A stretch of 41,654 nucleotides of DNA from contig JAGANS010000086.1 of assembly GCA_017624155.1 (NCBI GenBank), positions 1 to 41,654 of the forward strand, in the 5' to 3' direction. Of the stretch, positions 1-41,654 are shown piece after piece; position 1 is the stretch's first letter; each line of letters begins with the position of its first letter. The DNA comes from Muribaculaceae bacterium. Lineage in GTDB: Bacteria > Bacteroidota > Bacteroidia > Bacteroidales > Muribaculaceae. The notes beneath the pieces are model-generated. The model ran no database searches, was not told the DNA's origin, and was given only the letters and a program-made list of their open reading frames with translations. Position numbers and translations under genes: made by a program.

Positions 1-139
1 ATTCTTCGGCAGTCTCGTCGTCAACGACCTCGACCGCTTCAAACAGCTCTCCCGCGCCATCGTCGCCAACCGATACGACCCCTGCCTCGACGACGTCGCC
101 CAGAAAGTCTACACCCGAGACATCTTCCGCCGCGACTGA
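1..139 (+). CDS. C-terminal fragment of an unidentified protein
   Basis: An open frame enters from the left edge (frame beginning at base 2) and ends at TGA 137-139. It encodes about 45 residues, ending DIFRRD. Codon choice (GTC, CTC, CGC, GAC rich) matches the real genes of the window, and a strong terminator follows 21 bp later, so it is very likely the true end of a gene. I do not recognise the family: the visible residues are a charged, mostly helical tail without a diagnostic motif. Confidence 0.6.
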
Positions 140-160
140 TCGAGCCACCCCCATACATCA

Positions 161-209
161 CAAGCCCCCGCGAGTATGTTTCCCATATACCGGCGGGGGC
201 TTGTTTTAT
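161..209 (+). terminator. intrinsic terminator after the left-edge gene
   Basis: A perfect 11-bp stem has arms caagcccccgc at 161-171 and its complement at 193-203, followed by TTTT at 204-207. It lies 21 bp after the stop codon at 139 and just ahead of the fic promoter, so it isolates the two units. Confidence 0.85.
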
Positions 210-250
210 CCAATTCTTTCCAATGTTTGCAAGATTGGAAAGAATTTGAT
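207..250 (+). repeat. 44-bp palindromic repeat, upstream copy (probable operator of fic)
   Basis: It contains a perfect 13-bp inverted repeat, arms aattctttccaat at 212-224 and 234-246, around a 9-nt centre. The same 44 bp recurs at 1588-1631, just after the fic stop, with only two differences, in direct orientation. The -33 element of the fic promoter lies in the centre of this palindrome and the -7 box starts at its right edge. A protein bound here would therefore cover the promoter. The Fic protein itself carries a C-terminal winged-helix-like domain, so autoregulation is the simplest reading. Confidence 0.8.
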
Positions 251-257
251 ATCTTTG
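226..257 (+). promoter_or_regulatory. Bacteroidetes-type promoter of fic
   Basis: The -33 TTTG at 226-229 and -7 TATCTTTG at 250-257 are separated by 20 bp, matching the known Bacteroides consensus (TTTG, about 19-20 bp, TAnnTTTG). The fic ATG at 278 is about 20 bp downstream, leaving a very short leader. Confidence 0.75.
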
Positions 258-277
258 CGATATATTTTTGATTGTAT

Positions 278-1585
278 ATGATTGAAAAAGCCCCCGATAT
301 CAAAGACACCGACTTGTTGAGTGCCATGATTATCAAGCCTGATAACCGGATTTCGTCGCTCGTTGAAAAGATTAACGACAGCTACGAATACTGGGACACA
401 ATAAAATATCGCGCTGCAGAAGAAGCCGGTATAAGTGCCAATGAACTGTGGTGCCATGTAAAGGCATCGAGAATCTCGAAATATATGCATATATGGAATA
501 AATATGGGATCTCTTTGCCTATAACTAACAAGATGCAACGCATGTGCCACGAGTTTGATATGAATTTCGGAGGCTCATGGGGCGATGACTCGATAGTTCC
601 GAGAGAATCGAAGGAACGATATCTTGTGAGTTCGCTGATGGAGGAAGCAATATATTCAAGCCAGATGGAAGGAGCGGTCACGACACGAAAAGTCGCTAAA
701 GAAATGCTCAAAAAGAAAATATCGCCTCGCGATAAATCGCAGCAGATGATTGCCAACAATTATCAGACAATCAGATTTGTGTTAGAGCATAAAAGCGCCC
801 CTCTCACCCGCGAGTTACTGCTGCAGGTTCATCGGCTGATGACCGAAAATACTCTTGCCAATCCCGAGGATGCCGGTAGGCTGCGCAACGGCGATGACGA
901 TGTGGTGGTAGAAAATGCCATCTCGCATGAGGTTGTACACACACCTCCACCATTTGAAGACATACCCGAATTTGTTGAATCGCTGTGCGATTTTTTCAAC
1001 GAGGAAAACCCCAAAATATTTATCCACCCCATAATACGCGGAATCATTATTCACTTTATGATCGCATACATGCATCCGTTTGTTGACGGAAATGGACGCA
1101 CGGCCAGAGCCATGTTTTACTGGTATATGCTCAAACAGGGGTATTGGCTTACAGAGTATCTTTCTATCTCGAGAGTAATTGCCCGATCGAAAAGGGCTTA
1201 CGAAAAAGCTTTTATGTATACCGAGGCTGATGGTATGGATGTGGGATATTTCGTTTCATATAACCTAAGAGTGCTTGAATTATCGTTCCGCCAGTTACAA
1301 TCATATATCCGTAAAAAACAAGCAGAAAAGAACGCAGCCAACAGCTATTTGAGTATTGGCAATATCAACGAGCGACAGGCCAACATCATTAGAATGTTCT
1401 GCCTTAATCCCGATGAAGTCATCACGGTAAAAGACCTGCAGATAAAATTTCTTATCAGCCCCACAACCGCGAAATCGGACATCAAAGGGCTGGTTGAGAG
1501 AGGTATTTTAAAAGAAATATCGTTCAACAAAGTAAAGAAAGGCTATGTAAAGGGACCGAAATTTGATTCAGAAATAACATGCTGA
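278..1585 (+). CDS. Fic family protein (class II) with C-terminal winged helix
   Basis: Fic enzymes transfer AMP, or another phosphate-containing group, from a nucleotide to a protein hydroxyl group. The full catalytic motif HPFVDGNGRTAR is present, with the invariant His, the anion-binding GNG and the final Arg. About 150 residues earlier, SSQMEG matches the autoinhibitory (S/T)xxxE(G/N) motif, placing the protein in class II, where a glutamate from the same chain blocks ATP binding. The N-terminal ~100 residues resemble the DUF4172-type domain of Bacteroidetes Fic proteins. The last ~70 residues look like a winged helix (ITVKDLQIKFLISPTTAKSD). Start: ATG 278 is preferred over the in-frame TTG at 272, because it lies about 20 bp after a good promoter. 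The gene stands alone between two copies of a palindrome. The target protein is unknown, and autoregulation through the palindrome is an inference. Confidence 0.93.
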   Translation: MIEKAPDIKDTDLLSAMIIKPDNRISSLVEKINDSYEYWDTIKYRAAEEAGISANELWCHVKASRISKYMHIWNKYGISLPITNKMQRMCHEFDMNFGGSWGDDSIVPRESKERYLVSSLMEEAIYSSQMEGAVTTRKVAKEMLKKKISPRDKSQQMIANNYQTIRFVLEHKSAPLTRELLLQVHRLMTENTLANPEDAGRLRNGDDDVVVENAISHEVVHTPPPFEDIPEFVESLCDFFNEENPKIFIHPIIRGIIIHFMIAYMHPFVDGNGRTARAMFYWYMLKQGYWLTEYLSISRVIARSKRAYEKAFMYTEADGMDVGYFVSYNLRVLELSFRQLQSYIRKKQAEKNAANSYLSIGNINERQANIIRMFCLNPDEVITVKDLQIKFLISPTTAKSDIKGLVERGILKEISFNKVKKGYVKGPKFDSEITC

Positions 1586-1587
1586 CC

Positions 1588-1631
1588 TATCCAATTCTTT
1601 CCAATGTTTGCAATATTGGAAAGAATTGGAT
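1588..1631 (+). repeat. 44-bp palindromic repeat, downstream copy
   Basis: 42 of 44 bases are identical to 207-250, in the same orientation. Here the inverted repeat is longer: a perfect 20-bp stem at 1586-1605 and 1615-1634 around a 9-nt centre, starting directly after the fic TGA. It is followed by TTTTAT, so it may also end fic transcription. It retains a TTTG at 1607-1610 and, 20 bp on, TAGGTTTT at 1631-1638, a one-mismatch version of the -7 box. Confidence 0.8.
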
Positions 1632-1644
1632 AGGTTTTATGCAA

Positions 1645-1679
1645 AAAAATAGCGGTTCCCTGCGGATACCGCTATTTTT
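1645..1679. terminator. bidirectional terminator between fic and the GHL10 gene
   Basis: A perfect 12-bp stem has arms aaaaatagcggt at 1645-1656 and its complement at 1668-1679, around an 11-nt loop. The A-run on one side and T-run on the other make it suitable for both converging transcripts (fic on plus, the nine-gene minus locus). Confidence 0.85.
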
Positions 1680-1703
1680 ACAAACCTAAATCCAAACCTT
1701 TGA

Positions 1704-3272
1704 CTATTGTATTTTTATGGGTTGTGTGAGTTCGCTTTGGACATTGTCGCGGTTGAGAGTCGCGATTGCGTACGAACCATCGAGCAAGGCCGTGTAGCTG
1801 TTTTTGGATGTCACCTCAACGAGTTTGGCATCGTACACGCCATCGGCCGACGAAGGTTTCACGCGATAAACGGCGTAGCGCATGCCGTCGCCGGCCGATT
1901 TCCACACCAGAGTGCGGCCGTCGACCGTTACATCGCCCACGGCATTGGGTTCGGGCTCGGTAAGCGGCCCCATCTCGGGGATAAGCATCTTATCGGCATA
2001 AACCTGAGCCAGGTGACTGAGAATATTGATCTTGTTCTCCTTGAAGCATGTGGCATTGAACAGGAAACTGCCGCGGGTGTTGGAGTTGCCGCGCGAAATG
2101 CGGAACTGCTCGTTAAGCTGATTGAGATCCTGATAAGGAGCACCCTCGGCCGGAACGCCAAAGCGGTACAGGGCATGTCCGATGGCGAGGGTAGCTTTGA
2201 AAGAATTGTCGTTCCACCACTTGCACATCTTGGTGAAATTCATAGCGATATTGGAGGTGGAGTTGTAGAGCTGCGGCACGATGAGATCGATCCACCCTTC
2301 CTGACACCATTTACGTACGTCGGCATAGAGGTCGTCGTAGTTCTGCAGTCCGTTGGAATCGGAGCCATAAGTAGGATCGCTGGCCTTGTTGCGCCAGATG
2401 CCGAAGGGAGCGATAGAAAATATGCAACCCGGCTTTTTGGCGACAAGCAGATTGTGTATCTTCTCGATGACCTCGTCGACCTGAGCGCGGCGGAAGTCGC
2501 CCACGGTCTTGTAGGCCGCGCCGTATGTCTTGTAATCGGCCGCATCATCGATCTCGACCCCGCTCTTGGGATAGGGATAGAAGTAGTCGTCGAAGTGTAT
2601 GCCGTCGACATCATACCTGGTGATAAGATCATCGACGACATCTATCAGCAGTTGCTTCACCTCAGGGCAGGCCGGTCGATACATGAGCAGGTTGTCATAT
2701 TTCATAGTCCATTCAGGATGCTTCTTTGCGGGATGGTCGGCAGCACCGTTCTGCGCGAAGGCACTTGCGCTGTTGCTGATGCGGTAGGGATTCATCCATG
2801 CGTGGAATTCCATGCCGCGGGCGTGTACCTGCTCGATCATCCAGCCGAGCACGTCGTAGCCGGGGTCGCGGCCCTGAGTGCCGCACAGATATTCGCTCCA
2901 GGGTTCGAGTGGCGAATTATAGAATGCGTCGGCGCAGGGGCGTACCTGCATTATCACTGCGTTGACGTTATATTTTTCAAATGCATCGAGATACTTAATG
3001 AACTCGTCTTTCTGCAAGGACTCAACATTGGCCTTAGGCCAGTCCATGCGGCCTACGGTAGCCACCCACACACCGCGTATCTCGCGGTCGGGCAGGTTGT
3101 AGGTCACTATCTGAGGATCGGGAGGAGTGGGCGTATCGGGATCATCCGGTTTGGGTGTGGGATTATCGGGAGGAATGGGTGTGGGAGCAGGCTCGTCGTC
3201 GCCGCATGCCGGCAGGGCTGCAGCGGCCATAAGCAGCATCGAGCCTAAGAGCAATAGTTTCTTGATATTCAT
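1704..3272 (-). CDS. GHL10 (DUF187) family glycosidase, surface lipoprotein
   Basis: Predicted lipoprotein glycoside hydrolase of the GHL10/DUF187 (PF02638) type. Translation from ATG 3272 gives a signal peptide with lipobox LPAC (Cys23) followed by GDDE. An acidic stretch after the Cys is the known surface-export signal in Bacteroidetes. The ~19 extra upstream codons are rejected because they precede the signal peptide. A Pro/Thr/Asp-rich linker covers about residues 28-53. The (beta/alpha)8 domain follows, with REIRGVWVATV and VDGIHFDDYFYPYP, typical of the family and carrying its acidic active-site residues. A fibronectin III-like domain ends the protein. E. coli DigH (YddW), of the same family, cleaves peptidoglycan glycan strands whose peptides have been removed by amidases. 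An amidase is encoded three genes upstream. Last gene of the minus-strand locus. Confidence 0.88.
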   Translation of the reverse strand: MNIKKLLLLGSMLLMAAAALPACGDDEPAPTPIPPDNPTPKPDDPDTPTPPDPQIVTYNLPDREIRGVWVATVGRMDWPKANVESLQKDEFIKYLDAFEKYNVNAVIMQVRPCADAFYNSPLEPWSEYLCGTQGRDPGYDVLGWMIEQVHARGMEFHAWMNPYRISNSASAFAQNGAADHPAKKHPEWTMKYDNLLMYRPACPEVKQLLIDVVDDLITRYDVDGIHFDDYFYPYPKSGVEIDDAADYKTYGAAYKTVGDFRRAQVDEVIEKIHNLLVAKKPGCIFSIAPFGIWRNKASDPTYGSDSNGLQNYDDLYADVRKWCQEGWIDLIVPQLYNSTSNIAMNFTKMCKWWNDNSFKATLAIGHALYRFGVPAEGAPYQDLNQLNEQFRISRGNSNTRGSFLFNATCFKENKINILSHLAQVYADKMLIPEMGPLTEPEPNAVGDVTVDGRTLVWKSAGDGMRYAVYRVKPSSADGVYDAKLVEVTSKNSYTALLDGSYAIATLNRDNVQSELTQPIKIQ

Positions 3273-3301
3273 GTGCTGAGGATATATGAATTGTTCAGAG
3301 A

Positions 3302-3336
3302 GTGAAGAGTGAGGCCCGCAGGCCGTCACTCTTCAC
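3302..3336 (-). other. intercistronic hairpin
   Basis: In the 77-bp gap between two minus-strand genes, arms gtgaagagtga (3302-3312) and its complement (3326-3336) pair perfectly, and GGCC/GGCC extends the stem with one bulged base. There is no proper U-run after it on the minus strand. An mRNA-stability or partial-termination element is more likely than a full terminator. Confidence 0.6.
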
Positions 3337-3349
3337 ATATTAGCGCGTA

Positions 3350-4903
3350 TTACTTGACAATCTTGAACGCGCCCTTGACCGTGCGTACCACGTATACGCC
3401 GGCTGCGAGAGCGTTGGTATCGATAACAGTGCCTTCGGCAATCTTGACACCGGCAACTGTATAGACAGCGGCGCCGGCCTCGGCTGTGAGGACACCGCCC
3501 TTGAGGGTGTATTCAGCAACAGCAGCATCGGCAATGCCCGAGGCGCTTACCTCAAGATCAACAAGAGCGGGAGTGGTGAACTCGTTATTCTCGGTGGGAA
3601 GAGCCCAGGCTGCCACGCCGCCTGCCTCGTTGTCGTTATTATATACTGCATAGATATTGTTGACAGCGTCAAAGGCGAGATCAAACGGACGGTTGCCGTA
3701 ACCCGAAGCGCTTACCTCGTAAGCCTTCTCGAGTGTGGGCAGGCCGTTTTCATCGTATGTAGCCTTGGCAACAACAATCACATTACCGTGAGCGGCATCA
3801 GCAACAGCGACCAGCGAGCCGTCGGCATTCGCAGCCATCGCACCGACAGGTGTGCTTCCGGCAAAAATACTCTTGTCGCCGGTCTTGAAATCCCATACAC
3901 CGTTGGCGTTGACGTGGAAGAGGTTGGGATAAGTATCGCTTTCTTCCCAGCGATACTGGCTCACCCACAGACCGCCGCGACCGTCGGAGCTAAGACGATG
4001 GTTGCCGTTGGCGACATTGCCTGTGGTATTGCCACCCCATGTTGCCGACGGAGCTTTGTCCCACGGTGATGCGAGAGTGCCGATGTTGTAGAGGAATATG
4101 TCGCCGTTGCCGCCGTTGATATCCTCATCGTCAGTATAGAGTATGCGCTTGTCGCCGTTGCCATAGAGAGCAATGTCCTGTACGGAACCGTGGATCTTCA
4201 CACCGTCGACAGTAACGAGGCCATTATCGTCGCGTTCGCTCTCAGTAAACACCGATTCCCATTTGCCGCCCAGGTCATCGGGCTCGGCTACAAACACACC
4301 CGACTGTGCGTTGTCAGCCCACGAGCAGATGAACACCTGACCATTTTCAGCCACCGCAACATTATTGGGGTTGGAAGGCGATGCAGCCCATTCGATGCCA
4401 CCGGTGTATGCGGTCTCATTTATCGGCTTGAGGGCTGAGTCGAAGGCATAAAGGCCTGTTTCCACACGTGCGCCCTCCTTGCTGGGAGTGGCCGGCGTAA
4501 CAACATACACATTGCCGAATGCGGGGCTTGTGGGGAACATATCAACAGCGATACCGCGAGCCGAGCTTGTCTGTAGATTAAGGTCGGTACCGTCGGTGAG
4601 CTGTACCACCTCGGTGTTGGCGGCAGCCGATGCTGTGAGGCTCCACTGATATGTGCCGGGCTCGACATTCAGCGAGGGCATATCGACTGTGTTGACGCCC
4701 TTTACGCCTGCGCCGAGGTCGGCGGTAGCGACAGTCTCGCCATTCTTGATCACGTTGAGAACTACCTTGGTAGCCGCATCATTGAGTACGAACGACAGTT
4801 TGCCGTCGTTGACTTTGAGTGCCGATGCATACACATTGGCACCTGCGTAGGCCGAGCCTGCGCCAAGCAGCAGAGCTGCAAGAGGAAGTAAAATCTTCTT
4901 CAT
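3350..4903 (-). CDS. secreted propeller-like protein with FlgD-like and C-terminal sorting domains (paralogue 1)
   Basis: A 517-residue exported protein with signal peptide MKKILLPLAALLLGAGSAYA. Residues about 21-105 (from GANVYASALKV) look like a FlgD-type Ig fold. The next ~330 residues carry repeated strands of the type GQVFICSWADN, GGLWVSQYR and NNIYAVYNND, which read as a six- or seven-bladed beta-propeller. The final ~45 residues (VYTVAGVKIAEGT ... GVYVVRTVKGAFKIVK) match the pattern of a T9SS type A sorting tail. The whole protein is a close relative of the C-terminal half of the amidase at 6631-9297, without the enzyme. It sits between paralogue 2 and the GHL10 gene in one co-directional locus. 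No catalytic motif is seen. Binding or scaffolding of the locus substrate is an inference. Confidence 0.8.
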   Translation of the reverse strand: MKKILLPLAALLLGAGSAYAGANVYASALKVNDGKLSFVLNDAATKVVLNVIKNGETVATADLGAGVKGVNTVDMPSLNVEPGTYQWSLTASAAANTEVVQLTDGTDLNLQTSSARGIAVDMFPTSPAFGNVYVVTPATPSKEGARVETGLYAFDSALKPINETAYTGGIEWAASPSNPNNVAVAENGQVFICSWADNAQSGVFVAEPDDLGGKWESVFTESERDDNGLVTVDGVKIHGSVQDIALYGNGDKRILYTDDEDINGGNGDIFLYNIGTLASPWDKAPSATWGGNTTGNVANGNHRLSSDGRGGLWVSQYRWEESDTYPNLFHVNANGVWDFKTGDKSIFAGSTPVGAMAANADGSLVAVADAAHGNVIVVAKATYDENGLPTLEKAYEVSASGYGNRPFDLAFDAVNNIYAVYNNDNEAGGVAAWALPTENNEFTTPALVDLEVSASGIADAAVAEYTLKGGVLTAEAGAAVYTVAGVKIAEGTVIDTNALAAGVYVVRTVKGAFKIVK

Positions 4904-4942
4904 GGTTGATAGGTTTGTTAATTAGTTGATTGGTATGTGTTA

Positions 4943-4969
4943 TAATGCATAGGCGTCGCCATAGCATTA
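4943..4969 (-). other. imperfect intercistronic hairpin
   Basis: In the 71-bp gap between paralogues 2 and 1, TAATGC (4943-4948) pairs with GCATTA (4964-4969), and an inner GGC/GCC pairs across a 3x3 internal loop. It is weaker than the hairpins in the neighbouring gaps. No U-run follows. Confidence 0.35.
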
Positions 4970-4974
4970 CTATA

Positions 4975-6552
4975 TTATCTCACGATTTTAAGGGTTTCGG
5001 AGCCTGCACGCACGATATAGACACCGCCGGCAAGGGCGTCGGCAGCTATTTCAGTGCCCTCGGCCACCTTCACACCGGCAGCGGTGTATACAACCGCCGG
5101 TACAGCCGAGCGTATCACGCCGTCGCGATATATCAGAGCGCCCTCGGCAGCCACATCAGCGATGGCGGAAGTTTCTTTAATCTCAATAAAACTGTTGGCC
5201 GGGACTTCACATGAGTTGTCAGCTTTGGGTAAAGCATATACATAAATGCCCGAACCACTTAATGCGGCATAGATATTCATAGCATAATCAAAACCAATAC
5301 CAAAAATATTTGAATTTGACAATGCGAATACCGAGCCTTGCGCTTTTATCGAAGGGACGTTACCTTCATTAAAGGTAACATCAAAGATTTTAATTCCGTC
5401 AGGGGTAGCAACAGCTATCATTGAGCCGTCATGGTTTACTGCAAGTGCGCCGGTATTGGTCGTGGTAAATTCATCAGTCCAGAAATCCAATTCATCCTCG
5501 GCGTTAAAGTGAAGCAGTGATGCATAACCGCCGTCATTCGGGAAATCTTTATCAATACGCTGACACATCCAAATGCCGCCATTGCGGTCGGGACGTATAC
5601 GTGCGTTTCGAGTGACCCGGACCTTCACATCGGCTCCATCGAGTTTGAATGTCTTACCAAGTACCTTAGACGGAGCAACTTTCCAGGGAAGATCCGAAGC
5701 ACCGAGATTATAACGAAGAATAGCGCCACCATCGGGATAGTCTTCATCCCATGTATACAGGTGCATATCCTCGTCCTTACCTATAACGCATGCAGTAGGA
5801 GTAGAGCCGCCTACAGCCAAACCATTATCGCTGATCAGACCGTCTGCAGCGCGTACACCGGAGAAAACAGCTGTAAAATCGGTCGATGGATCTGCAGCAT
5901 CCATTACAAAAACGCCGGAGTTTTTATCAGACCAATCGGCAAGGAACACATTTCCGCTCTCGGCCACACAAGCGTCATTCGGCGATGATTGTCCGGGCCA
6001 CGTTATTCCACCTGCATAGGGCACACCGGGAGTCTTGTTTGTAATAGCATCAAGCATATTACTGTTTAACACCAGTACTCCGGCATAAGTACCGCTTGAA
6101 CTTGGCGTTCCTGTTATATAAACATTGCCAAACCATTCGCTTTCCGGATCATTGTTCACATCAACTCCTCTAAGACGACCCCAAACCAAATCAGTGCCCG
6201 GATATGCGGCCATGTCTTTGGGCGTAGCCACTGCCGTAATTTGTCCTTCGGTTGACTCGGCAGTTGCCTTGACGGCCCAGCTATAATTTCCAAATCCGAG
6301 CGGAAGTTGAGTAGTAAATGTATTTGCTCCCTGAGCAAGGCCATCAGATGTTATAGTCTTTGCCACATTGCCGTCTGCATCGTAAATCAGAATATCTACG
6401 GCAGTTGCAGCAACATTGAGAGTGTACGAGAATGTGTAGTCACCATTCTCAGCCTTATCATATTTAAGACCGGTCGCATACACATTTGCGCCGGCGGAGG
6501 CGGTGAGGCCTCCGAGGAGCAGAGCTGCAAACGACAGAATCAGTTTGTTCAT
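4975..6552 (-). CDS. secreted propeller-like protein with FlgD-like and C-terminal sorting domains (paralogue 2)
   Basis: A 525-residue exported protein starting MNKLILSFAALLLGGLTASA, with the same order of parts as its downstream neighbour: FlgD-like Ig domain (from GANVYATGLKYD), propeller-like repeats (FGNVYITGTPSS, GNVFLADWSDKNSGVFVMDA, GGIWMCQRIDKD) and a T9SS-like tail (VYTAAGVKVAEGTEI ... GVYIVRAGSETLKIVR). Sequence identity to paralogue 1 and the amidase C-terminal half is clear in the tail and in the blade motifs, weaker elsewhere. By eye the central part of the gene (about 5180-6480) is more AT-rich than both neighbours, which may point to a different history. No enzyme motif. Role in the locus unknown. 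Confidence 0.8.
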   Translation of the reverse strand: MNKLILSFAALLLGGLTASAGANVYATGLKYDKAENGDYTFSYTLNVAATAVDILIYDADGNVAKTITSDGLAQGANTFTTQLPLGFGNYSWAVKATAESTEGQITAVATPKDMAAYPGTDLVWGRLRGVDVNNDPESEWFGNVYITGTPSSSGTYAGVLVLNSNMLDAITNKTPGVPYAGGITWPGQSSPNDACVAESGNVFLADWSDKNSGVFVMDAADPSTDFTAVFSGVRAADGLISDNGLAVGGSTPTACVIGKDEDMHLYTWDEDYPDGGAILRYNLGASDLPWKVAPSKVLGKTFKLDGADVKVRVTRNARIRPDRNGGIWMCQRIDKDFPNDGGYASLLHFNAEDELDFWTDEFTTTNTGALAVNHDGSMIAVATPDGIKIFDVTFNEGNVPSIKAQGSVFALSNSNIFGIGFDYAMNIYAALSGSGIYVYALPKADNSCEVPANSFIEIKETSAIADVAAEGALIYRDGVIRSAVPAVVYTAAGVKVAEGTEIAADALAGGVYIVRAGSETLKIVR

Positions 6553-6583
6553 GGTTTATAGATTGTGTTGTTAGTTTTAAGAG

Positions 6584-6614
6584 GCCTGCGGGATGCGGGG
6601 TGCATCCCGCAGGC
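6584..6614 (-). other. strong intercistronic hairpin after the amidase gene
   Basis: A perfect 13-bp GC-rich stem: gcctgcgggatgc at 6584-6596 and its complement at 6602-6614, 5-nt loop. It lies 16 bp after the amidase stop on the minus strand. The downstream bases (CTCTTAAAAC) are not a clean U-run, so partial termination or 3'-end protection is more likely than a full stop. Confidence 0.65.
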
Positions 6615-6630
6615 ATTGGTCGATTATTTT

Positions 6631-9297
6631 TTATTTAACTACTTTGAGAGTCTTGGAGCCTGAGCGGGCCACATACACACCGGCGGCAAAGTCGCCGAGG
6701 TCGATGGCATAGCCCTGTGCTACCTTGTGACCGGCCACGTCGTAGAGCTCGACAAGGGCGCCGGCGGCGCTGACCACACCGTCGTGCAGGGTGATCTCGG
6801 TGGCATCTGCCACTGCCGAGAATACGCCCGATGTCATCTTGAGAGGTGCGTTGGCCATGGTGGTGAACTCGTTATTGTCTTTAGGCAGGCCCCATACTGC
6901 TATACCGCCCTGATTGTCGTTGTAGGCAATGTAGAGGTTGCCGGCGGCATCGAAGTCGCAGTCGAAGGGACGCGAGCCGTAGGTCGAACCCATCGTATAC
7001 TTGAGGGTGAGCGATGGCTTGCCGTTCTCGTCGTAGGTGGCTGCGAGCACACGGATGTCGCTCTTGCCGGCCACTGCGATGAGCGAGCCGTCGACACTGA
7101 CGCCCATTGCACCCATCGGGCCCGAGGTCTTGATCATATTGGCATCGCCGCAGTAGTAGTCAAACTCGCCATTGGCATTAAGGTGGAGCAGCGAGGGTAC
7201 ACCATCACTGTTGGTATCGCGGTTCTGGCCCACCCAAAGGCCGCCATGGCCGTCAGGCTCGATGCAGTCGCTCTGGTTGCGCAGTTTGTTCACACCATTG
7301 TTCATGAACAGGGGATAGATATACGACGGTGCGGCAGTCCACAGGTCGGTGGATTCGCCCAGGTCGTAGCGGGTGATGTACGACTTGTCGATAGTAGGAA
7401 TCTCGGCCGTACCGCCGGGATAGAGATCTTCGTCGGAAGTATAGAGTTTAAGACCAGCACCCGAACCAGTGACGCAGAGGTCGACTATCGATCCGTGGAT
7501 CTTGGCATCACCTTCGCTTGCAAGGCCATCGCCGTTGCGCGCGCCGCCGAATACTTCGCGGAACTCGGCAGGATTGGCGGGATCCATTACCCACACGCCT
7601 GAATGTCCGTCGCTCCAGTCGCAGATATATACATTGCCGTCGTCGGCCACATCAAGGCGCATGGGCGATGAGTTGCCGCTCCACTTCTGTCCGCCCTGGA
7701 AGGGAGTGTCGCCCTGACCGGTAACATCGGTGAGAGCTGCGTCGAGCACATAGACGCCGGTACCCTGACGCTGGCCTTTCTTTCCGTTGGCGGCAATCGA
7801 GGTAGCGTATACGCGGCCAAACCACGGGCTGGCGGGATTGGCATCGACAGCTACCGAGCGGGCGTTGGCAATCTCGAGCAGAGGGTCGCCGTTGACCGAG
7901 AACTGCACGGGCTCGCCGGTGATGGGATCAGCCGATGCGGTGATGCTCCACATGTAATCGCCGTCGGCTACACCGTCGGACTCAAAACCTACGGTATTGG
8001 TGCCGCGTGCCTGCGGGCCCAGATCGATCGTCTTCACCACCTTGCCGTCCTTGATAAGATTGAGAGTGACAGCGGTGGCATCGTCGTTGAGGGTGAAGCG
8101 CACTGAGTTGGCCTGCACGGGTTCAAGAGCCGAGGCATACACGTTGGCATGGCCCGAAGCCGTGGAAGGATCGTAGGAGGGGTCGTCCATCATGGCGATG
8201 GGGCCGCGTACCTTGGCAGCCTCGCACACTACATCTTCCTCATACTTTGTGTAGCCGTCTGCCTCGATGGCGAGGTGGTATGTGCCGGGGACGAGGTCGG
8301 GGAAGTAGAACAGACCGTTATAGTTGTTGTCGGTGGTATAGGTGAGGTTCACGCCGTTGCCGGTGAGAGTCACCTTGGCCCCGTTGATGGGCTTGTACTG
8401 GTCGTGATCGCCGAACGATGCGCCCAGATACAGCGGATCGCGGAAGATACGCTTGGCATCCTTGGCGGCGCCGGCGATGATGCCTGTCGCGGGCTGCGGA
8501 GCCTGAAAATAGTCGCAGATACCGGTATATAGCTGATAAGCCACGATATTGCTGTAATCCCGGCTGAGCATACGGTGAGCCTCGGGCTTATAGTCGTGGA
8601 AGGCTATCTCGGCCAGGAAGCCGGGACGCCACATGTGGCGGAACACGCCCAGATGGTAGCCCTCGGTCCACGATGAATAGAATGCCGAGTCCGACACGAC
8701 GTAGGGTGAGGCGGCACTCTTCATCGACTGCCAGCATGTGAGGCCGTTGTCGTGCAGATGGCGCCACGCCACAGTACCCATATCCTTGGATGCCGGTATG
8801 GCGGGATCGTTGATATTGAATGGCTGTCCGGGCACAGGATCGGCGCCGCGATACATCACCATCAGGTGGTTGGAGCCATTGCCGTTGGAGTGTATGGATA
8901 CAAACATGTCGGCGGCCCAGTCGGTGGCCTCTTCACCGATTGTAACGAGGATGCGGTCGTCCTCGGGACGGTTCTGCGTGCGCGACATCATCACATCGGC
9001 ACCGGCGGCTTCGAGCAGGCGCTGCAGTTCCAGTCCGCGCCACAGGTTGTGCTTCGATTCCCAGCAGCCTTCTTCGCATACCGAGGGGAAGGGGATGGTA
9101 GGATTCCAACGGTCGGTGGAGTTTGAGCCATCGGAGCGATAGCCATTTGCAAATTCACCCGGGATACGGGCCCCCTGCGAAGCCTCATAACCGCCGTGTC
9201 CGGGATTGATGTAGATTTTTTTGCCCTCAAGCGACTGCGCGCCTGCCACAGGGATGGCCAGCACGGCTATAAGGGCCGACAGTAGAATTTTTTTCAT
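6631..9297 (-). CDS. secreted N-acetylmuramoyl-L-alanine amidase fused to FlgD-like/propeller module
   Basis: Cuts the bond between MurNAc and L-Ala in peptidoglycan. Start at ATG 9297 gives signal peptide MKKILLSALIAVLAIPVAGA. The 34 upstream in-frame codons are rejected because they precede it. The Amidase_3 domain covers about residues 24-265, with Zn ligands His34 (NPGHGG), Glu80 (CWESKHN) and His136 (SIHSNG) and catalytic Glu230 (LAEIAFHD), so all key residues are intact. Next comes a carboxypeptidase-regulatory-like beta domain (about 305-380, GLFYFPDLVPGTYHLAIEA), then a FlgD-like Ig domain (from HANVYASALEP), a propeller-like region and a T9SS-like tail (GVYVARSGSKTLKVVK). At 888 residues it is far longer than a housekeeping amidase (about 300-450). 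The C-terminal ~500 residues recur as two stand-alone paralogues downstream. The tail suggests export to the cell surface or medium. Confidence 0.9.
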   Translation of the reverse strand: MKKILLSALIAVLAIPVAGAQSLEGKKIYINPGHGGYEASQGARIPGEFANGYRSDGSNSTDRWNPTIPFPSVCEEGCWESKHNLWRGLELQRLLEAAGADVMMSRTQNRPEDDRILVTIGEEATDWAADMFVSIHSNGNGSNHLMVMYRGADPVPGQPFNINDPAIPASKDMGTVAWRHLHDNGLTCWQSMKSAASPYVVSDSAFYSSWTEGYHLGVFRHMWRPGFLAEIAFHDYKPEAHRMLSRDYSNIVAYQLYTGICDYFQAPQPATGIIAGAAKDAKRIFRDPLYLGASFGDHDQYKPINGAKVTLTGNGVNLTYTTDNNYNGLFYFPDLVPGTYHLAIEADGYTKYEEDVVCEAAKVRGPIAMMDDPSYDPSTASGHANVYASALEPVQANSVRFTLNDDATAVTLNLIKDGKVVKTIDLGPQARGTNTVGFESDGVADGDYMWSITASADPITGEPVQFSVNGDPLLEIANARSVAVDANPASPWFGRVYATSIAANGKKGQRQGTGVYVLDAALTDVTGQGDTPFQGGQKWSGNSSPMRLDVADDGNVYICDWSDGHSGVWVMDPANPAEFREVFGGARNGDGLASEGDAKIHGSIVDLCVTGSGAGLKLYTSDEDLYPGGTAEIPTIDKSYITRYDLGESTDLWTAAPSYIYPLFMNNGVNKLRNQSDCIEPDGHGGLWVGQNRDTNSDGVPSLLHLNANGEFDYYCGDANMIKTSGPMGAMGVSVDGSLIAVAGKSDIRVLAATYDENGKPSLTLKYTMGSTYGSRPFDCDFDAAGNLYIAYNDNQGGIAVWGLPKDNNEFTTMANAPLKMTSGVFSAVADATEITLHDGVVSAAGALVELYDVAGHKVAQGYAIDLGDFAAGVYVARSGSKTLKVVK

Positions 9298-9341
9298 TGT
9301 ATGGTAAATAAGGTAATGATTGAGTGTTGGTGAGAAAAAAT

Positions 9342-9431
9342 AGCCGGCAGCCTGCCTCGGATTGTTTTGTCCATATATCCATTCCATTTCATGAATCACT
9401 TTTTAAGGCTGTAGTCGGCAGACTGCCGGCT
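9342..9431 (-). terminator. possible attenuating hairpin between lipoprotein and amidase genes
   Basis: On the minus strand AGCCGGCAG (9431-9423) can pair with CTGCCGGCT (9350-9342), and the second arm is followed by ATTTTTT, as in an intrinsic terminator, though the loop is about 72 nt. A short local hairpin (cggca 9416-9420 / tgccg 9424-9428) competes with it. It sits 29 bp after the stop at 9460. It may reduce read-through from the SusCD part into the enzyme genes. Confidence 0.45.
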
Positions 9432-9459
9432 TTTTTCTATATATTTATATATAGGAGGA

Positions 9460-11136
9460 TCAGAGCTTCTTGCCTACCTCCACCATGATGAAGCCGGCAC
9501 GCGGGGCGGCAGCCATAAGGCGTAGCTTTCCGTCAGGGCCGATTCCGGCGCCTGTGTTAGCCGAGAATGCCGAGCAGTTGGAGCCGTTGAGGCTATATTC
9601 CCACAGCACGGGACGGTCGCCCTCGCTGAAGTTGGTGAACGCGAGCGAGGTGTTCAGGCCGGCCGAAAGATCGTAGACGCGCAGGGTCTGTGCGAAGCGG
9701 TTGCTCCAGCCGAAGCAGTTGGTGGTGAGCAGATAGCGTTCGCCATTGAAGTTGACTACGCGGGCATCGTTCTCGGCGGTGCCGGGATAGTCGCAACCCT
9801 CCTTGGCATCAATGATGTTGATGACATTGAGATCCCGGTCAACGAGCAGAATAGCGCGCTGATAGGTCGATGTGAGGGTATATACGCCCTCCTCGCCGAT
9901 CACCGGATTGATTGCGCCGTAGTAGGCAACGCTGTAGGGAGGAGTGATCACCTCCGGCTCGGGCGATACGGTGTTGAAGCCCTCGACCTTGAAGCGGATG
10001 GCCATACCGCCGGCCGCATGGTCGAAGAACCACAGGTAGCCGTTGCCCTGTTCGTCGATAGTGGCGCTCATGTTGTCGCCCCAGCGGCCCTTCACTGCAT
10101 CGCTGCCGGGGAATGTGACAACTGTCTCGCATACTGCATCGCGGTCAGCCCAGTGGTAAATCTTGAGCGGAGCGGCATCGGCCAGACCGGTCGACAGATT
10201 ACATATATAGATATGACCGTGAGCCAGTGTACCCGAGCTAACCTCGAATGTACCGCCGGCGATACCGGTCTTGTCGAGCATGTGATCAAGCGGAGCGCCT
10301 GCGGCTACCTCGTCCCACAGCAGCACCTTGGGATTGGTACCGCCCTGACGCGACACAATCAGCAGCTGCTCGCCGTCGAACTGCGACCAACGGGTGTTCT
10401 CGCCCTCATAGTCGGCATATATCATGCTGCCCTCGTGGGCCGAATGATCGAATACAGTGGCATCGGCAAAGTCGCCGCCGAAGACGGGCACACCGGCAAA
10501 TGATATGTCGTAGGTCATTGTGAGGCCCATGAAGTCGATCACCAGCTGACCGGGGTCGTCGGCGCTGATCACGCCGTCCTGCATGTTGGTGAATGTATAG
10601 GTGGCACGGCGGGGAAGAGTGCTCACGCTCATCGGCTCGGCCGTAGCCGACCCCTCACAGTTGAGGAATACCGTGCCGGTAGCATCGCTTACAAAGCCGG
10701 TGCACAGCTCGCCCGAGGCATCCTTGCACCGGATGGCAGTGAGCACGGGAGTCTCCTTGGGATCGAGCATCACGAAGCGGGCGTGATACACACTCGAGTT
10801 CTGATTGTTCTGCACGGTGATGTCGGCGGTGCCGCTGCTCACGTCGTAGGTGTCCTGATCGAGCTTGGCGCCGAGCGACAGCTTGGCGGTAAAGCGCACG
10901 GCCTGAATATCCGTCTCGGCTGGGATCACAAACTGGATGGTCTTGTTCTCCTCGTCGAGTTCGCCGGGGATATTCTCGGCGCCGGTAAAGCCGCCGTTTG
11001 CCACGGCGATATTATATATGAACGTTTCGCCCGAGGGGTTGTCGTAGTTGGTGTCGTCATCGTCGCAGGCCGAGGTGATACCGGCGAGCGCAACAGCTGC
11101 ACACAGGCTGAGGGCGACTGATTTATATCGTTTCAT
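9460..11136 (-). CDS. surface lipoprotein in the SusE/F position (possibly DUF4623-like)
   Basis: A 558-residue lipoprotein: MKRYKSVALSLCAAVALAGI, lipobox TSAC, then DDDD, the acidic surface-export signal. The first ~110 mature residues form a beta domain (TFIYNIAVANGGF ... YHARFVML) resembling Ig-like domains of PUL accessory proteins. The rest is rich in beta strands with propeller-like motifs (GHIYICNLSTG, GNGYLWFFDHA, YGAINPVIGEEGVY). The overall look reminds me of Bacteroides DUF4623 proteins, but this is not certain. It lies 30 bp after susD, where PULs usually encode substrate-binding lipoproteins of the SusE/F kind, so a role in holding the substrate at the surface is inferred from position. 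No catalytic motif is visible. Confidence 0.75.
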   Translation of the reverse strand: MKRYKSVALSLCAAVALAGITSACDDDDTNYDNPSGETFIYNIAVANGGFTGAENIPGELDEENKTIQFVIPAETDIQAVRFTAKLSLGAKLDQDTYDVSSGTADITVQNNQNSSVYHARFVMLDPKETPVLTAIRCKDASGELCTGFVSDATGTVFLNCEGSATAEPMSVSTLPRRATYTFTNMQDGVISADDPGQLVIDFMGLTMTYDISFAGVPVFGGDFADATVFDHSAHEGSMIYADYEGENTRWSQFDGEQLLIVSRQGGTNPKVLLWDEVAAGAPLDHMLDKTGIAGGTFEVSSGTLAHGHIYICNLSTGLADAAPLKIYHWADRDAVCETVVTFPGSDAVKGRWGDNMSATIDEQGNGYLWFFDHAAGGMAIRFKVEGFNTVSPEPEVITPPYSVAYYGAINPVIGEEGVYTLTSTYQRAILLVDRDLNVINIIDAKEGCDYPGTAENDARVVNFNGERYLLTTNCFGWSNRFAQTLRVYDLSAGLNTSLAFTNFSEGDRPVLWEYSLNGSNCSAFSANTGAGIGPDGKLRLMAAAPRAGFIMVEVGKKL

Positions 11137-11166
11137 GTATCGGGAGTATAAACTTATTTAACAAAA

Positions 11167-12873
11167 TCATTTCCACTGCGGATTCTGCTCGAGCACATAT
11201 CCGTTTTGCTCGAAGAGCTGTATCTGGTCGGTGGGGATGGGACGTATATAATCGCGGGCCTGAGGAGCGGGACGCTGCTGGGCGGCGGGGGTCACCACCA
11301 GATAGCCCTCGGTGGCGCCGGCGGGCAGCACTGCCTTGGTCTTGTCGGCCTTCTCAAAGTCGCTGTACGAGATCCATGCGCCGGTGCTGATGGCGGGATT
11401 GTATTCGCTCCACAGGTATATGAGCTTCTTCCAGCGCTTGAGGTCATCGAGGCGCGAGCCCTCGAAGGCAAGCTCCACGCGGCGTTCGCGACGGATCTCC
11501 CACAGCAGCGAGGGCACATCGGGATCGCGGTTGGGATCATCGTACACCTGACCGCCGACAGCAGGCTGGCCGCCGATCACCTGCAGGTGGGGCATCTTCA
11601 CGTCCGGACGGTCGCGCAGCACGTTGATCGACTTGTCGAGATCGGCCTGAGACAGCGAGCCAAGTTCATAGCATATCTCGGCATAGTCGACAAGGATCTG
11701 ACCGAGGCGATACTGCGGGCAATCGGTGGTGTTCTTGGCATTGGCGGTATAGATGAGGTCGCTGCTGCCCTCCTTGCTGCGGTCCATGTATTTGCACAGC
11801 GAGAAGCCCGAGCGCGAGTAGGCAGCGCCTGTCACATCCTCGCCGGCGATATAATACTTGTCGGGGCGGATGATGAGGCTCAGACGCGGATCACGGTCGG
11901 CAAAGTATTCAGCAGCGGTCTTGGGGCAGAACGTGATGTCCTTGGCATAGACAGGCATACCGTCAGATGCGAGGAATGCGTCGGCGAAGTCGCGGCTGGG
12001 GCCTGTCTGCGGCTGCAGATAGTTGTAGTTGAGCACACTGTGGCCGTTCTTGGTGTCGATATAGCGCTTGTAGAGGATTACCTCGGGATTGCCCGAGAGG
12101 TCCTCGCTGGCAAAGAGCGACGCATAGTCGGGAGCCAGACTGTATTTGCCCGAGTTCATCACTGTGAGGCAGGCTTCCTTGGCCAGTTCAAGGCACTGAC
12201 GGGCCATATCGGCGTTGATGCCGTGATACTTGAGGAATGTGCCTTCGCGCAGCAGACGCTGAGATATCATGGCGGCAGCCACATACTTGTTGATCTGAAG
12301 CTCGCCGTCGTTTTCACGGATATTCTCGAGTGCGAAACGCAGGTCGGCCAGCACGCGCGGCATCACGAACTTGTCGCGGCTGTCGCGGGGCTTGTAAAGC
12401 GAGTCAAGCTGGGTGCTGCTGATGCGGGTGGTATACCACTGCGTGTCGCCGTAGTAGAACGACAGGTCGCAATACTCGATGCCGCGGAGCAGGCGGCCGA
12501 TGCCGCGCCAGTGGTTGCGGGTTGCATCGTCGAGGCCGGGAACCTTCTCCACGCCTTCGAGCAGATAGTTGGCACGGCGCACATACGAGTAGGTGTAGTT
12601 GCCGTCGGTGCCGCTCACCACCAGATAGGGCCAGGTGGTCTGGGTCACGTCGCTGGTGTTGTCGGTAAGCTTCTCGTTATAGCCGAAGTTGCCGCCGAAG
12701 CCCGTGAAATATGACGGGTATGAGCCGTTGGCAAACGTGCGGATGTGCGACTCGGTCTTCCAGTAGTCGTTCTCGTCTACCTGGTCAACCGGCGACACCT
12801 CGAGGTAGTCGTTGCACGATGCAAGACCTGCGCCGAGTGCCATTGCACAGAGTATTATTCTTGAGGATTTCAT
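11167..12873 (-). CDS. SusD/RagB family nutrient-binding lipoprotein
   Basis: The lid component of a SusCD importer: an outer-membrane lipoprotein that captures an oligomeric substrate and closes over the SusC channel. Signal peptide MKSSRIILCAMALGAGLASC with Cys at residue 20, followed by NDYLEVSPVDQV, the typical SusD N-terminus. TPR-like helices follow. The C-terminal region has the family pattern LLWEIRRERRVELAFEGSRLDDLKRW (shown in parts: EIRRERRVELAFEG) and ends QNGYVLEQNPQW. 568 residues is usual. The gap to susC is 21 bp, and the two genes certainly form one unit. Substrate cannot be told from the sequence; the neighbouring amidase and GHL10 genes suggest peptidoglycan fragments. Confidence 0.96.
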   Translation of the reverse strand: MKSSRIILCAMALGAGLASCNDYLEVSPVDQVDENDYWKTESHIRTFANGSYPSYFTGFGGNFGYNEKLTDNTSDVTQTTWPYLVVSGTDGNYTYSYVRRANYLLEGVEKVPGLDDATRNHWRGIGRLLRGIEYCDLSFYYGDTQWYTTRISSTQLDSLYKPRDSRDKFVMPRVLADLRFALENIRENDGELQINKYVAAAMISQRLLREGTFLKYHGINADMARQCLELAKEACLTVMNSGKYSLAPDYASLFASEDLSGNPEVILYKRYIDTKNGHSVLNYNYLQPQTGPSRDFADAFLASDGMPVYAKDITFCPKTAAEYFADRDPRLSLIIRPDKYYIAGEDVTGAAYSRSGFSLCKYMDRSKEGSSDLIYTANAKNTTDCPQYRLGQILVDYAEICYELGSLSQADLDKSINVLRDRPDVKMPHLQVIGGQPAVGGQVYDDPNRDPDVPSLLWEIRRERRVELAFEGSRLDDLKRWKKLIYLWSEYNPAISTGAWISYSDFEKADKTKAVLPAGATEGYLVVTPAAQQRPAPQARDYIRPIPTDQIQLFEQNGYVLEQNPQWK

Positions 12874-12894
12874 GTTGTACGGATGATTGGTGGG

Positions 12895-15800
12895 TTAGAA
12901 TGTGACTTGCAGACCGAATGAATATTCCTTGCTGAAGGGATATGAACGGCCGATATAGCCGCCGTCGCCTGTGGCGGTACGGGTCTCGGGATCGATGGGC
13001 ACACCGTTGAGATGATCCCATGTGAGGAGGTTCTCGAATGATGCGTATATGCGCAGCTTGGAGATGAGAGCCTTGCGGGTGATCTTCTCGGGCAGCGTGT
13101 AGCCGAAAGTGAGGTTCTTCCAGCGGCAGTAGGCCATGTTGAGCAGGTAGCGCGTCTGCTTGCGGAAGTTGGGGTTGGCGCTCTGGTAGTTGAGGGCCCA
13201 TGGACGGGGATAGAAAGCGTCGGTATTGTCCTCGGTCCAGTAGTCCATGTGGTGCTGGTAGTATGCCTCGCCATAGTGCCAGCCGGGAATCACGAGCTGG
13301 CCCGTGCCCCACAGATCGCGCTTGCCTACGCCCTGGAAGAATACGCTCAGGTCGAAGCCCTTGTACTGCAGGTCGAGACGCGCGCCGTACTGGTAGCGGG
13401 GTGTGGTGTTGCCTATCACCTTCATGTCGCCGTGATTGTCGATGGTGGGCACGCCGTTGGTGCGGCCGTCGTCGATCTGGCCGTCGCCGTCCTGGTCGAC
13501 ATATTTCACGTCGCCGGGGAGGAATTGGAAGCTTGTCTGTCCGTACTGGTCGACAAGATACTGCTGCGATGCCACGCCGTCGGCATAGCCTGTGATGCGG
13601 CCGTCGGCGTCGTAAGTGAAGTCGGCGGCGGTGAAGAGACGGTCGGTCTCATAGCCCCAGATCTCGCCGTAGGTCTTGCCGTTGTAGCGGTAGTCGCAGC
13701 GGCGCTCGTTGGGGTCGACATTGTTGAACTTGCCGGTAGCGTCGCTTATGTTGGCCGATACGGTCATGTTGAGACCGAAGGGGAAGCTGTGGTGATAGTC
13801 CACGGCAAGTTCCCAGCCGCGGGTGGTAAGGTGACCGTAATTAGTCATAGGAGCTGCCTGGCCGAAGGTAGAAGGCAGTGATGCGCCGGTGTTGATGAGA
13901 TCGGTGGTCTTGCGGCTGAACCAGTCGAACGATGCGCCGAAGCGGTTGTTGAAGAATCGCAGGTCGACACCGATATCGGTCGTGGCCACCTTCTCCCATG
14001 TGAAGCCGTCGGCCAGGGCCTTAGGCATACCGAAGGTATACACGCCGTTGTCGCCGATGATCCAGGAGCTTTCGCTCATCGACATCACAGGCAGGAACAT
14101 CGAGTTGGATACCTGCTGCGAACCGATCTTACCCCAGCTGCCGCGGATCTTGAAGAACGACCATACGGGATTGAGGCTTTCCATGAATTTCTCATTGGAC
14201 ACGATCCAGCCGGCCGAGAACGAGGGGAAGAAGCCCCAGTGCTTGCCGCGCGGGAAGCGGCTTGAGCCGTCGTAGCGCAGGTTGGCCTCAAGGAGATAAC
14301 GGCCGTCGTAGTCGTAGTTGACGCGGGCGAAGAAGCCTGTCAGTGTATTCTTGTTATTGTAGGATGTGGCTGTCATCTCGCCGGTACCGAGCGAGATCTC
14401 GGGACGGTCGGCAAGCACGAGGTCAAGTTTTTTGCCGGTCTGGCCGTAGTCGTTGTAGCTCTCGATGTTGGTGCCGACAAATGCGCCGATGTTACCGATC
14501 TTCTCGTTCTCCCATTTGTAGCGGAGCAGGGCGTTGAACACGTGGTAATCGGAGAAGGCGCTGGCCTTGCTCGACATGTTGTTGGATGCCGTTGTCCATG
14601 TCTTGTACACAAAGTCGTTGAGGCTCCAGAAGTCATAGCCGCTGGCTTCGCCGCCGTTTGTCTCGGTGTAGCGGTTCACATGGGTGAATGTATAATCAGC
14701 CTCGAGGGTGATCCCCTTGTAGATGTCGATTATCGTGCCGAGGTTGACGCGCATCCAGTTGCTGCGTATCTTGTTCATGTTTGCCTGTGCGCGCTCGGAA
14801 ATCGAGTTGTGCAGAGGCTCGCCGTTAAGGGTGCCGTAGGGGAAGGTTGCGGGCCAGCGGTACAGATAATAGAACTGGTCGTAGTTGGAGTTGAACTCGT
14901 AGGGATTGCGGGTGTCGGTACGGGTGTACATGAGCTTGGTGTGGAATTCAAACCACTTGCTGAGCTGGCTGCGGGTGCCGAACGATATGTTGTAGCGCTC
15001 CTGCTTGTCGTTGTTCACCTTCATCATGCCGGTGTTGCCCATATAGCCGAGGCCTACATTATATGATGTCTTGCCCGACGAGCCGTTGATGCTGAAGTTG
15101 TGGGTCTGCATGAACGAGCTGCTCTTTGTCATCATGTCGTAAGGATCCCACGAGCGGTAAAACTGCAGGTTGCCGTTGATCTTCTCGTAGTCGCGGCCAT
15201 AGACGAGCTCGGGCGACAGATTGTATCCGCCGTACACGCGCTCCCATTCCTTCATGCGCTCGATGGTGTTCCAGTCCCAGTACATGTTGATGTCGTTGGT
15301 CACCGAGCTCACGCCCTTGGAGCGCTCGGCACCGAGCAGTGCCAGTGTGGCGCCCTCCGAGCCGATGGCGAGCTCGGGCTTCACGGTCGGCTTCTTCCAT
15401 GCGAAGTTGTCGCTGTAGCTCACGGTGAATTTCTCGCCGAGCTTGGCTTTCTTGGTGGTGATGAGCACTACGCCGAATGCGCCCTTGATACCATAGATCG
15501 AGGCCGAGGCGGCATCCTTGAGCACCGATATACTCTCAATGTCATCGGGGCTCACTACGCTCAGGTCGTTCACCTCCACGTTGTCGACGAGGATCAGGGG
15601 GTTGGTGGAACCCTGAATCGAGCCGATCACACCGCGGATCTGCATAGAGGCGTTGTTGCCGGGCTTGCCGTTCGATGAGGTTACGTTAAGGCCGGGGACC
15701 GCACCCTGCAGGCCGCTGGTCACGTTGGTGATGGGCCGGCCTTCGAGCTGCTTGCCTACATCGACAGTACTGACGGCGCCGGTGAGGTTGACACGCTTCT

Positions 15801-16503
15801 GTGTGCCATAGCCCACGGCCACGACTTCCTGCAGCAGATTCTCGTCGTTGCTCATGTGGATTGTAAGATCACTGCCGCTGCCCACCGATACCGTCATCGG
15901 CTTCATGCCTACATACGAGATCTCGATCTTGGACGAGGGGGAGAAGTTGCCCTTCAGCGTGAAGTGGCCGTCGATGTCGGTGGCCACACCGGTCTTCTGG
16001 CCCTTGAGACGCACGCTGGCGCCGATTGCAGGCTCGCCCTCGGCATCGAGCACGGTGCCGGTGACTGTGGTGATGCCCTTGTCGTCGACCGAAGCGTCCT
16101 GATCGGCGCCGGCTCGGTGACTGCCGTCGAGATGATTGCGCGACAGCACTACGTTGGTGCCTTCGATGGCATAGAATATATTCTTGCCGCTAAGCATCTT
16201 GTCGAGCACGTTGCGCAGGGGTTCGTTGTTGGCGCTGACGCTTACCTTTGTCCCGGTGTCGACATTGTTGTTGATCACAAAGAGATAGCCGGTCTGGCCC
16301 TCGATCTGTTCAATGACATTCCTGAGCGGTTGCTGGTTTACGGTAAGAGTCACTTTGTCTGACTTCACCTTGCCCGACGGGGCCGGTGCCGCCGACAGGC
16401 CGATGGCCCCGGCTATAAGCATCAGCAGCCCCAGCATAAGGCATCTCATCAGAGACTTGGCTGTGTGAGAGGGCGCATACAGGCCCTCATGCTTTGGATT
16501 CAT
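12895..16503 (-). CDS. SusC/RagA family TonB-dependent transporter with STN domain
   Basis: Outer-membrane channel that imports the substrate captured by SusD, powered by TonB-ExbBD. A 1202-residue protein: N-terminal hydrophobic signal (CLMLGLLMLIAGAIGLSAAP), STN domain at about residues 50-120 (VTLTVNQQPLRNVIEQIEG), carboxypeptidase-regulatory-like domain at about 148-235 (GEPAIGASVRLKGQKTGVAT), plug (VAVGYGTQKRVNLTGAVSTV, SISVLKDAASASIYG) and a long barrel ending FGLQVTF. The STN domain is known to pass a substrate signal to a FecR-type anti-sigma factor. The FecR and ECF sigma genes lie directly upstream, so trans-envelope induction of this locus is expected. Start ATG 16503 is the first that keeps the signal peptide. 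Confidence 0.97.
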   Translation of the reverse strand: MNPKHEGLYAPSHTAKSLMRCLMLGLLMLIAGAIGLSAAPAPSGKVKSDKVTLTVNQQPLRNVIEQIEGQTGYLFVINNNVDTGTKVSVSANNEPLRNVLDKMLSGKNIFYAIEGTNVVLSRNHLDGSHRAGADQDASVDDKGITTVTGTVLDAEGEPAIGASVRLKGQKTGVATDIDGHFTLKGNFSPSSKIEISYVGMKPMTVSVGSGSDLTIHMSNDENLLQEVVAVGYGTQKRVNLTGAVSTVDVGKQLEGRPITNVTSGLQGAVPGLNVTSSNGKPGNNASMQIRGVIGSIQGSTNPLILVDNVEVNDLSVVSPDDIESISVLKDAASASIYGIKGAFGVVLITTKKAKLGEKFTVSYSDNFAWKKPTVKPELAIGSEGATLALLGAERSKGVSSVTNDINMYWDWNTIERMKEWERVYGGYNLSPELVYGRDYEKINGNLQFYRSWDPYDMMTKSSSFMQTHNFSINGSSGKTSYNVGLGYMGNTGMMKVNNDKQERYNISFGTRSQLSKWFEFHTKLMYTRTDTRNPYEFNSNYDQFYYLYRWPATFPYGTLNGEPLHNSISERAQANMNKIRSNWMRVNLGTIIDIYKGITLEADYTFTHVNRYTETNGGEASGYDFWSLNDFVYKTWTTASNNMSSKASAFSDYHVFNALLRYKWENEKIGNIGAFVGTNIESYNDYGQTGKKLDLVLADRPEISLGTGEMTATSYNNKNTLTGFFARVNYDYDGRYLLEANLRYDGSSRFPRGKHWGFFPSFSAGWIVSNEKFMESLNPVWSFFKIRGSWGKIGSQQVSNSMFLPVMSMSESSWIIGDNGVYTFGMPKALADGFTWEKVATTDIGVDLRFFNNRFGASFDWFSRKTTDLINTGASLPSTFGQAAPMTNYGHLTTRGWELAVDYHHSFPFGLNMTVSANISDATGKFNNVDPNERRCDYRYNGKTYGEIWGYETDRLFTAADFTYDADGRITGYADGVASQQYLVDQYGQTSFQFLPGDVKYVDQDGDGQIDDGRTNGVPTIDNHGDMKVIGNTTPRYQYGARLDLQYKGFDLSVFFQGVGKRDLWGTGQLVIPGWHYGEAYYQHHMDYWTEDNTDAFYPRPWALNYQSANPNFRKQTRYLLNMAYCRWKNLTFGYTLPEKITRKALISKLRIYASFENLLTWDHLNGVPIDPETRTATGDGGYIGRSYPFSKEYSFGLQVTF

Positions 16504-16676
16504 AAATACAATACTTTTCGATTAATGATTGATGGAATTGTGCTTGAAACAATGGCCGGCCACATCTTGCGGCGGGCGGTTCATAGTGTGGTAAATGGGA
16601 TAAGTTGTTTTTCTTTCTGTCGAGGGGTTGAGTTTAAGGTTGTTTTAATATATTATTGTTTATTGTTGTCCTTTTG
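16504..16676 (-). promoter_or_regulatory. probable ECF-dependent promoter region of the SusCD operon
   Basis: A 173-bp AT-rich gap between the FecR gene and susC. On the minus strand it has no TTTG at all, so it holds no primary-sigma -7 box. This fits control by the ECF sigma factor encoded two genes upstream. The actual ECF element could not be recognised by eye. Confidence 0.45.
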
Positions 16677-17618
16677 TCATTTTATGATGATATGGCGGCG
16701 GTCCTTATCGCTCTCATATTCAAAGCGGATGTCGTGTCGGAGGGTGTTGAGGGCCTGCTCGATGCCCTCGTCGAGATAGAACTTGCCGCTGAAGCGCACA
16801 TCGGCGATATCGGGGCGACGCATCTCCACGCTCACTCCGTAATACTTCTCAAAGCGGGCTATGATGCTCGACAGCGGCAGCTGCCTGAAGCTTATTATGC
16901 CGCTCACCCATTCGAGGGTCTCGGGCTCCACATCGCTTATCGCGAAGGCTCCGCCATCAGTCAGCGACAGGCACTTGCCGGGGGTAAGACTATATACATG
17001 GTTGTCACCGCCGGCAAAGTCAACCGAGCCCTTGACGAGGCTTACCGAAAAGTCGGCGCTCGCCTTATAGGCATCGACATTGAATTCCGTACCCGTGACG
17101 CGCACATCACCATGACCGGTGCCTACTGTAAAAGGATGTGCCGGATCCTTGGCCACGGCAAAATATGCCTCGCCATCGATCTCTACCCGGCGGCCCTTGC
17201 CGGTAAAGGCACCCGGAAAGCGCATGGTGGAATTTGAATTTAGCCATACGGAAGTGCCGTCGGCCAGTACGATATTGAGACGCTGCCCCGCCGGAACGGA
17301 GATCTGCTGCATGGGAAGTTCCTGCACGGCATCGGTCTTCATATACAGCTGCACACCCAGCGTGATGAGCACGGCAACAGCCGCAGCGGCCATCCGACTA
17401 ACCCATATACGGATGCTGCTGCGGCGTGCCTGCTGTATACGCGCGCAGCCCGATACCGTCTCATCGGCATCGAGCATGCTTACTATATCATAGAATTTGC
17501 GCTCAGACATGAACCGGCTGCGATTCTCGTCCGAAGCTTCTACCCAGCGGCGGATACGGCTGCGCTCTTCATCGCTGGCCGCGCCGCTGAAATATCGGTA
17601 TAGGTGATCCTTTTCCAT
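16677..17618 (-). CDS. FecR family anti-sigma factor (DUF4974 C-terminus)
   Basis: Inner-membrane regulator that holds the ECF sigma factor and receives the signal from the STN domain of SusC. 313 residues: cytoplasmic N-terminal sigma-binding helices (MEKDHLYRYFSGAASDEE), a single membrane span at about 77-97 (MAAAAVAVLITLGVQLYM), a periplasmic FecR domain (VPAGQRLNIVLADGTSVWLN, VEIDGEAYFAVAKD, VTGTEFNVDAY) and a C-terminal DUF4974 domain (PLSSIIARFEKYYGVSVEM ... RFEYESDK). The order ECF sigma, FecR, SusC, SusD is the standard arrangement of ECF-controlled Bacteroidetes uptake loci. Confidence 0.95.
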   Translation of the reverse strand: MEKDHLYRYFSGAASDEERSRIRRWVEASDENRSRFMSERKFYDIVSMLDADETVSGCARIQQARRSSIRIWVSRMAAAAVAVLITLGVQLYMKTDAVQELPMQQISVPAGQRLNIVLADGTSVWLNSNSTMRFPGAFTGKGRRVEIDGEAYFAVAKDPAHPFTVGTGHGDVRVTGTEFNVDAYKASADFSVSLVKGSVDFAGGDNHVYSLTPGKCLSLTDGGAFAISDVEPETLEWVSGIISFRQLPLSSIIARFEKYYGVSVEMRRPDIADVRFSGKFYLDEGIEQALNTLRHDIRFEYESDKDRRHIIIK

Positions 17619-17623
17619 GGTCG

Positions 17624-17657
17624 AGTATAGGGGGCCTGTTTTATGGCGTCCTATACT
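17624..17657 (-). other. 8-bp inverted repeat directly upstream of the FecR gene
   Basis: AGTATAGG (17624-17631) and CCTATACT (17650-17657), 18 nt apart, lie just ahead of the FecR start at 17618. This can be a hairpin in the sigma/anti-sigma transcript or a protein site. The rest of the 124-bp gap shows no clear -7 box on the minus strand. Confidence 0.4.
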
Positions 17658-17742
17658 ATGTTCGTTTCAAATCCCGGATACCCTAAACGAATTTTGAAAA
17701 AATTTTCAACTTTTTAAGAAAAAAGCTGCTCCTCAGTAAGAA

Positions 17743-18306
17743 TCAGTTGATAAACAATATTGCAAGTATGATATAAATATCTCCGAAACGGTCGCGCATC
17801 AGTCTCAGCGCCGACGACATGCGGTATTCCACAGTCTTGACCGACACGCCCAGTTCGACCGCTATCTCTGCATAGGTCTTCCGCTCTATACGGTTCATTA
17901 CAAAAATCCGCCTGGTGGCCTCGGGCAGATCGTCAATGGCGGCCTTGAAGCGGCGCTGCATCTCCTTGTCGTAAAGCCAGTCGGGGTCAAAAGCCTGCAG
18001 GGTGGCGATGCTCATCTCAAGTTCCCACTGGGCATCGCTCAGCATGTCGGCCTCGGCATTGCGTTTCACCTGCTGATGCCGCAGATAATCGATACACTTA
18101 CCCTTGATGATGCCAAGCAGATACGACTCGGGATTGCGGGTGGTGTCGAGGTCGGCGCGATGCTCCCACAGATATGCGAAACTTTCCATCACTATATCCT
18201 GGGCGTGCTGTGGTGTGTGTATGTACAGCATGGCAAACCGTTCGAATCTGCGACGCGACTCGAACAGGCGCTCAATGACTGTATATGGATTCATCTCGTT
18301 GGACAT
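17743..18306 (-). CDS. ECF-type RNA polymerase sigma-70 factor
   Basis: Extracytoplasmic-function sigma factor of the Bacteroidetes PUL type, expected to switch on the susC promoter when FecR releases it. 187 residues from ATG 18306 (a GTG directly before it at 18309 and an ATG at 18294 are alternatives). Region 2 is visible as AQDIVMESFAYLWEH with YLLGIIKGKCIDYLR. Region 4 is LPEATRRIFVMNRIERKTY followed by the helix-turn-helix AEIAVELGVSVKTVEYRMSS. The short hydrophobic C-terminus (DIYIILAILFIN) is common in this group. A promoter with an inverted repeat lies about 70 bp upstream. Confidence 0.95.
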   Translation of the reverse strand: MSNEMNPYTVIERLFESRRRFERFAMLYIHTPQHAQDIVMESFAYLWEHRADLDTTRNPESYLLGIIKGKCIDYLRHQQVKRNAEADMLSDAQWELEMSIATLQAFDPDWLYDKEMQRRFKAAIDDLPEATRRIFVMNRIERKTYAEIAVELGVSVKTVEYRMSSALRLMRDRFGDIYIILAILFIN

Positions 18307-18367
18307 CACGCAATTTCAAACTTGATAAAGGTTGTCGGTGCCCGACTGACACTGGCACCTTCACGTC

Positions 18368-18409
18368 GAAACATTGGCAAAAGTAGCAACAATGTTTCAA
18401 ATGTCCAAA
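18368..18409 (-). promoter_or_regulatory. promoter of the ECF sigma gene with flanking inverted repeat
   Basis: On the minus strand, -33 TTTG (18409-18406) and -7 TACTTTTG (18385-18378) are 20 bp apart. A perfect 9-bp inverted repeat, gaaacattg at 18368-18376 and caatgtttc at 18390-18398, brackets the -7 box symmetrically enough to be an operator. The predicted leader to ATG 18306 is about 65 nt. Confidence 0.65.
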
Positions 18410-18426
18410 AAAAACATAATATTATT

Positions 18427-19896
18427 TCAGAACTGGAAGTAGATGAACGGCGTCACATCCTCCGATCGAAGTTCCACCACAGCCTGCACCACTATGAGGA
18501 ATATCAGCAGCTTCACAAGCCACGGCGAGCGCACAAACCATGCCGCGGCGCGGTTCCAGAACCGCGTAGGCAGGCAATGGCTCACTACGATCGTCAGCAT
18601 CAGCACAAGCCACAGCATACGCGCCGAGGCAAAGGGCACCGCATACGACAGATTCATGTCGGTAACCACCCGCGCCAGTATCACCCCGGCATCAGTCCAC
18701 GAATCGGCCCGGAAAAATACCCATAGCGCCGCCACAAAACTCATGGTGAGCAGCCACGACAGTACCTTTATCCACCACGCGTCGCCCAACCGTCCCAGCC
18801 AGGGCTTCGATGCCTTGTGTATCGCAAGACCGGCTCCGTGCATCGCGCCCCAGAACACAAAGCGCCATGCCGCACCATGCCACAGACCGCCGATAAGCAT
18901 CGTTGCGAAATTATTGATATATGTACGCGCCGTGCCGTGACGGTTGCCGCCGAGAGGAATGTAGATATAATCGCGGAGCCAGCTCGACAGCGATATATGC
19001 CACCGGCGCCAGAAGTCGGTGAGATTGCGCGACTTGTAGGGAAAGTTGAAGTTCTGCGCCAGCCTGAATCCCATTATCAGCGCTATGCCGATAGCCATGT
19101 CGGAGTAGCCCGAGAAGTCGCAGTAAATCTGCATGGTATACCCGATTACACCCATCAGGGTCTCGAAGCCCGAATATGCGCCCGGGGCATCGAATATCAG
19201 ATCATTGTACTGCGCTATGTAGTCGGCGATTATAGCCTTTTTCGCCACACCGAGTATGATGAGCCACAGGCCATACCACACCTCGCGCCGCGTGGCATGA
19301 TGCGCTCCGGCAATCTGCGGCAGAAAATAGTCGGCACGCACTATCGGTCCGGCGACGAGTGCCGGAAAGAATGACAGGAAAAAGGCATATTCAAGCCACG
19401 TGCCCGTAGGCTGCACACGCCCCTTGTACACATCGACGATATACGACACCGACTGGAATGTGTAGAACGATATGCCTACCGGCAATATCAGATCGAGCGG
19501 CTGGAAGTTGCCACCGACAAGCGCATTGATGTTCCACAGGAAGAAGTTGGCATATTTGAAGTAAGCCAGTATGCCGAGCGAGGTGCACAGCGACGCGGCC
19601 ACACACAGCCTGCGGGCTCCGCGGCGCCGCAGCCGCACCAGCAGCCGCGACAGCCCCCAGTCGACAGCCGAAGTGCCTAAAAGCAGAAATACAAAGAAAC
19701 CGCTCGATTTATAATAGAAATACAGGCTGAACGCCACCACAAACAGCAGCATCTGCCATCCGCGCGAGCGCAACAGCGAATACAGTGGCAAAAAGACAAG
19801 AAACAGCACCCAGAATGTACCCGACGAGAACAGCATGGGCTCTCCGGGCGTATACGTCAGGAAATGTCCGATATTATGCAATATATCCTGAAGCAT
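18427..19896 (-). CDS. MBOAT family O-acyltransferase (AlgI/PatA/DltB-like)
   Basis: Multi-pass membrane enzyme that moves an acyl group, usually acetyl, from the cytoplasm to a glycan or other acceptor outside the membrane. From ATG 19896 the protein has 489 residues. The longer frame upstream runs into the neighbouring SGNH gene and is rejected. Family motifs are YKSRNLTDFWRRWHISLSSW and IYIPLGGNRHG, and the catalytic His is in GGLWHGAAW. At least nine hydrophobic segments are visible. It begins 7 bp after the SGNH hydrolase gene. MBOAT plus SGNH is the arrangement of alginate (AlgI/AlgJ-X) and peptidoglycan (PatA/PatB) O-acetylation pairs. Which glycan is modified here is not known. Confidence 0.92.
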   Translation of the reverse strand: MLQDILHNIGHFLTYTPGEPMLFSSGTFWVLFLVFLPLYSLLRSRGWQMLLFVVAFSLYFYYKSSGFFVFLLLGTSAVDWGLSRLLVRLRRRGARRLCVAASLCTSLGILAYFKYANFFLWNINALVGGNFQPLDLILPVGISFYTFQSVSYIVDVYKGRVQPTGTWLEYAFFLSFFPALVAGPIVRADYFLPQIAGAHHATRREVWYGLWLIILGVAKKAIIADYIAQYNDLIFDAPGAYSGFETLMGVIGYTMQIYCDFSGYSDMAIGIALIMGFRLAQNFNFPYKSRNLTDFWRRWHISLSSWLRDYIYIPLGGNRHGTARTYINNFATMLIGGLWHGAAWRFVFWGAMHGAGLAIHKASKPWLGRLGDAWWIKVLSWLLTMSFVAALWVFFRADSWTDAGVILARVVTDMNLSYAVPFASARMLWLVLMLTIVVSHCLPTRFWNRAAAWFVRSPWLVKLLIFLIVVQAVVELRSEDVTPFIYFQF

Positions 19897-19903
19897 GGCA
19901 CCC

Positions 19904-20704
19904 TTACTCGTTGGGCTGGTGGACGAATACGCGCCGTGCGCGGCCCGATGAGGCATCCGGCACGTCAAGGCGTATGGGATGAGGATGATGTGCCGGCATC
20001 CAGCGTACCACCGAGTCCATCCACTGTGCGGCCGACGTGCGCGTGGGATGTGCGCCGTCCTTGCCGCGCTCAAAACTCATGCCGTCGCTCAGGAAGAAAG
20101 TTCCCGGCGCGGCATTGGCGGCGATAAGATCATTGATGCCGGTATCGGGCTTCCAGTTGGGCGGCCCTATCCACAGATAAGGTATGTCGCCGGCCTCGTC
20201 GATAATGGTCTTGACATAAGCGTCGCGTTTATCGGCGATATTCTTCACAAACAGCTCGTTGGCGCCCAGGCATATAAAGATATAGTCGGGCGACAGCCTG
20301 TTGATATAGCTTTTCAGACGCCCCGACGCGCCCCATTTTTCGGAGGTGGAGCTGTACCATATCACGGCATAGAGGGTATGCCCGTTGTGCGAGGCATAGG
20401 CCGCCAGGCGCGGATACAGGCCGTCGAGCATCGAATCGCCGATAAACAGGATTGTCTTGTCAGCCGTATCGACCGGCACCGGCTCGGGAGCCGCTGTCAC
20501 GATGGCCTGTGCAAGCGTATCGTTTCCTGCCGTCACCAGCTCCGGACCGGTCTGCTGTCCTATAATAAGAGCCCGGGCAAGCCCGCTGTCCTTCATTTCA
20601 TAACCGCCTATCCGCACCGGCCCGAATGCCGACACACACGCTATCGCGACGAGTGCGGCGACGAGAAGAGCCCAAAGGGGCAGATAATTGCGGCGGCGTT
20701 TCAT
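19904..20704 (-). CDS. SGNH-fold hydrolase/acyltransferase partner of the MBOAT protein
   Basis: A membrane-anchored, periplasm-facing SGNH enzyme that probably takes the acyl group delivered by the MBOAT protein and puts it on the acceptor. 266 residues. An N-terminal membrane anchor (LWALLVAALVAIACVSAF) follows a basic start. Block I is GDS with Ser91 (ILFIGDSMLDGL), Asn149 lies in LGANE, and the Asp/His pair is Asp216/His219 in DGAHPT. The triad is therefore complete. The start overlaps the stop of the upstream lipoprotein gene by 4 bp (ATGA), indicating coupling. An esterase removing acetyl groups is an alternative; the direct pairing with MBOAT favours transferase work. Confidence 0.88.
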   Translation of the reverse strand: MKRRRNYLPLWALLVAALVAIACVSAFGPVRIGGYEMKDSGLARALIIGQQTGPELVTAGNDTLAQAIVTAAPEPVPVDTADKTILFIGDSMLDGLYPRLAAYASHNGHTLYAVIWYSSTSEKWGASGRLKSYINRLSPDYIFICLGANELFVKNIADKRDAYVKTIIDEAGDIPYLWIGPPNWKPDTGINDLIAANAAPGTFFLSDGMSFERGKDGAHPTRTSAAQWMDSVVRWMPAHHPHPIRLDVPDASSGRARRVFVHQPNE

Positions 20705-21192
20705 AACGATACCATCATGTATTCATTCTGCGGACCTTTTCCCACATGATACAGTTGCAGGCCCCAGCCCTGCTCGGCGGCACGACCCGATATCGGTCGG
20801 CCGAGCTGCTCGAACACATCATAGCGGCTGCCGCATTTGGCGCACTCAGCCTCGTTATGTTCGTTGATATGTACCCTTATCTTGGCGTTGCACTCCACGG
20901 GGCAGGCAAGGTCATAGGCCACAGGATTGCCCAGATAGGTTGTGCACAGCAATATGCCCCCTACTCCGGTCGACATCATGGCCGTATAGGGAAAGTCGGC
21001 CGGCACACGATCCTCGCGAATGTATGTCTTGTACTGCCCGGCGCCCGACACGCCGTAGAAGTCCCACACGGCCTGAGTGCTGAACGTAAGGTTAACATAG
21101 CCCACATGCAGCCGGTGGTTGTCGATATGGTGGCATGAGCCAAGCGAAAGGGCAAGCACAACGGCTGTGACTAAGGAGAGAATACGAGTCAT
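20701..21192 (-). CDS. Rieske-like lipoprotein with four-cysteine site
   Basis: A 163-residue lipoprotein: MTRILSLVTAVVLALSLGSC with lipid Cys20. The C-terminal half follows the layout of a Rieske 2Fe-2S domain: a first knuckle LACPVEC (Cys97, Cys101), 15 residues, then ECAKCGSRYDVF (Cys117, Cys120) and a trailing ISGRA where Rieske proteins have a Gly/Pro loop. Classical Rieske ligands are CxH and CxxH. Here the histidine positions are Val99 and Cys120, so a four-Cys site (2Fe-2S of ferredoxin type, or zinc) would replace it. The start is ATG 21192, with a GTG at 21195 as alternative. It lies 10 bp after the SRPBCC gene and overlaps the SGNH gene. Function unknown. Confidence 0.75.
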   Translation of the reverse strand: MTRILSLVTAVVLALSLGSCHHIDNHRLHVGYVNLTFSTQAVWDFYGVSGAGQYKTYIREDRVPADFPYTAMMSTGVGGILLCTTYLGNPVAYDLACPVECNAKIRVHINEHNEAECAKCGSRYDVFEQLGRPISGRAAEQGWGLQLYHVGKGPQNEYMMVSL

Positions 21193-21202
21193 CACCGCTG
21201 CT

Positions 21203-21616
21203 TTATACTATCTTCTGCATCAGCTGGCCGAACTGATCCACAGCCTTCTGCATCGTGCCGCCGACCATTGCCTTGAGGAAGGCGGGGATCTCGACATCCA
21301 TTGCGGTCACGATCTCCGACTTGTCGTCGCTCTCGGGACGGATATTGACGGCGAGGTGCATGGGCACCGGCGAGCCAAGCGCCGTAAAGACTACCTTGGC
21401 GGGCGTGCGCTCCACTACTTTGAGGGTGATCTCGCCCACCTGCGGGGTCTTCATCACTATCGAATCGGTGGTGAACGATACCTCACCTACCTTGGCACGG
21501 TCCTCGGCAGGCATCTTGTCGATGAGTTCCTGCAGACGCGACAGGTCGGCGAATTTATCGGCCACAGCCTGTGCCGATGCTTCTACTATTGCGGGTTTTG
21601 AAGTGAATGTTGCCAT
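21203..21616 (-). CDS. SRPBCC family (START-like) protein
   Basis: 137 residues, cytoplasmic (no signal peptide), with the pattern of a small SRPBCC hydrophobic-pocket protein: an N-terminal strand and helix (KPAIVEASAQAVADKFADL), long curved beta strands (GEITLKVVERTPAKVVFTAL, EIVTAMDVEIPAFLKAM) and a long C-terminal helix (QKAVDQFGQLMQKI). The ligand cannot be told from sequence. It lies 37 bp downstream of pyrE, an arrangement I recall from other Bacteroidales, so it is probably co-transcribed from the pyrE promoter. Confidence 0.85.
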   Translation of the reverse strand: MATFTSKPAIVEASAQAVADKFADLSRLQELIDKMPAEDRAKVGEVSFTTDSIVMKTPQVGEITLKVVERTPAKVVFTALGSPVPMHLAVNIRPESDDKSEIVTAMDVEIPAFLKAMVGGTMQKAVDQFGQLMQKIV

Positions 21617-21653
21617 TTTTGTTTCTTTATGGTAATGATGCCGCCGGGCGCAA

Positions 21654-22295
21654 TCAGCCTATGCCGGGCACCCAGTTGGCCGGATCCTTGCGCCACTCCT
21701 GCAAGGTTTCCACGTCCGATTCCTGAATATAGTGTGTGGCCAGGGCAGCTTCGATCATGGCGTTGTAGTTGCTCAGGGTGACGAGCTTCACGCCGGCCTT
21801 GCGGAAATTTTCCTCGGCCACGGGGAAACCATAGGTGAACAGAGCTACCATGCCTACTACATTGGCGCCGGCGGCACGCACGGCCTCGACGGCCTTGAGC
21901 GACGACTTGCCGGTGGAGATAAGATCCTCGACTACCACCACATTCTGTCCGGGCTTGAGGTTGCCCTCGATAAGGTTCTCGAGGCCATGATCCTTGGGCG
22001 TCGAGCGGATGTATACAAAGGGCAGACCGAGCTCGTCGGCCACAAGTGCGCCCTGGGCGATTGCTCCGGTAGCCACGCCGGCTATCACGTCCACATCCTT
22101 GAACGTCTCAAAAATTGCGCGTGCGAGTTCCACCTTGATAAACGAGCGTATCTCGGGATACGACAGCGTCTTGCGGTTATCGGTATAGATTGGTGAATTC
22201 CAACCCGAAGCCCAGGTAAAAGGATTATCGACCTGAAGGATAATTGCGCTGATTTTGAGAAGTTTCTCTGCTAAGAGACGTTCAACCTTTTTCAT
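21654..22295 (-). CDS. pyrE: orotate phosphoribosyltransferase
   Basis: Makes orotidine 5'-phosphate from orotate and PRPP in pyrimidine synthesis, in the cytoplasm. 213 residues, the usual length. The PRPP-binding motif is VVVVEDLISTGKSS, and the conserved N-terminal NPFTWASGWNSPIYTDNR (orotate and substrate loop) and VATGAIAQGALVADEL are present. The start at ATG 22295 is preceded by a full Bacteroidetes promoter 29-59 bp upstream. First gene of a probable five-gene minus-strand unit ending with the MBOAT gene. Confidence 0.97.
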   Translation of the reverse strand: MKKVERLLAEKLLKISAIILQVDNPFTWASGWNSPIYTDNRKTLSYPEIRSFIKVELARAIFETFKDVDVIAGVATGAIAQGALVADELGLPFVYIRSTPKDHGLENLIEGNLKPGQNVVVVEDLISTGKSSLKAVEAVRAAGANVVGMVALFTYGFPVAEENFRKAGVKLVTLSNYNAMIEAALATHYIQESDVETLQEWRKDPANWVPGIG

Positions 22296-22323
22296 TGTTC
22301 GTGACGTGTTTATGATATTTTTG

Positions 22324-22354
22324 CAAAGTTACTACATTTTTGCGATTCTACAAA
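22324..22354 (-). promoter_or_regulatory. promoter of pyrE
   Basis: On the minus strand, -33 TTTG (22354-22351) and -7 TAACTTTG (22331-22324) are separated by exactly 19 bp, a full match to the Bacteroides consensus. The predicted leader is about 20 nt. Confidence 0.85.
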
Positions 22355-22541
22355 CCGCTCCGCGCAGCACTCCGCTATTTTCATATTTTTTTACAAACTG
22401 GCGTGATCTACATACTCCCCAAGCCTACACTGCAGTATGCTCTCAGTTAACGACAGGTCGGCGCGGGCATCTATAAATGACAAAATTCAACAAAAAAAAG
22501 AAAAAGTTATAGCATTATTTATAAAATTCAAGTATTATTCT

Positions 22542-22549
22542 TAACTTTG
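22542..22549 (+). promoter_or_regulatory. -7 box upstream of the BF3164-family gene
   Basis: TAACTTTG at 22542-22549, about 68 bp before ATG 22617. No TTTG sits at the right distance upstream, so only the -7 half is supported. The 321-bp divergent gap 22296-22616 holds this box and the pyrE promoter. Nothing else was recognised in it. Confidence 0.55.
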
Positions 22550-22616
22550 CACGCAATAGAATAAAACAATCTATAAAAATAGCAAACCATAAATCAACAA
22601 TTATCCTGTTACGAAC

Positions 22617-23690
22617 ATGAATAAATTCTTAGCCATATTCGCCCTGCTGCTTATGTGCGGCAGCTGCGGCAGTAAAGAGGTGCGCAATATCTCGGCTGGT
22701 GATGTTGTCTTCGTTGATGAATTTCCGACCGATGTTGACCTTAAGGAACTCGATTTCACCATTGATGAAATTGGGCTGCGCTCCGTTAAAGTTGTAGATA
22801 GTCTGATTGTCCTGGCACATTCTTCGTTTTGGACTATTCATTCAGATACCGGCAAGAGCTATGGCAAGTGTCTTGGTATCGGACAGGGGCCTGCTGAATT
22901 CAACTACATCCCGACGAGCACCGCATCGGCATTCATCACTTATGGCGATACTCTTTACTCATATCTGAATAATTGTCCTCGCGGTAAAATTATGCGGCTG
23001 AATGTTACAAAACTTGTCAATGACGGCATCGAAGATGTCGCCACACAACTGGAGACGGATGTGCTGAAGTCGATCAGCTGGCAGGTGACGCCGTGCGACA
23101 GCAGCCGTTTTATCCTGGCTATGCCCAACAAATTGTATACCGGCTTCACACGTCAGCTGTTTGCCAACGGAGAACTGAAAGAAATCCCGGGTACGGAGAC
23201 TCTCAGCGAATTTACAGTAGAGGACGAGAGCAAAATCAATATGCTTGCCAAAACTCAGGTGTACAATCCAGATGCAGATATGATGGTAGAAGCCATGTGC
23301 TCGTTCAATCAACTGCACGTGTATGCTCCTGACGGCAGCCGCATGAAGACTATATGCGTCGGCAAAAAACTCGACAACGCCATTGATGTCGCGAATACCT
23401 CGCGTCCCATGTGCCCCGAAGCCTATAAGTCTGCGGCAGCTTGGCCGACGGGATTCGGCGCCGTATATGCCGGAGCTACCAGGATGTCGTATCAGATGGG
23501 GACCAATACCGATTCCGACCTTCAGTTTTTTGACTGGGACGGAAATCCCAAGTGCAAGGCCGTATTGCCTTACAAAGTACGGTCGATCGACATTGACTTC
23601 AACAAAAAGCGGCTATACGTGATAGACGAGGAGGAAGACTGCCTGCGCACCTACGATGCCACTGAGATAATCAATGCGCTGAACTCCTGA
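22617..23690 (+). CDS. BF3164-family lipoprotein (TolB-like propeller)
   Basis: A 357-residue predicted lipoprotein: MNKFLAIFALLLMCGSC with lipid Cys17, then a propeller-like domain. Typical features of the BF3164 (TolB_like) family are the early segment DSLIVLAHSSFWTIHSDTG, the motif LGIGQGPAEF and the final blade VRSIDIDFNKKRLYVIDEEE. The family is widespread in Bacteroidetes and has no firm biochemical role. It stands alone between the divergent pyrE operon and the convergent efflux operon, closed by a shared terminator. Base composition is somewhat more AT-rich than its neighbours. Confidence 0.82.
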   Translation: MNKFLAIFALLLMCGSCGSKEVRNISAGDVVFVDEFPTDVDLKELDFTIDEIGLRSVKVVDSLIVLAHSSFWTIHSDTGKSYGKCLGIGQGPAEFNYIPTSTASAFITYGDTLYSYLNNCPRGKIMRLNVTKLVNDGIEDVATQLETDVLKSISWQVTPCDSSRFILAMPNKLYTGFTRQLFANGELKEIPGTETLSEFTVEDESKINMLAKTQVYNPDADMMVEAMCSFNQLHVYAPDGSRMKTICVGKKLDNAIDVANTSRPMCPEAYKSAAAWPTGFGAVYAGATRMSYQMGTNTDSDLQFFDWDGNPKCKAVLPYKVRSIDIDFNKKRLYVIDEEEDCLRTYDATEIINALNS

Positions 23691-23710
23691 GAAACGAAAC
23701 TCCATGATAC

Positions 23711-23746
23711 AATAAGCCGCGGCGATGCGATTCGCTGCGGCTTATT
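23711..23746. terminator. bidirectional terminator between BF3164-family gene and efflux operon
   Basis: A 15-bp stem, arms aataagccgcggcga (23711-23725) and tcgctgcggcttatt (23732-23746) with one G:T pair and a 6-nt loop, lies between convergent genes ending at 23690 (plus) and 23758 (minus). Confidence 0.8.
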
Positions 23747-23757
23747 GCAATTAGATG

Positions 23758-26700
23758 TTACACTCCGCCGGTATCGTCCGTGCCGTCGGGGAGGCCTTTA
23801 TCGGCATGGAAGAACGGGCTGATATATTTCTCGCCGAAGCGCTGCATCAGCTCCCAGAAATTGGGCACAAACAGTGTCCCGACCACGGCGTTGACCGCCA
23901 TGCCGAATACCACGGCCGTGCCGAGCGATATGCGTGAGGCCGCGCCGGCTCCGGTGGCAAAGAGCATCGGCATCACGCCGAACACAAAGGCGAGCGCCGT
24001 CATCATGATGGGACGGAAGCGCACCCTCCCGGCATCAATGGCGGCCTGACGTATCGACTGCCCGGCCTTGCGGTAGTCCATCGCATACTCCACTATAAGG
24101 ATGGCATTCTTGGCCGACAGGCCCAGCAGCAGCACGATACCTATCTGTGTGTATACCGATATGCTCTGATTCATGAATATGCAGCCCACTACTGTGCCGA
24201 GGATGGCCGTAGGCATGGCGATGATGACCGCCACAGGGTCCGTAAGACTCTCATACTGAGCCGCGAGCACGAGCAGGGTCACTATCACGGCAAGTATCAG
24301 CACAAAGGTGATGGTTGTGCCCGACTGAGTTTCCTGATATGCCTCGCCGGTCCAGGCATAGCCGTAGTTGTCGCCTACAGCCTTGCGCACGATCTCCTCC
24401 ATGGCCTTTATACCGTCGGCCGAGCTGACGCCCTCGGCAGGTGTGGCGGTGAGCGATGCCGTGTTGTACATGTTATAGCGCGACACGGTGGGTGCACCCA
24501 TCGACGGCTCCACCGTGGCGAATGTCGAGAATGGCACCATCTGTCCCGACGCATTGCGCACGCTCAGATTCAGCACATCGCCGATATGTGCACGGGCGGC
24601 GCCCTCGGCGGCTATGTTGACCTGATACACGCGGCCAAATTCCACAAAATCGTTGACATACGAGCCGCCCATGAAAGCCGACAGGGTAGAATATATGCTT
24701 TCGAGCGTGAGGCCCTGCATCTTGGCGCGGTCGCGGTCAATCTTAATGGCATACTGCGGCACAGCGCCTTCAAACAGCGAGGTCACCGACTTGATGCGCG
24801 GATCCTTCTCTGCCTCGGCGCTGATTGCGTCGATGGCCTGCTTGAGCTGCTGCGTGCCGTGACTGTTGATGTCAAGGAGCTGCATCTCGAGGCCCGATGT
24901 CATGCCCAGACCGGGGATAGCGGGGGGATTGAGCGAGAAGGCGATCGGCTCCTGCATACGTGCGCCGATGATATTGGCGCTGTCGATAATGGCATCGACA
25001 CCTTCAGCCTTGGCCTTGCGCTCCTTCCAAGGCTCAAGCATCACAAACAGCGAGCCGAGATTGCTGCTCGAGCCGCCGCCCATGAACGACATACCGCTCA
25101 CGGCCATCACGTCGCGCACACCGGGCACCTTGAGCAGCGATGCCGAGAAGTCGCTCACCACCTTGTCGGTACGCTCGAGTGACGCACCGGTCGGCAGCTG
25201 CACCGACGACATGAAGTAGCCCATATCCTCGCCCGGCACATAGGATGTCGGCCACTTGAGGAATCCCCAGAATGCCATACCTGTAATGAGAAAATATGCG
25301 ATTATCGCCACAACAGGTCGTTTCAGGAACTGGCCCACGATCTTCATATATGCGGCCAGCGTGGCGGCAAAGCCCTTGTTCCACCAGCGGAACAGGAAGA
25401 AATTGCTCGGCTTGTGAGGCTTGAGAAATAAGGCGCACATCGCCGGAGTGAACGTAAGCGCGTTGAAGCCCGAGAATGCCGTTGACACGGCGATGGTTAG
25501 CGCAAATTGCTTGTATAGCTGCCCGGTGATGCCGCTCACCATGGCCGTGGGGATAAACACAGCCAGCAACACAAGCACCTCGCCGATCACAGGCCCCTGC
25601 AGCTCCGTCATGGCCTTCTCGGCGGCCTGCCGCGGATTGAGCTTGCCCTCCGACAGCAATCGCGCACAGTCCTCCACCACCACTATCGCATCATCCACCA
25701 CAATGGCGATGGCAAGCACCAAACCGAAGAGGGTAAGTGTGTTGAGCGTGAAGCCCATCCACTTCATCACGGCGAGCGTGGCGATCAACGATACCGGTAT
25801 CGTGAGCATCGGGATGATGACGGCGCGCCAGTTCTGCAGGAACAGCATTATCACGATCATCACCAGTATGGTAGTCTCGAGGAATGTTATCAGCAGTTCG
25901 TCGATCGACGCCGTCACAAACTCGGTGGTATTGAGCATTATCTGATAGTTGACACCCGGCGGGAAGTATTGGGCCAGTTCCTTTAGCTTGGCCTCGCAAC
26001 CCTTGGCCACATGCAGGGCGTTGGCACCCGGCAGCTGGCTGATGCCTATCATGGCGCTCTGTTGGCCATTGACACGTGCTATCTGCGTATATGAGTTGGA
26101 TCCGAGATCAATCTTAGCGATATCCTTGAGATGGAGGATATTGCCGTCCCCGTCAGACCGCAGGATGATATTGCCGAATTCCTCGGCCGTAATCAGGCGC
26201 CCCTGCGTGGTGAGGGTATAGGTAAATGCCTCGTCGCCCTGGCCGGGACGCTGCCCCACACTGCCGGCGCTGACTTCCATGTTCTGCGACTGTATGGCCG
26301 CTTCCACATCGGCCGGGGTGATGCCGCGCTCGCGCATCACGGCCGGATCGAGCCATATACGCATCGAGTAGTTGCCGCCGCCGAATGCCTCCACCTGGCC
26401 CACGCCGTCGACACGGGCGAGTTCATCGGTAATGTTGAGGTTGGCATAGTTGGTGAGATACAGCGCATCGTACCGCTCGGGATCGTCGCTCTGCAGGGCG
26501 ATGAACAGTATCTGGTTGGACGAGCGCGACATCACCGACACACCCTGCTGCTTCACCGATGTGGGCAGGGTGGCTTCGGCCTGCGATATGCGGTTCTGCA
26601 CCTTCACGGTGGCGATATCGAGGTCGGTGCCTTCCTCAAATGTGATGGTGAGCATATACGAGCCGTCGGAGCCCGAGGTCGAGTTCATGTACATCATGCC

Positions 26701-26922
26701 CTCCACACCGTTGACCTGCTGCTCGATGGGTACGCCCACCGTCTCGGCCACGGTCTGCGCATCGGCGCCCGGATACATTGCCGACACCATCACGGTCGGC
26801 GGAGTGATGTCGGGATACTGGGCCACCGGCAGGCTGCTGTATGTAAGTGCGCCGGCAAGCACCATAGCCACCGCTATGACGATCGCAAATATCGGGCGCT
26901 CGATAAAGAATTTTGAGAACAT
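23758..26922 (-). CDS. RND multidrug efflux permease (AcrB/HAE1 type)
   Basis: Inner-membrane proton antiporter of a tripartite drug pump. 1054 residues, the family's usual length. It begins MFSKFFIERPIFAIVIAVAMV, as HAE1 permeases do. The proton-relay pair in TM4 is present in AIVVDDAIVVVEDC (Asp-Asp near residue 407) and the Lys of TM10 in GLSAKNAILIVEYA. Two large periplasmic loops show the porter-domain motifs VDGVGQVEAFGGGNYSMRIW and GVRDVMAVSGMSF. It follows the MFP gene by 27 bp. Substrates cannot be told; HAE1 pumps export hydrophobic or amphiphilic compounds such as bile salts and antibiotics. Confidence 0.96.
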   Translation of the reverse strand: MFSKFFIERPIFAIVIAVAMVLAGALTYSSLPVAQYPDITPPTVMVSAMYPGADAQTVAETVGVPIEQQVNGVEGMMYMNSTSGSDGSYMLTITFEEGTDLDIATVKVQNRISQAEATLPTSVKQQGVSVMSRSSNQILFIALQSDDPERYDALYLTNYANLNITDELARVDGVGQVEAFGGGNYSMRIWLDPAVMRERGITPADVEAAIQSQNMEVSAGSVGQRPGQGDEAFTYTLTTQGRLITAEEFGNIILRSDGDGNILHLKDIAKIDLGSNSYTQIARVNGQQSAMIGISQLPGANALHVAKGCEAKLKELAQYFPPGVNYQIMLNTTEFVTASIDELLITFLETTILVMIVIMLFLQNWRAVIIPMLTIPVSLIATLAVMKWMGFTLNTLTLFGLVLAIAIVVDDAIVVVEDCARLLSEGKLNPRQAAEKAMTELQGPVIGEVLVLLAVFIPTAMVSGITGQLYKQFALTIAVSTAFSGFNALTFTPAMCALFLKPHKPSNFFLFRWWNKGFAATLAAYMKIVGQFLKRPVVAIIAYFLITGMAFWGFLKWPTSYVPGEDMGYFMSSVQLPTGASLERTDKVVSDFSASLLKVPGVRDVMAVSGMSFMGGGSSSNLGSLFVMLEPWKERKAKAEGVDAIIDSANIIGARMQEPIAFSLNPPAIPGLGMTSGLEMQLLDINSHGTQQLKQAIDAISAEAEKDPRIKSVTSLFEGAVPQYAIKIDRDRAKMQGLTLESIYSTLSAFMGGSYVNDFVEFGRVYQVNIAAEGAARAHIGDVLNLSVRNASGQMVPFSTFATVEPSMGAPTVSRYNMYNTASLTATPAEGVSSADGIKAMEEIVRKAVGDNYGYAWTGEAYQETQSGTTITFVLILAVIVTLLVLAAQYESLTDPVAVIIAMPTAILGTVVGCIFMNQSISVYTQIGIVLLLGLSAKNAILIVEYAMDYRKAGQSIRQAAIDAGRVRFRPIMMTALAFVFGVMPMLFATGAGAASRISLGTAVVFGMAVNAVVGTLFVPNFWELMQRFGEKYISPFFHADKGLPDGTDDTGGV

Positions 26923-26949
26923 GATGTTTGTATATGATGTAGGAGAGAC

Positions 26950-28074
26950 TTACTTTGTTTCGACGGGCTTCACAGTCATGCCGTCGCGCACCTTGAGCAT
27001 CGCCGTAGTCACATAGCGGTCGCCGGCCTTGAGTCCGTCGGTCACCACGCGCATACTGTCGTTAACCAGGTCGCCGGTCTTTACCGGGGTATAGACGACC
27101 TTGTCAGAATCATTAACCACATAGAGATACTTGCCCAACTGATCGCTCGACAGCGACGCATCGCGCACCAATATCGCCTTGGGGTCAACCATATACGGCA
27201 TACGGATGGTGCAGTACATGCCGGCCTTGAGTTCACTGTACGGATTGTCGATCTCGGCCTGCAGCGATATCGTGCCTGTCGACGCATCAACATTGGGCGC
27301 CATGTAGTTGAGATCGCCCGTATAGCTGTGGGGCAGCTTCTCCGAGAAGTTTATAGGCACGGCCGAGTAGTCGATCAGCTGCCTGTTGTTGGGATTCTCG
27401 AAAGCCCGCAGGAACGATGCGTCCTCGATCGAGAAATTCGCGATGACGGTGGCGTCGGCGTATATGGTGGCGAGTGTCACCGGCGCACCCTCGCCCGACA
27501 CATAGTTGCCGCCCGAATATTCGTTCACCGATATATGGCCGTCGACCTCGGCCCGCACCGTGCATTTGTCGAGGTTATTGCGGGCGATCGACAGCTGCGA
27601 CTCGGCGGTCTTGATAGCCGCGCGGCTCTGGTCGCGGGCATTGAGTGCCTGCTCCAATTCCATCTGCGACACGGCATTCTTCTCATACGCCTTGCTCACA
27701 GCCACATAGTGTGTCTCGGCATATTTGTTGTTGCTGATGGCGGTGGCGAGGGCGGCCTCGGCCTCCTTTAAGGCATCGGGATAGGTGGTGGAGCGGATTG
27801 TAAACAGCACCTGACCCTTCTTCACCTTGTCACCGGGAGTATAGAGCGGCGGCGACACCGTACCGTTGACCCGTGCCACTACATTTACGGTTCTGTCGGC
27901 TATAAGTGAGCCCGGGTATTCCTTGTATAGTGTCACTGAGTCGATTACGGGCCTTGTGACCTCGACGGGGAGCGCTGCCGCGCCGGCTGCGTCGTTGTCT
28001 TTGTTTTTATGGCATCCTGTGGCCGATAACAGGGCCACTACGGCCACCGAGGAGAGTATTATTCTGGAAGTCAT
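26950..28074 (-). CDS. RND efflux periplasmic adaptor (MFP, AcrA type), lipoprotein
   Basis: Adaptor joining the RND permease to the outer-membrane channel. 374 residues: MTSRIILSSVAVVALLSATGC with lipid Cys21, then the biotinyl-lipoyl-like half (VNVVARVNGTVSPPLYTPG, KVKKGQVLFTI), an alpha-hairpin (EAEAALATAISNNKYAETHY), the second lipoyl half (VRAEVDGHISVNEYSGGNYV) and the beta-barrel and membrane-proximal domains (LKAGMYCTIRMPYM, DGLKAGDRYVTTAML). It starts 11 bp after the outer-membrane factor gene and precedes the permease gene. Confidence 0.96.
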   Translation of the reverse strand: MTSRIILSSVAVVALLSATGCHKNKDNDAAGAAALPVEVTRPVIDSVTLYKEYPGSLIADRTVNVVARVNGTVSPPLYTPGDKVKKGQVLFTIRSTTYPDALKEAEAALATAISNNKYAETHYVAVSKAYEKNAVSQMELEQALNARDQSRAAIKTAESQLSIARNNLDKCTVRAEVDGHISVNEYSGGNYVSGEGAPVTLATIYADATVIANFSIEDASFLRAFENPNNRQLIDYSAVPINFSEKLPHSYTGDLNYMAPNVDASTGTISLQAEIDNPYSELKAGMYCTIRMPYMVDPKAILVRDASLSSDQLGKYLYVVNDSDKVVYTPVKTGDLVNDSMRVVTDGLKAGDRYVTTAMLKVRDGMTVKPVETK

Positions 28075-28085
28075 GGCTGTAACTT

Positions 28086-29465
28086 TTATTCTTCGTATTG
28101 TGAAAATCCGCCGCCGAGGGCTTTGTACAGGCTGATGAGCGCGCCGAGGGCATTTCCGCGGGCCATTATCAGCGAATTGGTGTTGGCGAGCACGTTCTGC
28201 TGGGCCGTTGCCACGTCGGAGTATGGCGCCAGGCCTTGAGTATACAGGTCGAGCTCAAGATCGAGAAACTCGGTCGACGAGCGCACTGCCGATTCGTAGT
28301 CGGTAATCTGCCGGGTGTAATTGACATACGACGTCATGGCGTTCTCCACCTCGTTGTATGCATTCATTACCGTATAATTATAATTGGCGAGCTGTGCCTC
28401 CATCTCATCGCGTGCCGCAGCCACCGATGCCGACCTGGCCATACCGTCGAACAATGTCCACGACAGTGTGGGCGCTACCGAATAGGTAAATCCGTCGCGG
28501 GTGAACATGTCGCCCGGCCGCGCCGCACCCACTCCGACCGAGCCTTGCAGACTCAGCGTAGGCAGGAAATCCTTCTTGGCGATGCCTACCGACGCTGCCG
28601 CTGCCGCAAGGGTCTGCTCGGCCGCTACTATATCGGGCCGCCGGCGCAGCAGCTCCGACGGAATACCGGCCGACACGGGCTGCATATATTGCGGCAAGCC
28701 GGCTCCCGACTCGAGGAGCGGCTCTATCTCGGCGGGATAGCGGCCTACGAGCAATGCCAGCGAGCTCTTGGCCGAGGATATGGAGCTGACGAGCGTAGGA
28801 ATCGTGGCACGGGTGGTATACAGCAATGCCATTGCCTGGTCGACCTGCGGCTTGGCGCCGAGGCCGCTCTCATAGCGCGCCGTGACGAGCTGTGCTATCG
28901 AGTCCTGAGTCTTGGTCTGCTCCCGGGCGACCTGCAATTCGGCCTCCCACACGCGCAGCTGCACGTATGTATCGGCTATGCCGGCCGCCATACTCACCAT
29001 CGCGCCTACCCAGTCGGCACGCGAGGCTCGGTATTGGGCTTTCTTTTGTCTGACCTGCGAGGTGATCTTGCCGAAGAGGTCGATCTCCCAGTTCACGGTC
29101 GCACCGGCCTCCCAGTGGTTGGCCGACACCCGCTCCTGATGCGAACGGCTATAGCCGGCATTCAGCCCGATCTGCGGGTAATAGGCCGCGCGGGCGACTG
29201 CCATCTGGCGCGACGCCGCATCCATGCGCCGGCAGGCTATGGCCAGGTTGTAGTTGGCATCCTCGCCCATACTGATAAGCGAGTCGAGCACGGCATCGTC
29301 GAGGCTTGTCCACCATCGGTCCTGCGACGGCAGCGACTGCCCGAATGTCTCGCTGTATGTCCATTGTTCGGGCATAGGCCGGTCAAGACCGGGTGTGCGG
29401 GCATCCGTCGCGGGCATGCATACCGGCAACAGCAATATAGCTATGATTAGAAAATTGCGGGTCAT
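28086..29465 (-). CDS. outer-membrane efflux channel (TolC/OprM-NodT family)
   Basis: Exit duct of the pump. 459 residues with signal peptide MTRNFLIIAILLLPVC, followed by the family signature of an early conserved region (WWTSLDDAVLDSLISMGEDA), NYNLAIACRRMDAASRQMAV, and paired repeats (RRRPDIVAAEQTLAAAAASV, LEDLYTQGL-like ELDLYTQGLAPYSDV). A Cys at residue 16 is not in a canonical lipobox, so lipidation is doubtful. The ATG (29465-29463) is buried in one arm of a 20-bp hairpin. It lies 48 bp after the 158-residue gene, which may be part of the same transcript. Confidence 0.94.
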   Translation of the reverse strand: MTRNFLIIAILLLPVCMPATDARTPGLDRPMPEQWTYSETFGQSLPSQDRWWTSLDDAVLDSLISMGEDANYNLAIACRRMDAASRQMAVARAAYYPQIGLNAGYSRSHQERVSANHWEAGATVNWEIDLFGKITSQVRQKKAQYRASRADWVGAMVSMAAGIADTYVQLRVWEAELQVAREQTKTQDSIAQLVTARYESGLGAKPQVDQAMALLYTTRATIPTLVSSISSAKSSLALLVGRYPAEIEPLLESGAGLPQYMQPVSAGIPSELLRRRPDIVAAEQTLAAAAASVGIAKKDFLPTLSLQGSVGVGAARPGDMFTRDGFTYSVAPTLSWTLFDGMARSASVAAARDEMEAQLANYNYTVMNAYNEVENAMTSYVNYTRQITDYESAVRSSTEFLDLELDLYTQGLAPYSDVATAQQNVLANTNSLIMARGNALGALISLYKALGGGFSQYEE

Positions 29466-29502
29466 AAATAATCTGTTGAATATTATTTATAACCCGCAAT
29501 TT
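29452..29502 (-). promoter_or_regulatory. hairpin enclosing the start codon of the efflux channel gene
   Basis: An inverted repeat of 11 bp + one mismatch + 9 bp (arms 29452-29472 and 29482-29502, loop of 9). The start codon occupies 29463-29465, inside the downstream arm in the minus-strand mRNA. The upstream gene stops at 29514, 12 nt before the hairpin, so a ribosome finishing there would reach its base. It could control translation of the pump or be a DNA-binding palindrome. Confidence 0.7.
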
Positions 29503-29513
29503 CCGAAAAAGGT

Positions 29514-29990
29514 TTACTGATCCAGCCCGTGGCGGCGGCAGAATTCTATGTACTCGCGGTAGCGGACATAGTTGTCGCAGTTGAGCACCACGTACTCATA
29601 GTCGAGGGCGAGCGACATGTAGAACTCACGCGCCAGGATAAGATGCGACGGTTCCGGCTCGCGGCCATACACACGGCGCTCGATGCCGTCGATCATTCTC
29701 GCACAAGTGTAGTGCAAGTCGCGCCCTGCATGGCTGTAGGTGTTGCCGGCATAGTCGGTCAGCCGGCCGATTGCCTCAAGATACAGCTCGCGCGCTGTCC
29801 CGGCGTAGCCGTTGGCCCTGCACTCGCGGGCCGCGCCCATCAGGATTTTTGCCGCGTCGACGGCCTTGCCTGTCCGGTCGGCTTCGTTGCGGGCATTGTC
29901 GGCCATGGCGGTCATGGCGCGGGCATCGAGGCGGGTGATGCTGCCGTCGGGGCAGGCGCGCAGGATGCGCTGATAGGGATAATGTACCAT
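29514..29990 (-). CDS. protein of unknown function preceding the efflux genes
   Basis: 158 residues, no signal peptide or membrane segment, predicted to be almost all helical. The middle (VDAAKILMGAARECRANGY, GTARELYLEAIGRLTDYAG) has the rhythm of a TPR-like helical pair. The C-terminal half is rich in Tyr, Arg and Cys (YEYVVLNCDNYVRYREYIEF). I do not recognise a family. Codon use matches neighbours, and a full promoter (30153-30184) with a roughly 155-nt structured leader lies upstream, so it is a real gene. As first gene of the transcript leading into the efflux pump it could be a regulator or accessory factor; that is inferred from position only. Confidence 0.7.
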   Translation of the reverse strand: MVHYPYQRILRACPDGSITRLDARAMTAMADNARNEADRTGKAVDAAKILMGAARECRANGYAGTARELYLEAIGRLTDYAGNTYSHAGRDLHYTCARMIDGIERRVYGREPEPSHLILAREFYMSLALDYEYVVLNCDNYVRYREYIEFCRRHGLDQ

Positions 29991-30023
29991 AATCAGTGGA
30001 TTTTAAGTATGTTAATGTACTAA

Positions 30024-30117
30024 TTTTCCACCGCCGGGGCCGCCACAGATTACACAAAAAAGAATGTAATCCTTCCGTATCTGCCGCGGACGGCAGCGGT
30101 GGAAAAGATTACATTCT
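30024..30117 (-). terminator. terminator/attenuator with two competing stems
   Basis: In minus-strand order: B' (30117-30107) and B (30071-30061) form an 11-bp stem AGAATGTAATC, followed at once by U6, as in an intrinsic terminator. Its loop holds a small CTGCCG/CGGCAG hairpin (30081-30096). An 11-bp segment directly after B' (30106-30096) can instead pair with 30034-30024 (TTTTCCACCGC with its complement). The two pairings interlock, so they exclude each other or form a pseudoknot. It ends transcripts from the gene at 30185-32008, or acts as an attenuator for the downstream gene. Confidence 0.6.
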
Positions 30118-30152
30118 GTTTATGCGGTATGGATTATGGTCACGTCATGGCG

Positions 30153-30184
30153 CAAAGTTATGAATACTTGGCCGGTTTTCCAAA
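30153..30184 (-). promoter_or_regulatory. promoter of the 158-residue gene / efflux operon
   Basis: On the minus strand, -33 TTTG (30184-30181) and -7 TAACTTTG (30160-30153) are 20 bp apart, directly abutting the stop codon of the preceding gene (30185). The implied 5' leader, about 155 nt, contains the competing stems at 30024-30117. Confidence 0.75.
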
Positions 30185-32008
30185 TTATTTGCGTACTTTT
30201 TTACCGTTTACGATATACAGGCCGGGGGCTGTAGGATTCTCCACCCTGATTCCCTGCAGATTATACCATACGGCAGGTGCATCACAATCGGTCTCGACAT
30301 CACCGATACCCATCGGTCGCGATACCTTGAGGCTATGATCGCCCGTCACGGTGAAGCTGTGCACACCATCGGCCTCGGCCTGCATGACTGTGCCGTCGAG
30401 AGCAACTACAGAGCCTTCGGGAGCCGACACTGTCACATGTGTACGGTCGAGCGCGCGGAAGCTGCCTGCGGCGACATCCACCGGCCGGATATGGTCGGCC
30501 ATCAGTGTCACTTCAAGGCCATCCTCGATCTCGACATTCACGAGACGGGTGTATGGTATCTCACCATAGAACACCTTCACCACATCGCCGTCGGCAAGGC
30601 TGACGCTGTAGTCATTGCTGTCGGGGAATATCGCGTCGCAGACCTCATCGTTGAGATATACATACGAGTCCACGGGAGCGCCGGTCTGTAGCGTGAAGGC
30701 GTTGTCGCCGTCGTAGAATTCAATGGTGTTATATCCCTCGGTCAGGCCGTCGATGGCTGTGCGGTCGCTGCGCAGGAGCGAGAAGTACCCCTCGGCCACC
30801 GACAGGTCGTTGATATATACGAGAGCCTTCTTGTCGCGGACGATGTCGCCGGTAGTGATGTCGATGCGCGAGCCGTCGGTAAGGAGTCCGATCATGAATG
30901 GCGACACCTTCAGCTCGTCGGCTTCATACACATAGCCGTCGACCTCGGCCGTAGCAATATAGCACATCTCGGCCGGCACAAAACTGATGATGGGAATGTC
31001 GCGGCGGATCTCAACCTCGTTTTCTCCGGCCACAAGCTCAAGTTCATCGCCGTTGTAGCTATAGCCGCGGTAGGCCTTCACACGGGCAGGATTGTCGACA
31101 CACAGCGTCATCACAAACGAGTCGAAGCGGTGCACCGTAATGTCGATCTCGGCATCCGTCGTCATTATGAACGCGAACGGATTGAAGAACGTGGCCGTCT
31201 TGCCGTTTACCGTGAAACTGTCAACCTCATACTCGTCGGTACGGCCATATATCTTCACCTCGGCGCCGGCCTGCACCATGAAGTCGGGCTCCATGTAATC
31301 GAATACCGGCTTGCCGTCGATGTCCACACCGCGGATAAAGTCCTCCGCGCCGTGGCCGTTGAGGTTGAAGGTAAGGTTATACTTCTTGTCGGGATAATTG
31401 GCCTCGACATTGATTTCTGTGCCCTCACTCACCTTGACCACATAATTGTAGTCGGAGCTTGCCGTGATGTCTTCGCCGTCGACACATATTTTATATATAG
31501 GTTTGTCGAGCGGTGTGATAGTAAGCTCCGACTCGGTGGCGGGGTCAAAGGCCACGGTGTTGCTGCCGTCGGCAAGCTCCACAAGGCTGTGGCTGCCGCT
31601 GCGCTCCACCTTTATCTTCGAGGCGTCGTCGACCGTAAGCGTACATTTGCCCGAACGGGCATCGGCCGTGCTCGCCGACACTACTGTATATGTCTCGTTG
31701 TAATCACTGTAAAACCGTATCTCACAACGTACATTCTCCTGTATGAACTCTTCGCTTGTATACCCGCTTTCATCGCTGCAAACGACCGACTTGAGCACAC
31801 ACCCCTCCCGGGCCACGATACCGACGGTGGTACCCGGCTCCACAGGTATGATATTCAGGCCATTGACTATGCCGGGATAGTCCTTATAATTGACCTCTAC
31901 CTTTACACGGTCAACATCATCGATCACAAGCCTGGCCTTGATATCCTGCCCGTACATCGGCAGCGCCAGCGCAAAAAGCAATACAATAATTGAGTAAATT
32001 TTCTTCAT
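30185..32008 (-). CDS. large secreted repetitive beta protein with C-terminal sorting-like tail
   Basis: A 607-residue exported protein from ATG 32008: MKKIYSIIVLLFALALPMYG then mature QDIKARLVIDDVDRVKVEV. About five degenerate units of 80-100 residues recur, each beginning with a strand such as LVIDDVDRVKV, LTVDDASKIKV, LCVDNPARVKA or VYINDLSVAEG, followed by a G-x-N-x-(V/I) turn (GLNIIPVEP, GSNTVAFDP, GENEVEIRR, GYNTIEFYD). These suggest a string of Ig-like beta domains. The last ~30 residues (WYNLQGIRVENPTAPGLYIV then NGKKVRK) match the tail common on Bacteroidales exported proteins. No catalytic motif. It has its own promoter and no operon partner. An adhesin or surface structural role is a guess. 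Confidence 0.78.
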   Translation of the reverse strand: MKKIYSIIVLLFALALPMYGQDIKARLVIDDVDRVKVEVNYKDYPGIVNGLNIIPVEPGTTVGIVAREGCVLKSVVCSDESGYTSEEFIQENVRCEIRFYSDYNETYTVVSASTADARSGKCTLTVDDASKIKVERSGSHSLVELADGSNTVAFDPATESELTITPLDKPIYKICVDGEDITASSDYNYVVKVSEGTEINVEANYPDKKYNLTFNLNGHGAEDFIRGVDIDGKPVFDYMEPDFMVQAGAEVKIYGRTDEYEVDSFTVNGKTATFFNPFAFIMTTDAEIDITVHRFDSFVMTLCVDNPARVKAYRGYSYNGDELELVAGENEVEIRRDIPIISFVPAEMCYIATAEVDGYVYEADELKVSPFMIGLLTDGSRIDITTGDIVRDKKALVYINDLSVAEGYFSLLRSDRTAIDGLTEGYNTIEFYDGDNAFTLQTGAPVDSYVYLNDEVCDAIFPDSNDYSVSLADGDVVKVFYGEIPYTRLVNVEIEDGLEVTLMADHIRPVDVAAGSFRALDRTHVTVSAPEGSVVALDGTVMQAEADGVHSFTVTGDHSLKVSRPMGIGDVETDCDAPAVWYNLQGIRVENPTAPGLYIVNGKKVRK

Positions 32009-32035
32009 AAGCATCAAATTATGTGATTATGGTTG

Positions 32036-32067
32036 CAAATTTAATCATTCAGCGGCATTTTCACAAA
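32036..32067 (-). promoter_or_regulatory. promoter of the secreted beta-protein gene
   Basis: On the minus strand, -33 TTTG (32067-32064) and -7 TAAATTTG (32043-32036), 20 bp apart, lie 28 bp before ATG 32008. Confidence 0.8.
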
Positions 32068-32214
32068 CATTTCGACATTTAAATCTTCTAATCATTATTG
32101 ATGCTATAACAAGTAACAATTCTGTTACAAAATTATACGAGGCGACTTAACATTTTCATCCTTTGGCGTGTTTATTATTCAAAAAAGATTTACTAATCCG
32201 TAAGACAGCGCATT
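32068..32214. other. AT-rich intergenic region with small palindrome
   Basis: The rest of the divergent gap before the kinase-like gene. It contains a small palindrome GTAACA-attc-TGTTAC at 32113-32128, possibly an operator, and no TAnnTTTG box on the plus strand. How the gene at 32215 is transcribed is not evident. Confidence 0.35.
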
Positions 32215-33663
32215 ATGAAAAAACTGATTTTTATGGCCGTCCTCACCCTGCTGACTGCCGTTGCAATATGGGCCGACAATCAGGCTGATTTCGCAAAAAA
32301 TATTTCATCGTACAATGCCCAGATTTCTCGGGGACAGTATCTTGAAGCCGCCCGTTCGATATCGCGCGCCGCTGAGGCATGTACGGGTGTAAAGAATTAT
32401 GAAGGCGCTTTCAATATTATCAACAATGCCGAGAGGACTCTCGCCTCGCGCCACGTCACTCCCGACTCGCTGCCGCGCGTGTTCTACGTACTTGCCAAGG
32501 CCCGCTTTGATATTTATCATACATTGAAAAATCAGAATGCCGCCCAGGCCCAGCTGCAAAAGATGGTTGATTATGCCAACCGCTCCGACAACAAGGAGGT
32601 TATGAGCAGTATGCTGTTCTCATCGGCACAGTTCTACTACTCGATCAACCAGACCGCCAAAGGTGATCAGTGCATCGCACGCCTGATCAAGCAATACGAC
32701 AGTGCCAACGATTATAAGGGCGCCGATGCCGCATACAAGAAGATTATCGACAAGGCCGTCTCGGCCAACGATGCACGCCTCGTCGAGCACACATACGATA
32801 GCTACATGCACTGGTCCGACTCCATCGAGGCCATCAATGCCGACTCGGAGCTCGCCCGCGTGCAGAACGAATACGCTGCCTCGCAAAAGACTATCGAGCA
32901 GAAAGACAAGACTATCGCCGGCAAAACCGGCGTCATCGCCACTTTCGTGGCACTGTTCATCATAGCCCTTGCCGCCGTCGCCGTCACCATTCTGTTTTAC
33001 CTCCGTATAATGGCCAAGAACCGCCGTATGCGCCGCAACGTTGAGGAAGCCAACCAGGAGAGCGCCGCCAAGAGCGCCATTCTGCGCAACATGTCGTCGC
33101 AGCTCGAGCCCACCCTCGAACGTCTCGATCAGTCGAATCCCGCCGTGCAGAATCTCCGCGGATACATGAAGCGCGTAGGCGAGCTCTCGGACGTCGGCAG
33201 CCGCACACCCCGCTGCCCCGACAATCTCGACTCGGTCGATGTCGAGAAATTCTGCGCCGGCATCGCCGATGAGGTGAGGCCCCTGATGGCTCCCGGCGTG
33301 AAATTCCACATGGACATCGCCCGCACCACCGTATGCATTGACGCCCCCGAGGTGCGCAAGATACTGCTCCACTTGCTCATGAACGCCGCCAAGTATACTC
33401 CCGAAAACGGCCGCATCTCCCTCACCTACAAGAAGCGCGGGGCCCGCGTGCACCAGTTCATCGTGGCCGACAGCGGTCCCGGCATCCCCAAGAACCGCCG
33501 CTCGACGATTTTCACCGCTTTCAGCACCACCGACGACCTCTCGCAGGGCGACGGCCTCGGCCTGCCCATCTGCGCTCTCCGCGCCGAGAAACTCAACGGC
33601 AAGCTCGAGCTCGACCCCGACCACTCGCTCAGCGCCACATTTGTCCTCACCGTCCGCGCCTGA
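32215..33663 (+). CDS. TPR sensor histidine-kinase-like protein lacking the phosphoacceptor His
   Basis: 482 residues: signal peptide (MKKLIFMAVLTLLTAVAIWA), periplasmic TPR-like helices about 25-200, a short coil, a membrane span about 238-263 (ATFVALFIIALAAVAVTILF), a cytoplasmic dimerisation-like helix and a HATPase domain. The ATP site is complete: N-box LLMNAAKYTPENGR (Asn390), G1 DSGPGIP (419-425), G2 GDGLGL (445-450). In the H-box, kinases normally have MSHEIRTPL. Here it reads MSSQLEPTLERLD (293 onward), with Ser295 where the histidine should be. No receiver or regulator gene is adjacent; gltX follows with its own promoter. It may be a signalling pseudokinase or phosphatase, or act on a partner kinase. 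Confidence 0.85.
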   Translation: MKKLIFMAVLTLLTAVAIWADNQADFAKNISSYNAQISRGQYLEAARSISRAAEACTGVKNYEGAFNIINNAERTLASRHVTPDSLPRVFYVLAKARFDIYHTLKNQNAAQAQLQKMVDYANRSDNKEVMSSMLFSSAQFYYSINQTAKGDQCIARLIKQYDSANDYKGADAAYKKIIDKAVSANDARLVEHTYDSYMHWSDSIEAINADSELARVQNEYAASQKTIEQKDKTIAGKTGVIATFVALFIIALAAVAVTILFYLRIMAKNRRMRRNVEEANQESAAKSAILRNMSSQLEPTLERLDQSNPAVQNLRGYMKRVGELSDVGSRTPRCPDNLDSVDVEKFCAGIADEVRPLMAPGVKFHMDIARTTVCIDAPEVRKILLHLLMNAAKYTPENGRISLTYKKRGARVHQFIVADSGPGIPKNRRSTIFTAFSTTDDLSQGDGLGLPICALRAEKLNGKLELDPDHSLSATFVLTVRA

Positions 33664-33722
33664 CACTCCCCTCCTACGGAATGTTGAAGGTTGAATGTGC
33701 CGGGACTTTTTCGGCGTCCGCC

Positions 33723-33753
33723 TTGTCTGCTCGGCGTTTTTTTGCTAACTTTG
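33723..33753 (+). promoter_or_regulatory. promoter of gltX
   Basis: -7 TAACTTTG at 33746-33753 with a TTG at 33723-33725, 20 bp upstream. The ATG is at 33780, giving a leader of about 20 nt. Confidence 0.75.
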
Positions 33754-33779
33754 CGGTCTGAATCAACATATAATCTGTA

Positions 33780-35321
33780 ATGTCACGACCGGTAAGAGTA
33801 CGTTTTGCGCCATCGCCTACGGGCCCCCTCCACATCGGAGGCGTGCGCACAGCCCTATATAACTACCTTTTCGCACGCCAGCATGGCGGCACAATGATCC
33901 TTCGTATCGAGGACACCGACTCTCAGCGCTTTGTGCCGGGAGCCGAGGATTATATCAACGAAGCCCTCGCATGGCTCGGCATCGGTATCGACGAGGGCGT
34001 ACGCGAGGGTGGCCCCTTCGGCCCATATAAGCAGAGCGAACGGCGCGACATCTACCGCGAGCACGTAAAGATGCTCCTCGACCGCGGCCGCGCCTATATC
34101 GCTTTCGACACCCCTGAAGAGCTCGAGGCAAAGCGTGCCGAAATCCCCAACTTCCAGTATGACTCGCACACCCGCCACATGATGCGCAACTCGCTCACCA
34201 TGCCGGAGGAGGAGGTGAAAAGGCTCATGGACGCAGGTGAGAAGTATGTGGTGCGCTTCAAGATCGAACCCGGCCGCGATGTCGTTGTCGACGATCTGCT
34301 CCGCGGCAAGGTCACCATCAAGAGCGACATTCTCGATGACAAGGTGCTCTACAAGAGCGCCGACGATCTGCCCACCTACCACCTGGCCAATATCGTCGAC
34401 GACCACCTCATGGAGGTGTCGCATGTGATCCGCGGCGAGGAATGGCTCCCCTCGGCACCGCTGCATGTGCTGCTCTATGAAGCTTTCGGCTGGAGCGACA
34501 CGGCCCCCGCCTTCGTGCATCTGCCGCTGCTGCTCAAGCCCGACGGCAAGGGCAAGCTGTCCAAGCGCGACGGCGACCGCCTCGGATTCCCCGTATTTCC
34601 TCTCGAATGGCACGACCCCAAGAGCGGCGACATTTCATCGGGATACCGTGAGAGCGGCTACCTGCCCGAGGCGGTAGTCAATTTCCTGGCTCTGCTGGGC
34701 TGGAATCCCGGCGACGACACCGAGGTGATGGATATGGAGCAGCTGATCGGCAAGTTCTCGTTCGAGCACTGCTCGCGCTCGGGGGCCAAATTCGCCTTCG
34801 AAAAGGGCAAGTGGTTCAACCACACCTATCTGCAGAATACTCCCGACGAGCGTATTGCCGAGCTATTCAAGCCGCTAATGGAGGCACAGGGCATTGACAT
34901 GAGCAAATTCTCCGACGCCTACATCGCCAAAGCCGTGGGGACTCTGAAGAGCCGCATCAACTTCGTGAAAGACCTCGTCGACATGGCCCGATTCTACTTT
35001 GTGGCCCCCGACACATACGCGCCCAAGGACATCAAGAAGCGCTGGAGCCCCGAGACACCGGCCATCATGCAGGATCCCATCGGCGTGCTCAATACTATCG
35101 ACGACTTCTCGGCCGTAGCCGCCGAGCCCGTCGTGATGGACTGGATCAAGAGCAACGAGCTCCACATGGGCAATGTGATGAATGCTTTCCGCCTCGCTGT
35201 TGTAGGCGAATGTAAAGGCCCGCACATGTTTGAAATCACCGAGATCCTCGGCAAGGACGAGACCATCGCGCGCATCAGCCGTGCCATCGAACGAATCCAC
35301 GCCGACGAACCGGCCGAATAA
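33780..35321 (+). CDS. gltX: glutamate--tRNA ligase
   Basis: Charges tRNA-Glu with glutamate in the cytoplasm. 513 residues, class I synthetase. The HIGH motif appears as [19 protein letters not shown] near the start and the KMSKS motif as [25 protein letters not shown] and [20 protein letters not shown] are conserved catalytic-domain segments. The C-terminal anticodon-binding helical domain ends [17 protein letters not shown]. The downstream ArgC-like gene starts 11 bp after the stop, so gltX leads a four-gene unit. Confidence 0.98.
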
Positions 35322-35332
35322 CTCTCCCCGCC

Positions 35333-36238
35333 ATGATTAAAGTAGGCCTCGCGCACAATCTTCCCGATGTAGCCAACCTCGTCCGTCACCTTGTGAAGCA
35401 TCCCGACGTGGAGATCGTGTGGATGCACAATTTCGGACGCACCTTCCCCGTCAGCCAGCAATATCCCGAACTCATGGGCGAGTTCGATATGAAATATACC
35501 GACAAGCCCGATTTCACCGCCATCAATCTCTTTATCGGCTGGCCGATCAGCAACGACATCAAGGATTCCGACGGCCTCAAGTCGATTTTCTGCAACGGAT
35601 ACATTAATTGCGCCGGAGCGGTCGACCATCCGGTCGAAATCGGTCTGCCCGAGTTCAACCGCAAGGCGCTCGTGCGCGGCGCCCGCTCGGCCTACCTTCC
35701 CGACGAGATAACATATCTCGGCGCTCTGGCCCTGATGCCCCTCGCCCGCAACCTGCTCCTCGGCGGCGACATCAACGCAGCCCTGCTGCTTTCCGGCACC
35801 GACCCCGGCAATCCCCGCGATATGGCAGCCTGGGGCAGCTGCCTCAGCGACTTCTTCACACAGGAACTCCGCGAGAAGGTACTCCGCCCCTTGCAGATGT
35901 CGTTCAACTCCACTCTGCGGCTGCTGCCGTTCGACGTAAAGGGCAACGTATCGATGGCCACATTTGTCATCGATACCACGATGAACCTATGCGACATAAT
36001 GCAGCTATACCACGACTTCTACGACGACCACCGGCATGTGACTGTCCTGCCCGAGAACTCCCCGGAGGTGAAGGCCTGCCAGGTAGAGGGCACCAACAAG
36101 TCGGTCATCGGACTCAAAGCCGAAAACGGTCGGCTGTATGTATCCTTAGCCTTTGACAGCCGCATGAAACTCGGCACCGGCAACATTATCCACATCATGA
36201 ACCTGCTCTTCGGCCTCGATGAGCGTACCGGCCTCTGA
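35333..36238 (+). CDS. ArgC-like protein without catalytic residues (probable pseudoenzyme)
   Basis: 301 residues with the frame of N-acetyl-gamma-glutamyl-phosphate reductase: N-terminal MIKVGLAHNL, GLPEFNRKALV, LGALALMPLARNLLLGGDI and a closing segment HIMNLLFGLDERTGL, where ArgC has HNMNLMFGLEE. The active features are gone. The Rossmann glycine loop (GGAGYTAG in ArgC) is AHNLPDVAN. The catalytic NPGC is LPDE, with Glu125 in place of Cys. The conserved active-site His region (FTHQH) reads FFTQEL. The frame is intact with normal codon use, so it is a maintained protein, not a decayed gene. Position directly after gltX may link it to glutamate metabolism, but that is inference. Confidence 0.8.
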   Translation: MIKVGLAHNLPDVANLVRHLVKHPDVEIVWMHNFGRTFPVSQQYPELMGEFDMKYTDKPDFTAINLFIGWPISNDIKDSDGLKSIFCNGYINCAGAVDHPVEIGLPEFNRKALVRGARSAYLPDEITYLGALALMPLARNLLLGGDINAALLLSGTDPGNPRDMAAWGSCLSDFFTQELREKVLRPLQMSFNSTLRLLPFDVKGNVSMATFVIDTTMNLCDIMQLYHDFYDDHRHVTVLPENSPEVKACQVEGTNKSVIGLKAENGRLYVSLAFDSRMKLGTGNIIHIMNLLFGLDERTGL

Positions 36239-36260
36239 TCCGGCCCCGACATTCCCTGCC

Positions 36261-36635
36261 ATGAACGCCTGGCTTACCATCCTGCTCCTTGTGGTGTCCA
36301 ACATTTTCATGACCCTCGCATGGTACGGACATCTCAAGCTACAGCAGCTCAAGATTATCGGCAACGACACCCCGCTGATGGTGGTTATCCTCATTTCGTG
36401 GGGCATCGCGCTGGCCGAATACTGCTTTATGATACCCGCCAACCGCTACGGATTCCATGCCAACGGCGGAGCATTCACACTGCCCCAGCTCAAGGTGATA
36501 CAGGAAGCCATTACTCTGATAATATTCGCCGTATTCACCATCTTCTTCTTCAAGGGCGAGACCCTGCACTGGAATCACCTCGCCGCATTCGCCTGCCTCG
36601 TGGCGGCGGTATATTTCGTATTCCTCGAGCCTTAA
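36261..36635 (+). CDS. DUF486 family small membrane protein
   Basis: 124 residues with four hydrophobic segments, like a small-multidrug-resistance-type half transporter. MNAWLTILLLVVSNIFMTLA followed by WYGHLK is the start typical of DUF486 proteins, so ATG 36261 is chosen over the overlapping upstream ATG at 36219. Later motifs are ISWGIALAEYCFMIPANRYG and FTLPQLKVIQEAITL, both family hallmarks. Substrate and direction of transport are unknown for the family. The gene starts 22 bp after the ArgC-like stop, within the gltX unit. Confidence 0.9.
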   Translation: MNAWLTILLLVVSNIFMTLAWYGHLKLQQLKIIGNDTPLMVVILISWGIALAEYCFMIPANRYGFHANGGAFTLPQLKVIQEAITLIIFAVFTIFFFKGETLHWNHLAAFACLVAAVYFVFLEP

Positions 36636-36654
36636 AGCTTAGCTTATACACACC

Positions 36655-37611
36655 ATGCAAGCACTGCGACTGTACGCCAATGCCGACGTCCGCGACTACC
36701 TCATCATCATAGCCGGCATGGCCGTCTATGCCATCGGCTTCACCGTTTTCATCCTTCCGCACGAGATTGTCGTCGGCGGCATGGCAGGCTTCAGCACACT
36801 CGTTTTCTTCGCATCCGGCGGCCTGATCCCCGTCGCAATCACAATGTATGCGGCCAACATTCTCATGCTGGTATGCTGGTACAGGGCGCTGGGACGCAAA
36901 TTCGTTGTCCGGACGGTGTTCGGCGCCACCATCCTCTCGCTCATGATCGGCTCAATCGAGGGATACTTCACATCCCGTCCACCGATCGTCACCGATACGA
37001 CGATGAGCGTGCTCATGGGTGCCGTGATATGCGGCATAGGCATAGGGCTGTACTACGCTCACAAGGGCTCGGCCGGCGGCACCGACATCGTGGCCGCCGT
37101 CTTCGAGAAAAAAGCCAACATCAACATGGGCCGCACCATGATGATTATCGACATCGCCATTGTCACATGCTCGTTCTTCCTGCCCTTCGACGGCGACCTC
37201 GACGCACGCATTCAGGCCCGCGTCCAGACTATTCTATACGGCTGGACATCAATCATAATCTACTCTTTCCTGGCCAATTACATCGTCAATCTCGACAAGC
37301 AGACGATTCAGTTCCTGATTCTGTCGCCCAAATGGGAAGAAATCGCCGACCGCGTCACTCATGAGTCGGGCCGCGGAGTCACTACCGTCGGCGGTACAGG
37401 ATTCTGGACCAAGGAACACCGGGAACTGCTTATTGTATGGTGCCGCCGGTACGATGCCGACCGCATATACGAAATCGTGCGCAGAATCGACGACACAGCC
37501 TACATCATTCAGTCCGACGCCCGCAGCGTTTATGGCAATGGCTTTGACCCATTATGCGCCAAACCTCGCAAAAATGTCGCACCGCGCCACAAGTCCGATG
37601 CACAAAATTAA
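36655..37611 (+). CDS. YitT family membrane protein with DUF2179 domain
   Basis: 318 residues. The N-terminal ~210 have five or six membrane segments with the family motifs FTVFILPHEIVVGGMAGFST and AHKGSAGGTDIVAAVFEKK. The soluble C-terminal DUF2179 domain covers about 215-295 (GRGVTTVGGTGFWTKEH, ELLIVWCRRYDADRIYEIV, DDTAYIIQSDARSVYGNGF). The basic tail after this (KPRKNVAPRHKSDAQN) is unconserved-looking. Function of the family is not established. It begins 19 bp after the DUF486 gene and is the last gene of the gltX unit. Confidence 0.92.
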   Translation: MQALRLYANADVRDYLIIIAGMAVYAIGFTVFILPHEIVVGGMAGFSTLVFFASGGLIPVAITMYAANILMLVCWYRALGRKFVVRTVFGATILSLMIGSIEGYFTSRPPIVTDTTMSVLMGAVICGIGIGLYYAHKGSAGGTDIVAAVFEKKANINMGRTMMIIDIAIVTCSFFLPFDGDLDARIQARVQTILYGWTSIIIYSFLANYIVNLDKQTIQFLILSPKWEEIADRVTHESGRGVTTVGGTGFWTKEHRELLIVWCRRYDADRIYEIVRRIDDTAYIIQSDARSVYGNGFDPLCAKPRKNVAPRHKSDAQN

Positions 37612-37812
37612 GCTTTTTATGCAGGTTGCGTAAGCGCAAATTCATGAATTTATCACAAAACCGCGCCTAAACGCTTATAGATTATAATCAATATAACACA
37701 TATATCTGCTGATTCACTCTTTTCGTCGATTGCAGTACTGTCGTTTACATGTTATTAAACATTTTGCACAGTTCTCTATTTTTTACGAAATTTGCACAAA
37801 ACATCCATAAGT
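37612..37812. other. intergenic region before ptb
   Basis: 201 bp, AT-rich. It holds a small hairpin TTGCG-taag-CGCAA (37626-37639), overlapping a perfect 14-bp palindrome AAATTCATGAATTT (37638-37651). Only a weak -7-like box, GAAATTTG (37787-37794), lies just before the ptb start. It must contain the ptb-buk promoter, but I cannot place it with confidence. Confidence 0.4.
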
Positions 37813-38724
37813 ATGCAATCGATCCTCAACTTTGAAAGCCTGCTCGGCCATCTCGCCGACACACCACGACGCCGCGTCGCCGTGGCCTGCCCTCACGACT
37901 CTCACACCGTCGAAGCCGTCGAAGCGGCTCTTCATGAAGGCTTTGCCGACTTTATCTTATTTGGTAAAGCAGATATTATCAAGGCTTTGCCGTTGATGGA
38001 TAAATATGCCGGCCGCGTGGACGTCGTCGCCATTGATGACACCGACGAGGCCGCCCGCGCCGCAGTCATGGCCGTCCGCCTCGGCCGGGCCGACGTGCTG
38101 ATGAAGGGCATGCTCAACACCGACAACCTGCTCCGCGCCGTCCTCAACAAGGAGCATGGCATCCTTCCGCAGGGCAACGTCCTCACCCACATCACCGCAG
38201 CCGAGATCCCCGGCCGCGACAGGCTGCTCTTCTTCACCGATGCCGCCGTCATTCCCTCGCCCACCCTCCCGCAGCGCGTGGCCATGGTCGAGGACATCGC
38301 CGGCGTATGCCGCGCATTCGGCATTGACTGTCCCCGCATCGCCCTCATTCACTGCACCGAAAAAACAAGCCCCAAATTCCCGCTTACACTCGACTACGGA
38401 CAGCTCAAGGAAATGGCTGCAGAAGGCCACTTCGGCCACGTAATCATCGACGGCCCCATGGATGTCAAAGTCGCATGCGATCCCCACGCCGGCGCACTCA
38501 AAGGCATCGTATCGCCGGTCGACGGCCGAGCCGACGCCCTGATTATGCCCGACATAGAGTCGGGGAATGTCTTCTACAAGACCCTTACCGGCTTTGTCGG
38601 AGCCCTCACCGCAGGAATGCTCGTCGGCACATCGGCGCCCGTCGTGCTGCCCTCACGCGGCGACTCCACACGAGCCAAGCTATGCAGCCTCGCCATGGCC
38701 TGCCTCACAGCCACAGACCGCTGA
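37813..38724 (+). CDS. ptb: phosphate butyryltransferase (phosphotransacylase)
   Basis: Converts butyryl-CoA (or a branched acyl-CoA) and phosphate to acyl phosphate and CoA. From ATG 37813 the protein has 303 residues, as expected. The upstream TTG at 37792 is rejected because the extra residues are unlike the family. Motifs: RRVAVACPHDSHTVEAVEAA, the core LGRADVLMKGMLNTDNLLRA, LFFTDAAVIPSPTLPQR and the C-terminal ALIMPDIESGNVFYKTL followed by VGTSAPVVLPSRGDS. Followed 69 bp later by buk, completing the substrate-level phosphorylation pair. In gut Bacteroidetes such pairs often serve isobutyrate or isovalerate formation from amino acids. Confidence 0.95.
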   Translation: MQSILNFESLLGHLADTPRRRVAVACPHDSHTVEAVEAALHEGFADFILFGKADIIKALPLMDKYAGRVDVVAIDDTDEAARAAVMAVRLGRADVLMKGMLNTDNLLRAVLNKEHGILPQGNVLTHITAAEIPGRDRLLFFTDAAVIPSPTLPQRVAMVEDIAGVCRAFGIDCPRIALIHCTEKTSPKFPLTLDYGQLKEMAAEGHFGHVIIDGPMDVKVACDPHAGALKGIVSPVDGRADALIMPDIESGNVFYKTLTGFVGALTAGMLVGTSAPVVLPSRGDSTRAKLCSLAMACLTATDR

Positions 38725-38793
38725 TCTGCGTCCACCCGACGCGCGACACCTCCTCTCTTTCATAAAAAACTACCTAACAACACATAACCCAGT

Positions 38794-39855
38794 ATGCGAC
38801 TCCTCACTATCAACCCCGGTTCCACATCTACCAAGATAGCCGTATTCGATGATACCAATCCGATACTCATCGAGAACATACGGCACTCGGTCGAAGAACT
38901 CGCCCCGTTTGAACTCGTATCCGACCAGTTTGAATATCGCCGCGACCTCGTCCTCGACGCCCTGCGCAAAAACGACATTCCCCTGCGCTTCGATGCTATC
39001 GTGGCCCGCGGAGGCCTGCTCAAACCCATCGAGGGCGGTGTTTACGAGGTCAACGACGTTATGCTCCATGAGATCGAACACCCCATGCGCAACCACGCAT
39101 GCAACCTCGGATGCCGCATCGCACACGATATCGCACAGCGCATCCCCGGATGCCGCTCGCTCACAGCCGACCCCGGCGTCGTAGACGAACTCATCGAGGA
39201 GGCCCGCATATCCGGCTCACCCATCATGCCGCGAATCACCACATGGCATGCACTCAACCAGCGCTCAATCGCCCGACGCTACGCCGCCGAGCACGGCACA
39301 CACTACGAGGACCTCAACCTCATCATCGCACATCTCGGAGGAGGCATCTCCATCGGCACTCACCGTCACGGCCGCTGCATCGACGTCAACAACGCATTCG
39401 ACGGCGAAGGCCCCTTCTCGCCCGAGCGGGCCGGTTCGCTGCCCCCGGGCAAGCTCATCGACCTATGCTACTCGCAGAAGTACACCAAGGAACAGCTCAA
39501 ACGCCGCATCAGCGGCAACGCCGGCCTCGCCGCCCACCTCGGCACTACCGACGTCGCAGCCATCGTCGAGTCGATCAAAGAAGGCGACAAAAAGGCCGAA
39601 CTCGTCCTCAACGGCATGATCTACTCCATTGCCAAATGGATCGGCGGTTCGGCAGTCGTACTCCGCGGCAAGATCGACGCAATCCTGCTCACCGGCGGCG
39701 TCGCATACAGCGACTACGTCGTCAAGCGCCTCACCGAATACATCGATTTTCTCGCCCCGGTACATGTATACCCCGGCGAAAACGAGATGCTCGCCCTCGC
39801 CACCAACGGCATCGGCGCCCTCAACGGCACCATCCCCATCAAAGAGTACAAATAA
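38794..39855 (+). CDS. buk: butyrate kinase
   Basis: Transfers the phosphate of butyryl (or branched acyl) phosphate to ADP, giving ATP and the free acid. 353 residues of the acetokinase fold (ASKHA): MRLLTINPGSTSTKIAVFDD, RGGLLKPIEGGVYEV, NLIIAHLGGGISIGTHRHG, FDGEGPFSPERAGSLPPG and DAILLTGGVAYSDYVVKRL are family signatures for phosphate and nucleotide binding. Paired with ptb upstream. The preceding steps (a butyryl-CoA or keto-acid pathway) are not in this window, so the true substrate remains open. Followed 8 bp later by a strong terminator. Confidence 0.96.
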   Translation: MRLLTINPGSTSTKIAVFDDTNPILIENIRHSVEELAPFELVSDQFEYRRDLVLDALRKNDIPLRFDAIVARGGLLKPIEGGVYEVNDVMLHEIEHPMRNHACNLGCRIAHDIAQRIPGCRSLTADPGVVDELIEEARISGSPIMPRITTWHALNQRSIARRYAAEHGTHYEDLNLIIAHLGGGISIGTHRHGRCIDVNNAFDGEGPFSPERAGSLPPGKLIDLCYSQKYTKEQLKRRISGNAGLAAHLGTTDVAAIVESIKEGDKKAELVLNGMIYSIAKWIGGSAVVLRGKIDAILLTGGVAYSDYVVKRLTEYIDFLAPVHVYPGENEMLALATNGIGALNGTIPIKEYK

Positions 39856-39862
39856 TAAAATA

Positions 39863-39893
39863 CGCGGCCGACATCCATCAACTGTCGGCCGCG
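39863..39893. terminator. bidirectional terminator after buk
   Basis: A perfect 11-bp stem cgcggccgaca (39863-39873) with its complement (39883-39893), 9-nt loop, lies between convergent genes. On the minus strand it is followed by TATTTTATTATTTG. On the plus strand by CTTTACTCTTTG. Confidence 0.85.
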
Positions 39894-39914
39894 CTTTACT
39901 CTTTGTAAGCCGCA

Positions 39915-40394
39915 TCACTCCTGCAAATGCCTTGCTATATTTATTATCGTACGCCTGTCACCTCCGCCGGCCTTATCCCGGGCATAAATCGTGCCGAAAT
40001 AACTGCCGGCACCATTGACGGCGCCAGGCTCTGCAAAGCGTATCGCAATGATATTGCCATCTGTCAGTGAGACGTATATCCCGGTCTCTTCCGCAGTCGC
40101 GGCCGTAGTGGTGGTACCACCCGATTCCGGCGAGTAAAACTTTCTCAACTCACACGAGATTTCAATATTGTCGCAGTTTGAGCACTCAAGCTTAAGCCCG
40201 CTCTCCGAAAAGTCAGTAACGACATAATACTCCTTCTCGCCATTACCATAAGCCGACGGCGCATAATATTGCACACTCGTCACATCGGGTGAGGTATTCT
40301 CTATCGTATCAAAAAGCAGCGGCGCTTCCTCATCCTCACAGCCACATAGCGACAGCGGCAACAACAGCCACACCAAAGTTTTAAAAATATTCAT
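39915..40394 (-). CDS. small lipoprotein of unknown function
   Basis: 159 residues: MNIFKTLVWLLLPLSLCGC with lipid Cys19, then EDEEAP, an acidic stretch that fits surface display in Bacteroidetes. The rest is a short beta-rich domain (TSVQYYAPSAYGNGEKEYYV, GLKLECSNCDNIEISCEL, TGIYVSLTDGNIIAIRF), ending in an Ig-like pattern. A central Cys pair (ECSNCDN) and a further Cys are present. Family not recognised. It has its own promoter and is convergent with buk. Confidence 0.75.
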   Translation of the reverse strand: MNIFKTLVWLLLPLSLCGCEDEEAPLLFDTIENTSPDVTSVQYYAPSAYGNGEKEYYVVTDFSESGLKLECSNCDNIEISCELRKFYSPESGGTTTTAATAEETGIYVSLTDGNIIAIRFAEPGAVNGAGSYFGTIYARDKAGGGDRRTIINIARHLQE

Positions 40395-40428
40395 AGCAGA
40401 CTACGTGTTTTCTTATTATTTAACGCTA

Positions 40429-40460
40429 CAAAGGTATCAAAAATATGGCAAAGCCGCAAA
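40429..40460 (-). promoter_or_regulatory. promoter of the small lipoprotein gene
   Basis: On the minus strand, -33 TTTG (40460-40457) and -7 TACCTTTG (40436-40429), 20 bp apart, lie 35 bp before ATG 40394. Confidence 0.75.
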
Positions 40461-40479
40461 ATAAAACAACACATCGACT

Positions 40480-40995
40480 ATGATTGAGACACTGGTAATC
40501 AGAGCAGAACGACAATGTGATTTTGATGAAATCCGGACGCTTGTGAAAGCCGCGTTTGCCGGAGCGGAGCATACCGATGGTGACGAACACAATCTTGTTG
40601 ATAGGTTGCGTTGCACGGATGAATATATACCCGGGCTTTCGTTTGTAGCCGAAATCAACGGAAAGATTGTAGGATATGCTATGTTCTCTCAAATAAATAT
40701 CGGAAGTTGTAAAGCAATCTCACTGGCTCCATTGGCCGTGCTTCCCGGTTTTCAGAACCACGGAATCGGTCGGGCACTCATAGAGGCCGGACATCAAAAA
40801 GCAAAAGAGGGCGACTATTATTGCTCCGTCGTACTCGGGTCACCTGAATACTATTCCAAAAGCGGTTATCTTCCGGCATTACCCTTCGGGATTGTCGCTC
40901 CGTTTGAGATACCGCCACAGTTCTATATGGTCTTCCCGCTTAAACTCCGATTACCACATGGAACCGTCAGATATTCACATGCATTTGGAGTGTAG
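40480..40995 (+). CDS. GNAT family N-acetyltransferase (YhbS-like)
   Basis: Uses acetyl-CoA to acetylate an unknown amine. 171 residues. The acetyl-CoA loop is LAVLPGFQNHGIGRALIEAG (the Q/RxxGxG/A motif as QNHGIG). The preceding strand is VGYAMFSQI, and the C-terminal part YCSVVLGSPEYYSKSGYLPA matches YhbS-type proteins, where G-x-x-x-Y-Y-x-x-x-G-F/Y is conserved. N-terminal IRAERQCDFDEIRTLVKAAF is typical too. It stands alone. The DNA from about 40400 onward is visibly more AT-rich than the ptb-buk region. Confidence 0.92.
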   Translation: MIETLVIRAERQCDFDEIRTLVKAAFAGAEHTDGDEHNLVDRLRCTDEYIPGLSFVAEINGKIVGYAMFSQINIGSCKAISLAPLAVLPGFQNHGIGRALIEAGHQKAKEGDYYCSVVLGSPEYYSKSGYLPALPFGIVAPFEIPPQFYMVFPLKLRLPHGTVRYSHAFGV

Positions 40996-41157
40996 TTTTG
41001 AAATTAAACCACAAATGACTTCTCAGAAGCCGGTCTTTTACCGTTTAGAAACAGTTTCTCAAACACTTGAAGAAGCAATAGCGGGACAAAAGAGAGATAG
41101 CGAAACCCGAGACATTGATTTTCGTGTATCCGTGAGATATTCTTTCAGAAATTTCAT

Positions 41158-41165
41158 TACCTTTG
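41158..41165 (+). promoter_or_regulatory. -7 box upstream of the right-edge lipoprotein gene
   Basis: TACCTTTG at 41158-41165, 45 bp before ATG 41211. No good -33 at the right distance, so only half the promoter is supported. The 215-bp gap 40996-41210 shows nothing else except a small palindrome AGAAAC-a-GTTTCT at 41047-41059. Confidence 0.5.
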
Positions 41166-41210
41166 TATTCAGATTTAAGCAACTCTATCCAAAATATACG
41201 GAATAATTCA

Positions 41211-41654
41211 ATGAAAAAGTACATATTCATTCTGTTGCCGCTTTTATTGCTGTATTCATGCACAACCTCTAAAACAGTAGTGTCTCAAAATGTAAATTTG
41301 AGTAAATATGAATATGCATCGATTATAAATAACGATACATACCATATCCCTGCAGAGTTGATGGAATACGAAATTCAGCTCTTCGACGCTGTGGAGAACT
41401 CACACTTAAAACTTGTGAGCGATGCCCGGATTTATGAGTTATCACCCTCACAGCAAGACAAACTTTTATTAGTCAAATATGGTGTGAATGTTCAGACCGA
41501 AGAAACTATCGTAACAGTTAATTTTATAGACTATTCAACGGGACGACCGGTAGCATCGTGCCGTGGAGCCTATTCCTCTCTTGGCATTGCCGGCACTTCG
41601 CAAGATATAAAAGGGGCAATCAAACGAGTTGCCAAACAAATATCTGACACATTC
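41211..41654 (+). CDS. lipoprotein of unknown function, truncated by the window edge
   Basis: An open frame from ATG 41211 runs to the right edge (148 codons, no stop). It begins MKKYIFILLPLLLLYSC, a clear lipoprotein signal with lipid Cys17 followed by TTSKTVV. The visible mature part (LVKYGVNVQTEETIVTVNFI, STGRPVASCRGAYSSLGIAG, QDIKGAIKRVAKQISDTF) has the pattern of small envelope lipoproteins with an alternating beta/helix layout, somewhat like DUF4136-type or LptE/TolB N-terminal folds. No firm family. Confidence 0.75.
   Translation, partial: MKKYIFILLPLLLLYSCTTSKTVVSQNVNLSKYEYASIINNDTYHIPAELMEYEIQLFDAVENSHLKLVSDARIYELSPSQQDKLLLVKYGVNVQTEETIVTVNFIDYSTGRPVASCRGAYSSLGIAGTSQDIKGAIKRVAKQISDTF

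Follow-up and report, generated by a model that had tools for sequence, protein, structure and literature searches.

The window, a stretch of 41,654 nucleotides from a Muribaculaceae bacterium, carries a PUL-type locus whose substrate, judging from sequence, is very probably the peptidoglycan of other or dead bacteria, cut up and imported as food. Peptidoglycan is indicated as the target by the conserved synteny of the locus, by two proteins in which its amidase and GHL10 domains are fused, by the specificity of its SusC group across 297 genomes, and by the NamZ, MurK-like kinase and MurQ genes that adjoin a related locus in another family. An initial annotation had proposed this target together with a working link between the amidase and the GHL10 enzyme; both proposals are well supported by our analysis. 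Its order of action, in which the amidase cuts first and GHL10 then works on bare glycan like DigH, is more tentative, the best solved relative of the GHL10 enzyme being one that acts on whole peptidoglycan. All four related loci found outside the family have no adjacent amidase of this kind.

Organization of the locus

All nine minus-strand genes reported in the initial annotation were found at 1704-18309 (Table 1), and Pfam and NCBIfam searches bore out the full uptake and regulation set described there, namely an ECF sigma factor, FecR, a SusC with STN domain, SusD and a lipoprotein. The locus is a single co-directional block of SusC-SusD, surface lipoprotein, enzymes, sigma/anti-sigma pair and STN domain. 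The adjacent pair of a Sus-like PUL is present, with 21 bp between susC and susD, and the DUF4623 gene starts 30 bp after susD. A classical polysaccharidase is missing, as had been stated: no further glycosidase or lyase family scored above its Pfam cut-off in the nine proteins, among which Pfam recognised no immunity gene either. The ECF sigma gene was found in all five loci of the genus and FecR was called in four (G045 being the locus without a call). A hairpin-forming gap separates the uptake genes from the enzyme genes; no further copy of this hairpin was found in the 15 other stretches of the same genome that were searched, and its tie to the locus is uncertain.

Table 1. Features of the locus in the window
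Feature	Coordinates	Strand	Evidence
GHL10 (DUF187) lipoprotein, lipobox-like Cys then GDDE	1704..3272	-	PF02638 241.7 bits
Second propeller paralogue of amidase C-terminal part	3350..4903	-	44% identity
Propeller paralogue of amidase C-terminal part	4975..6552	-	38% identity; FlgD_ig weak, below cut-off
N-acetylmuramoyl-L-alanine amidase	6631..9297	-	Amidase_3 43.9 bits, cut-off 27 (Pfam)
Strong inverted repeat then T run, 162-nt gap	9298..9459	-	MFE -42.5 kcal/mol, z -4.9
DUF4623 lipoprotein, lipobox-like Cys then DDDD	9460..11136	-	PF15416 228 bits
SusD surface lipoprotein	11167..12873	-	SusD_RagB 92.9 bits
SusC/RagA TonB-dependent transporter, N-terminal STN	12895..16503	-	TIGR04056 844 bits, STN 35 bits
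FecR anti-sigma factor	16677..17618	-	FecR and FecR_C above cut-off (Pfam)
ECF sigma factor, Bacteroidetes type TIGR02985	17743..18309	-	153 bits, cut-off 126

Enzymes of the locus

The most likely start of the amidase gene is the Met at 9297, not the ORF start at 9399; the amidase domain is encoded at 8101-9237, and the gene product combines an Amidase_3 domain with CarboxypepD_reg, a FlgD Ig domain (FlgD_ig), an NHL-like beta-propeller and a T9SS-like tail. Numbered from this Met, the ligand residues named in the initial annotation, His34, Glu80, His136 and Glu230, are all present; they are invariant in the five orthologues and across all 45 amidase domains compared, those of the window and of 44 of the 79 named loci, and we take them to be the zinc/catalytic set. 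Residues outside this set, such as D62 and R63, are also invariant in the 45-domain comparison. A model of residues 1-399 (pLDDT 84.7) matched amidase entries at Foldseek ranks 1-24, with E about 1e-11 against Amidase_3 structures, and zinc carboxypeptidases and others from rank 25 on, while a model of the C-terminal part (pLDDT 88) gave propeller-type matches. A search of the PDB by sequence with the whole amidase found no match. Sequence and model together predict a peptidoglycan-type amidase that would cleave the MurNAc-L-Ala bond. The T9SS-type tail scored 19.5 bits, under its family cut-off of 23; a homologue in L097 carries CHU_C at 70 bits (cut-off 27), one in L148 has a dockerin in place of the T9SS sorting domain, and the T9SS components SprA and PorU are above cut-off in the same genome as the locus. 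The amidase is probably exported. The two genes between amidase and GHL10, which the initial annotation had left unnamed, proved to be paralogues of the amidase C-terminal part.

The GHL10 lipoprotein is a probable enzyme for cutting the glycan strands of peptidoglycan. Its best solved relative is Cwp19 (E 1.8e-93, query residues 80-445 aligned), and it shares 34% identity over 366 aa with E. coli DigH, its GHL10 domain being colinear with both. In the portion of the literature available to us, Cwp19 is a GHL10 lytic transglycosylase whose products from whole peptidoglycan are anhydro-muropeptides and, in addition, molecules with reducing ends (PMC6016235), and DigH breaks down denuded glycans and acts at E. 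coli division (PMC12288456). We rejected "DigH-like" as the best label: Cwp19 is the best solved relative, and another GHL10 protein of the same genome (contig C35) is equally close to DigH (36% over 371), so likeness to DigH does not single out the enzyme of the locus. Nor is the GHL10 family specific by itself, since all 49 genus genomes contain matches. Two or more strong GHL10 copies occur in 15 of the 16 genus genomes with a long amidase versus 1 of the 33 without, a comparison that ignores kinship and in which the locus's own GHL10 is among the copies in five of the 16 (10 of 11 when those five are excluded). Both rows from the genome of the window lie on long branches in the GHL10 tree, in which rows L146 and L071 are identical.

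Transporter and surface lipoproteins

The "surface lipoprotein" of the initial annotation is present and is more exactly a DUF4623 protein, with 4ftd as a solved relative (E 1.3e-43). It is a probable surface glycan-binding protein; a literature search on DUF4623 found no paper. The SusD relatives found in the PDB are so distant that they point to no ligand. Solved relatives of the locus SusC include RagA, which does not rank among the best. The genome encodes another SusC of the same clade as the locus SusC (L166, 788 bits); it is as similar as those of distant loci, and neither GHL10 nor amidase was found on its short contig. Given such a score, similarity between SusC proteins is weak proof by itself of a common substrate, and we therefore relied on a SusC tree and on a SusC test across 297 genomes. 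The rows of the tree were preselected by locus, and it was built by a quick method with SH-aLRT as sole support.

Recurrence in the genus and family

Of the 49 genomes of the genus, 5 carry the locus, as do 10 of the 297 from the family, and its gene order is identical in all five genus genomes with an amidase orthologue. A check proposed with the initial annotation, a search for amidase_3 and GHL10 beside SusCD, thus found the combination in other genomes. DUF4623 reached at least 160 bits in 10 of the 297 family genomes, and SusC, SusD, amidase and GHL10 adjoin it in every one. The ten best SusC matches in the 297 genomes are precisely those of the ten loci in which DUF4623, amidase and GHL10 match strongly; all three were absent from each of 14 stretches around lower-ranked SusC genes, chosen as a subset of the matches at 971 to 688 bits and including some short contigs. 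DUF4623 exceeded its family cut-off in 18 of 297 genomes, eight of them under 52 bits, and two such weak places (L150 and L151) gave no match to any locus protein. Some carriers have rumen or rectum in their record titles; the titles of others give no habitat.

Among the 79 named loci, GHL10 was found in 30 (counting separate genes that score 50 bits or more, outside the fused L111 and L124), SusC with SusD in 18 and both in 15; L070, L072 and L105 are the three SusCD loci with amidase but no called GHL10. Of the named loci, 37 span 20 kb or more; in 22 of these the amidase has a separate GHL10 gene no further than about 10 kb away, where about 1.0 would be expected from a background of 1.35 matches per Mb (161 in 119.3 Mb) taken from the window's genus and not from each family. 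Two genomes (L111 and L124) encode Amidase_3-GHL10 fusion proteins with both enzyme domains above their Pfam cut-offs. A related cluster without SusCD (L106) includes a phosphodiester glycosidase carrying a T9SS tail. Bacteroides nordii (L137), a cultured carrier, has the locus in inverted order. The amidase family as a whole shows no general tie to SusCD: no SusC or GHL10 match was found in any of ten stretches around amidases from the genus that are more distant, and a separate GHL10 and SusC with SusD are both missing from 46 of the 79 named loci, many of which lie on short contigs.

Outside the family, the four loci found through DUF4623 all have SusCD-DUF4623-GHL10 and no adjacent amidase of this kind (16-20 kb each). 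The wider core is therefore DUF4623-GHL10-SusCD, and the amidase stands outside the minimal module. In one locus from another family (L164), genes for NamZ, a MurK-like BadF-type kinase and MurQ adjoin this core. The genome of the window has its own MurNAc salvage genes, on contigs other than that of the locus: MurQ (309.5 bits, cut-off 302), NamZ twice above cut-off, two MurK-like kinases assigned by similarity, and an AmpG-family transporter at 144 bits, below the cut-off of 350.

Alternative substrates and roles

The locus could act on peptidoglycan and have SusCD take up stem peptides or peptide-bearing muropeptides, with GHL10 merely opening the mesh. RagAB takes up peptides, RagA is a solved relative of the locus SusC, and amidase activity frees peptides. 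We nevertheless consider this version unlikely: other solved SusC proteins are closer than RagA, the four loci outside the family keep GHL10 where no such amidase is adjacent, and the salvage neighbours in L164 point to the sugar part. Less likely still, the amidase and GHL10 might be weapons that lyse living competitors, with uptake secondary. Probable export of the amidase would suit such a role, as would the phosphodiester glycosidase of L106, which could act on teichoic-acid linkages; however, the placement of the enzymes in one block with SusCD argues for nutrition, as does the existence of a SusC group that goes with them, and none of the nine genes was recognised as an immunity gene.

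That the two enzymes have shifted in specificity towards another polymer, an exopolysaccharide or glycoconjugate, appears very improbable. Both, the only recognisable enzymes of the locus, are uncharacterised in this group, and the amidase domain has invariant residues beyond the catalytic set, such as D62 and R63, but the catalytic-site residues are intact, the leading Foldseek matches are all amidases, Cwp19 and DigH, the GHL10 enzymes compared, are both described as acting on peptidoglycan in the literature available to us, and MurQ and NamZ are neighbours in L164. A role in remodelling the wall of the cell itself, at division or as the envelope grows, is hardly credible despite the division role described for the E. 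coli GHL10 enzyme, as the block is accessory (5 of 49 genus genomes), a division role needs no such block because the other 44 also have GHL10 matches, and SusCD and surface lipoproteins sit outside the cell wall.

Proposed mechanism and significance

Under the preferred reading, harvest of peptidoglycan from other or dead bacteria, the amidase would be exported, most likely via the type IX system, and would remove stem peptides. The GHL10 lipoprotein, probably at the surface, would cut MurNAc-GlcNAc links as a lytic transglycosylase or hydrolase, by analogy with Cwp19 and DigH, while the DUF4623 and propeller proteins may hold polymer or enzyme at the cell surface. Short glycan pieces would enter through SusCD and might then be converted in periplasm and cytoplasm to GlcNAc-6-P by the cell's own NamZ, AmpG-like transporter, MurK-like kinases and MurQ. 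Occupation of the transporter would switch the locus on through the sigma/FecR/STN set, as in established FecIR-type signalling.

We see about even chances for a broader proposal: loci for using peptidoglycan would form a distinct class across the Bacteroidales, recognisable by one SusC clade together with DUF4623 and GHL10, and exported amidases, in some cases as fusions with GHL10, would be additions to it. Together with the SusCD-less clusters of amidase, GHL10 and phosphodiester glycosidase, such loci would digest entire bacterial walls outside the cell, including those of Gram-positive species, with SusCD filling the gap at the outer membrane in peptidoglycan salvage. Dead bacteria provide a large amount of peptidoglycan in the gut, and the locus suggests a route, open to experiment, by which pieces of wall might pass the outer membrane; which muropeptides reach host receptors could also be affected. 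DUF4623 with GHL10 beside SusCD offers a marker for finding wall-eating Bacteroidales, and DUF4623 moves from unknown to candidate binder of peptidoglycan glycan.

Comparison with known systems

In the titles and abstract openings retrieved on PULs with peptidoglycan or amidase, we found no such locus described. Peptidoglycan-targeting GH families are strongly underrepresented in PULs, though several PULs have them, according to the portion of PMC6499787 available. Like a Sus-like PUL under ECF sigma/FecR control, the locus unites transporter, lipoprotein, enzymes and regulators in one block, and its enzymes are kept with the transporter (the ten top SusC proteins of 297 genomes, 0 of 14 controls), which suggests a common substrate; it differs in that these enzymes are a peptidoglycan-type amidase and GHL10, with no polysaccharidase family above Pfam cut-offs. 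Cwp19 of Clostridioides difficile shares the GHL10 domain but is described, in the available part of PMC6016235, as a Gram-positive autolysin with CWB2 cell-wall-binding repeats, whereas the GHL10 protein here is a lipoprotein beside SusCD. E. coli DigH, a division enzyme for denuded glycans in the text available, lies outside any uptake locus. The MurNAc salvage of Tannerella forsythia (MurTKQ, NamZ, AmpG) has counterparts in MurQ, NamZ, the MurK-like kinases and the AmpG-family protein of the present genome, and in T. forsythia extracts three activities against peptidoglycan are described, namely amidase, lytic transglycosylase and muramidase (accessible text of PMC7670621). An outer-membrane SusCD step is not named for that pathway in the literature text available to us, whereas the locus in the window would supply one.

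Gene content of the locus

The nine-gene minus-strand locus, described in the initial annotation as carrying a full uptake and regulation set, was borne out by gene positions, Pfam and NCBIfam. All nine genes lie on the minus strand with a spacing of 21 to 173 bp, and Pfam and NCBIfam assigned an ECF sigma factor, FecR, STN-SusC, SusD, DUF4623, Amidase_3 and GHL10. Sequence comparison showed that both genes after the amidase gene are repeats of its C-terminal part. The flanking genes, a Fic/DOC protein and an MBOAT acyltransferase, had no match beside the other four genus copies within the stretches compared and were therefore left out of the locus. The 162-nt gap between the DUF4623 and amidase genes holds a GC-rich inverted repeat (arms ~15 bp, loop ~60 nt) with a T run at its end (z-score -4.9), which could be a terminator or attenuator separating uptake from enzyme genes. 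The window also encodes an outer-membrane efflux protein and an AcrB-type efflux pump. The source is a 2.44 Mb draft genome of 87.8% completeness.

Coordinates of features in the window and in other genomic stretches
Feature	Stretch	Position	Strand
Fic/DOC protein, flank	window	272-1585	+
Propeller paralogue	window	3350-4903	-
Propeller paralogue	window	4975-6552	-
Inverted-repeat gap	window	9298-9459	
MBOAT acyltransferase, flank	window	18427-20073	-
Efflux genes	window	23758-29465	-
MurNAc salvage island	L154 (same genome, contig C50)	10000-29999	
Second SusC/SusD pair	L166 (same genome, contig C25)	6812-12233	
Amidase_3-GHL10 fusion	L111	9932-14098	
Amidase_3-GHL10 fusion	L124	9932-16624	

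The amidase and GHL10 enzymes

The amidase comprises the amidase domain, CarboxypepD_reg, an FlgD-type Ig domain, a beta-propeller and a type IX-sorting-like tail (below cut-off). Its Zn ligands, earlier judged intact, indeed are: His34, Glu80, His136 and Glu230 are invariant in 45/45 amidase domains (the window's and those of 44 of 79 named loci). In a Foldseek search with a predicted model of residues 1-399 (pLDDT 84.7), the first 24 ranks were all amidase entries, with zinc carboxypeptidases and others after them; an integrative model of the amidase YrvJ holds rank 23. For the C-terminal model (pLDDT 88), the top match was 3hrp, an uncharacterised protein from B. thetaiotaomicron; NHL, teneurin and further proteins with propellers ranked below it, and TM-scores by query length were low. 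C-termini vary among these amidases, from the window's tail to a CHU_C type IX signal (stretch L097) or Dockerin_1 (stretch L148). The T9SS component SprA and the PorU sortase were found in the same genome.

The initial description of the GHL10 protein as DigH-like holds only in part: it is 34% identical to DigH, but the closest solved GHL10 protein is Cwp19 (E 1.8e-93). Cwp19 is described as a lytic transglycosylase releasing anhydro-muropeptides and some reducing-end products (PMC6016235). DigH is described as degrading the denuded glycans left by amidases (PMC12288456). For the window GHL10, sequence does not distinguish a preference for bare strands from one for strands that still carry peptides.

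Recurrence in the genus and family

Orthologues of the window amidase (at least 58%) were found in 5 of 49 genus genomes. In each of the five the genes are arranged as SusC-SusD-DUF4623-amidase-propeller(s)-GHL10; the sigma factor is present in all five and FecR was called in four. Neither SusC nor GHL10 had a match in 10 stretches around more distant genus amidases, and the linkage therefore applies to the window's amidase group and not to the amidase family as a whole. Across 297 family genomes, DUF4623 matched with at least 160 bits in 10, each with adjoining SusC, SusD, amidase and GHL10. Weak DUF4623 matches (<52 bits) exceeded the family cut-off in 8 further genomes; a locus of this kind was absent from the two of these sites examined. 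A SusC-only search of the 297 genomes returned the same 10 loci as its top 10 matches (1242 to 2800 bits), the eleventh scoring 971 bits, and 14 chosen stretches around lower-ranked SusC (971 to 688 bits) had no match to GHL10, amidase or DUF4623.

Loci beyond the family

An amidase-domain scan of named genomes yielded 79 loci from the best 80 of 344 relatives, all with titles from Bacteroidota groups; the closest named relatives of the window amidase are titled Muribaculaceae, Porphyromonadaceae or Bacteroidales. Among these 79 loci, 30 have a separate GHL10 gene and 18 have SusC and SusD, 17 of the latter also with DUF4623. The set of Amidase_3 and GHL10 beside SusCD, for which a search elsewhere in Bacteroidales had been proposed, does recur, for example in 15 of the 79. 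GHL10 and SusC+SusD are both absent from 46, many being short contigs. Among loci spanning 20 kb or more, still from the best 80 of 344 relatives, 22 of 37 have GHL10, against ~1 expected at genus density. In two loci titled Paludibacteraceae (L111, L124), Amidase_3 and GHL10 form one protein, each domain above its Pfam cut-off.

In a tree, GHL10 genes of lipoprotein type from Muribaculaceae and Prevotellaceae loci cluster (98/96), while the GHL10 genes of loci with Bacteroides nordii, Parabacteroides or Paludibacteraceae titles fall elsewhere (grouping 83/75); gene order is inverted in the latter loci. SusC genes of the loci in both sets fall within one clade of 29 preselected rows (SH-aLRT 95), which also includes a SusC paralogue from the window's own genome. 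This paralogue belongs to a second SusC/SusD pair close to a contig end, after a 795-aa secreted protein that presumably resembles endonuclease I. Separately, five clusters without SusCD (L098, L106, L107, L114, L130) hold a long GHL10, ~800-850-aa proteins, a ~300-aa protein and an ~800-aa amidase, and look like an exported wall-dismantling set; the ~800-850-aa protein scanned, from L106, proved to be a NAGPA phosphodiester glycosidase carrying a Por tail, and a ~300-aa protein scanned in L117 has PD40 repeats.

DUF4623 matched at E <=1e-20 in 5 of 393 order-level genomes, the window's among them. The other four all carry contiguous SusC, SusD, DUF4623 and GHL10, and none has an amidase like the window's within 16-20 kb; SusCD-DUF4623-GHL10 is thus the lasting unit, and the amidase a frequent addition. 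In two of the four, a kinase resembling the MurK-like one lies nearby; in one of these two stretches (L164), NamZ (282 bits), the MurK-like kinase and MurQ (308 bits, cut-off 302) lie upstream in a row. Both kinase-bearing loci encode a 1015-aa protein, and the one scanned has Golvesin_C. Since a protein in stretch L131 combines Golvesin_C with a weak Amidase_3 match, a different amidase is possible in these two loci.

Proposed pathway and relation to known loci

The window's genome also contains MurQ, two NamZ and two kinases similar to the MurK-like kinase; a transporter of the AmpG family and an LdcA-like protein are present too, each scoring under its cut-off. Its MurNAc salvage island holds genes for MurQ, a MurK-like kinase, a membrane protein that resembles NagX but scores below cut-off, NamZ, an AmpG-family transporter and an unassigned 1002-aa protein. 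From the genes and linkage set out above, we propose a pathway whose activities, step order and imported product are conjectural: the amidase would be exported and remove peptides, GHL10 would cleave the strands, DUF4623 and SusD would bind the pieces, SusC would take them in, and NamZ, AmpG, the kinase and MurQ would complete processing.

None of the titles and abstract starts retrieved from open-access literature describes such a locus. A PUL survey reports strong underrepresentation in PULs of GH families that target peptidoglycan, although several PULs contain them (PMC6499787). All components of the locus come from known families, and its gene content matches that of a Sus-like PUL.
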